Of a stretch of DNA of 64,000 nucleotides, positions 1 to 64,000 are shown piece by piece. The DNA comes from Cytospora piceicola (lineage: Eukaryota; Ascomycota; Sordariomycetes; Diaporthales; Cytosporaceae): assembly GCA_023375675.1 (NCBI GenBank), contig JALQBC010000002.1:496001-560000 (forward strand), read 5' to 3'. How positions within the stretch are numbered: position 1 is the stretch's first letter; each line of letters starts with the position of its first letter. Both the position numbers and the translations under genes were made by a program. The notes beneath the pieces were generated by a model. That model was not told where the DNA came from. It ran no database searches and saw only the letters and a list, made by a program, of their open reading frames with translations.

Positions 1-648
1 CGGTATGTTGGTCAAGAACCGCAGACACCTCTCCAGTCCTTAAGTCGTGGAGGTCGGAGGAAACGGTATTTAACAAACGATCTGCCCCCCCCCCCCCCTT
101 CCTAAATACGAACAGGAACAAACCATTAGTCAATGTCACAAGCCGCACCGCCTCCCCCCATCCTTTGCTTGATGTCAAAGGGGTCCTTGTAAGACATAGG
201 CAAAGAGCCTTGGTACCAATGAGACAATACATAACAGTTGACAGGTCTTCGTGTTTTGCGTTCAAATGGGTAGACTAATGCAGGCATCCTTCCCGAAGAG
301 AAACAAGACGAACGAGGGAACTACACGTTTCATGAGACAAACAGAGCCTTTGAACTGTCAGAAACCCAAAGAATACGAAGAAATCGTTTGCAAAAGATAG
401 AGGTGTATCATAAAACCACTCACTTACTTAAGTAAGTGACCCAACTTCACACCAGCCGAGGTGCTGGGTTTATTGTGGCATACTCAGCTGGAGACATAAT
501 CGTCAACTGGTTCTCTGATTGTTCACAATGTCTTCTGCCCTCATGTCGTCAAGTACGTTGGCTACATAATTATGAGAGTCACATTGCAACTGCCCGAGCT
601 CAATTTGGAACACTTTGCCGACAACCCCGACATTGCTATCGGTCAAGA
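1..648. other. Left edge, no gene recognised
   Basis: No coding signal is visible before the ankyrin-like relic. The stretch contains a run of 14 C at 85-98 and the perfect palindrome at 420-439 listed separately. A frame open from 436 runs into the relic, but residues before the methionine codon at 649 show no family resemblance. Confidence 0.6.
420..439. repeat. 20-bp perfect palindrome
   Basis: Twenty bases read identically on both strands (TCACTTACTT followed by its complement), centred on TTAA. It is built of the same ACTT/AAGT steps that recur in the intergenic DNA of this window. It may be a binding site or merely a short-palindrome microsatellite; the sequence does not decide. Confidence 0.7.
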
Positions 649-1197
649 ATGCCACTGACAGCAAGGATCCTCTCCACAGCCCTGTCGAGCGGTTGCAGCT
701 TGAGCAGTATCAAGAACTACATTCAGAGATTTACAATCGAAGAGGTTGCAAGGACTCTTAAGCACATGTTCAAGGGTCATCGTGTCATCACTTATGCTGT
801 CGAAACCGACAATGTGAAGCTTGTACAACTCCTCCTGGAATACAACGTCGATGTTAACCTTGACGCTCACGAATCCGGAAATGTGCCCTTGCTGGCCTTC
901 TCGATCATGCGTTCCGACAAAACCGGCTTCAGCAATATTGATATGATCACTATTCTTTTGGCCTATGGAGCTGATCCGATGGCCAGGGGGGGGGGCATGA
1001 TCGGGTGGCAAGAGTACTTGAAGACGCCTCATGCTCTGGTCACTGGGACACAATGCAACACCGCCGCCGGGAGGTGGTGCACACAAAAGCATCACGAAGT
1101 CCTAGCCAGAACCCTGAACCTGACCGTTCGATATTTCCTATGGCGCGCCAGTCGGCTGAACCGGCCCAAGAAGCGTGCCTTGCAGAACCGCCGATGA
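649..1197 (+). pseudogene. Truncated ankyrin/AAA-ATPase family relic
   Basis: The frame from 649 starts MPLTARILSTAL and continues with two ankyrin-like helical pairs (VKLVQLLLEYNVDVN near residue 60 and IDMITILLAYGADP near residue 100). It then has a WCTQKHHEVLARTLNLTVRYFLWRA segment. I recognise this from memory as the N-terminal region of a fungal family in which ankyrin repeats precede a ClpB-like AAA ATPase module. Here the frame stops at 1195-1197, soon after the LNLT segment, and none of the six frames of the next 850 bases shows a Walker A or B motif. The ATPase half is therefore missing. The stretch is probably a C-terminally truncated pseudogene; a short expressed ankyrin protein cannot be excluded. 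No RIP signature is visible here. Confidence 0.55.
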
Positions 1198-2088
1198 ACA
1201 GTCTGTTGGTTGTTGCAGCCTCAGCAGGACGGGCATCGTGTACCAGCATAAGGTCTCAATCCCTTCATTCACAGCATGAAGCACCTAGATAGTTATAAAG
1301 CCATAGAGGGTCTAGCTGCGAAGGCATGAGATGGCCGAATTTGTGCGAGGTTTTGGAGTTCTTCATGATAGGAGTCGAACCAGCAACCCCCTTTTCATCT
1401 GGTAACGTCAACCACCAGAAGACGAAAGTTACCACTGCACCATACACCCAATTAAGATAGTCAATGTCATACACTCTGGCAGAGTTGTCGCGCTGCATGG
1501 AATTTCGGGGAGTCACGGACTGCCCAGTTACACTTAGCAATCCTCGGTGCTCACCTGTGGGTAACCACCTACCTTCATCAGCATGCGCAGCCATACGGAA
1601 TCTTGACTACAGAAACCGAATAAAAAGAAGAAGAGAAAAAAAGAGAAGGGGAACCGACGTGACAGAAATTGCAAAAAGAACCCGAAGGCCGGAAAACTCG
1701 TGGTTATTCCTCAAGGCAGAACACACTATCGCGGGGAAATCGGGAAGCAGGGCCAGCAGAGCCAACGGTCCTTTCAATCCCAACGTGCCATGCGCCGCTG
1801 CAGCATACTCCAGAATAACTCATGGTAGCTACTGCGCCGATATTCAGACTGATCTTTCGGTCATTATAAGGGTAGTACCAGTACCAGTGTCATTACCAGT
1901 TATCACATGCCTACCCAGGTAAACTGCAGTCCCTGTTACCTTCCCCGAGTCCCCGCTCAGCTTCACTCATTAGCTTTATCGATCTTCTAACTGCATACAA
2001 AGTTACATTGAAATCTCGTTACATTCCAGTATCACTGCTATGTTGCTCTATGCTATAGTCCTTCAGCACCCACCCAACCATACGTGAC
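1198..2088. other. Intergenic, no gene recognised apart from a tRNA-like sequence
   Basis: Open frames here (for example 1464-1922 plus) are low in hydrophobic-core pattern and include an AAG/AGA-rich stretch near 1620-1650. I see no domain. The tRNA-like sequence at 1362-1450 is listed separately. The last part is the 3' flank of isocitrate lyase. Confidence 0.55.
1362..1450 (-). tRNA. tRNA-like sequence, possibly tRNA-Arg(TCT) pseudogene
   Basis: On the minus strand there is a D-arm-like GTGCAGTGGTAAC, a 5-bp anticodon stem (TTCGT with ATGAA) around a CTTCT-containing loop interrupted by about 16 bases where a tRNA intron would lie, and a T-loop-like GGTTCGACTCC. Against a functional tRNA, the acceptor halves (GGGTGTA and CATGAAG) do not pair and the T stem has two mismatches. 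It is either a degenerate tRNA copy or a chance resemblance. Confidence 0.28.
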
Positions 2089-4062
2089 TCAATGGAACTG
2101 GTCCTCCGTGACGCCCTTCCCCATGGCCGCCGTGCTGCTGATGCCCCCGGTGACCATCTTCTGCAGCTCGTCCACGTACGTCGCGCCGCTCCACTTCTGG
2201 TGCTTGACGACGTCGACGCCCTGCTCGATCTCGGGCTCCTGCACCAGCTCGCCGTACGCCCGCATGCCCACCTGGCTGTACGCCTGCGCGAACCGGTCGC
2301 TGATGAGCGCCGTCGTGTGCAGGCCCGCCAGCGTGATGAACTGCCAGCAGTACCCCAGCTTGGCCAGCCGCTGGATGTACGTCTCCTGCTCGTCCCGCGG
2401 CATGGCCGTCTTCCAGTTGAACGAGGGGGAGAGGTTGTATGCGAGCCTGTCGTTTCGCAGGTGGTTAGTCAGGCCGTTATTGTCGCGTCCTTCATGATAC
2501 TTGGAAGCATAATGGACTGGTTAGGGGCCAAGAGGGGAGGAACTTACTTCTGCTCCGGCCAAACGGCGTGCACCCCGTTCGCAAACTCCTCGGCCTGCTT
2601 GTAGTCCGGCAGCTTGCTCTCCATCCATATGGCGTCGCAGTAGGGCGCGTACGCCACCGCCCGGTTGATGGCGCAGTCGCACCCGCCCTTGAGCCTATAG
2701 TACCCCTCCCGCGTCCGCGGCGCGTCCCAGTCGAAGAAGACCTCCGCCCCCAGGAGGCCCCTGGCGAGCGCCTTGGCCTCGGTGATGGACTTGCCCTTGG
2801 ACTCCCTCAGGTACCGCGCCGCCAGGTCCTGCTTGTCGGCTGCGGCGGCGCCCCTGTTGATGGCGTCCGCGACGGCCTCGTCGAACCGCTTGAGGCCCGC
2901 CTGCGCCATCCACTGGTCCTCGGTCGCCTGCAGCTCCGAGCCTGTCTTGCCGGCCTGCTCGGCCGCGAGCATGAGGTCGTGGAGCGGGGGAAGGTCGGGG
3001 TTGGTCGTGCCGAGGATGAAGGGGTGGTCCCGTGGGTCGATGGTGGTTGTGATGAGGGTCGCGGCCTCGGCGTCTGTGCGGGCGATGGCGAGGAGGTTGG
3101 AGCCTGGGAACAATTAGTCTTCCAGAAAACTACATCTGCTGTCACGCAGCAAAACAAAGCAGCCTGTGTTCTTGTCTTTTTCATGCTACTGGTTGGTGGA
3201 TTCGCTCACCCATGATATCCGCCTGTGCCCGGATGGCAACCAGGCGGTTGATGTGTTCACTGATGGGCACCAACACCTTGCCGGCCATGTGTCCACACTT
3301 CTTGGTCCCGGGCGCCTGGTCCTCGATGTGGATGCCTGCAGCACCCTTCTCGATAAACAGCTTGGTCAGCTTCATGACGGCCGTGAGGCCGCCGTGGCCT
3401 GTATCCGCATCCGCGACGATGGGCCGGAGGTAGTCGATGTTGGCCAGGTTCCCACGCTGGGCCTTCGGCGTAGACAGGCGCTCGTGCCGTTGCTTCCGGT
3501 CGTGGAATAGTTGTGCCATGAAGAGGTGTGATACCTTGTTGGGGACGGTGGTCTGTAATGGCTCTGTGTGAGTGAACTCGCCGCAGCGGAAGGATATATC
3601 AGGTGGGAGGGACTTACATAGGGGTAATCAGCCAGATCCGGACCAGGCTCGTCCGATGACGAGGCTGTTGAGGATGACTGCCATCCAGAGACATAGACCG
3701 TGTCCAGGTACTTTGCCATCTGCGTGACCATGGTAGGCTCTAAGCAGCCGTAGGTGTAACTAACTTCACGGTTCTATTCATGCACACTCATCAGCACAGC
3801 TTCGCTCCGAGGAACACATTCATAAGCATACCTTGAATCTGTCCTCAAGAATACCCCACAGCTTCTTAGACTGCGCATTGCTTGGGTAGTCGACCTTCAA
3901 ATAGCCTCTTTTGGAGACAATCTGCTCGGCCGTGAAGGGTCTCTTCGTATACCTCCACCTAGGGTCACTCCACCATGCCTTGAGCTCTTCTACCTCACTG
4001 GCGAACAACTCATCTTCGGTCTCTGGATTCACGGCAGGGGTCTGCATTTTGTTGGCCGCCAT
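2089..4062 (-). CDS. icl1: Isocitrate lyase (glyoxylate cycle)
   Basis: Splits isocitrate into glyoxylate and succinate, the entry step of the glyoxylate cycle needed for growth on acetate and fatty acids. Five exons fit in frame: 4062-3832, 3773-3618, 3552-3210, 3103-2548, 2446-2089. Introns are 58, 65, 106 and 101 bp with GT..AG ends. The product is 547 aa, the normal fungal length. The catalytic signature KKCGH lies at residues 213-217 with Cys215, preceded by the conserved [15 protein letters not shown] stretch. Exon 2 begins [18 protein letters not shown], which matches the family and fixes the first acceptor. The protein ends EDQFH and has no tripeptide PTS1. The motif and length fit isocitrate rather than 2-methylisocitrate lyase, although the two families are related. 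Expression is usually acetate-induced and glucose-repressed; I did not identify specific operator sites. Confidence 0.97.
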
Positions 4063-5963
4063 CTTGGTGAATTGTATCTTTAGGAAGCTCCAATATCCTT
4101 CGATAAGGCTTTTTCAACGGGAGTGCTTTAGAGGAGATGGTGTTGATATATGCTTGGGGGGAACAGTCTATGAGAAGGCTGGCAGAGGATGAGCGAGGTA
4201 TCTAAAGGTCTGTGATGTGAAATATGCAGGAAGGGAAAACAGACAGCCTCTTATAAGTAGAAGAGCAACCAGAGGAGAAACAGACGTGGGGAGTTGCCGG
4301 CGTCATATGAACCTTTTGTATAAGAGTCGAGGCCTACCACCACAAGTAATACTCACTCTCCCAGACCACCACCACCCACCCTCGGGAGGGCTCGGCCAAG
4401 CGGCTATGTATGGTGGCAGGCATTCGGTCAATCGATGCCAAGTACCAATCTATTCCGTTGTCTCGAGCGAATCCGGATTGCTCATAGTACATAGTGTCTC
4501 TCTACCCCAGGGGGGGCTCGGCCAAGTCCCGTCAAGACACTTACTTACCTCCCTTCACTTCCCTTGCGGTGGGTGTGTATGTGTGTGTGACGTGTGGTAT
4601 GTGGGCAGCAAAGAGCCGGAAAGTCAAATTATAGATTGCTGCCAAGATACCTTGTCAGTATGAGAGTATGTCTCCCGGTAGTCCGTCCAAGGTCCGCCCC
4701 TATTCGGCTCAAAGGGAGTTCTGGCTGACCGTCAGTCCGTCCGCCCCCATTGGCCGAGTTACCGAAAGCTAATAGCACCCGCCTAAGGCAGACCCCCCCC
4801 CCCGCAGTTTCCGTCGTGGTACCCCAGCTGTCCAGGCCCTCTGCTGTCCCCCGCAATACGCTAAGCCCAGTATGTTGGTAGCACCCTCATTGCCGGGAAC
4901 AGGCCCAGGTGTACTGAAACCATCATTATGTATGTACCTACTGAGTACCTAGGTAAGTACTTAGGCGGTGGTCGAGATGGGGGAAAGGAAGGAAACTATA
5001 TCACATTTTCTTGTATAAACCACCACCCCCCTATTGGGGAATTGTTTTTTGATTCGTGCCTTAGTGTGTATTTGGATTGTCTCATTTAGCTATAACTTCC
5101 TCTCTGGTGTCCTCAAATCATCAACCTGGTGTTCTCTTCAGGGCATTGCTCTGCCACAAGCAAGCCCATGCTCGCCGAGGACCACACATACCTAGGTATT
5201 TAGGTACATAGCATGTGAAAGAACGGAGGGTCTGTCGTCATAACCCCAATCGCTTTCCGTAATACCACTCACCCGGTCACACCCATTGAGCCTCCTACAA
5301 ATGCTCGCATGACTACCTGCATATGCTACAAGGACCTCGGCTGTTTCGAGACCTCCTCGTCCAGCCAGCCAGCCAGCCAGCCAGACTTATACTAGATACG
5401 GGAGATCTTGATGCTTATCACATGTGGAAACAACAGGGAGGACTTGCCTCAGCCAAGTATTCAGTCGGTCAAGTTCCGAGCCTACCCAAGTACCTAGGTA
5501 CCTTGACACTACTGCACGTCTACACAGTGGTCTGACGGTCAACCAAAACACATGTTGATCATGAGGAAAAATGACATTGTGTAAACCTAGGTCCCTATGT
5601 TGGGTGCTGTGTAATAACGACCTAAAGACACTCCTTGCTCTAGTCACGTTGCCAGTCGTCTCCCGTGTTGCTTCCCATCCGGTCTTCATCTATTCATATT
5701 CTCGTCATGCCCTATGTGTATCGTCTATTGTCTGATCGATATGCAGTAATCTGTAATCGAGACACGCCCTGTAGGCAGTTCTATCTTCCCGATGTTGGTC
5801 CTGTTTTTGCCCGGTCTATCGATGCTTCTTCTAACCCAGTCAATTTATACTTTGCTGGTGAGGTTTTGTGCAGATGAGCGAATAGTGCTCCGTGATTCCG
5901 GGAACACACGCGCCCCGAACAGCCATCAACGTCGAAGTGTAAGTCTCTGAAAAGAGAACCGGC
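4063..5963. other. Intergenic between icl1 promoter and trehalase 3' end
   Basis: About 1.9 kb with no recognisable coding exon on either strand. The first few hundred bases are the 5' region of isocitrate lyase. Several copies of a TACCTAGGTA-type palindrome occur (near 4945-4965, 5190-5205 and 5488-5500). There is also a C-run at 4793-4803 and a (CCAG)6 microsatellite. The last part is the 3' flank of trehalase. Confidence 0.6.
5361..5384. repeat. (CCAG)6 microsatellite
   Basis: Six perfect copies of CCAG in tandem in non-coding DNA. Confidence 0.95.
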
Positions 5964-8490
5964 CTAGATCATCTCAGAAAGGGCCTTGGCTCGGTTCTCT
6001 TCGAGAGCCTTGACGAACGTCTCGTATGGCGTCAGCGTGCCCAGCGCGCGGCGCATATGGGCATTGACAATCTGCAGTCCATAGACATAACTGGCGTTGA
6101 CCCAGCCGAATCTGTTTTTGTCGTCAGCATATTGTCTCACCCCAACGGGACAGAAAAGAACAATGAGAGGTTTCGGATGACTTACCCTTCTTTTGCGACA
6201 CCCTTGAAGTCCAGTCCCTGGTTTCCATACTCGGCGTCCACCCTGTGTGGGTCGATCGGCCGCGTCACGTCGTACTTCTCAACTACCACACCGTTGAAAT
6301 CCACAAACGCCTTGGTCATCATGAACAGCCATTTGTACGCCAAACGCTCCGCCTCCTCCGTGAAACTATAACGGTAAAGGCCCGTCCACGCGAGGATCTG
6401 CTGCGGCGCCCAGCCGTATGGGTAATCCCACTGCCGGTTTGGTCGCTCAAGACTTATCTCGCCACGACTCTTGAGCGTACCGGACAGCAGGCCTCCATAT
6501 GCTTCGAACTTGGGCAGAGCCTTGGTGACCATGGCAGCCGCCTGCTTCGGGGACGCGACGCCTGCCCAGAGCGCCCAGAAGGTGGTGCAGGATTCATATG
6601 TTTGTTGCTCGTGCGTGTCGGTGTTGTAGTCAAAGTACATGCCCTCTTCCTCGTTCCAGAGGTACCTGTCGATTGCCAGCTTGCGACGCTTGGCACGGCG
6701 GTCCCAGATAGCTGATGACTCGACCTGACCAGGGACCAGCGAGCCGACACAATACTCCTGGGGGATGGTGAGCTTGTCGCCGAAGATGTTACGGATGGTG
6801 CGCGCAATATCCGTCTCGTACTTGTAGAGCAGCGAGTTCAGATCGATAGTCGCGAGGTTAGCGCAAATCTTCTCGAAACGGTAAGACGTATCGTGTCCGG
6901 ACTCGCGCACGGCTCGGTCATGCCTGAAGTACTCATCGAGCTCCGGCTCGACAATGTCCCCGTAGTTGTAGGCACGGACAAAGTCCTTGAACTCCAGGTT
7001 GTGCTTCTTGCAGTATGGCTCGAGAACGTGCACGAAATGAGTGGCCTCAGTCTCAGGTGGCACACCGAAACCAGCAGGTCCGTATCGGGAGAGACCTGTG
7101 ACAGGGTCAAGACGTGGCTCGACGGTCCAAACGCTGTGGTACTCCTTGATGGCTGCCAGAATAGCGGTCCGCAGGAAGTCGAGGGCACCGGGCTCGTGTC
7201 GAATCTTTTCGTAGACACGAAGTGCCATGTCAGTCAAGAAAGGAGGCTGGGACCGTCCGAGATAGTATGAGCGAGTGGCATTGAGGATTTTGCCGTAGTG
7301 CTTGATGCAGAAGCAGAAGTTGAGAACCATGGACTTCGCAAGGTCAACCTTGTCATCGACCAGGAGGCCGAGAGACTCCATGTAGCTGTCCCAGCCATAG
7401 AACTCGTTGAAGCGACCTCCGGGGACGACGAATGGAAGACCCCTCAGGGTATCTTCTCCTGTTTTGGGGTCCTTGATCTTTTCCATCTCAACAGCGAGGA
7501 GGCCAGGAGCTTCGTTCAGGTCACGGACAAACTGGGGTGTGATTCCAGTAGAATCAGGCAACCGACAGACATCCAACCTGAGATCCGGGCGCTCCTTAGC
7601 GACTTTGGTGTAGAAATCAAACTGCTCGGGCTCGCCATATGGGACGTAAATCCGTGGGCGCGGGTCAGCGGTCCAGTCCTTGGGGTCCTTGGCACAGATA
7701 TCAATGGTCGATGCATCAATTCTCCGCGTTAGGCCCTCCCAGAAGTGGTCCCGAATAAGACGGGACAGTCTGTTGACGGGGTTCTCGTTCAGACGGGCCT
7801 CATCCAGGATGATCTGCTTGCGGCCATACTCCTTGGCCAAGGAGAGCTCCTGCAGGAGGTTGGACAGCATGTAGGTTCCTCGGACATCGAATTTGTTGAA
7901 GCCATCAGAAGAGGCTGTTCGAAGGGAAAGAACCTGCGAGGTGTCAGGTCAGCTTCTGATGTAAGCCGGTAACACCGGGTGAACGTACCTTTGGTCCGTT
8001 GTCCTCAATGGTGATCTGCATGTTGCCATCTGTGTCCTCCTGTGTTTGTAGGGACTGCAGAGTAGCGTCAACTGCGATGAGGAATCGTCGGTTTTGCTTG
8101 ATCGTGGATTCATCTGTTCAAGTGACGTGGTGTTAGAAGACTGCACGCAATACCTGGAAGAACCTGGGGAGTCGTCGCTACTTACCATGGCTCCCTCGTC
8201 GGAAAGGCTCTTTGAGACCCAGTCTCTCGACCTGCTTCAGTAGACTATTCTGTACAGCATATCTTGTGAGTATTGGTTCCGCATATAGTATAAAATGGCA
8301 GGGCATAGGCAATCCGTACCTGGGAGAAGGTGCGGGTGCGAGCTGAGGCCTTGGTGCCCTTGTGGCGCTCGGGCTGGTAGTATGTTTTGGCATCATCGAA
8401 GACACCAAAGTCGTCGATGGAGTCGCTTCGGGTCTTGGAAGGTTGTGCACTCCCAACATCCTTGTGCGCGTCCATGCCGATGCCTGACAT
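5964..8490 (-). CDS. treB: Neutral trehalase
   Basis: Cytosolic alpha,alpha-trehalase (GH37) that hydrolyses stored trehalose to two glucose. Five exons join in frame: 8490-8320, 8249-8186, 8113-7989, 7933-6186, 6111-5964, giving 751 aa, close to the fungal norm. Introns are 70, 72, 55 and 74 bp. Both trehalase signatures are intact: [14 protein letters not shown] at about residues 291-304 and [10 protein letters not shown] at about 621-630. The N-terminus has a cAMP-kinase-type site FRRGS (residues 73-77). Just after it comes an acidic [13 protein letters not shown] segment (about 104-116) that corresponds to the calcium-binding loop of neutral trehalases. These features, and the lack of a signal peptide, separate it from secreted acid trehalase. 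Regulation by PKA phosphorylation and calcium is known for the family and is inferred here. Confidence 0.97.
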
Positions 8491-8809
8491 TGTGGAACGT
8501 GTCGGCGTGGGCAACAACCGGAGAGGGATGTCGACTGTCTCAAACTTCAGGTTTCAAGTTGAGGCAAATCGGCGGGCGAGTTTTCCAATGTTACGGGGAC
8601 AGTCGGTCGTAGGGAAAAGCGAGGTAAGTGCTGGACTTATAGTATAGGTGGAAACGGACAAAGATAGAATGCAGTAATCCGAGGTCGCGTGACTGTGTCA
8701 AGATGACTTGTAGGAAGCTGTTGTCTGTTTCTATCTGGGCTTTTCAGGTTAGCGGCGGACAAGGTGGATGCTGGTTGTGACAGAGCTGAGAATATGCGTA
8801 TGATAATAA

Positions 8810-8814
8810 AGGGG
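8810..8814 (+). promoter_or_regulatory. Possible stress-response element (AGGGG)
   Basis: An AGGGG core sits about 320 bp upstream of the trehalase start, inside a G-rich tract, with a second copy at 9088-9092. Neutral trehalase genes are commonly stress-regulated through such elements in fungi. A 5-base match is weak, so this is a suggestion only. Confidence 0.22.
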
Positions 8815-9845
8815 GGCGGGGCGCAATGATAGCAGCGGTTGTTCCGTGGCTTGGGTCAACATGGGTGGGACGTCTCAAACAGATAGGACGTTAGAAGGAG
8901 CAATGCATTCTAAAAGGAGCTGGACGACGACATGGGGGCCAGGTGACACAGAATCGACAAAGGCAATGAAAGCGTCAGGAGCGACACAGACAAGACACAG
9001 AGACAGAAACCAATGCCACACAGACCAATGCCACGCCATGCCAGCCCAAAAGAAGCAAGATGCGAGATCCATATTGTTTCAATGGCAAGGGGCAAGAGAA
9101 ACGATCGATTGATTGATTCTCAGGGTCCAACCACACCGCATCACAACACACCACTCCAGTCGCGTCCACCCGGAAACCAGGCAGCTCGGTAAGGGACCAA
9201 ATGCAGGGTCTCAGCTCTTGGGAGTGTATGTGTAAATAGCTCCAAACTTACCTCCAACAATGCAGCAAATCTGGCTAGGCTCTGGCTAGGCTCAGATTTG
9301 GAGCAACCAAGATCGAGGTTGGGGGCAGCAGAACACAGCGTCAAGCTCCGTGTGGTTGTCGAGATGATGCGGTGTCGAAATGGTGGTCGCACACGCCTTC
9401 TATTGGAGGGAGGAAAGAGGATGGATGGAACAGGATGGAATGGAGAGGAAAAAGAGAGGGAGTCAGTCTCCAACGGAATTCAATTCGAAAAAAGAAATGG
9501 TTGTCGAAGGGCCTTTACACCTGCAGCTTGCAGAATCTTCAGTCTCTATCTTTCTACCTCGTACGTACGTACCCAAGCCGATCCGGATATCCAAAGCTCT
9601 CCCAAAACGTCACTGCAAAGTCGGTGGACGGCAGACCAAGCAACAAAAGACATCATCGCGGAGCAGTGACGTTCGCCGACCGTTATCGTGCGCTGCTATT
9701 CTAATTGGGCCATCATCATCACGATGCCCCACATGCTCTTCAGATCCCCATTTTTATTTGTCTGAATCGATGTCAAATCGTATCTCCGCCTTTTCCATTA
9801 ACTCTGACGTAGACCTTGCGTTGAACTTTCTCGTGGAGGATTGAT

Positions 9846-9866
9846 TGACTGACTGACTGACTGACT
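9846..9866. repeat. (TGAC)5 microsatellite
   Basis: Five tandem TGAC units followed by a degenerate copy, in non-coding DNA. Confidence 0.9.
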
Positions 9867-10983
9867 GTATGACTGTACGACTTGGGTCAAGCTTTGATTC
9901 GCCTTTCGACTTCCAGTTGAGTTCTCACTGTGAAGTTTGAGGGCGTAGAGATTACTGTGTACTCAGTATGGTCACACAATGTACCGTACATATACGTACC
10001 TAGCTACTTAGCTACCTAGGTAGATACGGACGGAAGTGGCTGTTTGTACCACTATAAACGCGTTTCCAAACGCGTCCCCGGCTGTCAAGCCCCCTATGGT
10101 CAGTTATCTTAATGATCAGTTTAAGTACAACAATACTTGGTTAGGTGAATAGACAAGTATGTATCGACGAGTATAACGAGAAATTCTCAGTAGTCCTCTA
10201 TTCAGCATTTGTTCTATATATCACAATGCCCCTGGACGAGCTCGTCATACACGCCGCAGTTTACGCTCAGCAAACTCCTACGTGTTGCCAAATCAGAGTT
10301 AGGATTCACAGCACTGAGAGACCCAACCTCCATGGAGATTGGGCGACGATGCTCGACACTCGATGCGCCATAGCCAACACAGAAGGGCAAGATACAGCAT
10401 CCCTTCCTTCGTTCCGACATCACCAGCTCAGAATTATCAACGCTGGGTTCCGCACCACCGGCAGCCAGAAGTGACAGCCAACCAGCATTGCAAACGGGAA
10501 TATCGACCAGAAGTCACACACCTGCCACTGGTACGGCACAACCTAGTATAATATCACCATCATTCGCATCCCGAATAGGCAGAAGAAGGCATCACGGCGA
10601 AGGTGACGGCCGTGTAGATGGGATGGGTGAACCAGGTCACACTGTCAAGATCACTCGTTGGCTTTCATGTTGCCAAGATTTCGGGTGACCGCCGACCTCC
10701 CCGTTTTCAACATGAGACCTCAAAGCTTTCATCACTCCAGACTTCAGTTGCAAGATCGCAACTTGCAGCGACTACTCCATCCTACTAGCGGCATACAGGA
10801 GGCAGTCCTCCGGTACCCTTGTATCGCAGTCGCCTAGACGAATATAACAACCGATCTAGATATTCCCACGAGCCCGAGTCCTCCCCCCATCTTTCGCTAG
10901 AGTTTATGCAAGTACCTTCTCGAATTTTCATCCTCATTCACCTGGGTTTAGAATCCTTCCGTTTCGGCTCTCGCAACTGCGCG

Positions 10984-11620
10984 TTAGCCCTTGTTCGATA
11001 GGCCCTTAGCGTAATTCATATTCGAAGCCTCTTGAGTATACCACGGCAGTAGAACGGTTTGCACTATGGGGGCTGTGTCTCGACTTCGCGACCTAGCCCA
11101 TCTGATGCGCGTCGTAAAAGCCACAGCATTTTCGCTTCCGACTTGCTGGCCATGTGCAAGCCGTTGTCGTTGACAAATATGTCTGCCGTGCCGCCCTGCA
11201 TCTCGTACGTCAAGATGGCGGCCGTGATGGACACGACCGTTGGCCAAACAGCGCCTGACAGGCACTCCTTGCTGACTGGTATCTGGATCGGGGCGTATGG
11301 TAGGACACCTCGCAAGCGGAAACGTTTCTTCGGTGCTCTGCCTGAGTAGTCTTGGGAAGTTCATATTGCCAAGCAGGCCGTTCTCAAAGTCTTCCAGTTG
11401 CGGCGGACAGTATGAATACTCTCTGCAGCCTGTATTTATTTCAATCCATGGCCACAGGTCTAGCGGCGTGAAGCATGACTTTGAAAGCGCCCGTTGGTAT
11501 AGATAGTTCACCATGACGTCTCGGCGGATGGATCCCAGTGATGCGATAGAAGCCTTGCCGCTTTGCCTGACAAGGCGCGAGTGAATTGCGTGTTCACAGT
11601 CGCGTCAACTGGTACGGTTT
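10984..11620 (-). pseudogene. Frameshifted family-2 glycosyltransferase relic
   Basis: Pieces of one protein lie in alternating minus-strand frames. One frame gives TVNTQFTRALSGKAA. The next gives SIRRDVMVNYLYQRA through PLDLWPWIEINTGCREYSY to ENGLLGNMNFPRLLRQS. A second shift gives PVSKECLSG, then SITAAILTYEMQGGTADIF and VNDNGLHMAS (11,064-11,315), and a further shift leads to ASNMNYA near 11,010. The order NDxG then ASNMNYA resembles the GT-A fold of fungal GT2 (cellulose/chitin-synthase-like) proteins. A TAG interrupts the segment before the last motif, where a Trp would be expected. At least three frameshifts plus a stop mark it as dead. Which GT2 subfamily it came from cannot be told by eye. 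Confidence 0.6.
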
Positions 11621-12650
11621 GGAGAAGCTATGAAACTGCGGCAGGGTGCACGACAACACAACTAGATGTCTTCAAATCGGAGCTGCAAACATAACGAAAA
11701 TTGTAAATATTTGTGATCTACCCAGAGTCCGTTTTCCCAGCTAAAGTTCAGGGCGTCCGGAACTTGCAACTCATTTCAAGCCAGTCGCACTTACGAGCAC
11801 ATGTAGATGGTTCACTAGGAACAGCGTCTAGTCTGAGAATATGAGTGCGAAGTTTTGTCCGCTGAAATTCTCTTGATAGAAGCAGAGCTATCCACATGAC
11901 GGTGAACTGGTGTCTAGTCAATATGTACAAGTAGTGATATGAAGCGGATGGTGATAATTAAGCGACTTACACAGTCGCGTGTACGCGATCTGGCGCGCGT
12001 TACTTAAGGTTGGCGCTACCGACTTAGCCGAGCTGTCACTATACCGCATACGACGTTACTGATCCGTGCGCAGGTTTCTATTTTTGACGCACCGACCAAG
12101 CATGAAACTCACTAGGAACCTCACGCCTCCATAGAACTGAGTATGATCTCAAACTCACTGTAAAACGGTGTCATACATACCTAATGTTTGGCGTTTGACA
12201 ACTGGGACTTCTTCAATTAATAGGTTTCTGACTCTTTTTGGGGGGGAAGAGGGGGGGGGGATCCACGGTTGCTCTCTTCACGCACCAGATGTTCCTGTAC
12301 CGGATACACGGTAGGTGTCCAAGCGGGATGGAGAAAGGCCCTTGTGGGGTCGTTATGTACCTAATAGCTAGGTCTTTACAGCACCCCCCGGCACAAATAC
12401 TGTAGCTGATCGGTCCCCGGGCGGCAGTGCCCCTCTACTGATCCGTATTGGACAACCCCTGGACCTGGCCTTCAATTAAGAACACTCCGAGATCGAAATG
12501 CCATTTCAGACACCTGTGACATAAGTTACTGTTTATACCCCAGTCTCTTCCCTATGTTCCTATGCCCTTATTTATTCGACTCTCGTTTCTTCTCTCTATT
12601 CCTTTGTTCCCTCCTTTTCCTCGACTCGTCTAGATCAGCAATTTAACAAC
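11621..12650. other. Intergenic and promoter of the F-box-like gene
   Basis: No gene recognised. A G-run lies at 12,240-12,260. The last 110 bases (about 12,537-12,635) are strongly pyrimidine-rich on the plus strand, as often seen just upstream of fungal start codons, which supports transcription of the next gene. Confidence 0.55.
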
Positions 12651-14373
12651 ATGGCCGTCTTCGTGGACTTCGGAGACGATGATGTCGAGCCGCCGCAGCA
12701 AGGTCATAACTTGACCAAACCCGTATGGCATGGGACCGTTCCTCCATCGCATCGATTCAACGAACACGAGAAGGAGCACAGAGAGGACGACGACGTCTCT
12801 CCACACCGAACCGATCGCGAGGAGGCGACTCCGGAGCCTGCCGTCCAAGAGGTACACTCTATGACAAGGGCTCTGGGATGCTATCCGTAGGCGACCACCT
12901 TTTGACCCTTTGTTTGGGGGTCCTCTTCCACGTTCTTCGACATTCAAACCTCCTCTCCCGGCTCGGATGAGCCTGGGATTTGGAGGCGGACTGACTGGAG
13001 ATATCAGTGTTGTCATGGCTGTGGCCACCCAGCTAGATCTCAACGACCTCGATAGCCTGTCGCGCACCTGTCGGGGCGTTCACAACTCCCTGCTGCAGAA
13101 CCGCCCCATCCTGCTCAAGTCGACCCTCCACTGCTCCAACGAAGAGCTCCCTGTCGATCCCGAGTCTACACTCCGCTACCGGGCCAGGGCAGGCAATTGG
13201 TATTACATGGAAGACACTGCGAGGACTGGTAGTTACAACGGCAAGGCGGGGAGTTGCGCGCGAGACATGGTTTCTCAGTGTCGCAAATGCAGTACGGTCG
13301 TGTGCAGGGTGAAACTCTCCATATCCAGTCCAGTCACACTCGAGTGGCTCAAAGAAAGACTAACACCAAAGTGCGTCTGCCAGAACTGTGCGATAAAACC
13401 ACCAGCCCCAGCCGTCATGCGCGACAGACACCGCCGGCTCTGCATCCCTTGCCAGCGACAACCCATTGGCCTACTCATCAAGCCGACCCAGGGCCCGGAC
13501 GTCTCCCTCACCTCGGACCTGATGCAGCGGGCAGTATGCACGTGCGAGACCGCCGGTGTCTGGCTCTGCCAACCCTGCGGCCGAGGAATCAGGGGCGCAG
13601 ACTCCGAATATCGCGGGTTAGTGCCCACCCTTTTCTTTTCTTTCTTTTTTTCTTCTCTTCCCCAGCCCCCCTGCGCGGAACCCCATTGAAAACCCGTAAA
13701 CCCCCCGTATGTCATAGGGACCCACAGGGGGCAGAAAAGCATTGACGTGGAACTGATTCGGGGGTCCAGGGTCTGGAAATGGCGGTCCCAGTACGGCGAG
13801 GTCCTCGGTGGCCTGGGCACCGGTATCGGGGACGCAGATCGCGGCGTCGAGTGCTGGCGCAAGAGCGAGTGCTGCAACAGCAAGTACATCGAGCACGAGA
13901 CGGACTGCGACGCCGAGGACGCTCGCGAGGCCGACGACATCCTCACGCATGGGCACCCTGGTGGCGGCACCCCGGCGACGCTTGGCCTGTACAGCGGGCC
14001 GCACTCGTGGTCCAGCAGCCATAGCAATTTGAGCATGCACAGCAACGCGTCTGGTGGTAACAACCTGCTGGATCCGGGCACGGCGACGTCGCCCGGTACG
14101 AGGACGCCGTCGCCGGCCTTGGGCCCGGGGTATGCCAGGCATGAGGTGGAGGGCATTGGTAACAAGATTAAGTCCGTCAAGATCAACATGGTGAGGGTCG
14201 GTGGATGTGTTACCGAGTGGGGGGATGAGAAGCTCTCGGGATCAAGTCTGGGGCCTGAGGTTAGTGGTCAGGTTAGGAGTTTGTGCGGCTGGTGTTCAAG
14301 GGTGCTTCCGAGCAAGATGGACTACGAGGCGGACGAGAAGCTGCGAGCATCCAAGGCCACGGCCGTGGGTTGA
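12651..14373 (+). CDS. F-box-like cysteine-rich protein
   Basis: A helical segment (VMAVATQLDLNDLDSLSRTC and following residues) looks like an F-box, which would link targets to an SCF ubiquitin ligase. A cysteine-rich body follows: CARDMVSQCRKCSTVVCR, NCAIKPPAP, RRLCIPCQ, CTCETAGVWLCQPCGR, ETDCDAEDA and a C-terminal CGWCSRVLPSK. This resembles a conserved fungal F-box family. Two introns are inferred: 13,309-13,383 (75 bp, in frame, no stop) and 13,617-13,769 (153 bp). Exon joining restores VVCR-NCAIKPP and YRG-VWKWRSQYGEVLGG. The N-terminal frame from 12651 does not connect to the F-box frame by any good splice pair. A one-base shift in the GCTCTGGGATG region near 12,870-12,880 would connect them. 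Otherwise translation could start at ATG 12,967, just before the F-box. Confidence 0.75.
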
Positions 14374-14975
14374 TGACTGGTTACAACATTGGGGACCGGT
14401 GTTCTGAGTTTTGAATTTGGGTAACATACTGGGCTCACAGGATGATTGGAGCCTGCCGAGGGACACGACTTGTTGGAAACTGACATGCATTGATTCGAAT
14501 ATTCATCGAAACTACCACTCGCAGACGCTCTTGATCACAATGTGCACATGAGAATTGAAAGTGTTTGGAGATCTTCTGATCGATATACATATACATTTGG
14601 TGACATCGTCCTCCCCCGACGCATAATAGTGTTGCGGCATATTCCTGTATGCCCTTGTTAGGACACTTCGAATTGTACACTTTACCTGGAACACACACAG
14701 CCGCCCTACCAGTCGTGGTTCCTATCCAATCTGTTGTTCGGCTCCGGTACGTGTCAGAAGGTAGCCAAAACCAAGTATTGTCCCAGAAGACCAACCATCC
14801 ACACCGGACAGCGTACCGAGCATATCTTTGTAGAGTTGCATCAGGTGGTCGGGAAGTCCCACAAGGAACCTTAGCCATGCACATCCTGTCGAGCATCTGG
14901 AAGGAAAATAGAGTGTGGGTCGCAGCCACAGACCACATGGTATCCATTTCGTTTCTGCCTCCGTCCCCCTCATCT
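14374..14975. other. Intergenic between convergent 3' ends
   Basis: Shared 3' flank of the F-box-like gene and mrpl20. No coding signal or RNA gene is seen. A long plus-strand frame that begins here is the antisense shadow of mrpl20. Confidence 0.6.
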
Positions 14976-15626
14976 TTATATCTCGCCCCGGTACAGCATC
15001 TCCTTCCTCCTCTCCTTCTGCTCCCTCGCCTTCGCCCTTATGGGTCCCCACCTCTGCTGGATCAGCTCCAGCTTCTTCCTCTCAAACTCGATCTTGTCCT
15101 TGGGCGCCTGGCAGCAGGCCATGACGAAGCCACGCGGCAGGTCGAACTTGTCGGCGAGCGCGGTGACGCTCCACTTGTGCGCGTCCTCCTCCCTCAGCCG
15201 CCTCATCTCCTCGACCTCGGCCTTGGTGACGGGGCCCCGGCTGCTGATGCTGCTGGTCCGGGCGGAGCGGGGGTCGGTCGGCCGCACGGTGGGGATGTCC
15301 TCGACCTTGGCGTCCGAGGCGAAGTGCGACTCGAACAGGCTGGCCAGGTTCGCCCGCCGTCTGGGGTCGGTCTTGGGCAGGAATTTGAAGGGCGTGTGGT
15401 ATACGGACGGGGCGGCCGAGGGCGGGTTGAAGATGATGTGGTCCTGCTGTTGGCGGGAGTCGGAGGCGAGGAATGTGGGGTGGGGAGGGATGTTGAGGGT
15501 GCGCCTTGAGCGTGCCGAGGTGGCCTGGGTTCGTATTTGCTGCTTGAGGCTGTGGTTTGTGCCCGAGTTCAGACAGCCCCGCGCTGCTGCTGCTGGCCTG
15601 AGCAGGGTGTGTGCTGCCGCCTCCAT
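14976..15626 (-). CDS. mrpl20: Mitochondrial large-subunit ribosomal protein L20 (mL58)
   Basis: A 216-aa single-exon protein. The N-terminus (MEAAAHTLLRPAAAARGC) is rich in Ala and Arg and lacks acids, as expected of a mitochondrial presequence. The body has NIPPHPTFL, PSVYHTPFKFLPKTDPRR, a VTKAEVEEMRRLREEDAHKW helix and DKFDLPRGFVMACC, then a Lys/Arg-rich C-terminal helix (KAREQKERRKEMLYRGEI). This is the pattern of the fungal-specific L20 subunit of the mitochondrial large ribosomal subunit. The start at 15626 was chosen because upstream codons in the same frame lack a presequence-like pattern and lie in a TA-rich leader. The gene is convergent with the F-box-like gene. Confidence 0.88.
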   Translation of the reverse strand: MEAAAHTLLRPAAAARGCLNSGTNHSLKQQIRTQATSARSRRTLNIPPHPTFLASDSRQQQDHIIFNPPSAAPSVYHTPFKFLPKTDPRRRANLASLFESHFASDAKVEDIPTVRPTDPRSARTSSISSRGPVTKAEVEEMRRLREEDAHKWSVTALADKFDLPRGFVMACCQAPKDKIEFERKKLELIQQRWGPIRAKAREQKERRKEMLYRGEI

Positions 15627-16253
15627 CGTGAGAGGTGTATATGGTATGGGGTTGCCCGGCGGACAGATGGGTAACGGGTAAAGGTTGCTGGAGGATTTAA
15701 TTGAAGAGTCCACGCGATTGGGCTTGGCCGGAATGCGATTTGATTGTATGGATGGTCGATTGTTTACCAATTTAGTCCCAATCGCGATGGCTGTCGAGCT
15801 CGAATCTGCCGATCAAGCTTTTGGTGATGGCGAAGAAAAAAGTTCATAACTGAAAGATGCCGAGCGGTGCTTACTTACCTAAGCCACCAGGTGTGGAGCT
15901 TTGGCGGGAGCTTGGGCCAGTTAGATGAGAGCAGGCACGCGACGTCGCGATAAGACCGATTGATACCCCAGCTTTCTCCGTTTACACCTCGACACACTTC
16001 GAGACGACACGAAGAACTTGGGTCGGCTCCACGTCAGTACTTAAGTAGATTCTTCTACATACCAGCTTCCATCCATTTACTTCTCTGAGTCTGGCCGCAT
16101 ATTCAGACTTCGAGTACTAAACTGGGAATGTCTCCTGACAGATGAATCTATTCCACTGCACCTCCTGTTCTCGCTTTCCAACCGCTTGCCGATGTCGCCT
16201 TTACTAAAGCCAGTACATGAACCACTACGAAATGAAATCTCGGTGAGGTCCAT
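15627..16253. other. Upstream region of mrpl20 and 3' flank of the CoA ligase
   Basis: No coding exon recognised. ACTTACCTAAG and ACTTAAGTAG motifs occur near 15,870-15,885 and 16,039-16,050, of the same dispersed type as elsewhere in the window. Confidence 0.55.
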
Positions 16254-18042
16254 CTAGATCCTTGACTCGAAAGGTTTCCGGTCCCCAACCTCTTTATGGG
16301 CCTGATCTCGCAGTACCTTGCGGAGGATTTTGCCTGACTGTGGTCATTTCTGGTCAGCAAAACCACAAAACTAGCTATGGGGTTCGAGCAATGTAACGTA
16401 CCGGGTTCTTAGGAATGGTATCCACGAATATCACTCCGCCTCTCAGTTGTTTATATCTGGTTACTCTTCCGGCCAACCACTCTGCTATTTCCTTCTCCGA
16501 TGCATTGGTCCCAGCAGTCCTCACAATATAAGCTCGCGGATACTCCTCACCCTCGATTGTCACACCGATGACTCCAACATCGGTAACGGCAGGGTGATCC
16601 AACAGGAGGCCTTCGAGCTCTGCGGGAGCAACTTGGTTACCCTTGACCTTGATGAGCTCTTTGATCCTGTCAACGATGTGCCATATCGTCCCAGGCTCGT
16701 ACTTCTCGCAATAGCCAATATCGCCAGTCCTCAGCCACCTGGTACCGTCAGCGTCGGTTATCACTGTTTCCCGAGTCGCTTCGGGCTTCCGCCAGTATCC
16801 CCTCAGCAAATTCGGGCCATTCACCCATATTTCTCCACGCTTGTTCGCCTCCTGTATTTCGGTCTTCCCATCAAGCTCCATGATCTTGGCTGAGCAGTTC
16901 GGGTAAAGCTCGCCCACGCCACCGCCTCTCTTCAGGATCCGGCTATCCCAGGACAGGCAGGTACAGGTTGTCTCCGTCATTCCCCACCCCTGACTGACAA
17001 CGACGTTGTTCGCTTTGAACAAGTTCTCACACTCTGCTGCTACCTCGTATGCTAGAGGCGCCGCCCCTGAGCCGATAGCCTCCACGCTGCTGAGATCAAA
17101 CTGACGGCTTGCAGGGTGCTTCGCAAGTGCCACGATGATGGGAGGCACACAAGCCAGCGTGGTGATTCGGTATTTCTGTATATGCTGAAGCATCTTGACA
17201 AAGTCGAACTGTGCCATGACAAAGATCGGGATTCCCTGACGAGGTAAGTTGGCGATGAAGTATGTCTGCCCATAAGCATGATACATTGGGAGAAACGCCA
17301 GGGCGCGGCCTCTTCCTCTTTTGGCCTCGTATTCGGGGTCCAACCGAGCAACATGCACAACTTGGGAGCAGTTCGCGACATACGAATGATGCGAGATCTC
17401 GACTCCCTTCGGAACACCGGTCGTCCCGCTGCTGTAATTCAGACAGCATGTCGTGTTCTTCGAATCAGATGGCTCGACCCAGTCCCACTTTGCAGCATCT
17501 CCCTTGTGGAGCTGTATCAGCTCGGTCCAGTGCCTCACTCCCCGCTGCCGGCCTTTCACGCTCGGCTCAGGCTGGTCGCCTTTGACGTCGTTCTCTGCGT
17601 CGAAGATGAAAATGTGGTCCTTTGCCAGGCCAGCTTCCTCCGCAGCTTGCAAGGCTATGTCAAGGCTACCCTTCGCTGCAAACATGAACGATGCGCCGCT
17701 GTCACGAAGCTGGTATGCGACCTCACGGGCAACATACGTCGGATTCGCTCCGGTGAAGATCCCTCCAGCCATGAGGATCCCGAGGAACACTGCTGCGAAG
17801 TAAACACTGTTCCCGGAATATACGAGGACCCTATCCCCCGGCTTCACGCCGGCCTGTTGCAGGCCCAGGGCGACACGCTTGGCCATCAGTCGGTACTCCT
17901 CCATGGTCAAGAAGATTTCATCTGGGCGGTCAGTGTCCACGATAATCTTCTGGTTCGAAAGTGTTCCTTTCGACGAGCCGAAGATCCATTGCTGGAGGGA
18001 GCAATTTTCGATGGGGATGGCCCAGCGAGATTTGACGACCAT
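16254..18042 (-). CDS. 4-coumarate:CoA-ligase-like acyl-CoA synthetase
   Basis: ANL-family adenylating enzyme that activates a carboxylic acid (aromatic or fatty) to its CoA thioester using ATP. Two exons, 18042-16402 and 16337-16254, with a 64-bp intron, give 574 aa. The P-loop-like YSSGTTGVPKG is at residues 203-213. GWGMTETT and WLRTGDIGY follow, and the catalytic-lysine motif PKNPSGKILRK spans the exon junction, which confirms the intron. The protein ends ESRI; SRI fits the loose PTS1 consensus, so peroxisomal import is plausible, as for several fungal 4CL-like enzymes. N-terminal MVVKSRW...CSLQQWIFGS is typical of the fungal group. The substrate cannot be read from the sequence. An NmrA-like protein and a dehydrogenase lie about 2.5 kb away, but nothing shows that they act together. 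Confidence 0.93.
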
Positions 18043-20625
18043 CTTGCCCGGACGGGTTTCACCGTTGACAACCTGTTATACTAATAAAAAGGAATATTGC
18101 CGAGAAGGGCAAGAAATAGGACGCGAAACCTGCGTACAAAATATTATGTTAGTCAAAGTTGAACAAGCACAAGGTGCTACGAAGAAGCAGTGGCGTCTCA
18201 AGGATGTTCTGAAGGACGCTCTAACGGCGGGGAAAGGAACTGGCGAGTTGTGACATATAAAGCTCGAGTTGTCCCGAGGCATCTCGAGGAGACAGCACCC
18301 TAAACCAATCGCATCCGGATGGAGGGCTGCTCTTGCAGGAAGCGTTGTGATTTCACGCACTGCACTGCATGGCTCTGAACCGCACGTAATTGTGGGCAGA
18401 TGACGACAAAGCCCCCCATCCACCTCGGACACCGTTCCTAAATATCAGCGGTGTCCAAACCGGTTGACACGTATAGAGCACTTTTGGCACTCTCCCCACG
18501 TCGGAGGAATTCCGCTTAACAGCTGAGCGGCACAATTGACCAGTCATACCTCGATTATGTTCCAGATGATGGCGTCGTGGAAAAAGAGCACGCCGTCTTC
18601 GATTGGTCGAGGCGAATGGCCTTTTATTCCCAACCTAACTCCACTAAATTTCCCCGCATATATCGAGCAGGGATAGATATTGACCCGCCCCTCTTGACGG
18701 GCCCGTTGAAGACGAGTGATTGCCGAGGTACGATCTCTACTGTACAGTACTAGAAGATTTGCTCCGTATGGGCGAATCAACCCTAGGACAGGACGCCAAA
18801 GTCCATGTCAAGACTTGAGTTTACTTCGCTTCAAATCGGGCCTACTTGACTGTTTGCGAGATGGACGAGATATCTTGTCCAATGCTTATGTACAAGCGAA
18901 GTCAGCCGAATGGGTACATGGATCGCTTCGAGTAACGAACGGTATCTCATCGTCTACGCCCCACCACCCGCCCTTGCCATGAGTGTGCTCGAACTGCAAG
19001 CTGACGCAGCTGCGGTGCTTGTTCCGACCCTACAGACCAGATGGGACGAATGCGGTCTCTACTCCCCCGTCGGCCTCGTGACCGCGTACCCATCCTTCGG
19101 CAAAACAGCTGAGGGGGCTCGATCGGATGACATCCTGAAACCCTGGGACGTCGTCGTGAGGCTGCATGTACTTCCTATATCGATCGGAGAAGAAGAAGTG
19201 TCCTTCTTATTTTCTAACCGCTGAGATATGTCCCAGATGCAGCCTTGGGGTGTCTCTCGTTTGTGCCTTTAGTGAGGATCAAACGCCCTGTTGGGATGGA
19301 ACACTTGGCAGGCAGTGACTAGGCCTCTGTCCAACCCGGGCCTGCTTGTATATGAGAGGCGGACGGCCGCAATGTTTCATCGCAACCTTCCAAACTCCCA
19401 TCGTGCGTCGTGGGCGATGTGGTGCGACGGTACACTGGCCGTGATTGCGTATTCCCCAAAGGCATCGAGGTTGCAAGCAGATCTACAGGTGAAGCTTGAC
19501 ATCCGGATATGGCGGGTAGCCTAAGGTAGGTACTTAGGTATGTTCTCTTGATTTGTGTTAATCTGATCTTAAAGCCCAATCCCGACCCGAGAGAGCGAGC
19601 CTTTTGTGCAACATTGTTGCTGTATGTGGTTCCGCCTGGCGGATCATCACCGCGGGGGCCAGTGCTCGTCCTCCTGGATATTGCCCGGGCAATGGCAGTG
19701 CCTTCTCCGCTCCATCAGGACTTACTTACCATGACGGTTTGACGGTTAGCTTGCGCCGGGACAGGTACCGACTCAGCCTTGTCAATGGCTCAAGTGGTTG
19801 GCGAACTCCCCAGGTGCCAACCCAGATCATGGTCTGAAATGCCTCGGCTCGCAATCCGCGAGGGGTAGGTAGGTCAGGACTACAAAGTACCCCAAGTGTT
19901 CCATAGTATGGCGGCAACGCCCGTACTATTGCCTACTGAATGCAAACGTCCCCGAAACTTACCACGTGCGCACGGAAGAGATATAAATTCTGGTCAGGGA
20001 GGCAGGTCAGTTGTACTGCATTGTACGACATGAAGACAGTTCTCTTCAATGCCTACTGCACACAGAAACATCCCGTCCTCCGAGAATTCTACAGCATGGT
20101 TCCTAGGTGCTTTTTGTACTCGTATGGCTCGTTTCGGTGTTGTTGTCAACACATCTCAATCCTTTGCCGAATTACGGAGTATACTGCCAAGCCCACTATA
20201 TGCTGACCACCTCAGACCATCTCACTCTCGAGTAGACCGAGCCACCCATCGTTAGCTTTCCGGTACGCCTTGTGAGACCTCTGCTGGGGTTAAGCGGTTC
20301 ATTATCGCCGGGACTATCAGCTCTTCGGAGAAGAGAGTTTCCTAGTCAGGCAATGAGTTCAACGGAGATACATGTAATTGCGTATTTACGCACACTGGCT
20401 GCTGGAATGTGGTGGTTCTGTGCGACGTTCCCTTGCAAGCTTGAAGCTCATCAGCTGGGCAATCGTTTTCTTTGTTAAAGCATCTAGTCAGCACCTATAA
20501 AGGGGCCCTTCCTCACGACTCCTCACGACTCCTGTTGGACTTGAGGTCTTGCACAGCATCACAGTCAGAGACAATTATATCCTTTTCAACGAATTCACCT
20601 GACTCGAACAGCGCATCACAGTCTC
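18043..20625. other. Gene-free spacer of about 2.6 kb
   Basis: Contains the CoA-ligase promoter at the left and the NmrA-like promoter at the right. Short frames (for example 18,910-19,224 plus) show no domain and no consistent exon chain. TAGGTACTTAGGTA-type steps occur near 19,525-19,542. A direct repeat CTCACGACTC is at 20,511-20,530, upstream of the NmrA-like gene. Confidence 0.55.
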
Positions 20626-21711
20626 ATGATGTCTCCCAAATATGCTAAGAACCAGCCAGCCGGCTTCCTCAATCGCATTGATAAGGTTGCAATTATTGGA
20701 GTGAGTAGTTACTGCCAAAACCCAGTCCAATGTATCGATATTCCAGGGCGGGGCAGCTGACAAAAGTACCAGGCCGGCGGAAACATTGGCGGCTCCTTCG
20801 TCCAGGAGCTTCTCAAGAGCGACAAGCACACCGTCACCGCCCTCACCCGCCAGGACAGCACCAACAAGCTCCCCGAGGGCGTCCACCGTACGGTAATCAA
20901 TTACGACGACCAGTCGTCCATCGTCAACGCCCTGAGAGGCCAGCAGTTCCTCATCATCACCCTGAACCCCAGGGCGCCAAAGGACACGCAATCCAAGCTT
21001 GTCCGCGCGGCAGCCGAGGCCGGGGTGCCCTACGTCATGCCCAACACGTACGGGCCAGACCCCCTGAACGAGCCCATGATGACACAGTACCTGGTCGGCA
21101 TCCCCTTCTTACACATCAGGAAGGAGGTCGAGGCTCTCGGCGTGAGCAGCTGGGTCGCCTTCGGCTGCGGGTTCTGGTACGAGTGGTCGCTACTCGGCAG
21201 CGGGGACCGCTTCGGATGCGATTTTGAGAAGAGGGCGATGACGTTTTACGACGACGGCGCGGAGAAGATCACGACCTCGACGTGGGCCCAGTGCGGGCGG
21301 GCGCTTACTGCTTTCCTGAGCCTGAAGGTGTACCCCGAGGACGAGAATGACAAGGAGCCTGCTATCGACAACTGGGCGAACAAGTCTCTGTACATCTCCA
21401 GCTTCCGTGTGAACCAGAAGGACATGTTCGAGAGCGTGAAGAGGGTGAGTGGCACGACAGATTCGGACTGGACGTTTAGATATGTGAACTCCGAGGAGCG
21501 GTTCAATGAGGGCCATGAGGCTATGAAGAAGGGTGACATGAGCGGGTTCTTCAGACAAATGTACGCACGAGTCTTCTACCCGACGGGTGAAGGAGACCAC
21601 TCTAGGCTTGGACTGGCGGACAAGGTTTTGGGCTTGCCAACAGAGGATATAGACGAGGCTACGAAGGAGGCCCTCCGGCTTTTAGGCCAGGGCAAACTCT
21701 CCTATAATTGA
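20626..21711 (+). CDS. NmrA-like NAD(P)-binding protein
   Basis: Atypical short-chain dehydrogenase of the NmrA/isoflavone-reductase-like group, with a Rossmann fold at the N-terminus. Two exons (20626-20700 and 20773-21711; 72-bp intron) give 337 aa. The junction makes KVAIIG-AGGNIGGSFVQELL, an intact GxxGxxG dinucleotide motif at about residues 21-32. This confirms both the intron and the start. HTVTALTRQDST follows, where an Arg often selects NADP, and later GVPYVMPNTYGPDP. The catalytic Tyr-Lys pair of classical reductases is not obvious, so the protein may be a redox sensor or a reductase of unknown substrate. It is convergent with the alcohol dehydrogenase, with 175 bp between the stop codons. 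Confidence 0.88.
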
Positions 21712-21886
21712 AGGGCTGGTGCAAGCTAGTGTGTAGCCGGAGTGAACAATATATGCATTGATCAGACAGGTTGATGGAGTGATATCGCATTGATGGCAAA
21801 TGCCGTGGGCCTCGTTGACGCAAGATGTCATAGGTCCAGGCCTGTCACAGCTCGAAGAAGGATGTTACCACTTTCGCTGCATGATA

Positions 21887-22942
21887 TCACCATTCAAGTA
21901 CACCACGGTACCTCATCTGGCCGCTTTCAAGCCGGCCGAACGCCTCCTTCAGGCCCGTCTCGGTCATTGCAAAGACCTCTACCCAGGGCCGGATCTGGTG
22001 GCGAGCAGCAAATTCCAGCATGTCGACATGATTGAGCTTCGAAGCCTCCGTTGAAGAAATGATCCGGTGACCTGGGAGGATGAAAGGCATGTAGGGAATA
22101 GTTAAGGGCTCTGCTTGGATTGACATGAGAACGATCCTAGCCATCCTGTCCAGCAGCGGCAGCACCCTATTCCAGTCTGGAAGCTCATTGGCCGTGATCA
22201 AGAGCACATTGATGGGCTTCGGGGTCGTTTCGCCGACATCCCCAGTTGCCCCATTCATGTCTCGTGGGAACACCATTTCATCGCCTGAGATGCACCGCGC
22301 CTCATCAGCACCCAGCGCAAAGGCGTCCTGGACTTTCTGGGTGCTCGGGCGTCGTGGAGAGGCAAACAACGCCGTGACCCCACATCCCATTGCACGCGCG
22401 AATAGTATGGCCATATGACCGAGACCACCAACACCCACGACGCCAACCCGGTCGCTAGGTTTCGTACCAGCGGCGTCCAGGGCCTCGTAGACCGACGCAC
22501 CGGCGCACATTAGAGGCCCGGCGTCTACAGATGGGATCGTATCCGGGAGCTTGTAGGCAAACTCGGCATCGATGATCCGGTAGTCACCAAAGGCACCTTG
22601 GTCCAGGTCCGAGAAGGCGAAGCCGCGTGCCTGGGAGCAGTACTGGCGGTAGCCGGACTGGCAGGTCGGGCAGCGACCACATGAGCTGTGCAGCCACCCC
22701 CAGCCCACTCGGTCGCCCACGCCATGGTTCGTCACGGCTGGTCCGATCTCCTGGACAGTACCGACACCCTCGTGGCCCAGCCCGCAACCTTTCCCCTTTG
22801 CGTGGACGTCAGTGTAGCATAGGCCGGAGTGTGTCGTCTTGATCAACACCTCGCGGGGTCCTAGAGCCCGCTCTGTTGACTGCTGGAGAAACTGACTCTT
22901 CTCGGCAAAGTAGCGGAACGTCGTAAGGGTATGTTTCGACAT
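21887..22942 (-). CDS. Zinc-dependent alcohol dehydrogenase (MDR family)
   Basis: Single-exon medium-chain dehydrogenase of 351 aa. Catalytic-zinc ligands are in place: Cys42 in SGLCYTDVH, His57-Glu58 in LGHEG and Cys146 in GPLMCAG. The structural-zinc lobe CGRCPTCQSGYRQYC supplies Cys88, 91, 94 and 102. The cofactor motif GVGGLG is at 170-175, followed by FARAMGCGVTALFASPRR, whose basic residues after the second strand may favour NADP. It belongs with the ADH/cinnamyl-alcohol-dehydrogenase-like enzymes, so reversible oxidation of a primary alcohol is the likely reaction; the substrate is unknown. No targeting signal is seen. Confidence 0.93.
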   Translation of the reverse strand: MSKHTLTTFRYFAEKSQFLQQSTERALGPREVLIKTTHSGLCYTDVHAKGKGCGLGHEGVGTVQEIGPAVTNHGVGDRVGWGWLHSSCGRCPTCQSGYRQYCSQARGFAFSDLDQGAFGDYRIIDAEFAYKLPDTIPSVDAGPLMCAGASVYEALDAAGTKPSDRVGVVGVGGLGHMAILFARAMGCGVTALFASPRRPSTQKVQDAFALGADEARCISGDEMVFPRDMNGATGDVGETTPKPINVLLITANELPDWNRVLPLLDRMARIVLMSIQAEPLTIPYMPFILPGHRIISSTEASKLNHVDMLEFAARHQIRPWVEVFAMTETGLKEAFGRLESGQMRYRGVLEW

Positions 22943-24419
22943 GACGACTGATGTTTGAAGTAAGAGCCTTTGGTCTGTCTGTGTGATGGTGGTGGATGGT
23001 CAGAAGGAGCCAAAGTTCAGTTTATTCTGTAGATTCGTAGAGCGGGTGATTGCGGGTTTCATATGCCGATCATGACACGAAGAACCCCAACACACCCTTC
23101 ACGATGCCCAGGTTGTGGCAGTTACCACCATCTTGATAATAAGGGCCATGCCATAATGCTAAAGGAAGTATAATCAAATATAACCCATTAAAAGCCAAGG
23201 GCGCTGGAATCATTCTTCAGGCACCACCTAAGTGCCCTCGCCGACATGATTGCTAACAAGGATCTCAGAGTTCGATACAAGACTATATTTCAGGGTTATA
23301 CCCTTAAATGCCCAAGGTAGTGTCTGTGAACGGAAGGGGTATTTCGTTGCCTTTAGATGTTGTCCCGACTAATATCAGAAATACATCACGGCTGTTGTAT
23401 CGTCACTATGGTCAGACTTTTGCTGTTTCGTGATGACATGTCGCAATGTTTTTTATCCATGCGCTACCTACCTTGCCATTAGGCTTTTCCGAAACAATCT
23501 TCAAAAAAACATTTGTCCCCCTCTATGGCATAAATGGTCATTTCTCAAGGCCTCGCTGAAACATTGGTGTGGGAGGTATTGTTGACATCAGGAATGTTAG
23601 ACTGGAGTGCTTACCTGCTGAATGAGTACTGTACTAAGTTCCTAGAAGGCTCAGTATATACTATATACTGATAAACTATATAAATAGTCTTCTATAGGAC
23701 TAAGGTTTGACATCCCCACAACCCATTAGTTTGGTCCCGAGTGGTTTAATCGATACGAGTCTGGTTCCACAGGTGTTAGACGATTGTTGAGAGACCTCAG
23801 GATTATGTTGGAGGGTACCTAGGTACCTAGGTAGCCTTGAGCATCGGTGACATGTCGTCCATGGGTATCAAGAGGGATGAGGTGTACTGAGGTACCTGTA
23901 GATTCATCTTTGTAGAAGTCAAATATCCTTGTACACCAACTTTAAAGTCGAAAACCGCATTTAAGGGTTCAATTTCACAATTCCGTGCTCTTCATAATAT
24001 TGCTCTTTGAAGCCGCTCGTCTGACAGATTGAGGAAGCAGAATCGCCATGATAGCAGGCAAGCTAAGCTGGCTTTCATTTTGAAATTGCCATCTCAGGTC
24101 ACACTTGCAAGCTTTGTTGTGAGTGTCTGCCTAAGTACTTACCTAGGTACTTATCAGAGTGCCTACCTACCTCACTACCTTGGTATCTAGGCAAGTAGGC
24201 ACATATCAGTAGGTCTTCCCACAAGCGCCCCGTTTGTCACGCCTAGCTGAATTTCGTTTGCGACTGTCCTCCTCCACCACAAATCTCACCTTCTCAAGCT
24301 GTGACTGATTTTCACTTGGATTCACTTGTCTCCTCTAGTCAACAGCTACTCGAAGTCTACCCTGCTCGATTCCATCCCTCCAACTTCGAGTTTCGGCCCG
24401 TGCCTTCCCTCCGTCGACC
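22943..24419. other. Intergenic, dehydrogenase and BTB promoters
   Basis: About 1.5 kb without a gene. It contains a TA-rich patch at 23,650-23,690 and dense TACCTAGGTA-type palindromes at 23,815-23,835 and 24,130-24,200. A pyrimidine-rich leader at 24,264-24,420 directly precedes the BTB-1 start. Confidence 0.6.
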
Positions 24420-25548
24420 ATGAGCAACGATACCTACACACCGATCGACCCTCGCGGCGACCTTACCCTCGTGGTGGGTGAAGAAACCAAAGCCCATCTT
24501 CTCGTCTGTTCTCGGGCCATGGCAAGAGCATCGCCGGCTTTCAGTGCCATGCTGAACGGCCAGTCCAGGGAGGCCAAGCTCTGGTCCAACCCCTACTCCT
24601 CCTGGACTGTCACCCTACCTGATGATGACCCTATGGCATTCAAAATCATCCTGCGCATCATTCATTCTCAGCTCCACCTGGTGACTTCCAAACTCAGCCG
24701 GAAGCTATTCTTCAAGCTCTATGTTCTCGCGGACAAATATCTCATGAAAGATCTCATTCTGCCCTTTGCGACTCTTTGGTACACTGACGACCCTTACTAC
24801 GACTTGGAATGGTATGGCTCAAGCTTCAGACCACAACCAGATGAGCTTCGAGAGCACATGACCATAGCACACTTCATGGGTAACTCGAAAGCATTCTGGA
24901 ATGGTTTGGGGTACTGCGCCTTAAGTTGCCAGCCTGGCGAAGTACAAGATGGTGAGCTGGTCATAAACGAAGACGGGGAGTCGACTCTACTTGTAATGGA
25001 AGGAATACCTGGAAATTGTCTTGGTAAGTAAAGTTGCACTTTCTTCGTAAATCATGAATTGCCCAAGTTCCTCTCAGTATTCTCATGTCATCGCAGCGCA
25101 CATTAACACTCCTGCCCATTGCTGACTTGACGCCTCAGAAACCATTGCCACCATGCGTCTCGGCCTCGTTAGTCTCATATTGGACTGGATGGCCCAACTC
25201 ATCGGGCCGCTTGAGAATGGTCAGGTCTGCGCATGCGGGGATGAAGACTTCGATACCCAATTCCTCATCTACCTCAGAGCAATGTGGGAACAAAAAGGCA
25301 TATTTCCTCTTCGGAAGAGAGAAGATTTGAAGCAGTCTGCTAGAGAACTCGCCTTGATCGCTCACTTCGATATGCCACCAACTCTCCGGGAGGATTATGA
25401 CTGGAGCTCAGCCGACTTGAAGCAAAAGCTGTGCAGAAATTGGGAGGATATTGATCAGCAGCTGGAGGAGCAGGCCGTCAAGACAAGCGGTACTCGACAC
25501 AGCGACAGCGACAGCATCAACGATATCGCAGGGCTCATGCTCAAGTAG
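24420..25548 (+). CDS. BTB/POZ-like protein (BTB-1, intact)
   Basis: Fungal BTB/POZ-domain-like protein of 337 aa in two exons (24420-25023 and 25139-25548; 115-bp phase-1 intron). The BTB fold covers about residues 10-120: GDLTLVVGEETKAHLLVCSR, AMARASPAFSAML, LPDDDPMAFKIILRIIH, LYVLADKYLM. Exon 2 encodes a helical region (ETIATMRLGLVSLILDWM...) ending in a Ser/Asp-rich tail. The splice joins G to AA, making Glu. Proteins of this type are abundant and mostly uncharacterised in filamentous fungi; some BTB proteins are adaptors for cullin-3 ligases, which is not shown here. A close paralogue starts 92 bp downstream and is broken. Confidence 0.88.
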
Positions 25549-25640
25549 GTATACCGCCTAAAAGATCTTTCGAGCGGCGATAATTTTACTGATACTTGTA
25601 CAGTCTCGACCCCATCCTCACGACTACCTCACAATCCACC

Positions 25641-26288
25641 ATGACAAACAAAACTCAACTTGTCCGCTTCGATGACGACGGGGACCTGACCCTCATCGTC
25701 GGCCAGGGCAAAGAGCAAGAGTGGTTCCTCGTCGACTCTCGAGCAATGGCGCGAGGCTCCAGGGTCTTCAAAGCCATGCTCTTTGGTCCTTGGAAGGAGT
25801 CGAAGCCTCTGGATGGATCAGACTGGTCAGTCGAGTTGCCTGAGGATAAGCCCAGGCCCCTGCAGATCATTCTCTCCATCATCCACGCCAGGTTCGACCT
25901 TGTACGAGATGGGCTCAGCTGGACGGCTAGGTTGCCTGACCAAATTGCCCTCGAAGTCTGCATCGTCGCAGATAAGTACCTCATGATGGGCCTACTCGCG
26001 CCGTTCACACGAAGATGGATTCCATTCCAGCGGAGGCTCGGAGATTGCGGAACAGGCCTGATGTACTTCCGTTGCAGGCGACGCTTAGCTATCGCAGCTT
26101 TCTTGGGCGATAGAAATACATTCTGGGGGGCTGTTGGGTTCTACACATTTGCCAGTGTCATTGAAGACGGTCAGCTAGCAACGAAGTGGGATCGAGAGGA
26201 CCTTAGTACCATAGACCGCACTGATGTGACAAATACTATATCACGCGGCAGATCCCTGTCAAGCGAGAGTAAATTTTCTCTATTTTCG
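25641..26288 (+). pseudogene. 5' half of split BTB/POZ-like gene (BTB-2)
   Basis: Starts MTNKTQLVRFDDDGDLTLIVG, aligned with the BTB-1 start. It keeps the same blocks in order: VDSRAMARGSRVFKAML, LPEDKPRPLQIILSIIHARF, VCIVADKYLMMGLLAPF and DRNTFWGAVGF. The frame runs to about residue 216 and then enters the left terminus of the giant element, reading only a few more codons to a stop at 26,304-26,306. BTB-1 has its intron just after the equivalent point and continues for 135 residues; here that part is absent and reappears at 60,224-60,857. Together the two pieces make one tandem paralogue disrupted by insertion. The last coding stretch (residues about 185-215) has no counterpart in BTB-1 and may be divergent. 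Confidence 0.85.
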
Positions 26289-26420
26289 GCAGGTCTTAAC
26301 TCCTGAGACACTATCTGATACATGTTTTTAGAGTGCATTTTCGAGTATAATACATGTTTTTAGAGTGTATTTTCGAGTTTAAGACAGTTTCTAGAGTGCA
26401 TTTTCGAGTGTGATATATAC
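26289..26420 (+). repeat. Left terminal inverted repeat with three internal 33-36-bp repeats
   Basis: Starts GCAGGTCTTAACTCCTGAGA. Three degenerate tandem units follow, each with TTTTTAGAGTGCATTTTCGA or a close variant (first bases near 26,325, 26,360 and 26,395). The same order, including an intervening TTAAGAC, is seen in reverse complement at 60,092-60,223. Confidence 0.88.
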
Positions 26421-26454
26421 ATCGTGAGGTTTACTCCGACCTTCGAGGCTAGCT

Positions 26455-26800
26455 TTCGAGTCTGATCGTAGCTATCTCTCTGTCTTTATATCGCTTTCGA
26501 ATCTAATTGTAGCTATCTCTGTCGCCCTCGACTTTCGACCTTCGAACCTGATCGTAGCTATCTTTTTATCTCTATGTCGCCTTCGAATCTGATTGTAGCT
26601 ATCTCTGTCGCCCTCGACCTTTATCTTTCGAGTTTAATCGTAGCTATCTCTTTATGCCGCCCTCGACCCTCGACCTTTGAATTTAATTATAGCTATCTGT
26701 CTCTATATCGCCTTCGAATCTGATCGTAGCTATCTCTGTCGCCTTCGATCCTCGTCCTTCGAATTTAATCGTAGCTATCTGTCTCTATATCGCCTTCGAG
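26455..26800. repeat. Eight-copy array around TAGCTATCT
   Basis: The core (A/G)ATYGTAGCTATCT occurs eight times at about 40-50-bp spacing. The linkers alternate between CTCTGTCGCC-CTCGAC and CTCTATATCGCCTTCGAA types, so the real period is a pair of units. It lies directly inside the left terminus and has no counterpart at the right end. Confidence 0.85.
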
Positions 26801-26863
26801 CCCTAGCTAATAGTCTTCTGTTTATCTAACCGTAGCCGTGTAGGTAATGTTTCTAGTACATCT

Positions 26864-27550
26864 TACGGTCGGTCCGCCCCGGAAGATTTACGTACGATAC
26901 TTTTTACAGCCGGTCCGCTACAGAGCACGTAACGTATAGCTACGATGCCTTTACGGTCGGTCCGCTACGGAAAATATATAGCTATAATACCTCTTACGGT
27001 CGGTCCGGGCTATACGGAGTAGGAAAAGCGATACTAGGCTACGATGCCTTTTATAGTCGGTCCGCTACAGAATACGTAACGTATAGCTATAATACCCTTA
27101 ATAGTCGGTCCGCCCCGGAAGATCTACGATAGCTACGATGCCTTTTATAGTCGGTCTGCTACAGAATATATAACGTATAGCTATAATACCCTTAATAGTC
27201 GGTCCGCCCCGGAAGATCTACAATAGCTATAATGCCTTTTATAGTCGGTTTGCTACGGAACACGTAACGTATAGCTATAATACCTTTTACGGTCGGCTTA
27301 GGCTACGCCGGGTAGGAAAGGCGATACTAAGCTACGATACCTTTTACGGCCGGTCTGCCCCGGAAGATTTATAATAGCTACGATGCCTTTTACGGTCGGT
27401 CTGCTACGGAATACGGAAAATATAACGTATAGCTATAATACCTCTTATAGTCGGTCCGCTATAGAACATATAACGTATAGCTACGATATCTTTTACGGTC
27501 GGTTTGCCGTAGACACTTATAGTCGGTCCGTTATAAAACACGTAACTGCC
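26864..27550. repeat. About 15-copy array around GGTCGGTCCG
   Basis: Units of about 40-50 bp contain (G/A)GTCGGTCCGC and end in ATAGCTACGATGCC or ATAGCTATAATACC. Three subtypes alternate (CCCCGGAAGAT, CTACGGAACACGTAACG and GGCTACGCCGGGTAGG). The GC-rich core survives better than its surroundings. Only this end carries the array. Confidence 0.85.
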
Positions 27551-27779
27551 TATATAATAACCTTGCTTTTACGCCTATTAGGCCCTTTATAACTGACTTT
27601 CTAGCTATAATTCCTATATCGCCTATATCTTATTCTATAGCTGTTTAAAGCTACCTAAGAACCTAGTTAATTTCGAGTATTTTAACTAACCTCGAGTTAG
27701 TATCGTTTAATACTAATTACCTTAATACTAGATATTATATATACAGAAAAAGGAGCAGGAGATATTAAATACTTAAAAA

Positions 27780-27900
27780 GGGCGCGTATGCCGGCGTAAT
27801 ATTTAATTTATAATTTTACCTCGAAGGGCGTATACGTCGGCGTAAACTGTAAATAAATAAATAAGAAGCCTTATAGAGTATATACGCCGGCGTAAAACTA
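27780..27900. repeat. Three copies of GTATACGCCGGCGTAA
   Basis: Three occurrences of a 16-bp GC-rich near-palindrome (variants GTATGCCGGCGTAA and GTATACGTCGGCGTAA) about 45-60 bp apart in AT-rich DNA. Confidence 0.75.
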
Positions 27901-29462
27901 AACATTTAAACTAAACTCTTATATAAAAGCGTTTTACTAAACTAAGTCTAAAAGCGAGTTTATAAAAGCGTATTTAGCTATATATAGCTAAACACGACCT
28001 TTACTTACCGGGGCGCTTACCCTACTAAAAATAAACCTTAATACGAGATCTTCGAAGACTTTATAAATAAGACTACGAAATACCTTAACCTATTAAGCTT
28101 TAGCTCTACCGGCTAAAGTATTTATAAGAATACGATAGGCCGGCTTTACCGGGCCGGTAATAACAGTATAAGTATAGCTGCTTTAAGTATAGTAAACGTA
28201 ATATATTTTTATACTCGAAAAACTACTTTCGAAAACGTCGAAATACTATTCTATACTTCGACTAGCTAAGGCCGATCTTATATAACTAATATATAAGTCG
28301 GCGTATAGGCTACTTTTAAATATCTCGGGCTTAAAAAAGTCGTTTTTAGTCTTACTATTAGCCTTACTTTTAGCTTTTTAAAGACAGACGGACTAACGGC
28401 GAATAATAACAGCTATAAGTAAGCCGGGGTCGTTATCGTTATTATTATCGTTATCGTCGTCGTTAGAAGAAGAAGGGGAGGAGAAGGGCTCGGCTAGACA
28501 GCTATATATATAGACAGCTATATACTAGTTAGTAATATAAACGATAATACTCGAGATAAGTAAGGAATATAAAAGGTAGTAACAATACTTAAAATAAGTA
28601 AAGAATATAAATAGCAGTAATAATACTCGAGTAAGTATAAAACGCGATAGATAATTTATATAAATAATAAATAATAAAAGGCGTAACTTATACGAAAAGA
28701 GGCTTAAGCCGCCGATTTTACTTTTATAAGTAGGCTTCGAAGCCGCGCTCTTTAATTATAAAAGTTAGTAATTATTTTCGGATAGTAATAACTAAAATAA
28801 ATAAAATAAGTTAATATATATATACTCTTAATACTACCGGCGTAGCTTTTCTTTTTACCTAGTAAGTCGTTAGTATAAAGGTTATAATCGAGCTAAAGAG
28901 CGTATATACTAGCCTTTATAGCCCGGGCGGCTGTAAGTAACTTAGTAAGAGAGGTAAAGGGTATTTTATCTATATATAATAGTTAGTTTTATAATTACTT
29001 TAATCGAGCTATAGATAAAAAGCGTAATACGAACTGTTATTATTATTATTATTATTGTTATTAGTAGTAGTAGTAGTTATAATAGTAGTAATAGTAGTAA
29101 TAGTAGTAATAAGGATGTTTTTTAAGCTTAACTTTAAAAACGCGTTTAAAAGTACCTAAGTATATACTTATATTAAAATAATAGAAAGCGAAAACACGCT
29201 AATAATAGAAAGTAATTTAATTATATACTATATAAAGTAATTAAGCTTTTAAAAAGAACTCCGGCCTTAAAAGCAGCGAGGCCGGTATAAACGCTAGTAT
29301 ACCCGGTATATTAAGTATATAAGTACGTACTTTACTTTACTAGAAATAAATATAGTAGCTCGAAATAAGTATAGTAGCTCGAAATAAGTACGGTATAGCT
29401 TTCGAGCCCTTTAGATAAAAGAGCTTATCTACGTCGTATTACGTAATTATATACTTCTAATA

Positions 29463-29890
29463 GCCTTTTTTATACCTTAAGTACTAACTACTTAGAAACT
29501 TACCTTAAGTATCTTAAGTTACCTTAAACACCTTAACTCGCCTTAAGTATACTAACTACTTTAAGCACTTTAACTTACCTTAAGTATACTAACTACCTTA
29601 AGTATCGTAACTTACCTTAAGTATTTTAACTCGCCTTAAGTATCTTAACTCTACCTTAAGCGTGTTAACTCGCCTTAAGTATACTAACCCGCCTTAAGTA
29701 TACTAACTCGCCTTAAGTATCTTAACTCGCTTTAAACATTTTAACTCTACCTTAAGCGTACTAACTCGCTTTAAGTACCTTAACTCGCCTTAAGTACCTT
29801 AACTCGCTTTAAGTATCGTAACTCGCCTTAAGCATACTAACTCGCTTTAAGTATACTAACTCGCCTTAAGTATACTAACTTACTTTAAGC
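29463..29890. repeat. 19-bp minisatellite, about 20 copies
   Basis: Tandem units of the form TTAACTCGCCTTAAGTACC, with variants CTAACTCGCCTTAAGTATA and TTAACTCTACCTTAAGCGT. Most copy-to-copy differences are transitions. Confidence 0.85.
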
Positions 29891-29929
29891 ATTCTAGTTA
29901 GTAATAAGTAACCTAGTCGCTTAAGGTTA

Positions 29930-30135
29930 GTTAAGATACGTAAGGTATAGTTAAAAGGCTCGAAACTAGTTTATAGTTAGTATTAAAAGGTATTAACTCG
30001 AAGGTAGCTAAAATACTTAAGAAGTAGTTAAAAGGCTTGAAACTAGTACTAAAAAGTGCTAACTCGAAAGTAGCTAGAATACTTAAAGTATAGTTAAAAG
30101 GCTTAATATTAGTTTATAATTAGTATTAAAAGGTA
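29930..30135. repeat. Three tandem units of about 75 bp
   Basis: Each unit contains TAGTTAAAAGGCTCGAAACT, then a TTAGTATTAAAAGGT-type segment, then AACTCGAAGGTAGCTA. The array runs directly into the palindromic element at 30,120-30,180 and shares its terminal motif. Confidence 0.75.
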
Positions 30136-30180
30136 TGAACTTATAGTTACTAACTATAAGTTCGCACCTTTTAATACTAA
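30120..30180. repeat. Palindromic mini-element, copy A
   Basis: Two 30-bp arms around a single base: TTAGTATTAAAAGGTATGAA with ten more bases, then its reverse complement. Only two positions mismatch (AT versus GC), both RIP-type transitions. It is the best-preserved of four copies in the block. Confidence 0.88.
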
Positions 30181-33100
30181 CTGCGAAACTTACTTAGAGT
30201 TAACGCCCTTTAGTATTAGACTTTAATACTTAAAAGCAAAAGAGATATAATATATAGTATTATAAATAATAAAAAACGATTAAATATATACCTTTACTCG
30301 ATATCTTAATTTTCGTTATTACTTTCGTTACTATTAAAATCGTCGTTACCTTCGAAGCCGTCGTTACCTTTATCTATAATATCGTCTAACGTTACCTCTT
30401 ATACTAGCGGTAATATATTACTACTCGACGGCTAAAAAACGGCTAGCCGTATTAAACGCCGACGTATAGTAATCTCGATTTCGGTACCTAATTCTATATC
30501 CGGAGACTAGCGTTTTAAGGATCGTTTTAAAGTATACTAGTTATTATTAGAAATCCGACGTTTTAAGGTTAGCTTTATAATGCTTAAAACCGGTTATCTA
30601 GTAGCGACACCCTTAATAGCACCTCTAGTAGTAATACCTTTAGTAAAGATACCTTTAATAATAACACCTTTAGTAAAGATACTTTTAGTAGTAATACCTT
30701 AAGCAGCTGCTACGCCCTTTATAGCGATAACCGCTTTACCCTTCCTAGAAGCCTTACTTTAAGGTAATAACTATAAAGTCCGACTATCGCTTTCGGTAAG
30801 TAGCTGATTTTCTCTTTTAAAATATATATATACTTTAGCGTAGGCGATTAAAAGGTTGTCGTTAATTAGCTTAAGAGTATCGCGGTTTTAATAGCATATA
30901 CCTGTCGAGCGGTGTTTTATAAGGTCTGTTAGTTATTTAAAAAAACTATAGAGGTATTTAGAGTATATGTATTCCTTTAAGTCGGTAGGGATACTGTCGT
31001 TACTCGAGAGGGTATTTTATAAGTTCTTAAAGAGGTTTTTAACCTTCTTTATAAGGTTTAACGGCTCGATCTTAGGTGTTAGATAGCACTTTACTATATG
31101 TTTTTTAGACCGGTAAGAGATATTAGTCTTAAAGTTGTAAAGCTAATAATAATACTTCTATAGCGACGGGATAAAAGTAAAATTACAGAATTCGTATTCC
31201 GGTGTTTTAAAATGTTTATTACGATAAGATATACTTATAAAGCTTAGTTTATAAGTATAATATATAAAAGGTTTTACCTTTTATTCGTCGCTCTAGCCTT
31301 TCTTTTACAGATTACGATCCTACGCAGCCTTATATTTATTCTAAGAGTCTTCGAATATTCTCGATCGAAGAGGCTTTTAAACCTGCCTAGCCTTCTACTT
31401 CTAAATAGAAGCTTCGTCGATATTTTAAAAGCTGCCTTAAAAAGGAGAGTATAATACGCCCTTTTTATAGATCTCTGAACGTTAATACCTATACTAATAC
31501 TACTATATACAGGTTTCGAAATAACAGACCGAACACTAGTACTTATCAGACAGCCCTTAGTTAGGCTTACTTCGGTTGTTTATATATCGTTAGTAGAATC
31601 GGGAGGATTAATACTAACTAATAACACTAATACTATTAGCCTAGAAAAAGCTGTATTTATAAACTATCGTCGAATATAATCGCGCTTCTAAAGATATATA
31701 TTACTAACGGTGTTTTTCTAAATTTACTTTATCTTTATATCTTTCCCGCTTCCCGGTATAGTCGATATAGTTGTAATAAAAGTATCTTTAAAAGAACTCG
31801 TAAGCTTAATCGAAAACCCTTTTTATATCGAGATAAGAGTTAATATCCCGATAAGCTTTTAAAGCTTCTTAATTAAAGAATAACCTTTAGTAAATATTAT
31901 ACCTATACCTTTACTTACTATAAAAGCGGTTAAAGTAGTATTAAAGTTAGCCGGCGTTAAAGTTACCGGTATTATAATTAAGGTACTAGAAAGAGAGTAG
32001 CTAGTCTTAACTATTTAAAAGTTAAGTATATAAAGGGTCCGGCAGGTTAAGGTTTATAAACGACGAATCGGAAGCTTTTATTTTAAAACGTTCCTTTAAA
32101 GCTTATTACTTTTTATTAAGTTTAAAGTCGAGCTTTTAAAACAGTCTACTTATCGGGATCTATAATAGGTAAGTAAACTAAGCTAGCTAAAATAAAGGAT
32201 TATAAAAGCCTATAACCTTATTAGTAATATTACTATTTTAAGAAACTCTATAAAACTCGTTTTAAAAGCTCTTTACCGGATCGAATAGGTCCGGGTATAT
32301 AATAGGTTTAACTACCGGTAATAAAAGACTTTAGTACTTCGAAAATATTACCGAGTTCGGAGGTTTTTATATAGTAAGCACGTAACAGAAAGGGCTATAC
32401 TCGAAAAGTATAATCGGGAAGCCTTAACGGTTTATAATCGACTATTAGACCTCGAATATAAAGTTTAGTAAAGAGCGGTCTTTATTTAGCCGCCGGTTAT
32501 TAACCTTTTAAATAGCTTAAGCGACTTATTATAAAACGTCGTAAATAATTTAAAAAAAGAACCGCTTTTAATAAACACTTAGTTTAAGCTTATAAAGGTC
32601 GTAGCGCGTTATAGCTTTATTATAGGCTATATAGAAACGAGATAAAACTAATATAGTATACAGAATACCGATTATATAGCTAAGAGAACGTAGCTAGCTA
32701 TAGTAAAAGATATAAAAAGGACAGATATATATCTTATCGAAAAGTATATAGGTTTTAAACTCCGATTTACTAAAGCCGTAGCTTTTAAAAATAGTTAAGT
32801 AACTTTATTAAATCCGAAACGCCTTTTAAACTAATACTTTATTAAAAGATCTGCCTTATATATATTAAAATATAAAAAGCGGATATTTAGCCTCTATAAG
32901 CTTTTCCTTAATAATTCGTGTTTTTTTCTTTATCGAAACGGTTTAAAGTATTATCTTAAAGTTCTTATTTATCTGCTTAGTCTATTTCTTATACCGAGCT
33001 TAATATTTCCCGAAAAACCTTAGTAAACGTCGAGCTACTACTAAGTTCTTTATAGCTACGGTAAGCTATTAGAAAATAGGAAGACGTTAAGCTTAAAGAG

Positions 33101-34684
33101 TCTCGAAATCTTACGAAACTTTTTACTAAAATATATCGATTATAAAGTCGAAGAGAAACTAATTTTAGCCTTTTACTTAGTTTAAAAAGCCTATTATAAC
33201 TGCTATATTAGCCTTTATATAATAGTATAAGGCCTTTTAGCGATAAGTAAACGGTATAAAAGCCTTTAAAGATAATATAAATAGTAAAGCTAGGAAAAAG
33301 GTATTTTAGCTAGTTAAAAAGTCGAAGGCTTATAGGTTTAGGAAATCGTCGGCCTTTACTAATATAACTTTAGTTAACGGGATTAAATAAAAGTTATACC
33401 GGAAGCTGTTTATAATATCTTTAAGGCGTTTATTATACTCCTTTTTAAAAAAGCCGGGTATAAGTTTATCGTCTCAAATACTCTTCCGAAATATATATTC
33501 CTTTAGTTTTAAGGTAAAAATATTTTTAAGACCGACTAAGAATACTTAGTTACTAACCTTTTAGTTAAAAACTACTTTAACGATAATTACGTACTTATCT
33601 TTAATAATATAAAGCTTAAACGATCCCTTAGGCTTATTCTCGTCCTTAGTATCGCCGAGCTTTTAAATAATCGCAGCCTTCTATAGCTTAATAACCTTTT
33701 TAATACTTTCGTCTTAACTTATAACCGCCGTCGGGTTATCCTTATAAACAATCTTACGTTATATCTCGATAATAAAAAGTTTATACTTTTACCTGCTTAG
33801 TTATTAAAGTACGTCGACGATTATAGTAAGTAGAAAATAAGTATCGATACCGGCTAAAGTTAAAATAAGTACGAAGAGTTTTTAAATATAAAGAGTAAAT
33901 ATATATTACGAAGCCGACGTATCGAAGTATAAAAGCTTACCTTTATACGTAACGATTAAAGCCTAATATAAGCCGACAGATAATAAGTTTATAATCGTAG
34001 TATAGATAAAGGCCGACTTAATATTATCTTTAGTTTCTTAACCGAACCGGGCGATAATATCTTTTAGTTCGCCTATTAGTAATAAGGTTACCTTAAGGAA
34101 CTAGTATTTAGTATTATATCTTTATTAAGCGAGTTAGACTAATCTATTTAGTTTATCGTTATTAAGCTAAGCCCGCCGGTCTATAGACCGGAAAGCGTTA
34201 TTAAGGTAGCGTGTATATATTGCTTATAGCAGGTTTTTAAATATATATACTCCTGTCTGCTACTAAGACCGTAAAGGGCCGTCGGCTAGCTTATCGTCCC
34301 CTCGGATATAGAAAGACTGCTTAGCGATAGCGGTAGTAGTAGCGGTAGTAGTAGCGGTAGTAATAACAGTAGTAGTAGCGGTAGTAGTAGCGGCTTACTC
34401 TTATATATCGACTTCCTTTAGATTTAGTTAGTATAGAAGTAAAGACTAAGATATTTAAAGAGTTTAAACTTATTATTAATATTATTTTATTATAAATATA
34501 AGGATTATTAATAGTTTATTAGCTTTTTATAGCTTTTAAGGTAGCGGTAGAGGTAGCTTTCGAAAACGATATCTTATCCTTCGAATTATTTATATTAGTT
34601 ATAAGATAAGAAATAGTATATAGTATCGAGCTTACCTTATTTATAGTATCCGGTTTCTACTATCTTATAAATATAGCTAAGAAT

Positions 34685-34970
34685 TAAGGTTTAAGGGATG
34701 AGGTTTAAGGGATGAGGTTTAAGGGATGAGGTTTAAGGGATGAGGTCTAGCAGATAAGGTCTGTAGAAATATAGTCTAGCAGATAAGGTCTGGGAATTAA
34801 GGTCTAGCAGATAAGGTCTAACAGATAAGGTTTGTAGAGATATAGTCTAGCAGAAGAGGTATAGTAGATAAGGTATAGCAGATGAGGTCTAAAGGATAAG
34901 GTTTAAGGGATAAGGTCTATAGAGATAAGGTTAGGCAGATAAGGTCTGTAAAGATAAGAAAATTCTAAGA
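34685..34970. repeat. Array of AAGGTCTAGCAGATAAGG-type units
   Basis: It begins with four near-identical 16-bp units (GAGGTTTAAGGGAT) and changes into a roughly 18-30-bp unit with TCTAGCAGATAAGG and TCTGTAGA. Confidence 0.8.
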
Positions 34971-35059
34971 AAGTTCGTATAAAGGAGGTAAGCCTTTAAA
35001 TCTGTATACCTAAGTTATTTACTTAGCGGCTGTTTAAGGCTATTAATATAGCTTTAAAC

Positions 35060-35330
35060 AATCTTAAAGTATATCGGTAGCTTTTAGAAATAACTCTAAA
35101 ACCTTAAACCGGTCTTTTTTATACTTTAGAATATCGGAAGGTTATAGTAAACTTTTAAAAGTCTTAAGCCGCTTTCCTTTATACTTTAATAATATCGGTA
35201 GCCTATAGAAATAACTTTAAAACTATAGACCGGTCTCTTTTATACCTTAAAATATCGGAAGGCTATAATAAGCTCTTAAAAGTCTTAAACCGCTCTTCTT
35301 TATACTTTAAAATATCGGAAGGCTATAAAG
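35060..35330. repeat. Five tandem units of about 61 bp
   Basis: Each unit starts AATATCGGAAGG or TATCGGTAGC and ends CCTTTATACTTTAA. Two subtypes alternate, one with AAGTCTTAARCCGCT and one with AAATAACTYTAAAAC. Confidence 0.82.
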
Positions 35331-36754
35331 CAACTTAGCTAATAATAATACTAATAAAAGTAAAAAGAATAATACTAAGATAGTCTTAAATAGTCGATAA
35401 AAAGCTAAAGGCTATTAACAGAAAGGCGTTAAATAATAGCCTTAAGCTAAAGGAAATCGCTATAATAGCCTTAAGCTTAAGTTTTAAGCCTTTTAATCGT
35501 TACTACTTACTTAAGCTATATATATCGCCTTCGAAACTATTAGATTTTAGCCTCGAAATATTATATATTTTACCTTTTATAAATACGATAGACTTAGTAG
35601 ATAGTATATAGCTAACCTTATCGCGATACGTTTTTTTATAGCAGACCGTTTAAACGAATCGCAGATTTATATTAAGTAGCGGTTTATAAAATAATTTTAA
35701 AAACTAAGCTAAAAAGTAGGCTATCCTAATTAAAGACTAAAAAAGATAAGAAAAGCTTATAGTCCTTTTCGTACTTTAAGAATTTAAGCTACTATAAAAC
35801 GACCTACTCGGGCTAAAGCTACTCTTTTTTATAAATATAACTAAATACGAGATCCGGGAGTAAATAGACAAGTAAAATCCTGCCTTAACTAAAATAAATC
35901 TTATCGAAATACGTATTTAGGTCTGTTTTTATTATTTAAGTTCTAAAAGGTATATTATTAACTATTACTTAAGGTAAACTTTTCCGACGTTATATAGCAG
36001 CTTAATAGCTAGCTTTAAAATAGCTAGGTTAAGAAACCTTATAATAACCTATTAAGTAACTCTCGTTATAGTAGATATAGCAGATATAGTAGCTGTAGTA
36101 AATATAGTAGCTATAGTAAATATAGCAGCCGTAGTAAATATAATAGCCGTAATAGCTATAGTAGCTACCTGATAAGCCGAACTAGTTTAAAATAATAGCT
36201 GTAGAGCTCTATAGTAAACTTATTAATCGACGTATCCTTTAAGTTTATAACGAGTAAAGGATATAGTAGTAAGGACTGTTAATCGTTTACTTAGTAATTA
36301 TAAACGCCGTAACTAACGTTATAACCGATAATAGCCTATAACAGAATCCGATCGTATATAAGATAATATTATATAAAGTCTTAAATATAGCCGGGATAAA
36401 ATATTAAGATATAGAAATTTATACTCGGAGTAAGAATATCTAAGGCCTATATTTAAAGCGGTAAGGTCTTATTAAACTTATTATATATAATATCGGCGTA
36501 AAGCTATCGTTTTTCCGGTTTATCTTACTACCTTTTATTAAACAGAAAAAAACCTTTAAAGATATATATAAACCCGATATACCCTGAACTCCCGTCGGCT
36601 TAAATATAGCTTAGCTAGATAAGTAGCCGGCTACCTTACGCCGGCAGACTCTCTTATAGAAGAAAGATTAAATAACGGCTAAACAGGCTAAGTAATAAGC
36701 GACAGTAAGTACTAGTCTAATTTATATCGATATATTAATAAGTATTTAATTATA

Positions 36755-37100
36755 GATATAACAGAATATAATGTTTAGTAGGGTGTTTAGATTAAGGAAT
36801 AGAGTTAGTAATACTAGTTAATATATTATTTATAAAGATAACAGAGTATAATATTTAGTAGGGTATTTAGATTTAAAGAAGAGAGTTAGTAATACTAGTT
36901 AATATATTATTTATAGAGATAACAGAGTATAATGTTTAGTAAGGTGTTTAAATTTAAAAAAAGAAGTTAGTAATACTAGTTTAGTAATAAGACTGTGCGA
37001 TATATTAAAGTAGTATTTATTTTATAAATATAACAGGATATATAATATTAAATAAAGTGTTTAGATTAAGAAATAAGTTAGTAATACTTAGGTACTTAAG
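36755..37100. repeat. Four units of about 85-105 bp
   Basis: Each copy contains ATAACAGAGTATAATGTTTA followed by GTAGGGTGTTTAGATT and AGTTAGTAATACTAGTTAAT. Confidence 0.8.
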
Positions 37101-38744
37101 TAGTTTTTAAGTAACGAAACTAAATAGTAGCCCGATTTACGAAGTATCGAATATAAGCCTTAAAAAAGTTATAAGGCTAGTTAGTATTAAAAGGTATTAA
37201 AACGTTTAATTAATCAGGTTTAAAGTTAGTATCTATAGGTGTTAACTCGAGTGCTAGTTACGCTCCTTTTCTAATAGGTATATAGGTAATAAATAAATAT
37301 TATATACGTTACGATTAATGTTTAATTAGGGTAAATTATAGTAGTAGGAATTATTTAAATAGCATTATTTTAGCACTAAATAGTACTAACTTTATATAAA
37401 AAGATATATCTTCTACGCCCTATTAAGGTCTTGACTTTAACTTTAAGCTCTTCTTCTACCGCCTTTAACACGATAGCTACCTCCTTTTCGAAAGACTCGA
37501 CCTTAACGTTCTTTAGGTGTAGAGCCTTATTTAGGCTCGAAATAGAACGTCGCTCTTTATATATGTTAATACGCTTAGCCGTGCTGTTATCCGAGGTTAT
37601 AGTAGAAATGCTGTATCCGTAAGGCGATCGGAAGAGAGGTCGGGAGGTCGAAAGTCGAAAGTCTGCTTAAGGCGCAGATCGGTTAATGTAGCAGGTAAAT
37701 AACGTTTAGAGATATTAATTAATAAAATCGTAATATCGGTAAGTCTAGGCCGAGAGGGATATTGATTAACTATATGTCTTAGGGATTAAAAAGGTTAATT
37801 ACTAATAATGAAAAACGGTTAGCTAGTTAAAGTGGTTTCGTCTTTCTTACTAAAATTAAGATAGAAGGAACATTACTGTTAGACCTAGAACGGTAGCGAA
37901 ACTAACGTTTCGGCCTTTAGTATTTAAGTCGATCGGTAGCGTTCTTATTAATCTACTACTAAGAAGCTACCTCGCTCTTAAAACGGTATAATCTGTAGGA
38001 AATAACCTTTTTATTCCCTACGACGTATAATTAGTCGAGTTACCGAGTTACCGAATAGCTAAAAAGGAGCGGGGTCTAGTAGCCGAATATCGAGTAAATA
38101 AAGTGCGGCTTTTATACTAATTAATTTTAGCTTACTAACTATTCGCTTTAATAGTACTAAGAATAATAGTAATCGACTTAAAAGACTTATTTACCTAAGA
38201 AAAAAGTCTTAAAAAACAAAAGTATACTAAAGGTAAGTTTTACTTCCTTTAAATAAAGCCTATTAAAAATACTATAACGTCGACGAGTCTTTAAAGCTTC
38301 TTAATAGTCTTAGCCCTTTATAAACGCGATTTTATAGGTATTAACCTATAGAACTTAAGGTTATTTAAGTTATTTTAAATAGAAAATATAAATAAGCTGT
38401 TATATTATAAATTAATATCGATAAATCCGAGGAACCCGGAAAGTCTTATATAATCCTTATTTTTTTATTATTAATAACTTAAACCTTAGCTTTATTATTT
38501 AATAAAGTATTATAAAAATTACTATCTACTAATGCTTTTTAAGAGTAATAGTTAATTAATAATAAGGATAAATTATAGTATAAGTTTATATTTCTAAACA
38601 TCTTTTAATCTATCTCTTTATAAGCCGGCTTAAGTAAAGCGATTTCGATTTAAATATAGTAAAAGTATTATCCTACGATAAAGCCTGCGGTAATAAATCT
38701 AATAAGGTAACAGAATAACAGTATAGCCTACGGTAATAGATTTA

Positions 38745-39290
38745 AAAGACAGATCTAAAGGACAGATCTAAGTAACAGATTTAAATAACAGATCTAAAAG
38801 ACAGATCTAAAAGACAGATCTAGTAAAAGGACAGACTTAACGAGATAACAGAACCTATAATAACAAGATATAGTAACACCTTTAATTATATAACAGATAT
38901 TATTTAACAAGGTAACAGATCTAGTAGGGTAACAGATCTAACAAGGTAATAAATCTAGCAGAGTAACAGATCTAATAAAGGAATAGATCTAACGAGGTAA
39001 CAGATCTAACAAGGTAATAAATCTAATAAAGCAACAGATCTAGCAGGGTAACAGATCTAATAAGGTAACAGATCTAATAAGGCAACAGATCTAACGAGGT
39101 AACAGATCTAGTAAAGGAACAGATCTAGTAGAGGAACAGATCTAATAAGGTAATAAATCTAATAAAGGAACAGATCTAACGAGGGAACAGATCTAGTAAA
39201 AGAACAGATCTAACGAAGGAACAGATCTAGTAAAGGAACAGATTTAACGAAAGAATAGATTTAGTAAGGGAACAGATCTAGTAAGGTAAT
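38745..39290. repeat. 18-20-bp minisatellite around AACAGATCTA
   Basis: Between 25 and 30 tandem units such as GGAACAGATCTAACGA and GGTAACAGATCTAATAA. Many units keep an intact AGATCT. This is the longest perfect-phase array in the interior. Confidence 0.87.
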
Positions 39291-39659
39291 AATCTATTAA
39301 TAATAGCTTACGGTAATAAAGTTTATAATAACCTTTAATATAAGAACTAAGCTGCCTAAGCCTTTATCGCCGCTTTAGTCTTATACTTATAAGCAGCTAT
39401 ATTATTATAAACTTATACTAAACCTATAATTAATAAAAATATCTTTAGTAAATACTTTCGTAGTAGGTAGTACTTATATAGTCTAATAGATATTACTCTT
39501 AACGTATAAGTCCTTATACCTTTAAATATCTTTAAAATAATTATAGATTTAAAAAATAGTAAAACTATATATTTAAATATTAGTTTATAAGTCTTTACTT
39601 TAAAAGCAGAAGGCACGATATACTAGTATAAACGTATAAGCGAGAAAAGTTTACAGGGT

Positions 39660-39885
39660 TAATTAATATAGTATATATCTTAATCTTTAGCTTAAATTAA
39701 AAAACAATCCGTATCGTAGGTTTTTCGAGTACTCGCTCTTAAATTTATATTTAATCTCTAGCTTAAATTAAAAAATAATCCGTGTTATAAGTTCCTCGAA
39801 TACTCGCTTTTAAGTCTATACTTAATTTTTATATAAACTTAATTAAAAAACGATCCGTTATTATAAATTCTTCGAAACTACTTTA
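39660..39885. repeat. Three tandem units of about 85 bp
   Basis: Each contains TTAAATTAAAAAAYRATCCG, then TCGARTACTCGCTYTTAARY. Confidence 0.78.
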
Positions 39886-40789
39886 CGTTATAATATTATC
39901 TAGCTAGATAAAGTATAAAACCTATAATTTTATAAAAGGTTTTTAAAAAACTAATAAGCTATAACAGATTTAGTAAATACGTTAAACTCTTTCGGCTAAA
40001 AACTTTATTTTAAATCTAAAGTAAAAGGCTATTATAAAAAATAGAATTACTACTTATAAGCTTATTAGCCGTCTCTGTTTATATCCGCGTTACCGTTAAA
40101 GTTCTATATTTAAGTTTAGTAGTAGCTATTAATATAGTATAGTCCCTTTAGGCGGTTTTATTAATATACCTTACTATAAGGTTATATTACCTTTAACGCT
40201 TTCCTTTACGTTATATATTCCGTTAACGTATACTTTATTAACTAAACTTATAGCTATAGAAAATATCCTTAATATAAGCTTTCGCTATAGTAAAAGCTTA
40301 TATAGTACGAATTCTACTTTTAGTATATAAGCTTTTATACTTTTAAATATCTTTAAATATAACTATAAATTCGATTAATTTTAGCTCCTTTAATATTAAA
40401 ACGGCTACGATACTCTAGGTATAGCTATTTAACGTTTTTTAAAAGCAGGTATTACCTATTACTTATCCGAGAAAGAGCTTATACTAGTATAATTAACGCT
40501 TCTTATTAACGTAAGTCGCCGGAGTAGCTACGTTTATAAAGTTAAAACCTACTATAAATCCCCTATAACTAAGATTTTTAGTCTATTAAGCTATTTAAAA
40601 GATTATATAATAAGAACCGTATAAGATAAAAGACCTGTTAATAACTTTTATAGCTAAAAGGCTGTATATTAAAGCGCCGTTTCGAAATCTTTTAAAGAAC
40701 TAGCTTAGTAAATAACTATAATATTTTATAAATAGAGTTTTTAAAAAGCTATTATATACTTAAAAGCCTAAAACCCGGATTATTATTAA

Positions 40790-41200
40790 AACTACGCCGT
40801 TAACCTATTTAGGTTCTTATTACTACTATAATTATATACTTAAAAAGTATTATTATTTAAACTATAGCTAAGATAAAAAGAGATAAGCTATACCTACGTA
40901 ATATACTTAAGTAATACTATTTAAAAGATAGTATAGACTTACTATAACTTATTTTAATAAATTAGGCTTATACTATATATAGATAGTCTTTTACTTAAAA
41001 ATAAGCTTACGTTTTATATAAAAGGTTTAAAAATAAACCTTTAAAGCTTAAAGATAAACTATAAGCTTTAACTAGTTATTATTATATACTATTTAAGGTC
41101 TTATTACTACTATAATTATATATTCGGAAAATACTACTAGCTAAGCTAAAAAGAGATAAGCTGCTATTATATAGAATATCTACTTAGGTATATACACTAC
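40790..41200. repeat. Two direct copies of a segment of about 130 bp
   Basis: The segment with TTATTACTACTATAATTATA and AAAAGAGATAAGCT occurs near 40,815-40,890 and again near 41,098-41,165. The copies differ mainly by transitions. Confidence 0.7.
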
Positions 41201-41329
41201 TTAAGAAAGGGTACGTTTTATAGAAGGTTACGTTTAAAAACAAGGTATTTAATAAGTTAAATAGCCCTGCTTAAGTTACTACTTTTAATTCTATTTCCGA
41301 TATCCTTCCTTTAATTCGAACGTTCTTTT

Positions 41330-42115
41330 ATAATCCCTCCGATATAGGTTTATAATATAGTACGCTATAGTAAGCTCGAGTATATACTTTTTTATCGCCG
41401 ATAAATTATTTTATATAAAAATTATAAAAAATCGACTTATATATATTAAACTTATCTTTTAATATATACGTATTAAAGGAAAATAGTTATTTTTATAAGT
41501 TTATAGTTATTTACCTAACTATTTACTTAAGTTTAACTTATAAATAGCTTTACAGACTACTAATATCCTTATAGTAAAACTATATAATATAGTTCTCGCC
41601 TTAGTTAGTATTAAAAGATATAAATAAACTAATTAATAATACTATATAATACTATTAATTAATTTATTAACGCTATTTAGTACTAACTACTTACTACTTA
41701 CTACCTACTACCTACTACCTACTATCTATTACTTACTATCTATTACTTACTACCTACTACCTACTACCTATTACCTACTACCTATTACCTACTACTTATA
41801 GCTTTACCTATAAGTTATTACCTACTATATACTACTAGTAATTATTACTAATATTACTATCGTTAGTTAATTTAGCTAACTAAACCCTTTATAGTATAAG
41901 TATTAAAGCCTTTAAGTATTATATACTATTATTCGAGTCTACTTTCTTATCGGCCCTTTTATAGTCCTTCCGATATATATTTACCCCGATATACGCTACG
42001 GTAAGCTCCGGTATATATTTATATAAGCCGACTAATTAATTTATATAGTAAACGTAATAAATCGACTTATAGCTATTAAACTTATCTTTTAACGTAAGCG
42101 TATATATCTTAAGAC
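41330..42115. repeat. Duplicated segment of about 150 bp
   Basis: The stretch at about 41,325-41,480 (TTTTATAATCCCTCCGATAT ... TTAAACTTATCTTTTAAYRT) is repeated at about 41,955-42,110 in the same orientation. The spacing is roughly 630 bp and includes palindromic copy B. This could be a remnant of a repeated terminal structure. Confidence 0.7.
41604..41687. repeat. Palindromic mini-element, copy B
   Basis: An 84-bp inverted repeat: the left arm begins GTTAGTATTAAAAGATATAA and the right arm ends TTATTAACGCTATTTAGTACTAAC (last 18 bases are the terminal motif). The arms pair over about 38 bases. Confidence 0.82.
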
Positions 42116-43048
42116 GTTTAAAGTAAGTAAACTTTATAAGTTTAAGGTAAATATTTAAAGTAAGTATACTTTTAAACTTACAGTATAATCTATTTACGCT
42201 TTTTAATACTAACTGCTATTAAAATCTATAGTTAAGTAAAAGTATCTTTAATAAGATTATAAAAATTAGAAAGTATATATTAGATAACTTATATTTATAT
42301 ATACTTTACTTTTATATATAAAAACGACCGGCTAAACGGATTAATTTATACTATCTTTATATAATTAATATATAGCTAATTAGCGGTAAAAGAGTAAATA
42401 GTAAGGCTATTTATAATATAGCTGTCTTCGGCTATAGGTTACTAAGTAATTAAAGCTTAGCGGCTATTCCTGTAGCCTTATAAAGCCGTATATAGGGTAT
42501 ATAATAAAGAACTAACTCGTTTTAATCTTTAAGCCTGCCTCTTATTAAATTAGGTAGAATTAAGCTTACCGAGCGAGATCTATAAGCCGAAACCTATACT
42601 ACTTTATCGTAATCTTATATAAATAAGGCTAACCTTATAAATATATAGTGTATATTTATTAAATATCGTAGTATTTTAGTGTTTTAGTAATTATATTAGT
42701 AATAACGGCTAGTAATTAATAGCTAATATTTAGCTATAGCTAATACTAGCTAGTAGTCGAGATTAGTAATTAGTAATTAATAATTTTACCGGTAATTAAA
42801 AAACTCTGAATATAATACTAAATTCGCCTAAGTAGCCTAATTAATAGCGAGCGAGATATCGAACGGAAGTTTATTTTAATAAATAGGCTTAGCTAAAGTA
42901 CTATACGTATATAACTAAATCGCGTGTTGTCTTTTATATAAAGGCTAATTAACAGCTAGGATAATAAAAGCTATAACTACTAACTGCTAACTGCTAACTG
43001 TTAGCTTTTAACTATTAGCTGTTAGCTTTTAACTAACAGCAGTTAATA

Positions 43049-43107
43049 GTTAATACTAAAAGGTATATTTAATCGACCTATAGACTATCGGTACCTTTTA
43101 ATACTAA
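43049..43107. repeat. Palindromic mini-element, copy C
   Basis: A 59-bp unit with arms GTTAATACTAAAAGGTA and TACCTTTTAATACTAAC around a less symmetric centre. Confidence 0.82.
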
Positions 43108-44220
43108 CTAAGATAGAAAATACTAACTTTCGTATTATATTAAATTAGCTTACTAGTTTATATTAATTTTTAAAAATAATTAAATCTATTTTAAGTATTT
43201 AAATATTTAAGTATATACTTTCTATTCGTATCGTACTATTTATACTGCTTTAATTCTTTAGTCTCTTTAAATCTTAAGTAAAGCGAAACGTTATATAACG
43301 TTAACTTAATATAATAAGGAGTTTAAAATGTTTAAAATAACGTACCTTAATTATACTCGCCTTAACTTTAAAAAGGGGTAATTTTATTCTTTTATATTTT
43401 AATAGAATCCGGGAGGTTAATAGGCTAAAGAGCGTAGCTACGAACTCGAGGAAGCTTTTCCTTTTTAAAGGCTAAGCTAAGCTAGTTTCTAAAAAACTAT
43501 ATTTTAAGCTTATACTCGATATTTTAGATATTTTTATAAGGTATAAGTATAAAGCTAATAAAGTTCTCGCCGTTAAACGTTATAATACTTAGTAAGAAAA
43601 GGTTTTAAAACTACCTTATAAACCTTTATTATTCGGTATAAAAGGTTACGTCTATAAGATATAGCAGTTTATTATCTACTTCGGGGCTTATATATATATC
43701 GAAGTAAGGCTTTATAAAGTATATTAGTATTACTTTTTTTAAGTTTAATAGGCTTTTAAGTATAATAAACTAGTTAGATAATTCTATAGGTTTATATAAG
43801 ATAATCTTAGTAATAGCCGCTATATTTTAGAAAATTAGTATAAAGGTATTACTTTAATATAAGTACTCGTTTATATCGATAAAGAGTATATTATATTCGG
43901 TTAGCTAACGTAGGTTTACTATATTTATTATAAAATTATTAGTTTATAAGAGATATATCGTTTAATATTTATATACTTTACTACTTATCTCTTTTATAAG
44001 TTATCGTTTTTGTCGAAAAGGCGTACCCGGCCTTTTATATATAAGCCTGCCGGAGAGAGCTATTCGTTTAAGTAAAAGGTAAAGGAGAGAACTGTTCTTT
44101 TAGATATATATCGAGGAACTTACTCGAGATAAACATTTCGACGATCTTTTCGACGATCTCGTATAAAAGGTAAACGCTTATAGATAATTAACTATCCGGT
44201 ATTATTTAAAGGCTATAGTA

Positions 44221-44700
44221 AAGGTTATTAAAGGGGTCTTTAGTCTCGGTATAGAGGTTGTTATTAAGGTCTTCGGTCTTAGTATAAAGGCTGTTATTAA
44301 AGAGGTTCTCGGTCTTAGTATAAAGGCTATTATTAAGGAGGTCCTCGGTCTTAGTATAAAGGCTGTTACTAAAGAGGTCCTCGGTCTTAGTATAGAGGCT
44401 ATTACTAAAGAGGTCTTCGGTTTTAGTATAAAGGCTATTACTAAAGAGGTTTTTAGTCTTAATATAAAGGCTGTTATTAAAGAGGTCTTCGGTTTTAGTA
44501 TAAAGGCTGTTATTAAAGAGGTCTTTAGTTTTAATATAAAGGCTGTTACTAAGAAGGTCTTTAGTCTCGGTATAGTAGCTGTTATTAAAAAGGTCTTTAG
44601 TTTTAGTATAATAGCTATTACTAAAGAAGTCTTTAGTTTTAATATAATAGCTGTTACTAAGGGGGTCTTTAGTTTCGGTATAGTAGCTATAAGAAAGGGG
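44221..44700. repeat. 36-bp in-frame array, open on both strands (13 units)
   Basis: Thirteen units of 36 bp (one is 33) with consensus AAAGAGGTCTTCGGTCTTAG plus 16 bases. The period is a multiple of three. On the minus strand every unit reads a 12-residue repeat close to N-N-S-L-Y-T-K-T-E-D-L-F. On the plus strand each reads K-E-V-L-G-L-S-I-K-A-V-T. No stop occurs in about 156 codons on either strand. In DNA otherwise full of stops this suggests a relic of a repeat-containing coding region, more plausibly minus strand because that peptide is hydrophilic and varied. No start codon or flanking domain is recognisable. Confidence 0.6.
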
Positions 44701-45194
44701 ATCGGGAATAGTCTTTAAGCTCGATAGTATAAAGTAGTTTTTTTTCTTTTAAACTATAAAGTATTTAGTATAAAGGCCGTATATAATATAAAGGATATAA
44801 TTTATAATATAATTAACCGTATTATAAAGAGGTGTTAAAAGTAACTATAGTAAGTATCGAGGCTTTTCTTTCCCTTTCTATCTTTAAAAGAGAGCTAGTA
44901 CTTAATAGCAGGCCTTTTATAAGAAGCTAGTAAATAATTATAAGGTTATTTAATAGACTTCTACTATATATCGGTAATAGTAAACGACTATAGGAATTAA
45001 GGTTTAATTTTAGGTAGCTACGCTATTTATATCTAATAGTAAATATAAGAAAAGACTATATTACGCTTAACACAGTTTTTAACCGTATTAATATAACGTT
45101 TATTTAGAATTTAATAAGTATAATTAATAACTTTAAAAACTATAATAACAGACCTTAAGAATAGATTAGAATTACTAGTTAATAGCTAGTAGCA

Positions 45195-45256
45195 GTTAAT
45201 ATTAAAAGGTATTAATAGTTTATATACTAATTTCGTTTATATCTTTTAATATTAAC
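45195..45256. repeat. Palindromic mini-element, copy D
   Basis: A 62-bp unit with arms GTTAATATTAAAAGGTATTA and TATATCTTTTAATATTAAC. Confidence 0.78.
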
Positions 45257-47329
45257 TAAAACGAAAGCTTTCTTTTAAAAGCTAAACGACTAAAAAGCGA
45301 GGTACGAATTATAAGAAGCTTCTGTTCTTATACTATTAAAGTAGGATAACCTACCTAAATAGCATTATAGAAAAAGGGAGATAAAGAAGGCTGTAGATAT
45401 ATTTATTAAATACTAAACTAATAACTAAAGAAGCGATATTTAATAAAAAAGACTAGGTTTACTACTAATATCTTTTAAAGCTTAATTTAAACAGATTATA
45501 GCGGTATAGGATATATTGTTTAAGTATATATCCGAAATAAGTATATAGCCTTTCTAACCTATCGGATATAAAGCTAAGATTATTTATTAAAGGTAGTAAT
45601 CGTTTATATAAACGCGAAATCTTAGCTTAAAGGCGTAAAGCTACTTTTTTATTAAACCGTCGATACTAATATTACTACTACTATAGTCGTAGTATAAAAA
45701 CGAACTTAAGCCGATACCGATACTACTATTATTACCGTCGCTTTATATATATATATTACCTTATATATATATATTACTATTTAACGTTAGCTAAAGACTA
45801 AATACTTATAGGCCGAAAACCGAGTAAATAAATAACGTAAAAAACTATCTTGCCTGTTATTTATAACGCCTACGTATATTAACTTAAATTTTAACTAATA
45901 ATATTTATATACTGCCGTTTCGAATATATCTGTTTTCGGCCTAATATATTTTTTAGTTAAAAATATATTATACTACTTTCGATAAAAGCTTACTTTAACT
46001 ACTAAAACCTCTCCGACTTATACTTATACTATAAAGAACGTATACTTCCGGAGCCCGGAACTAACTAAAATAAGTAGATTAAAAAGAAGCTATTACTATA
46101 TACCGCTATATACGATATAAAGATATTACGTAGCCTTTTTAAGATAGTATACGAAGACGTAAGTAAAGCTTTAAAGATAAACGTAAAGCCTATATATATA
46201 TATAAAAGGGAAGAGTACAGCTTATAGCTCGATAGTAACGCTATTAAGGTATAAGTCTTTTAAGGTATTATCTTCGAAATTATTAAACGTTAGCTAAATA
46301 CTGTTATTAAAACCTAGCTATAAAAGAGAAATAATACTTTTACTCTTTATAATACCGGTATTTTTACTTTTAATAAACTAACTATTATACTGCCGGGCCT
46401 TTTATTCGTATACTAGAATTCGTATTAAAAATAGGTAAGTAAGCCTATATTATCTTTACTAGTATTAAATATAAAAAATATTTCTATACGGTTTATATCG
46501 TCGGTCTTTAGTTATAGCTTTACTTTAAAGCGTACTATTTTTAACTTTATAGGTAAAATCGTATAGGGCTTTATACGGTTTTAAAGGCCTTAAAGGTAGG
46601 ATAAAGCACCTGCTACCTTTATAAGCTTTATTATAAAGAACCCGGGCCGGGCTTAAAACCTTTTAATCGACTTTACTAAAGTAATCGAGAAAAAGTATTT
46701 TAAAATCGCCTCGATTTTAAAAGGTAGCAGAAAGGACTAGAACGCGAAGAAGGTTATACGTATATTCTTCGAGGCTATTGCGAAAGTTAACAGATAGACA
46801 GCTTAAATTAAAAATAAAGCCGAGGTAACGTTTAATATCGTTTAAGAAACGGCCCGGTAGTAATTTAGTATTATTATATATAACGTCGACCGGATATATA
46901 ATACTATAAACAGGATAGCCGACTAAATAAAACGTTTTAGTTTTAATACCTTATATAAAGGTATAGCTTTTAATAGTAAAGACAGATAAAGCTATAACGT
47001 TAAAGAACTATAGTAGTATATTAGCTGTTTTTATTATTAAATAGATTTTATTTAGTTAAAATAAGACAAATTATAATAACGTCGGTTATTTTATTTTTAA
47101 AATAATTAAACACTTTCTATAATAGTTTATAAAGAAGAGTTTAATAGTAGTAAGTCGATTTTTTAATCGCTTATATAAAATAAATTTATTAGGATCGTAA
47201 TTTATATAATAAAGCTTACTATAGCGTACTATAAGGTAAATTAAGGTCGGAAGAACTATAAAGAAGGTAATTAAGACACGTACTTAAATAGTATAATATA
47301 CTTTTAAGTCGATAGTAATTACTACTCGG

Positions 47330-47710
47330 TAGTAGATAACGGTATTAGGTAATAGTAACGGCAGGTAATTAACCGACGGTAACGGCGATAGTATAGGTAG
47401 TAGGTAGTAAACAGTAAATAGTAGATAAGGCATTAAACAATAATTGGGTAACGGTAATAGCAGGCGATTAACTAATAGCGATAACGATAACGATAGTGTA
47501 GGTAGTAGGCAGTAAGTAGTAAGCGTAGGCGTGGGCGTGGGCGTAGGTGTAGGCGTAGGTAGTAGACAGTAAACAGTAGCAGTAGTAGTAGTAGTAGGCA
47601 GTAGGTAGTAAATAACAGTATTAAGTAACGGCAATAGCAGGCGATTAACCGACGGCGACGGTAATAGCGTAGGTAGTAGGCGTAGGCGTAGGTAGCAGGC
47701 AGATAGTAGC
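47330..47710. repeat. GTAGGC/GTAGTA low-complexity tract
   Basis: Irregular repeats of GGTAGTAGGCAGTAAGTAG, GGCGTAGGCGTGG and AACGGTAATAGCAGGCGATT. A minus-strand open frame here (116 codons) is a by-product of the tract, being almost only Leu, Pro, Thr and Tyr. Confidence 0.8.
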
Positions 47711-50700
47711 GGCGTATTAACTTAAAAGGTGCTGTTTAATAAAAAGGGTTTTATTAATACTTAAATAAAATACTTTAAATAATACGATAACACTTAATTA
47801 ATTAAATCTTTAAAACGTTATAATTCGAGACCTCGGACTTATAGCCTTTACTTCTTTAAACGCTACGTCTTTATATAACGCTACTAAAACCCCGGTTATA
47901 AAGCCTGTCGGACCTTCTTCGTCGTCGGCTTATTTAAAGACGACTTAAGCTACGCCTTAAAGTACGCCTATTAGCTAGCCGCCGAACGTTAAACTTTTAA
48001 TAGCCGGCCGGCTTCCGGCTACTTAACGTAGTAGAAGAGTAAGTACCTTTAATAGGCTACGACCTATATAAAAGACTTAACTATAAAGTAAAAAGGGTAA
48101 ACGAGCTAAGGCCGGTCGACCTTTATATATACTTTAGCTTAGTAAACGTAATATAGGTTTAACGTAATAGCGGAGCCTTTATAGAACTAAAGGGGTAGCG
48201 TAGCTTTAAATGTAAAAAAGGTATACTACTGCGGGCGTTTAAAAGCGAAACCTTTTAATAGCTTATAAACGTCTTTAAGTATTTAAATCTAAAGTAAGAT
48301 ATACTTAAGTATTATAAAGAATATATACTATTACGTTAGCTAAGGCTTATAATATATAAATAAGTATAAAACTTATTTAAAAGAGATAAGGTAAGCTATA
48401 TTTTAAATACTTTACCGGAATAAGAAAACCGTTTTAGTAAAAGATAAAGGTATAGTTATAATACTTTATTTTAAATTAGTTAATATTATACGGCTTTTAT
48501 ATAATATAGTTCGGGTTAATATATACCGAGTTATAATATATATAGTTCCTGTTATATTTAATAAACGGCTTATACTTAATAAAGTTATTAAACTAAATAC
48601 CGTTATAAAGCTAAGTTAAGAACTAAGCTTATACCTTAAATAAAAGCGTAATATAGTTACCTTTTCTATAGATAACGTATAGCGACGAGATTTTAATATA
48701 CGCCGTCGGCTTAAACTTTTACGTTAAAATTTTAAGCGGTATAACGGCTTAGTTTAAGGTTAAGAGTATATAGGTGTTAACGTAGCGGTCTGTTACGTTT
48801 TATAAGCTTATAAGCTTTATAATATACCGGTTTAGCTATTATTTAGCTTTATATATAAGCTAAATAATACTTTTTTACTAATAAGTTTTTTTAAAGATTT
48901 TAGTATTATATATAGGTAAGGTATTATAATAGTTACCGCGATAGTTTTAACGACGCTTTAAAAGGTTTAGGTCGAGGGGTTAAGCTAGCCGGTTAAGCAG
49001 GCTACTAATCGAAATACAGAGTAACGTTTAAAATAAAGAGTAAAGTAGTATAAAAGACGAAGGGCAGGGTATAAGAGTATAAGGCGGCGTAATAAGCGAT
49101 AAAGTAATCCGGCGTGATACTTTAAGCCCGATAATAATAAAAGTATAACTAATAGCTTTTAGCTATCTTTAATATTATATATATATATAACAGTAAAGAT
49201 TCTACTACTATATAAACGTTCTCTTATAGGTAATATTATTTATTAGCTTTTTATAATAGTAATATATAATACTATAATCGTTACTTATATTACCTTATTA
49301 AACTAATTAAGCCGAACGGCTAATATTATAAAAGTATAAACGAAGGTATTAATCGTATTATAGTTTTAAAAGACTTAAAAAATATTTATATTAATATAGA
49401 AGTCGACGACTATCTTCGAAATAGAATTAAACTTTAATAAAATCTATTAGTTTTATATAAGCCTCTTTTTAAAAGTAAAGTTCTTTATATATCTATTACT
49501 GTCTTATAAAGGTTATATATTATTTAGCTTATATAATTCTTATTTTATATAAATAAGTTATAAAACTAGCTCTTTTACTTATTTTAGTTAGCTTTATTTT
49601 ACCGGTAAGGCTTTATAGCTTATTATCTTTACTTTTATCCTTATCTCTGTCTTTATCTTTATCTTTATCTTCGTCTTTTTCTTTCCTATTTTCTTTATCC
49701 TTTTCTTTATCTTTATTTTTAGTATTATTTTATACTTATAAGAATTTACTATTTTTTTATATAATACTGTTTAAAAGGTAGTCGATATTTATTAAATCTC
49801 TGAGGTTTATAACGTTAAAGATTTACTTAAGTTTAAACGTTAAGCTTTTTTTTATAATTCGGAGGAACTTATAAACTATCCGCCGGTAGTTTTCCGTTTA
49901 CTTTTTAAAGTAGTAGATCGCTATAACGTTATCGACGATACCGAGCTAAATAAGGGTTAAGTAAATAAAGATATCGATACTAGTAGTTTTTATCGCGTCG
50001 GCGACTTTAAAGTAATAAAACTAACCGATAGTTAGCTTACTTTTTTAAAGTCTATTATAAAGTAGGTTATTAAGATAGTCGAAACCGAAAGTATTAAAAA
50101 AGCGGTTAACGGCTTTTTCGGTATTATTTTTTAAAGGGTTAATATGTTTTTCGGCCGTTTATAACTTTTTATAGTATAGTAAAGTATAAAAAGTTAAAGA
50201 CCTTTAGTAAAGGATTTTAAGCTAAAAACGTAAAAGCTTTTTAATACGGTAGTCGATAAGTATTTTAATAATATCTATAACTACTTAGTAAATAAAGGAG
50301 ATTAGTAGTATAATAGTAGTAGTATAAAGTATAAAGATTTATAAGACTATACTTAAATATTTAATTTAATATTTAGCTAGGTGTTTTATATAAAAAGCTA
50401 CGTTTAGTTTAATATTAAGAGTAAAGTGTATTACCTACTTTAAACACTTTATTAAGATATTAAATCTAGCTACCTTTCTTAAGCCTTTATTAAGAAAGCT
50501 ACTTAAACAGCTAGCCTTAAGTAGCTCTTTTAATAAAGGCTTAAGTATTTTAAACAGTTTTAATCGCGAATATACCGCCGGAATAATAATAATAACTTAT
50601 ACTATCCCTGTTTCTATCTGTTTTAAAACTGCTTTTAAACGTACTATTTCGTATTATAAAAACCTAGTATTAAAGTATTAAAAATAGCTAACCTTTTAAT

Positions 50701-53700
50701 ACCTATATATTAAGTACCTATATACTAAAATACTATTACTAATAAAACCTGCTGCTGTTAAAAATATATATTAAAAGCTATATAGCTCTTATTATACCTT
50801 ACCTCCTTTCTTTATCCGTACCTTTTTATAGAACTTTTTATAATCCCGGTAGTTACTATAAAACCTATAAAGAAGTTTTAAGTAACTAACCTTAAAACCT
50901 TTTATAAAATATTAGTTATTACTTATTTTATTAATACTTTTACCTTTTAGATTATTATAATAGTTTATTTTAATATAATAATCGTTAAGCGTAATATAGT
51001 TTTATTACTTATCTTAAGCTAAGGATATAAATCTTTAGACTTTATAAGAGAGATAGGTTTTAGTTTTTAAAAGTAATATTAAGTAATAGCTTAAACGGTT
51101 ACTTATCTTTAATAGTATAGTAATACCGGGTTAAATAGTTATAATAATAGTATTTCTTTTTATAGTTTTTATTTTATAGTTTTTATTTTATAGTTTTATA
51201 ATAGTTTTTTTTTTAGTTTAAAGGTTAGTTTTAAGTAGTTTTTTAGTTTTTATTTTAGTTTTAAATAGCTTTTTTATTTTTATTTTTATTTTATTTTAAA
51301 GAATAATACTCTTCGGCTAAAAGTAATAGTATAGCTATTAGTTTTTAAATAAGAAGAGTAGTAGTTTAGTTTTTATAGTTATTCTATTATACTATTATAC
51401 TTATAAACGACCTTATCTTTTTTAACGTTTAAATTATAAAAAAGTTATCTTTAAGTTTATAACGTTTCGCTTTTATTTTTTAAGGTTTAAGTATTATTAA
51501 TATAACGTATTAGCTAAATAAGAAAATATAATATAATTTTATTAACTATAACTTATATCCGTTTCCGACTATAATAGTTTGCTATAGATAAAGCTTTTAA
51601 ATAGTAAGCTTATCTTTTTAAAAGTAAGTATAATAATAAGCTTATTTTTTTATTACTTTAAACTAAGCTACTACTATTTAAAATATTTTATAATACTTTA
51701 ATATACCGTTAGTTATATATTTACCGAAGAATTTAAGCTTTTTATTATCGGCTATATATTAACTTCTTATTAGTACTTTACCTTTTATAATAAATACTTT
51801 TACTTTACCTTTTTTAAGCTATTATTATAATTATTAGTTTAAGTTTTCTTATAACTTTAAAAAAAAAAAAAAGTATATAACCTCTTTTTTATTACCGGTA
51901 GCTATAAATATAGCCGCTTTAATAATATTATTTATCGGGTTATATATAACTTAAGCGTTTTTAAAAACCGCTTTAGTAATACCTTTACCTTCGTTTATTT
52001 TACTGCCGGCCTTTAAAAAAGTTATATAGTCGACTATGTTTATAATTATTTCGACGTTAATATACCTAATATTAAGAAAAAAGATATCTTTTCGGCTATA
52101 ATTTATATTACTTCTTAGCTTTCGACTATAGCTAGTAAAGTCGAAATTACTTTATAAGCTAGCCTTTTTAATATAAAACTCCGGCGTTTATTTACTATTA
52201 ATAAAAAATAGTTAATAAATATAAACCTTTTTATAAACGACTTTATCGATATCTTTAAAGTTCTTAATATTAAAACGCGGTTCGATATAATAAGTCTTTC
52301 TTATAACTAAATATTTTAATACTAATAAAATCAGACGTCGGTATATTAGATATAAAAACCTAATACCGCTATTAAACCGGCCGAAGACGGTATATTAAAA
52401 AGATAAGCTATAATAAACTATAAGCCTTTTAAAGCTATTAAGAAAATAACGGCTAAACTCGATCTAACTAACCTAAAACGTTTAATTAACTTAGTAAAGT
52501 CGATAAGTATTTTACTCTATAAACTAACAGACGCTATTATTAATATAATAACGGTATATTAAGTACTTTATAATAAAAAGATAATCGCTAATATTTATTA
52601 AGGTAATAATAATAATAACGGTATTAATAGTAATAATAGATATAATAAAAAAAAGTAATAAGTTATTTAAATATCTTAAAAACCTATTTTTTTATAGCGA
52701 TTAATCTTATACTATTTATTATTAAGGTAGTAATATAAGTAGTAATATTATTTATCCTACCTTATACTTTATAAAATATTATCTTTTAGTTTAAGTTTTA
52801 AGTTCTTTTTACTAATAAACGTTTACTTTTTTATACTATAATTTAATAAGCCTTTAGTTAAGTTAATAAAAAGGTATAGTTACCTTTAATTCGTAGCTTT
52901 CGTACCTTTTAAGATATTAACTAAATTCTTTATAGTTTCTTAAACCTATTAAATCCTTACTTTACCTTTTAAAACGGTTTACTTAGTAACGCTTATATCT
53001 TATTTAGCTTAAACATTTAAAAACTCGACCTTTATAAAAGCTTAAAAAATAAATTATATATATTCGTTTATACGTCGCTTTTAACTTTCGACCTATACTT
53101 TTTAGTTTTAAATATACTACTTACTTTTCTATATACTAGCGTTTTTATTTTTAAGCTAATAGTCCGAAACCTTTATAAGCCTTTTCTTTTCGTCTACTAA
53201 ACGCTTTTACTCCGAAATACTCTATTTTCTTTCCGTTATTCGAACCTCGAAGGCTAAAACGTAACGTTTTCTTTTATCAAGCTTAAAGTCTATTAAAGTA
53301 TGTATAAAGCCGTTAAGCCTAGGGTATATATCCTATATAACATATATAAACTAAACTAAGATATTTTCGACATTATTTAGTTTACTATAAAAATAGTTTT
53401 AAAGGGTATAAGCTTTAATACCTTTAGTTAAAACTAACTTAGCCGGCTTATTTTTATATACTTTTTATACTATAAAGGTTTTAGTAAATATTATATTATA
53501 AACTATAGTAATAGAGAAGAGAGGTAATATAAGTCGGCTAGCTATTATAAATAGTAATATTTCGATTACTAGCTTAATAACTAAAGTTATATAGGTTATA
53601 TTATTTTATAATTATATAAACGTAATTATTTACTTAATTAGTATACTTTAAAATAGTAATTATAAGGATCTGAAAACCTATTTCTAATAAGTTATAAATA

Positions 53701-54925
53701 ATAAGTTAATATTAATAAGTATAAAAGAATAGTAAATAATAGTATTAATAGGTATTAATTAATTAAGAAAACGTTTTAAAAAAGTAAGTTATTTATTAAG
53801 TAAAGCTTAAATATAAAAAACTATCGAGTCTTTAAGCCTTTACCTTTAACTATCTGTTTAGCTATTTTATAAAGTATAAAGTCCGATTTACTTAACCTAA
53901 TTATATCTTTACCTATATTTTATTAAGGTTAAACATCCGAACTTTTAAGCTTTTTTAAATTTATCGGCTTTTTCGGACTTATCGGCCTTTTTAACCTTTT
54001 CGGCTTTTTTAGCTTTTTTAGCCTTTTTAGCCTCTTTTCGCTTCCGTTATTTAGCTGTAAGGCTATTACCGTCGAAGATTTACTTTAACGTCGATACCTT
54101 CTTTTTTTTTATATTACCGAAAATCGTATTAGCTATCTCTTTTTATATACTATTTACTTAGCTTACGGTTTTATTAACTTTATCGACCGTTATAGTTAAA
54201 AGCTCGGTTATAACCTTTTAGTTAAGATTATAGCTAAAGTTGTTACTGGTAAGCTATACTTTAAAAAAAGTATTTAGCTTATTATCGAGCTTTTTTAAAA
54301 AGTCTTATTCGAAGAGTTCTTCTTTTAAAGTACTTAATAATAATAGCCCGAGCTATTTATAAAACTCGGTAATATTATAAGTAACTATCGAGTTAAAATC
54401 CTTGATAACCTTAAGGTAATAGATATTTTAAATATAATAGTTAAAAGGCTAGCTTTAAATAATACGTAGTACTTTATATATTATAAAGGTTTTAAACTTA
54501 GTATACTTCTTTAACTAATTAAGGAATATAAGTTCGACGGCGAGTATTTATACCTTTTTTATATATACCTTATACTCGAAGTAGTTATAAACGGTATTAT
54601 TAACTTATAATATAACCTACGTTACCTTTATATACTAGTTAACCCGGATAAGGCGTTTAAAAGACTATATAGTAATACCGAAGTTTTAAAGATATTAGAC
54701 TTAAATACTATAGTAATAATAATAGTAAAGGTTTAGGCCGGCGGATCTATACCGCTAGTTTAGTATTAGAACGTTAATATTAGATATACTATTATTAAAC
54801 TTAAAAATATATATAGCCTTCTTTAATAAGGTTATACCGGCGCGGATCGATAAAACCGATAAAGAGACCTTTTTTAAAATAGTAACTAAAAGGCTGTTAA
54901 ATAGTTAGCTTATAATATAAAAGTT

Positions 54926-55090
54926 ATTAGCACTAAATAGTACGAATAAAGGGAGGACTGTTAGTACTAAATAGTATTAATAAGAGAAAAGGTTATTAGT
55001 ACTAAATAGTGTTAACAGGAGAAAAGGTTATTAGTACTAAATAGTACGAATAAGATTAAGGGTTATTAGTACTAAATAGTACTAACGAAA
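54926..55090. repeat. Five tandem units carrying TTAGTACTAAATAGTACTAA
   Basis: A roughly 34-bp period; each unit has the near-palindromic 20-mer (variants AGTGTTAA, AGTACGAA) and a GAGAAAAGG-type spacer. The motif matches the right end of palindromic copy B. Confidence 0.83.
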
Positions 55091-58000
55091 AAAAGACTTA
55101 TACTTATAGTTACTTTTAAAGAGTAGTAATTATAACTAAGGTCTTCTTTTACTTAACGGCTTACTTAACGACTAGCTTTAGTATACGGTAGTTAATTAAT
55201 AACTTACAGATAATATAGCTAAAGACGGCTTTCTGTTCGGTAAAGATAAAGTTATATAAGTTAAATCTATATATAAAAAGCTAAAGGTATAATAAGCTTA
55301 GATCTTTAGTATTATAAAGGATAGCGTCTATATACTCTGTGTTAAAGGAAATCGGGCTGTTACTTTAGTTAGCTATTTTTTTAACGGCTTATCGAGTATT
55401 TTTTTTCTTCTTTTTATCGCTTTTTATTTAAACTAGCTAAATTCCGGACTCAATAAAGTTACTTATAGTAACCTTTTCCGGCACGTTTTTTATAACGTCT
55501 TTACTTAATATAACGTTATAACTAAGTATATTTATCGATACGATTATTAGTATATAAAGGATACTAACGTTTAAATAAGACGCCGCCTTTTCGCTGTTAT
55601 CGATAGCTACTTCGACTTAGCTTTTTTTTAAAGGTAGCTCGATCTTATCTTTAACTATACCGGCGTTATTATCGCTTAATATAAAGTTTTAAAAGTAGTT
55701 ATTTATATAATTGTTTATAAAGTATTTATTAATTTCGTATTTTAGCTTATATATCTTTACTATATATAGAAGGATATTATCGTAAAAGTAAACTAGTTAA
55801 AGCTTACTGTTAATATATTCGGAGAAGTAAGTAATTATATTTATTCTCCGACGTATTCCGATATACTAAAGTATTACCTTTATAATATTTCGGCCGTTAT
55901 AGTTCTTACCGGTATTCCGTATATCTTATAAGCCGAGAGATAACGTTTATTATTACTAACTATAATATATATATATATAGGTAAACGTTACCTTCTGTTT
56001 TTAAAATATAATTTCCGGTAAAAACTTTAAAACGCTGTTTTTAATATTTATCGTAAGCTTTTTTTTAAAGAAAGCTATACTATTTAAGTTTATATTCTAC
56101 TAAAATAAAAAAGTAAAACCGTAGTAGTTTATAATTTTATTAATAGTAAGCGTAACAGATACTATAACTAAAAAGGTTAAGCTAGTTTTTTTATTTTTAT
56201 AATTTAGCTAGTAAGTTATACGGATTATTATATATATAAGCCGAGACTATCCGGTATAAAAGTTTTATATTATTTAATATTTATCGAAGATAATATACTA
56301 AAAGTAAAACTTAAGCGAGAACTATATTATTTAATAATAGTTAAAAAACTTAAGTATTATAAGTTTATCTTTTTTTATCTTTTTATTTATAAATATTAAA
56401 AGCTTACTAGTATTTATTTATATAAAAAGTAGTTTATTATAAATATTAATAAAGATTCTGAGCTTTTTACCGAATAAACTAACTTAGTATTTAGCTTTTA
56501 TATTATTATCGTTAACTTAGTTATTTTATTCGGGCAGCTTATCGTTAATATTATTATTAGTACGGTCGGCGTTATAAGCCTTTTAGTTTTTTAAGGCGCG
56601 AAACTTAAAATCTGTTTCTTTTTTATCGAAAGGTAAGTCTAGTTTTTATATTATATCTGCTTTACGTTAAAAAGACTCGTTTTTATATACGTTTAATACT
56701 ATTTCGTAAATATAAGCTATTTTCTTTTCGTTAAACTTTTAAACTAAGTCCTATATATTATATTCTTATAAGCTATAGTTGAATAGCAGATTACCTTTCT
56801 CTTTAATAAAGCTAAAGCTTTAAGTTTTTTTTAGTATCCGGAATACTAAGGTAAAGTAAGAGAAAAGCTAGATCTTACGTATATTTTATTTTATATTTAA
56901 CCGTTAGTAGTTAATTAAAGCAGTTAATACTAAATAATACTAATAGGAAAAAGGATATTAGTATTATTTAATACTAACTTTAAAGCTTAAATCTTATTTT
57001 CGAAGTATTCTTTTTTTAAACAGTAAGCTTTATTTTAATATAAAGCTAGTCGGTTATTATTATAGCCTGCTAAAGACTAAAGTTATAATTAGTATTACTT
57101 TTCGAACTATAGTAAAACCGGATATAAAAAGTTTTTAGTAGGAAGAACTAATAAATCTCGTCGAAGTACTATTCGATAATAGCGATAGGTAGTATAAATA
57201 TTATAAGTATATATAACTTTATACGCCTTTTAGTATCTTTATCCTCGGTAAAGTTTAGCTCGGCTAAAATAGTTAAACGGTTATTAATAGCTACTTTACG
57301 CTTTATTAAAAAGATAAAGGTTTTACTTATACCGACCTTATTAATAAGTAAAACGTTACGTATTACGTTATTTACTATAAGTTATAAGTAGTATATATTT
57401 AGTTAGCTAGTTAGTATATAGACTATATTAAAGTAGGTTAATATTAAAAAGTACAGAAAACGTTAATATTAGTACTAATAAGTATTAACTAGGAAATAAG
57501 GCTTACCGATAACTTAGAATTCCTTAAGTTTAATATTATATAAGTTTAAAAGCTTTCTGTTTTTACCGTTTCGCTAGTTTATATAAAGGTTTTAGTACTT
57601 AACGTCGCTTTTAGCCTTTTTATTATATATATTAAGTTTATCGAGTATAGTTATAAAATTAATATTAATCGGAAGTCGAAAAAGTAAAAAACTTAATATT
57701 ACGTAGTATTATTTTAGTCTGTTTTAATATTCGCCTTATATAAAAACGCCGCTACTATCTTTATCGACCTTTTTATCGTCTTTTTTAATACTTATAATAA
57801 GTATAGCGACGTTTATATCGAAGCTAGTAATATACTATTTAATATTAAAGGTTTCGGATAGCAGGATTTTAAAGTTCTGAAAAATATCTTTATCCCGGAT
57901 AGATATAACGTATAGCTTTTTTAAAAAACCTCGGGTATAGATCTTTTTAACTATAGTTAATACTATTTAGTAGTTTATAAAAGGAATGTTAGCTATAGCG

Positions 58001-58797
58001 TCGAAAACTTTAGCCTTATAATCTTATTAACGGCCCTTTATATAGCCGTAGTTTAGCCGGCTATATTAAAACGCTTTAGTTAAGAATCTTATATAATACT
58101 AAAGGTTTTAGTAGACGTTTTTTAAAGCCTTAATAAAAACGTTCTTTATTTCGTCGTATAGTTAGCAGAATACTATAGATATATCTATAACCGACTAAAA
58201 GGCCGTATTATTTAAAATACTTTTAACGTTATCGTTTATAAATCGTCTATATTACGCGACGGTAGTACGTATATAAGTTTAAATAGTATTTTTACTACCG
58301 GGAGGCTTCTTATTCGAGTTTAACCTGCCGGACTTCTTAATAGTAATAAAATCGGAGGTATACTACTATCGGATATATACTAGGTACGATATAAGGCTAC
58401 GGAATAAGTTATTATACGAAAAGCCTTATAAAAATTCTTTACTCGGTTTATAGCGTTTATACCGCTTAATACCTTTTATATTTAAGTAGATACTTATAAG
58501 GTAATAGGCGAGGTATTATAAGATCGCTATATTTATAGTCGCGTTTATATTAATCTTTTTAAGTTAAGGTATTTCGATGTTATTATTTCTAATTAAACGA
58601 ACCGGCTGTTTCAGGTTACTAAATATTAACTTATAAATCTGTTTTAAGCTAAGGTTTTAAAACCCTTCGACTAATTCGATATATTATTTATATACGTCTG
58701 TTAAGGTATATAGGTATAACTAGAACTTATATAGTTTAGCTTTAATTAAGAGGCTGTAAAACGTATACGTTATAAGGTTATTAGTATTATTTATAAG

Positions 58798-59032
58798 TAG
58801 TTAGTACTAAATAGTGTTAAAATTATCGAGGTCTGTTAGTACTAAATAGTATTAAGTTTATTAAAGTCTGTTAGTATTAAATAGTATTAAGTTTATTTAA
58901 GTCCTGTTAGTACTAAATAATACTAAGATTATCGAAGTTTGTTAATACTAAATAGTATAAGATTATCGAAGTTTATTAGTACTAAATAGTATTAAAATTA
59001 TTAAAGTCTGTTAATACTATTTAATATTAACC
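58798..59032. repeat. Seven tandem units carrying TTAGTACTAAATAGTATTAA
   Basis: A roughly 35-bp period with spacer ATTATCGAAGTCTG. It has the same core as the array at 54,926-55,090 but a different spacer, so the two arrays expanded independently around a common motif. Confidence 0.83.
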
Positions 59033-60091
59033 GGATATAAAAAAAGAAGGTTACTTACTTACCGATATAAGTTTAGTATATATATATATATTTTATCTTA
59101 TTAAAGCTAAAGATCTTACCGATAATTTCCGTACTTTTCTTAATAACTATAAGCGAATAAAATAATATAACTTTATTATATTTATAGCCGATAAAGTTAA
59201 AGTTACTTTTTACCTTATTTTTAAAAAAGCTTTAAAGCTACTTTTTTTAAAAGGTAAAGGCGTCCGGTACCGGGTTTTACTAATTTAAAACTAAATAGTC
59301 GCTTTTATCCTTTTTAGTATAGATCTTATATATAAGTAGAAATCTGAAATTTATAAAAAGCCTATACTTTTATAATATATTCGAGGTATTAGTAATAGCT
59401 TTAAACGTCGCTTTATCGACGACCTTTAAGAATTATCTTAGGTTCGAGAAAGTAAGTAGTATTTTTAGGTTTTAGTTTAATTTAAAATAGTTTTATAGAA
59501 ACTAAATTATAATAGTATTAACGTTTTTAGTCTTTTAAGCCTTATACGTATTACTAAATACGATATTAGTAAGCGTATTAAATCCGGGCTATTTATTATC
59601 GCTACTTAAAACAGTAGTATTACTTAGCTTTTTTTTACCTAAGTAACGAGATAAAATAAAAGGCTTAACTAAAGCTTTTAACTTAGCCGGAGCTTTTAAC
59701 TTAGTTAAAGCTTTTAGTTTTACCTTAGCCTTCCCTTTTTTAAGTAGTATCTTCGATTTAGCTTTTAAATCTATTTTATAGTTTTAACCTTTAATTTTAA
59801 GTTAGTATTTATTAATATAAGCTAACGGCTAAAAGGTTAAAAGAGTTAGTTATAAAAAAGAGGAATTAAATTAAAGATAAAAGGGTAAAGAAGTAAGTTT
59901 ATATAGCTAAAGGTTTAACGTAGGTATATCGCTTAGTAAAACTTTAAAATAAGCCCGACTACTAAGGTAGGCGTTAAAGCTATATAAGCTATAGAACCTT
60001 TAACTTTTATAAAAGCGGTTTTAGCCTTAAAGGGAAAGGGCTAAATAAAGGGTTTTACCTTAAAAATGCTTAAGATATATATACTTTAAAA

Positions 60092-60223
60092 ACCTGTTTT
60101 AGATATCGAAAATTACTTTAGAAATAAGTCTTAACCTCGAGATATACTCTAGAAATATATATTATATTCGAAAATACACTTTAGAAATATATATAAGACA
60201 ATGTCTTAAGAGCCGAGACCTGC
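60092..60223 (-). repeat. Right terminal inverted repeat
   Basis: Read on the minus strand it starts GCAGGTCTCGGCTCTTAAGA, then gives three to four units of the type TTTCTAAAGTGTATTTTCGA. It aligns with the left terminus over about 130 bases by eye. Most differences are C/T or G/A transitions, as RIP would cause, and this end is the more heavily mutated. Confidence 0.86.
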
Positions 60224-60857
60224 TAAAATCGGAAATTATCGCCTTACGTTATCGAGGTGGTCCTTTCAGGTAATGTTTGAACATCTCGAGACGGTTCCCT
60301 TGGAATGCACTGGTAAGTCGCCTAACTCTGCAGGTTGGTCACTTGACTGTCACCGACGTGTTTAGCTGCTAACAAGGTGGCGCTTAGAACTCATCGCCAA
60401 GATGCGACTCAGCATGATCAGGGAGATCCTCGCCTGGGCGAACAATTCCATACAGATTCTGACCTTCGAGTATGCGTATCTACGTGCTAACGAATCCTGC
60501 GACGATTCCACGCTCGAAATGGTGAAGAAGCATTGGCGCCAGGAAGGAGTGTGGCCATTGCCGGCACCCGGCGACTGGAAAGGAAGTGTGGAAGAGCTGT
60601 GCAACGCACTGTACTCGGGCTGCCCGAGGAGGAAGATATGCTCTATCGAGTGCGAGATTGCAGAACCGCCGAGCGATGACTGGACCACTTATGATTGGGA
60701 CGAGATGAGGAGGATCGTCACCGACGAAGTCGATGCCATCGAGGCGTTCTTGTCAAGACAGGCCAAGAACATAGGACGCGCCAGCTTGTCTCGTAGGATC
60801 AATTTCGCGCCACTGTCCGAACGAGACTACCTGGAATGGGTCGCTGAGCAACCCTAG
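60224..60857 (+). pseudogene. 3' half of split BTB/POZ-like gene (BTB-2)
   Basis: Begins inside exon 1 (frame giving WSFQVMFEHLETVPLECT, comparable with STLLVMEGIPGNCL of BTB-1). It reaches a GTAAGT donor at 60,313, has a 75-bp intron, and continues in exon 2 at 60,388-60,857. The intron is at the same position and phase as in BTB-1 (G joined to AA, coding Glu). Exon 2 reads ELIAKMRLSMIREILAW, then KKHWRQEGVWPLPAPGDW, which correspond to ETIATMRLGLVSLILDW and RAMWEQKGIFPLRKREDL in BTB-1, and ends AEQP. It has no start codon or promoter of its own. It complements the 5' half at 25,641-26,288, 34 kb away. The GC content is normal, so RIP did not spread past the element edge. Confidence 0.85.
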
Positions 60858-61829
60858 TTCAAGGAGACCACCACCGTCCAACCACCTCCTTATGGCCGTT
60901 GATAATAGCCTAGCTGTGGCACATGGGCTCTATGAAACCCAGCTGTATAGGAGCTCTCATTCACGCAGCAGCAACGAATACTAGTTATGTGGCCAGATCA
61001 GCTATTTGTGGCTAGCGGGCTTTGAAAATGAAGGGGTTGGAGGACTTGAAAGTTCGGATGGTCACGTCTCGGAACTTCGTCCAAGACGAGAGCGCGTGAG
61101 TACGCGACGCTTGAGAGACCATAGAAATTCTGTATGAACCAAGAAACGAATGATTTTAGTACATTAAGGCGCGGGGTATGCAATACGCACGAGATAGTGA
61201 GTTTACGGTACACTCTTGCAGATCACCGCACGTGGTGTGTCGAGATCTGGCCATTTGGGACGGCTTCACCAAGCACCTACCATTCAATGTTCGAAAGTAG
61301 ACTTGGCGATAATATCGAAGACACTCCATGCCTCGTATACTTGCTGCAGGTCTCGCAAATCATGAAAGGTGACCCAAGACGCGACCCGAAGGCGTGGCAT
61401 ACACTTCAGCCTGATTGAAGCCACCGCTTCAGAGGCGAAGACAGATTGTGTCCAGTGCTAACCACCGTAACATTTAACATTTTAGCTTCACTTCACATCA
61501 AAGGCATAAAGGAAAGGGGAAACCCTGGTTGGATTGACAGTCTCACTACGCGGAGCGAGACTTTATAGGCGACATAATGTGCTACAAAATGGCTACCAGA
61601 GCTTCTTCTGATCACCCGAGCCTCACCACCAGGCCTTCACCAGCTGGCGGGAATTGTACAAACCGAACATTTGTAATGCTTCCGCTTCCTCCCTGGCGAC
61701 CCTTCACTGGCGAGCCACTTTCCAAATGACATTTGTCATCCTGTAGTACTCTTTGGGTTCCTGCTGCAAGGGTTTTGGTGCACACGACGTCACCGTCGCA
61801 GTCGCCCTGGTCATCGGGGGTGCGACTGC
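60858..61829. other. Intergenic, no gene recognised
   Basis: About 1 kb. A plus-strand frame at 61,134-61,418 has 94 codons but no family resemblance. The right part is the 3' flank of the helicase gene. Composition is normal and no RIP signature is visible. Confidence 0.55.
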
Positions 61830-64000
61830 CTAAGCCGCGCCCTTACCTCCTACCCCGGCGGAGCCAGCAGGAGTATTCTTATCGCCGAGGAGATGCTCCT
61901 GTGAGAAGATGCGCTGCCACACATCCATCCACTTCTCGTGCTGCGCCGTCGGCAGCTTGCCAGGGTTCTTGAACGAGCGGTTGAGAAGATCCCGGAGACG
62001 TGCTCGGAGCACTTTCATCACCAGCATGGTCTTCCAGTCGGGCATGACGAAGCGGACCCGATTGCCGTCGAGGACGAGAACGCCCGAGTACATCTATGAG
62101 GGGTTAGTCACTACCTTGTCAGGGAAGGAAAAGAAGATAGGACTCACGTCGGCGCGGACGTCACCGCACATGAGGGCGATGGCGAAACCCTCGACGGCGG
62201 TCGTTTCGTGGGCATTGGTGAACCTGAGCATCTGAGTTAGCACGTGAAATGGCGCAAGAAGGTGGGCACTTGGGAAGACTTACTTGCTGCTCCCCTGCAT
62301 AATATGGTAGTAGCTCAGCCACCTCAGCTCATTGTGCCCCTTGTTGACACTGGTTGGATGAAGGTTGATAGATTGGTTGTTTCCCACGTTTCTCAGACCT
62401 TTCCCGCCAGGAACATCACGGACAAGTAGCTTCGGGTAGAAGCTCCACGCGATAACTGACTGGGACACCACATCATTATCGCTGTTGATGTTGACACGAT
62501 GCGGCAGCTCGAAGAACGACTGATTCCGACGCCGACCACCGGAGCCGGAATTGTAGCGAACGCGATTCAGATTTCGGCGCTCTTCGTCGGTGAGTTGCAG
62601 GAAGCCCGAGTCGACCAGAGAGACAAGCAGCTGTCCTTTGAGGTCCTCGATATTGCCCAGGTTCTGCGGGCTGAGGAAGTTCTTCCTGCAGAATTGGAAC
62701 TCCTGCCCGCCATTGGACATGGCCGATTGGCACACTCGCTTCCAGGCAAGATATGCATTGTATGCGGTGAGCAAATCTGAGTCACTTCTTCGGAACGCTA
62801 GACGAACGGTATCGGCCTGAGCGCGTTGTCCAAAGGGCGCAACAAAAGGTGATTTTGAGGATAGCATTGCTGCCACGGTGACAGCCATGTCCAGACACTT
62901 GAAGATGGTGCCCATAAGAATCAACTTGCCTAGGAAGACATCCAAAGGCAGTCTCGCGAGCTGCTGGCCAAGGGGTGTTAGATCCTCGCCGGCCGTTAAG
63001 GCACGGACATCCACAAGGGCATCGACCGCTCTGCGAATGTTCTTCGCTGACGGTGGATCAAGTGCCTCACTCAAAGTTTCTTCAATGCCTCCGATCTTGC
63101 AAATTTTGACACGAATCGCCAGGTCTTGCAAAGACAGCCGGAGCATCTCTGGTGTTTGCTGGTCGCTCATGATGGTGTCATGACGATACTTGGTAAACAG
63201 ATGAAAGCAGAGACCCTCCTGCACACGACCAGCTCGTCCACGACGTTGTTTCGCGTTCGCTTTCGAAATGAACGTGTCTATCAACCGTGACAGCTGCCGA
63301 CGCTCGTCAAATCGCATCTCGCGATGCTTGCCAGTATCAATCACACATGTGACGTCTGGAATTGTGATACCAGTCTCAGCAATGTTCGTTGCGATCACAA
63401 TCTTCCTGTATCCAGGAGGTGGGATCAAGAAGGCGGCCTCCTGCTCCTCTGAGGCGATGGTGGAGTGCATGGGGTAAATGAGCCAGTTTTGCTGGAAAGA
63501 CCTATCTCCCAGCAGCATGTCGTTCAGTGCCCGAATCTCAGCGATACCCGGCATGAAAACAAGTATAGCTTTACTATAATCCGCGTAGTGAGGATCAGCG
63601 GCCAGTCGTGAAATGAGCTGTGCGATCAGGTCGAAATCGATTTGATACTCATCCATCTGCGAAAGCGTGTTACGAGTCCTTGGGGAGTAGTTCTGCAGCG
63701 TCTTGATGAGCTCTGGTTTGGACGAGCTGTCTGGCTCGCTGATGTCAACCTCCTCGTCGTCGAGGTCAACCAACTTTTCCCTTCCACGCTTGTCGACAGT
63801 GTGGCCTGTCAACTCGATAGCATCCTCAAGATAGTTTACTGTGACAGGGAAGGTTCGCCCAGGTACATTGAGTACTGTTGCGCCACCGAAGTACTTCGAG
63901 AAACGGTCCGAGTCCACCGTGGCTGACATCAGAACCACTTTCAGATCCTTTCTCTTCAGCAGTAACTTTTTGAGAACGATGAGCAGGAAGTCACTATCGA
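61830..64000 (-). CDS. DEAH-box RNA helicase, C-terminal part (runs off the window)
   Basis: Large ATP-dependent RNA helicase of the DHX29/DHX57/DHX36-like group. Exons: beyond 64000 to 62284, 62223-62148, 62093-61830, with introns of 60 and 54 bp; 684 residues are visible. Motif III (MSATVDSD), motif IV (ILVFMPGIAEI), motif V (VIATNIAETGITIPDV) and motif VI (QRRGRAGRV) are intact. The winged-helix/ratchet region (DPPSAKNIRRAVDALVDVRAL) and an OB-fold tail (YYHIMQG, TTAVEGFAIALMCGD, VLDGNRVRFVMPDW) follow. The N-terminal motifs I and II lie outside the window. The group acts in translation initiation or RNA remodelling; which member this is cannot be decided from this part. Confidence 0.93.

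What the first reader, a model, noticed from the sequence alone, without database searches (positions are those of the whole stretch)
26289..60223. Giant inverted-repeat element of about 34 kb, RIP-saturated, bounded to the base
Inverted copies of one terminus coincide exactly with abrupt composition changes at both ends, and the flanks are halves of one gene. Fungal AT-rich islands are usually nested piles with ragged edges or centromeres; a single bounded unit of this size is unusual. Size alone fits a Starship or a Maverick-like transposon, but about 130-bp inverted termini with internal repeats do not match my picture of Starship ends. It may be a new class or a non-autonomous giant.
Basis: partly seen in the sequence, partly recalled or inferred. 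Interest (0 to 1): 0.88.

Follow-up and report, generated by a model that had tools for sequence, protein, structure and literature searches.

The report
Giant silenced jumping gene family
This fungus carries dozens of copies of a roughly 34,000-base mobile element that inserts cleanly into genes without duplicating target bases and has been mutated to silence by its host; the enzyme that moves it could not be matched to the giant transposon families tested.

Summary
In the 43.6-Mb genome 87 termini were placed; 76 form 38 convergent pairs, 17 of them 32.5-36 kb long (0.2 expected), 1.55 Mb in all. Five full copies are colinear; 96% of their two-letter differences are transitions (RIP). TIRs of ~130 bp are 80% identical, 96% in purine/pyrimidine letters.

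The flanks are halves of one gene. In the C79 copy both halves match one Pfam domain and the frame closes only with a single T. In 16 complete copies no target duplication exceeds chance; the target is roughly RTR. The element is densely coding: an SNF2-type ATPase (z = 14 in subfamily 2; RIP-tolerant motifs in 5 of 5 subfamily-1 copies) and a conserved ~1,370-codon gene, P1.

DUF3435, Helitron Rep, KDZ, PolB_2, NDC10_II and DDE_Tnp_4 profiles gave no match in a paired copy, except DUF3435 inside one 102-kb pair. Most likely: an autonomous giant DNA transposon of unassigned class, transposase unknown.

The parts
26254..60257 (.). whole element, 34,004 bp; one T of the target is read on both sides (26253 and 60258)
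   Evidence: ends from aligned copies, exact length
26254..26274 (+). L-type outermost 21 nt, different from the other end
26275..26407 (+). left terminal inverted repeat with 31-32-nt units
   Evidence: (80% nt, 96% R/Y identity), family D7
60106..60235 (-). right terminal inverted repeat
60236..60257 (-). R-type outermost 22 nt
26450..27400 (+). left subterminal arrays of direct repeats (30-, 31- and 94-nt units), less AT-rich than the rest
   Evidence: GC
30295..34422 (-). P1, the gene best conserved between the two subfamilies; three segments, 34410-31950, 31949-31137 (other reading phase) and 31136-30295; probably reads outward to the L end; 94 stops in the 1145-codon stretch 30300-33734
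44087..44821 (-). short-repeat protein (KTEDLFNNSLY-like units)
48371..49282 (-). P2, region conserved with subfamily 2 at protein level (C5 against C23: 40% over 374 columns)
49578..52667 (-). coding segments of unknown function
52668..58834 (-). SNF2-type ATPase/helicase in three phase segments; motif I 57319-57345, motif II (loose pattern) 56262-56294, motifs V-VI 54635-54739
25593..26252 (+). left half of the interrupted host gene (BTB-like by recall; no Pfam match at 0.01)
60258..60857 (+). right half of the interrupted host gene
24339..25590 (+). neighbouring paralog of the interrupted gene

Best explanation
The window holds one copy of a family of giant, gene-encoding DNA transposons (two subfamilies) in a RIP-active fungus. 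Shown: discrete ends, TIRs, many paired copies, precise insertion at RTR without target duplication above chance, near identity of five copies before RIP outside one mosaic block, dense coding including an SNF2-type ATPase, and saturated RIP. Inferred: an element-encoded recombinase (P1 is the first candidate, being the best conserved gene) binds the repeated units in the TIRs, joins or aligns the two ends around a single T (CGAGG-T-CCCTG), and inserts the DNA at a T in RTR. The SNF2 ATPase would help by opening chromatin or moving DNA. A burst of copies was then caught and mutated by RIP. Probability that it is a genuine giant transposon family: about 0.95. Probability that the mover is an element-encoded enzyme making a precise, duplication-free insertion as described: about 0.5. 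That P1 is this enzyme: about 0.3. The confidence given covers the family reading together with its own mover and overlaps the rivals below, which differ on the class of that mover.
For: Paired termini, 38 pairs, 17 at 32.5-36 kb against 0.2 expected. Five colinear full copies, with 9,012 of 9,390 two-letter differences being transitions. 16 complete copies of 17 tried: longest direct repeat mean 1.50 against 1.79 for mispaired flanks. C79 copy: both flank halves match Pfam FAD_binding_3 (profile 39-182 and 244-348) and the frame closes with one T. SNF2, subfamily 2: z = 14 against one host SNF2 protein and 9 against another; the four PDB chains listed for this gene are all described as helicase-like protein (Mot1 by recall), E about 0.1, in the same stretch. 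SNF2, subfamily 1: motifs V-VI once in each of 5 copies, 0 in 60 shuffled sets; motif I and a loose motif II once each in 5 of 5, shuffled means 0.23 and 0.07. P1 at 40 scored loci, 30 inside pairs.
Against: No transposase was identified. Pfam scans of read-through frames (whole C22 and C5 copies, 20 kb of C23) gave nothing below E 0.05; shorter pieces gave only GLTT at 0.03. P1 and the SNF2 gene found no relative among 8,000 scored candidates each. Subfamily-1 SNF2 pieces against host SNF2 proteins give only z 2.4-4.4 in four copies and 1.2 in C23; that case rests on motifs and their order. The strict motif II pattern matched no copy, and C5 matched none of the subfamily-1 patterns. P1's strand is favoured, not proved: one model favoured the other strand for its longest segment in several copies, and C5 disagrees for that segment. 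No empty site in a sister isolate was available.
Confidence: 0.78

Rival explanations
1. A Starship lineage whose tyrosine recombinase captain has diverged or is too RIP-damaged to see.
For: Size and gene load fit; many Starships have TIRs. The 102-kb C51 pair (118.8-221.0 kb) encloses DUF3723 and DUF3435 remnants.
Against: PF11917 reports only C51:181.9-182.7 kb, in the interior of that pair, although this damaged gene shows 11 stops in its two matches; no match was reported in the other 37 pairs. No direct repeat above chance in 16 copies. P1 probably reads outward, not inward from an end.
Confidence: 0.15
2. A giant Helitron-like (rolling-circle) element: no target duplication, sequence-biased insertion next to T, one end beginning TCCC, asymmetric outer ends.
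For: Precise insertion without duplication; subfamily-1 L ends read TCCC if the T is counted in; Helitron2-type elements of Fusarium have asymmetric TIRs, and two of its subgroups insert between TNAT and T (PMC5148889, passages seen).
Against: Helitron_like_N matches only C14:1048290 and C57:602280, outside the paired elements, although the first has 17 stops and scores E 1e-17; the strict RIP-tolerant HUH pattern is absent in 6 of 6 copies, the looser one no more frequent than in shuffles; no CTRR end; TIRs at both ends; no significant terminal hairpin in 3 ends folded.
Confidence: 0.12
3. A DDE transposon with zero or one-base stagger (such as PHIS/Spy relatives).
For: Zero-base duplications are reported for Harbinger relatives (PMC12730594, passages seen); the 13 complete subfamily-1 copies show T on both sides.
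Against: DDE_Tnp_4 has no match in the genome; in 3 of 3 complete subfamily-2 copies the two flanking bases differ (T/C, T/C, C/T), against a one-base duplication; such elements are usually small (recalled).
Confidence: 0.15
4. An integrated DNA virus or Polinton-like provirus.
For: Size and TIRs; SNF2-type ATPases occur in large DNA viruses (recalled).
Against: No PolB (PF03175) match in the genome, with no control genome ringing; no Pfam hit below 0.05 in the six-frame scans; no duplication above chance, where Polintons make 6 bp (recalled); no exact match of the R-end pattern in IMG/VR.
Confidence: 0.06
5. Centromere or assembly artefact.
For: AT-rich block.
Against: 38 pairs on 27 contigs; the flanks that were read are unrelated to each other, apart from a C26 end that meets another element.
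Confidence: 0.01

Closest known systems
Starship giant transposons (DUF3435 captain)
   Same: giant, gene-carrying; TIRs are common in Starships; insertion into genes here
   Different: no captain profile at an end, no direct repeats above chance, dozens of copies of one unit in one genome, an SNF2-type gene
Helitron2 / FoHeli elements
   Same: no target duplication, base-biased insertion, asymmetric outer ends (passages)
   Different: no Rep domain match, TIRs at both ends, 34 kb instead of about 5-11 kb
Polinton/Maverick
   Same: size and TIRs (recalled)
   Different: no PolB_2 match (no control rang), no duplication above chance
KDZ / Zisupton and Plavaka
   Same: TIR transposons of fungi
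   Different: KDZ profile has no match (no control rang); Zisupton makes 8-bp and Plavaka 2-3-bp duplications

Membership tests
Starship | DUF3435 tyrosine recombinase at the 5' end | tested here: not met
   PF11917 match only inside the 102-kb C51 pair, 38 kb from its nearer end; RIP may hide diverged members
Starship | flanking direct repeats (2-12 bp in 19 of 20 curated) | tested here: not met
   16 complete copies, no excess over mispaired flanks
Starship | giant size | tested here: met
   33-62 kb in 36 of 38 pairs; two outliers, 18.8 and 102 kb
Helitron | Rep (HUH) domain | tested here: not met
   PF14214 only outside pairs; strict HUH pattern absent in 6 of 6 copies, loose pattern at shuffle level
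Helitron | no target-site duplication | tested here: met
Helitron | CTRR 3' end with hairpin (Helitron1) | tested here: not met
   R end reads CGAGG; folding z 0.98, 0.12 and -0.89 for three ends
Polinton/Maverick | PolB and 6-bp duplication (recalled) | tested here: not met
   no PF03175 match, no control rang; no duplication above chance
KDZ superfamilies | KDZ transposase; 8-bp duplication in Zisupton | tested here: not met
   (no control rang)
Crypton | NDC10_II-type tyrosine recombinase (recalled) | tested here: inconclusive
   no match, and no control rang
PHIS/Spy | DDE_Tnp_4 transposase with 0-3 bp duplication | tested here: inconclusive
   no DDE_Tnp_4 match, one control rang; zero-base insertion fits

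The most novel reading that the evidence does not exclude
A new superfamily of giant eukaryotic DNA transposons: mostly 33-46 kb, TIRs with repeated recombinase-binding units but different outermost 21 nt, duplication-free insertion at RTR, its own SNF2-type remodeller, and a mobility enzyme (perhaps P1) unrelated to known transposases; its two subfamilies together reached at least 38 paired copies (3.5% of the genome) before RIP stopped them.
Probability: 0.35. Interest if true: 0.88.

Novelty: new variant of a known kind. Interest (0 to 1): 0.72.

Why it matters
Giant mobile elements of filamentous fungi are nowadays mostly discussed as Starships (my impression of the field). A different giant family with exact ends, dozens of copies, no target duplication and an SNF2-type gene would widen the set of vehicles that can move large blocks of DNA. 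It also shows that AT-rich islands, often set aside as nested debris, can be single, bounded mobile units.

Tried and rejected
Rejected: centromere and assembly join. Rejected as chance: a PolB-like YRDINS-type motif in P1 (present in 6 of 6 copies, but the shuffled mean is 0.82 per copy), DDE-spacing and tyrosine-recombinase regular expressions (within or near the shuffle range), weak Pfam names such as GLTT, DUF719, DUF7486, ODV-E18 and HC2, and PDB hits unrelated to SNF2. The top RIP-aware alignment (C23 el 22-25 kb) is a low-complexity stretch, z 3.3, and was dropped.

Led nowhere: P1 alignment against Pfam, PDB and 8,000 candidate proteins; the SNF2 alignment against proteins and PDB; Rfam (no match); transversion phases among copies (too few outside el 4-10 kb); the IMG/VR pattern. 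Eight paper searches (listings seen) listed no such element that I recognised, which does not show that none is published, as only open-licence PMC papers are held. Passages of PMC6431247 and PMC10799480 did not help. The first Viterbi model left strand unclear; the RIP-trained one was trained on genes of the window, so its recovery of those genes is no independent test.

Full report
1. The element. I left out 7 of 47, 21 of 48 and 11 of 42 rows as tandem units of one end or as already listed; the 98 rows typed merge to 87 distinct termini. Of these, 76 form 38 neighbouring convergent pairs on 27 contigs, 17 of them 32.5-36 kb long against a random mean of 0.2 and maximum of 3 in 1,000 trials (the random placement used rough contig lengths). 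Pairs range from 18.8 to 102.2 kb and sum to 1.55 Mb, 3.5% of 43.6 Mb. Eleven termini are unpaired. Because only 40 candidates per search are scored, counts are lower bounds.

2. Copies. Five copies (C14 = window, C79, C1, C23, C22) are colinear over 33.1-33.9 kb between the repeated ends. In their alignment 31,724 columns are gap-free; of 9,390 two-letter columns 9,012 are transitions (4,562 AG, 4,450 CT), a further 169 columns hold more than two letters, and, summed over the five, unchanged C is followed by A 169 times against 5,087 by T. That is saturated RIP on copies that differed little before it. Transversions cluster in el 4-10 kb (el x = window 26247+x), so that block is a mosaic. A second subfamily (C5:179-214 kb) shares the ends and P1 but is about 60-77% identical where its interior aligns, and its interior lies the other way round relative to the end types.

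3. Ends and target. Of 52 ends gathered, 33 were typed by pattern (13 L of subfamily 2, 20 R) and 19 were printed for reading by eye: 17 are subfamily-1 L ends, two are aberrant (C22_458, C43_e2). L reads T|CCCTGTYAAGCGAGAG in subfamily 1 and, in 12 of 13, Y|CCCTTRTYAACC in subfamily 2 (G once); R reads CCTCGAYAAC. The outer ~21 nt differ between ends; the next ~130 bp form the TIR, 80% identical and 96% in R/Y letters, i.e. almost identical before RIP. Of 17 copies with both flanks fetched, 16 were complete: the longest direct repeat at the junctions averages 1.50 nt (mispaired 1.79) and none reaches 4. In subfamily 1 the base on both sides is T (13 of 13 complete); in subfamily 2 the two bases differ (3 of 3). 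Position -2 is a purine in 14 of 16, +2 in 15 of 16.

4. Reading frames at the target. In C79 the left flank ends two bases after a codon and the right flank has two before the next; both halves match FAD_binding_3, profile 39-182 and 244-348. The frame closes if the T is counted once. In the window the joined flanks give an open frame up to a splice-donor-like GTAAGT, and the right half matches the stretch downstream of the neighbouring paralog. In C22 and C1 the same one-T rule gives a plausible C-terminus and a start codon (sequence, read by eye; Pfam gave no match at 0.01 for these two or for the window's gene).

5. Genes. RIP makes transitions, so purine/pyrimidine codon patterns survive it. 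In the window copy they show strong three-base periodicity over much of the element. A codon model trained on simulated-RIP host genes places its called segments on the minus strand of the window copy: P1, a short-repeat protein, and about 9 kb of exons at 49.6-58.8 kb. For P1's two outer segments the minus strand scores best in 5 of 5 subfamily-1 copies; the middle segment is in another phase and mixed; in C5 the last segment agrees and the longest does not; the earlier R/Y model preferred the other strand for the longest segment in several copies. P1 occurs at 40 scored loci (of 56 candidates), each with more than 70 stops; no intact copy is among them.

6. SNF2-type gene. In C5 (subfamily 2) a RIP-aware alignment to a host SNF2 protein (L081) covers the helicase C part with z = 14 against shuffles, and z = 9 with a second; the only PDB chains listed for this gene, four named helicase-like protein, fall in the same stretch at E about 0.1. 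In subfamily 1 one RIP-tolerant motif V-VI match occurs in each of 5 copies at the same place and none in 60 shuffled sets; the pattern recovers 8 of 14 host SNF2 proteins and does not match C5. Motif I and a loose motif II each occur once per copy in 5 of 5, in the right order on the same strand; a strict motif II matched nothing. Alignments in subfamily 1 are weak (best z 4.4, C23 1.2), and Pfam, PDB and protein searches did not recognise the gene. The two subfamilies' SNF2 genes lie in opposite directions relative to P1.

7. Known families. Profiles for DUF3435, Helitron_like_N and DUF3723 detect RIP-damaged members elsewhere in this genome with 11, 17 and 25 stops, so the method can see damaged genes; none lies in a paired element except DUF3435 and DUF3723 in the 102-kb C51 pair, where a nested Starship remnant is the simplest reading (inference). 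KDZ, PolB_2 and NDC10_II gave nothing, but no control rang; DDE_Tnp_4 gave nothing and one control rang. SNF2-rel_dom listed 40 matches, all that were scored, none in a paired element, although the elements carry such a gene: profiles can miss the element's genes. Absence of a known transposase is therefore suggestive, not proved.

8. Reading. It is a giant transposon family that inserted precisely and without duplication and was then silenced by RIP. The enzyme is unknown; P1, conserved in both subfamilies, is the first candidate. I file the element under no known family.

Noticed in passing
G000 C51:118816-221013: 102-kb pair of family ends enclosing RIP-damaged DUF3723 (146 kb) and DUF3435 (182 kb) genes: probably a Starship remnant nested in an element of this family.
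   Followed up: partly
G000 C26:348,098 (L041): Two elements abut end to end: an R-type end of one directly meets the R-type end of the next (GAGGT|ACCTC).
   Followed up: no
L025-L028 (C5:179-214 kb): Subfamily 2: interior inverted relative to the L and R end types, so end types are exchangeable or were swapped by recombination.
   Followed up: partly
window 30.2-36.2 kb (el 4-10 kb): Transversion differences between copies are concentrated in this block; a ~0.8-kb part is almost free of transversions even between subfamilies, pointing to exchange between elements.
   Followed up: partly
G000 C79:1020499-1039295: An 18.8-kb pair of ends, perhaps an internally deleted or non-autonomous member.
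   Followed up: no
L060 (C22:458 kb): A third, more diverged end variant (GAGCTCGACAACGAGAGTAAATTC..).
   Followed up: no
G000 C14:1048290-1048820 and C57:602280-602882: RIP-damaged Helitron Rep domains outside the paired elements.
   Followed up: no
window 44188-44718: Repetitive stretch inside the element, open in one plus and two minus frames despite RIP.
   Followed up: no
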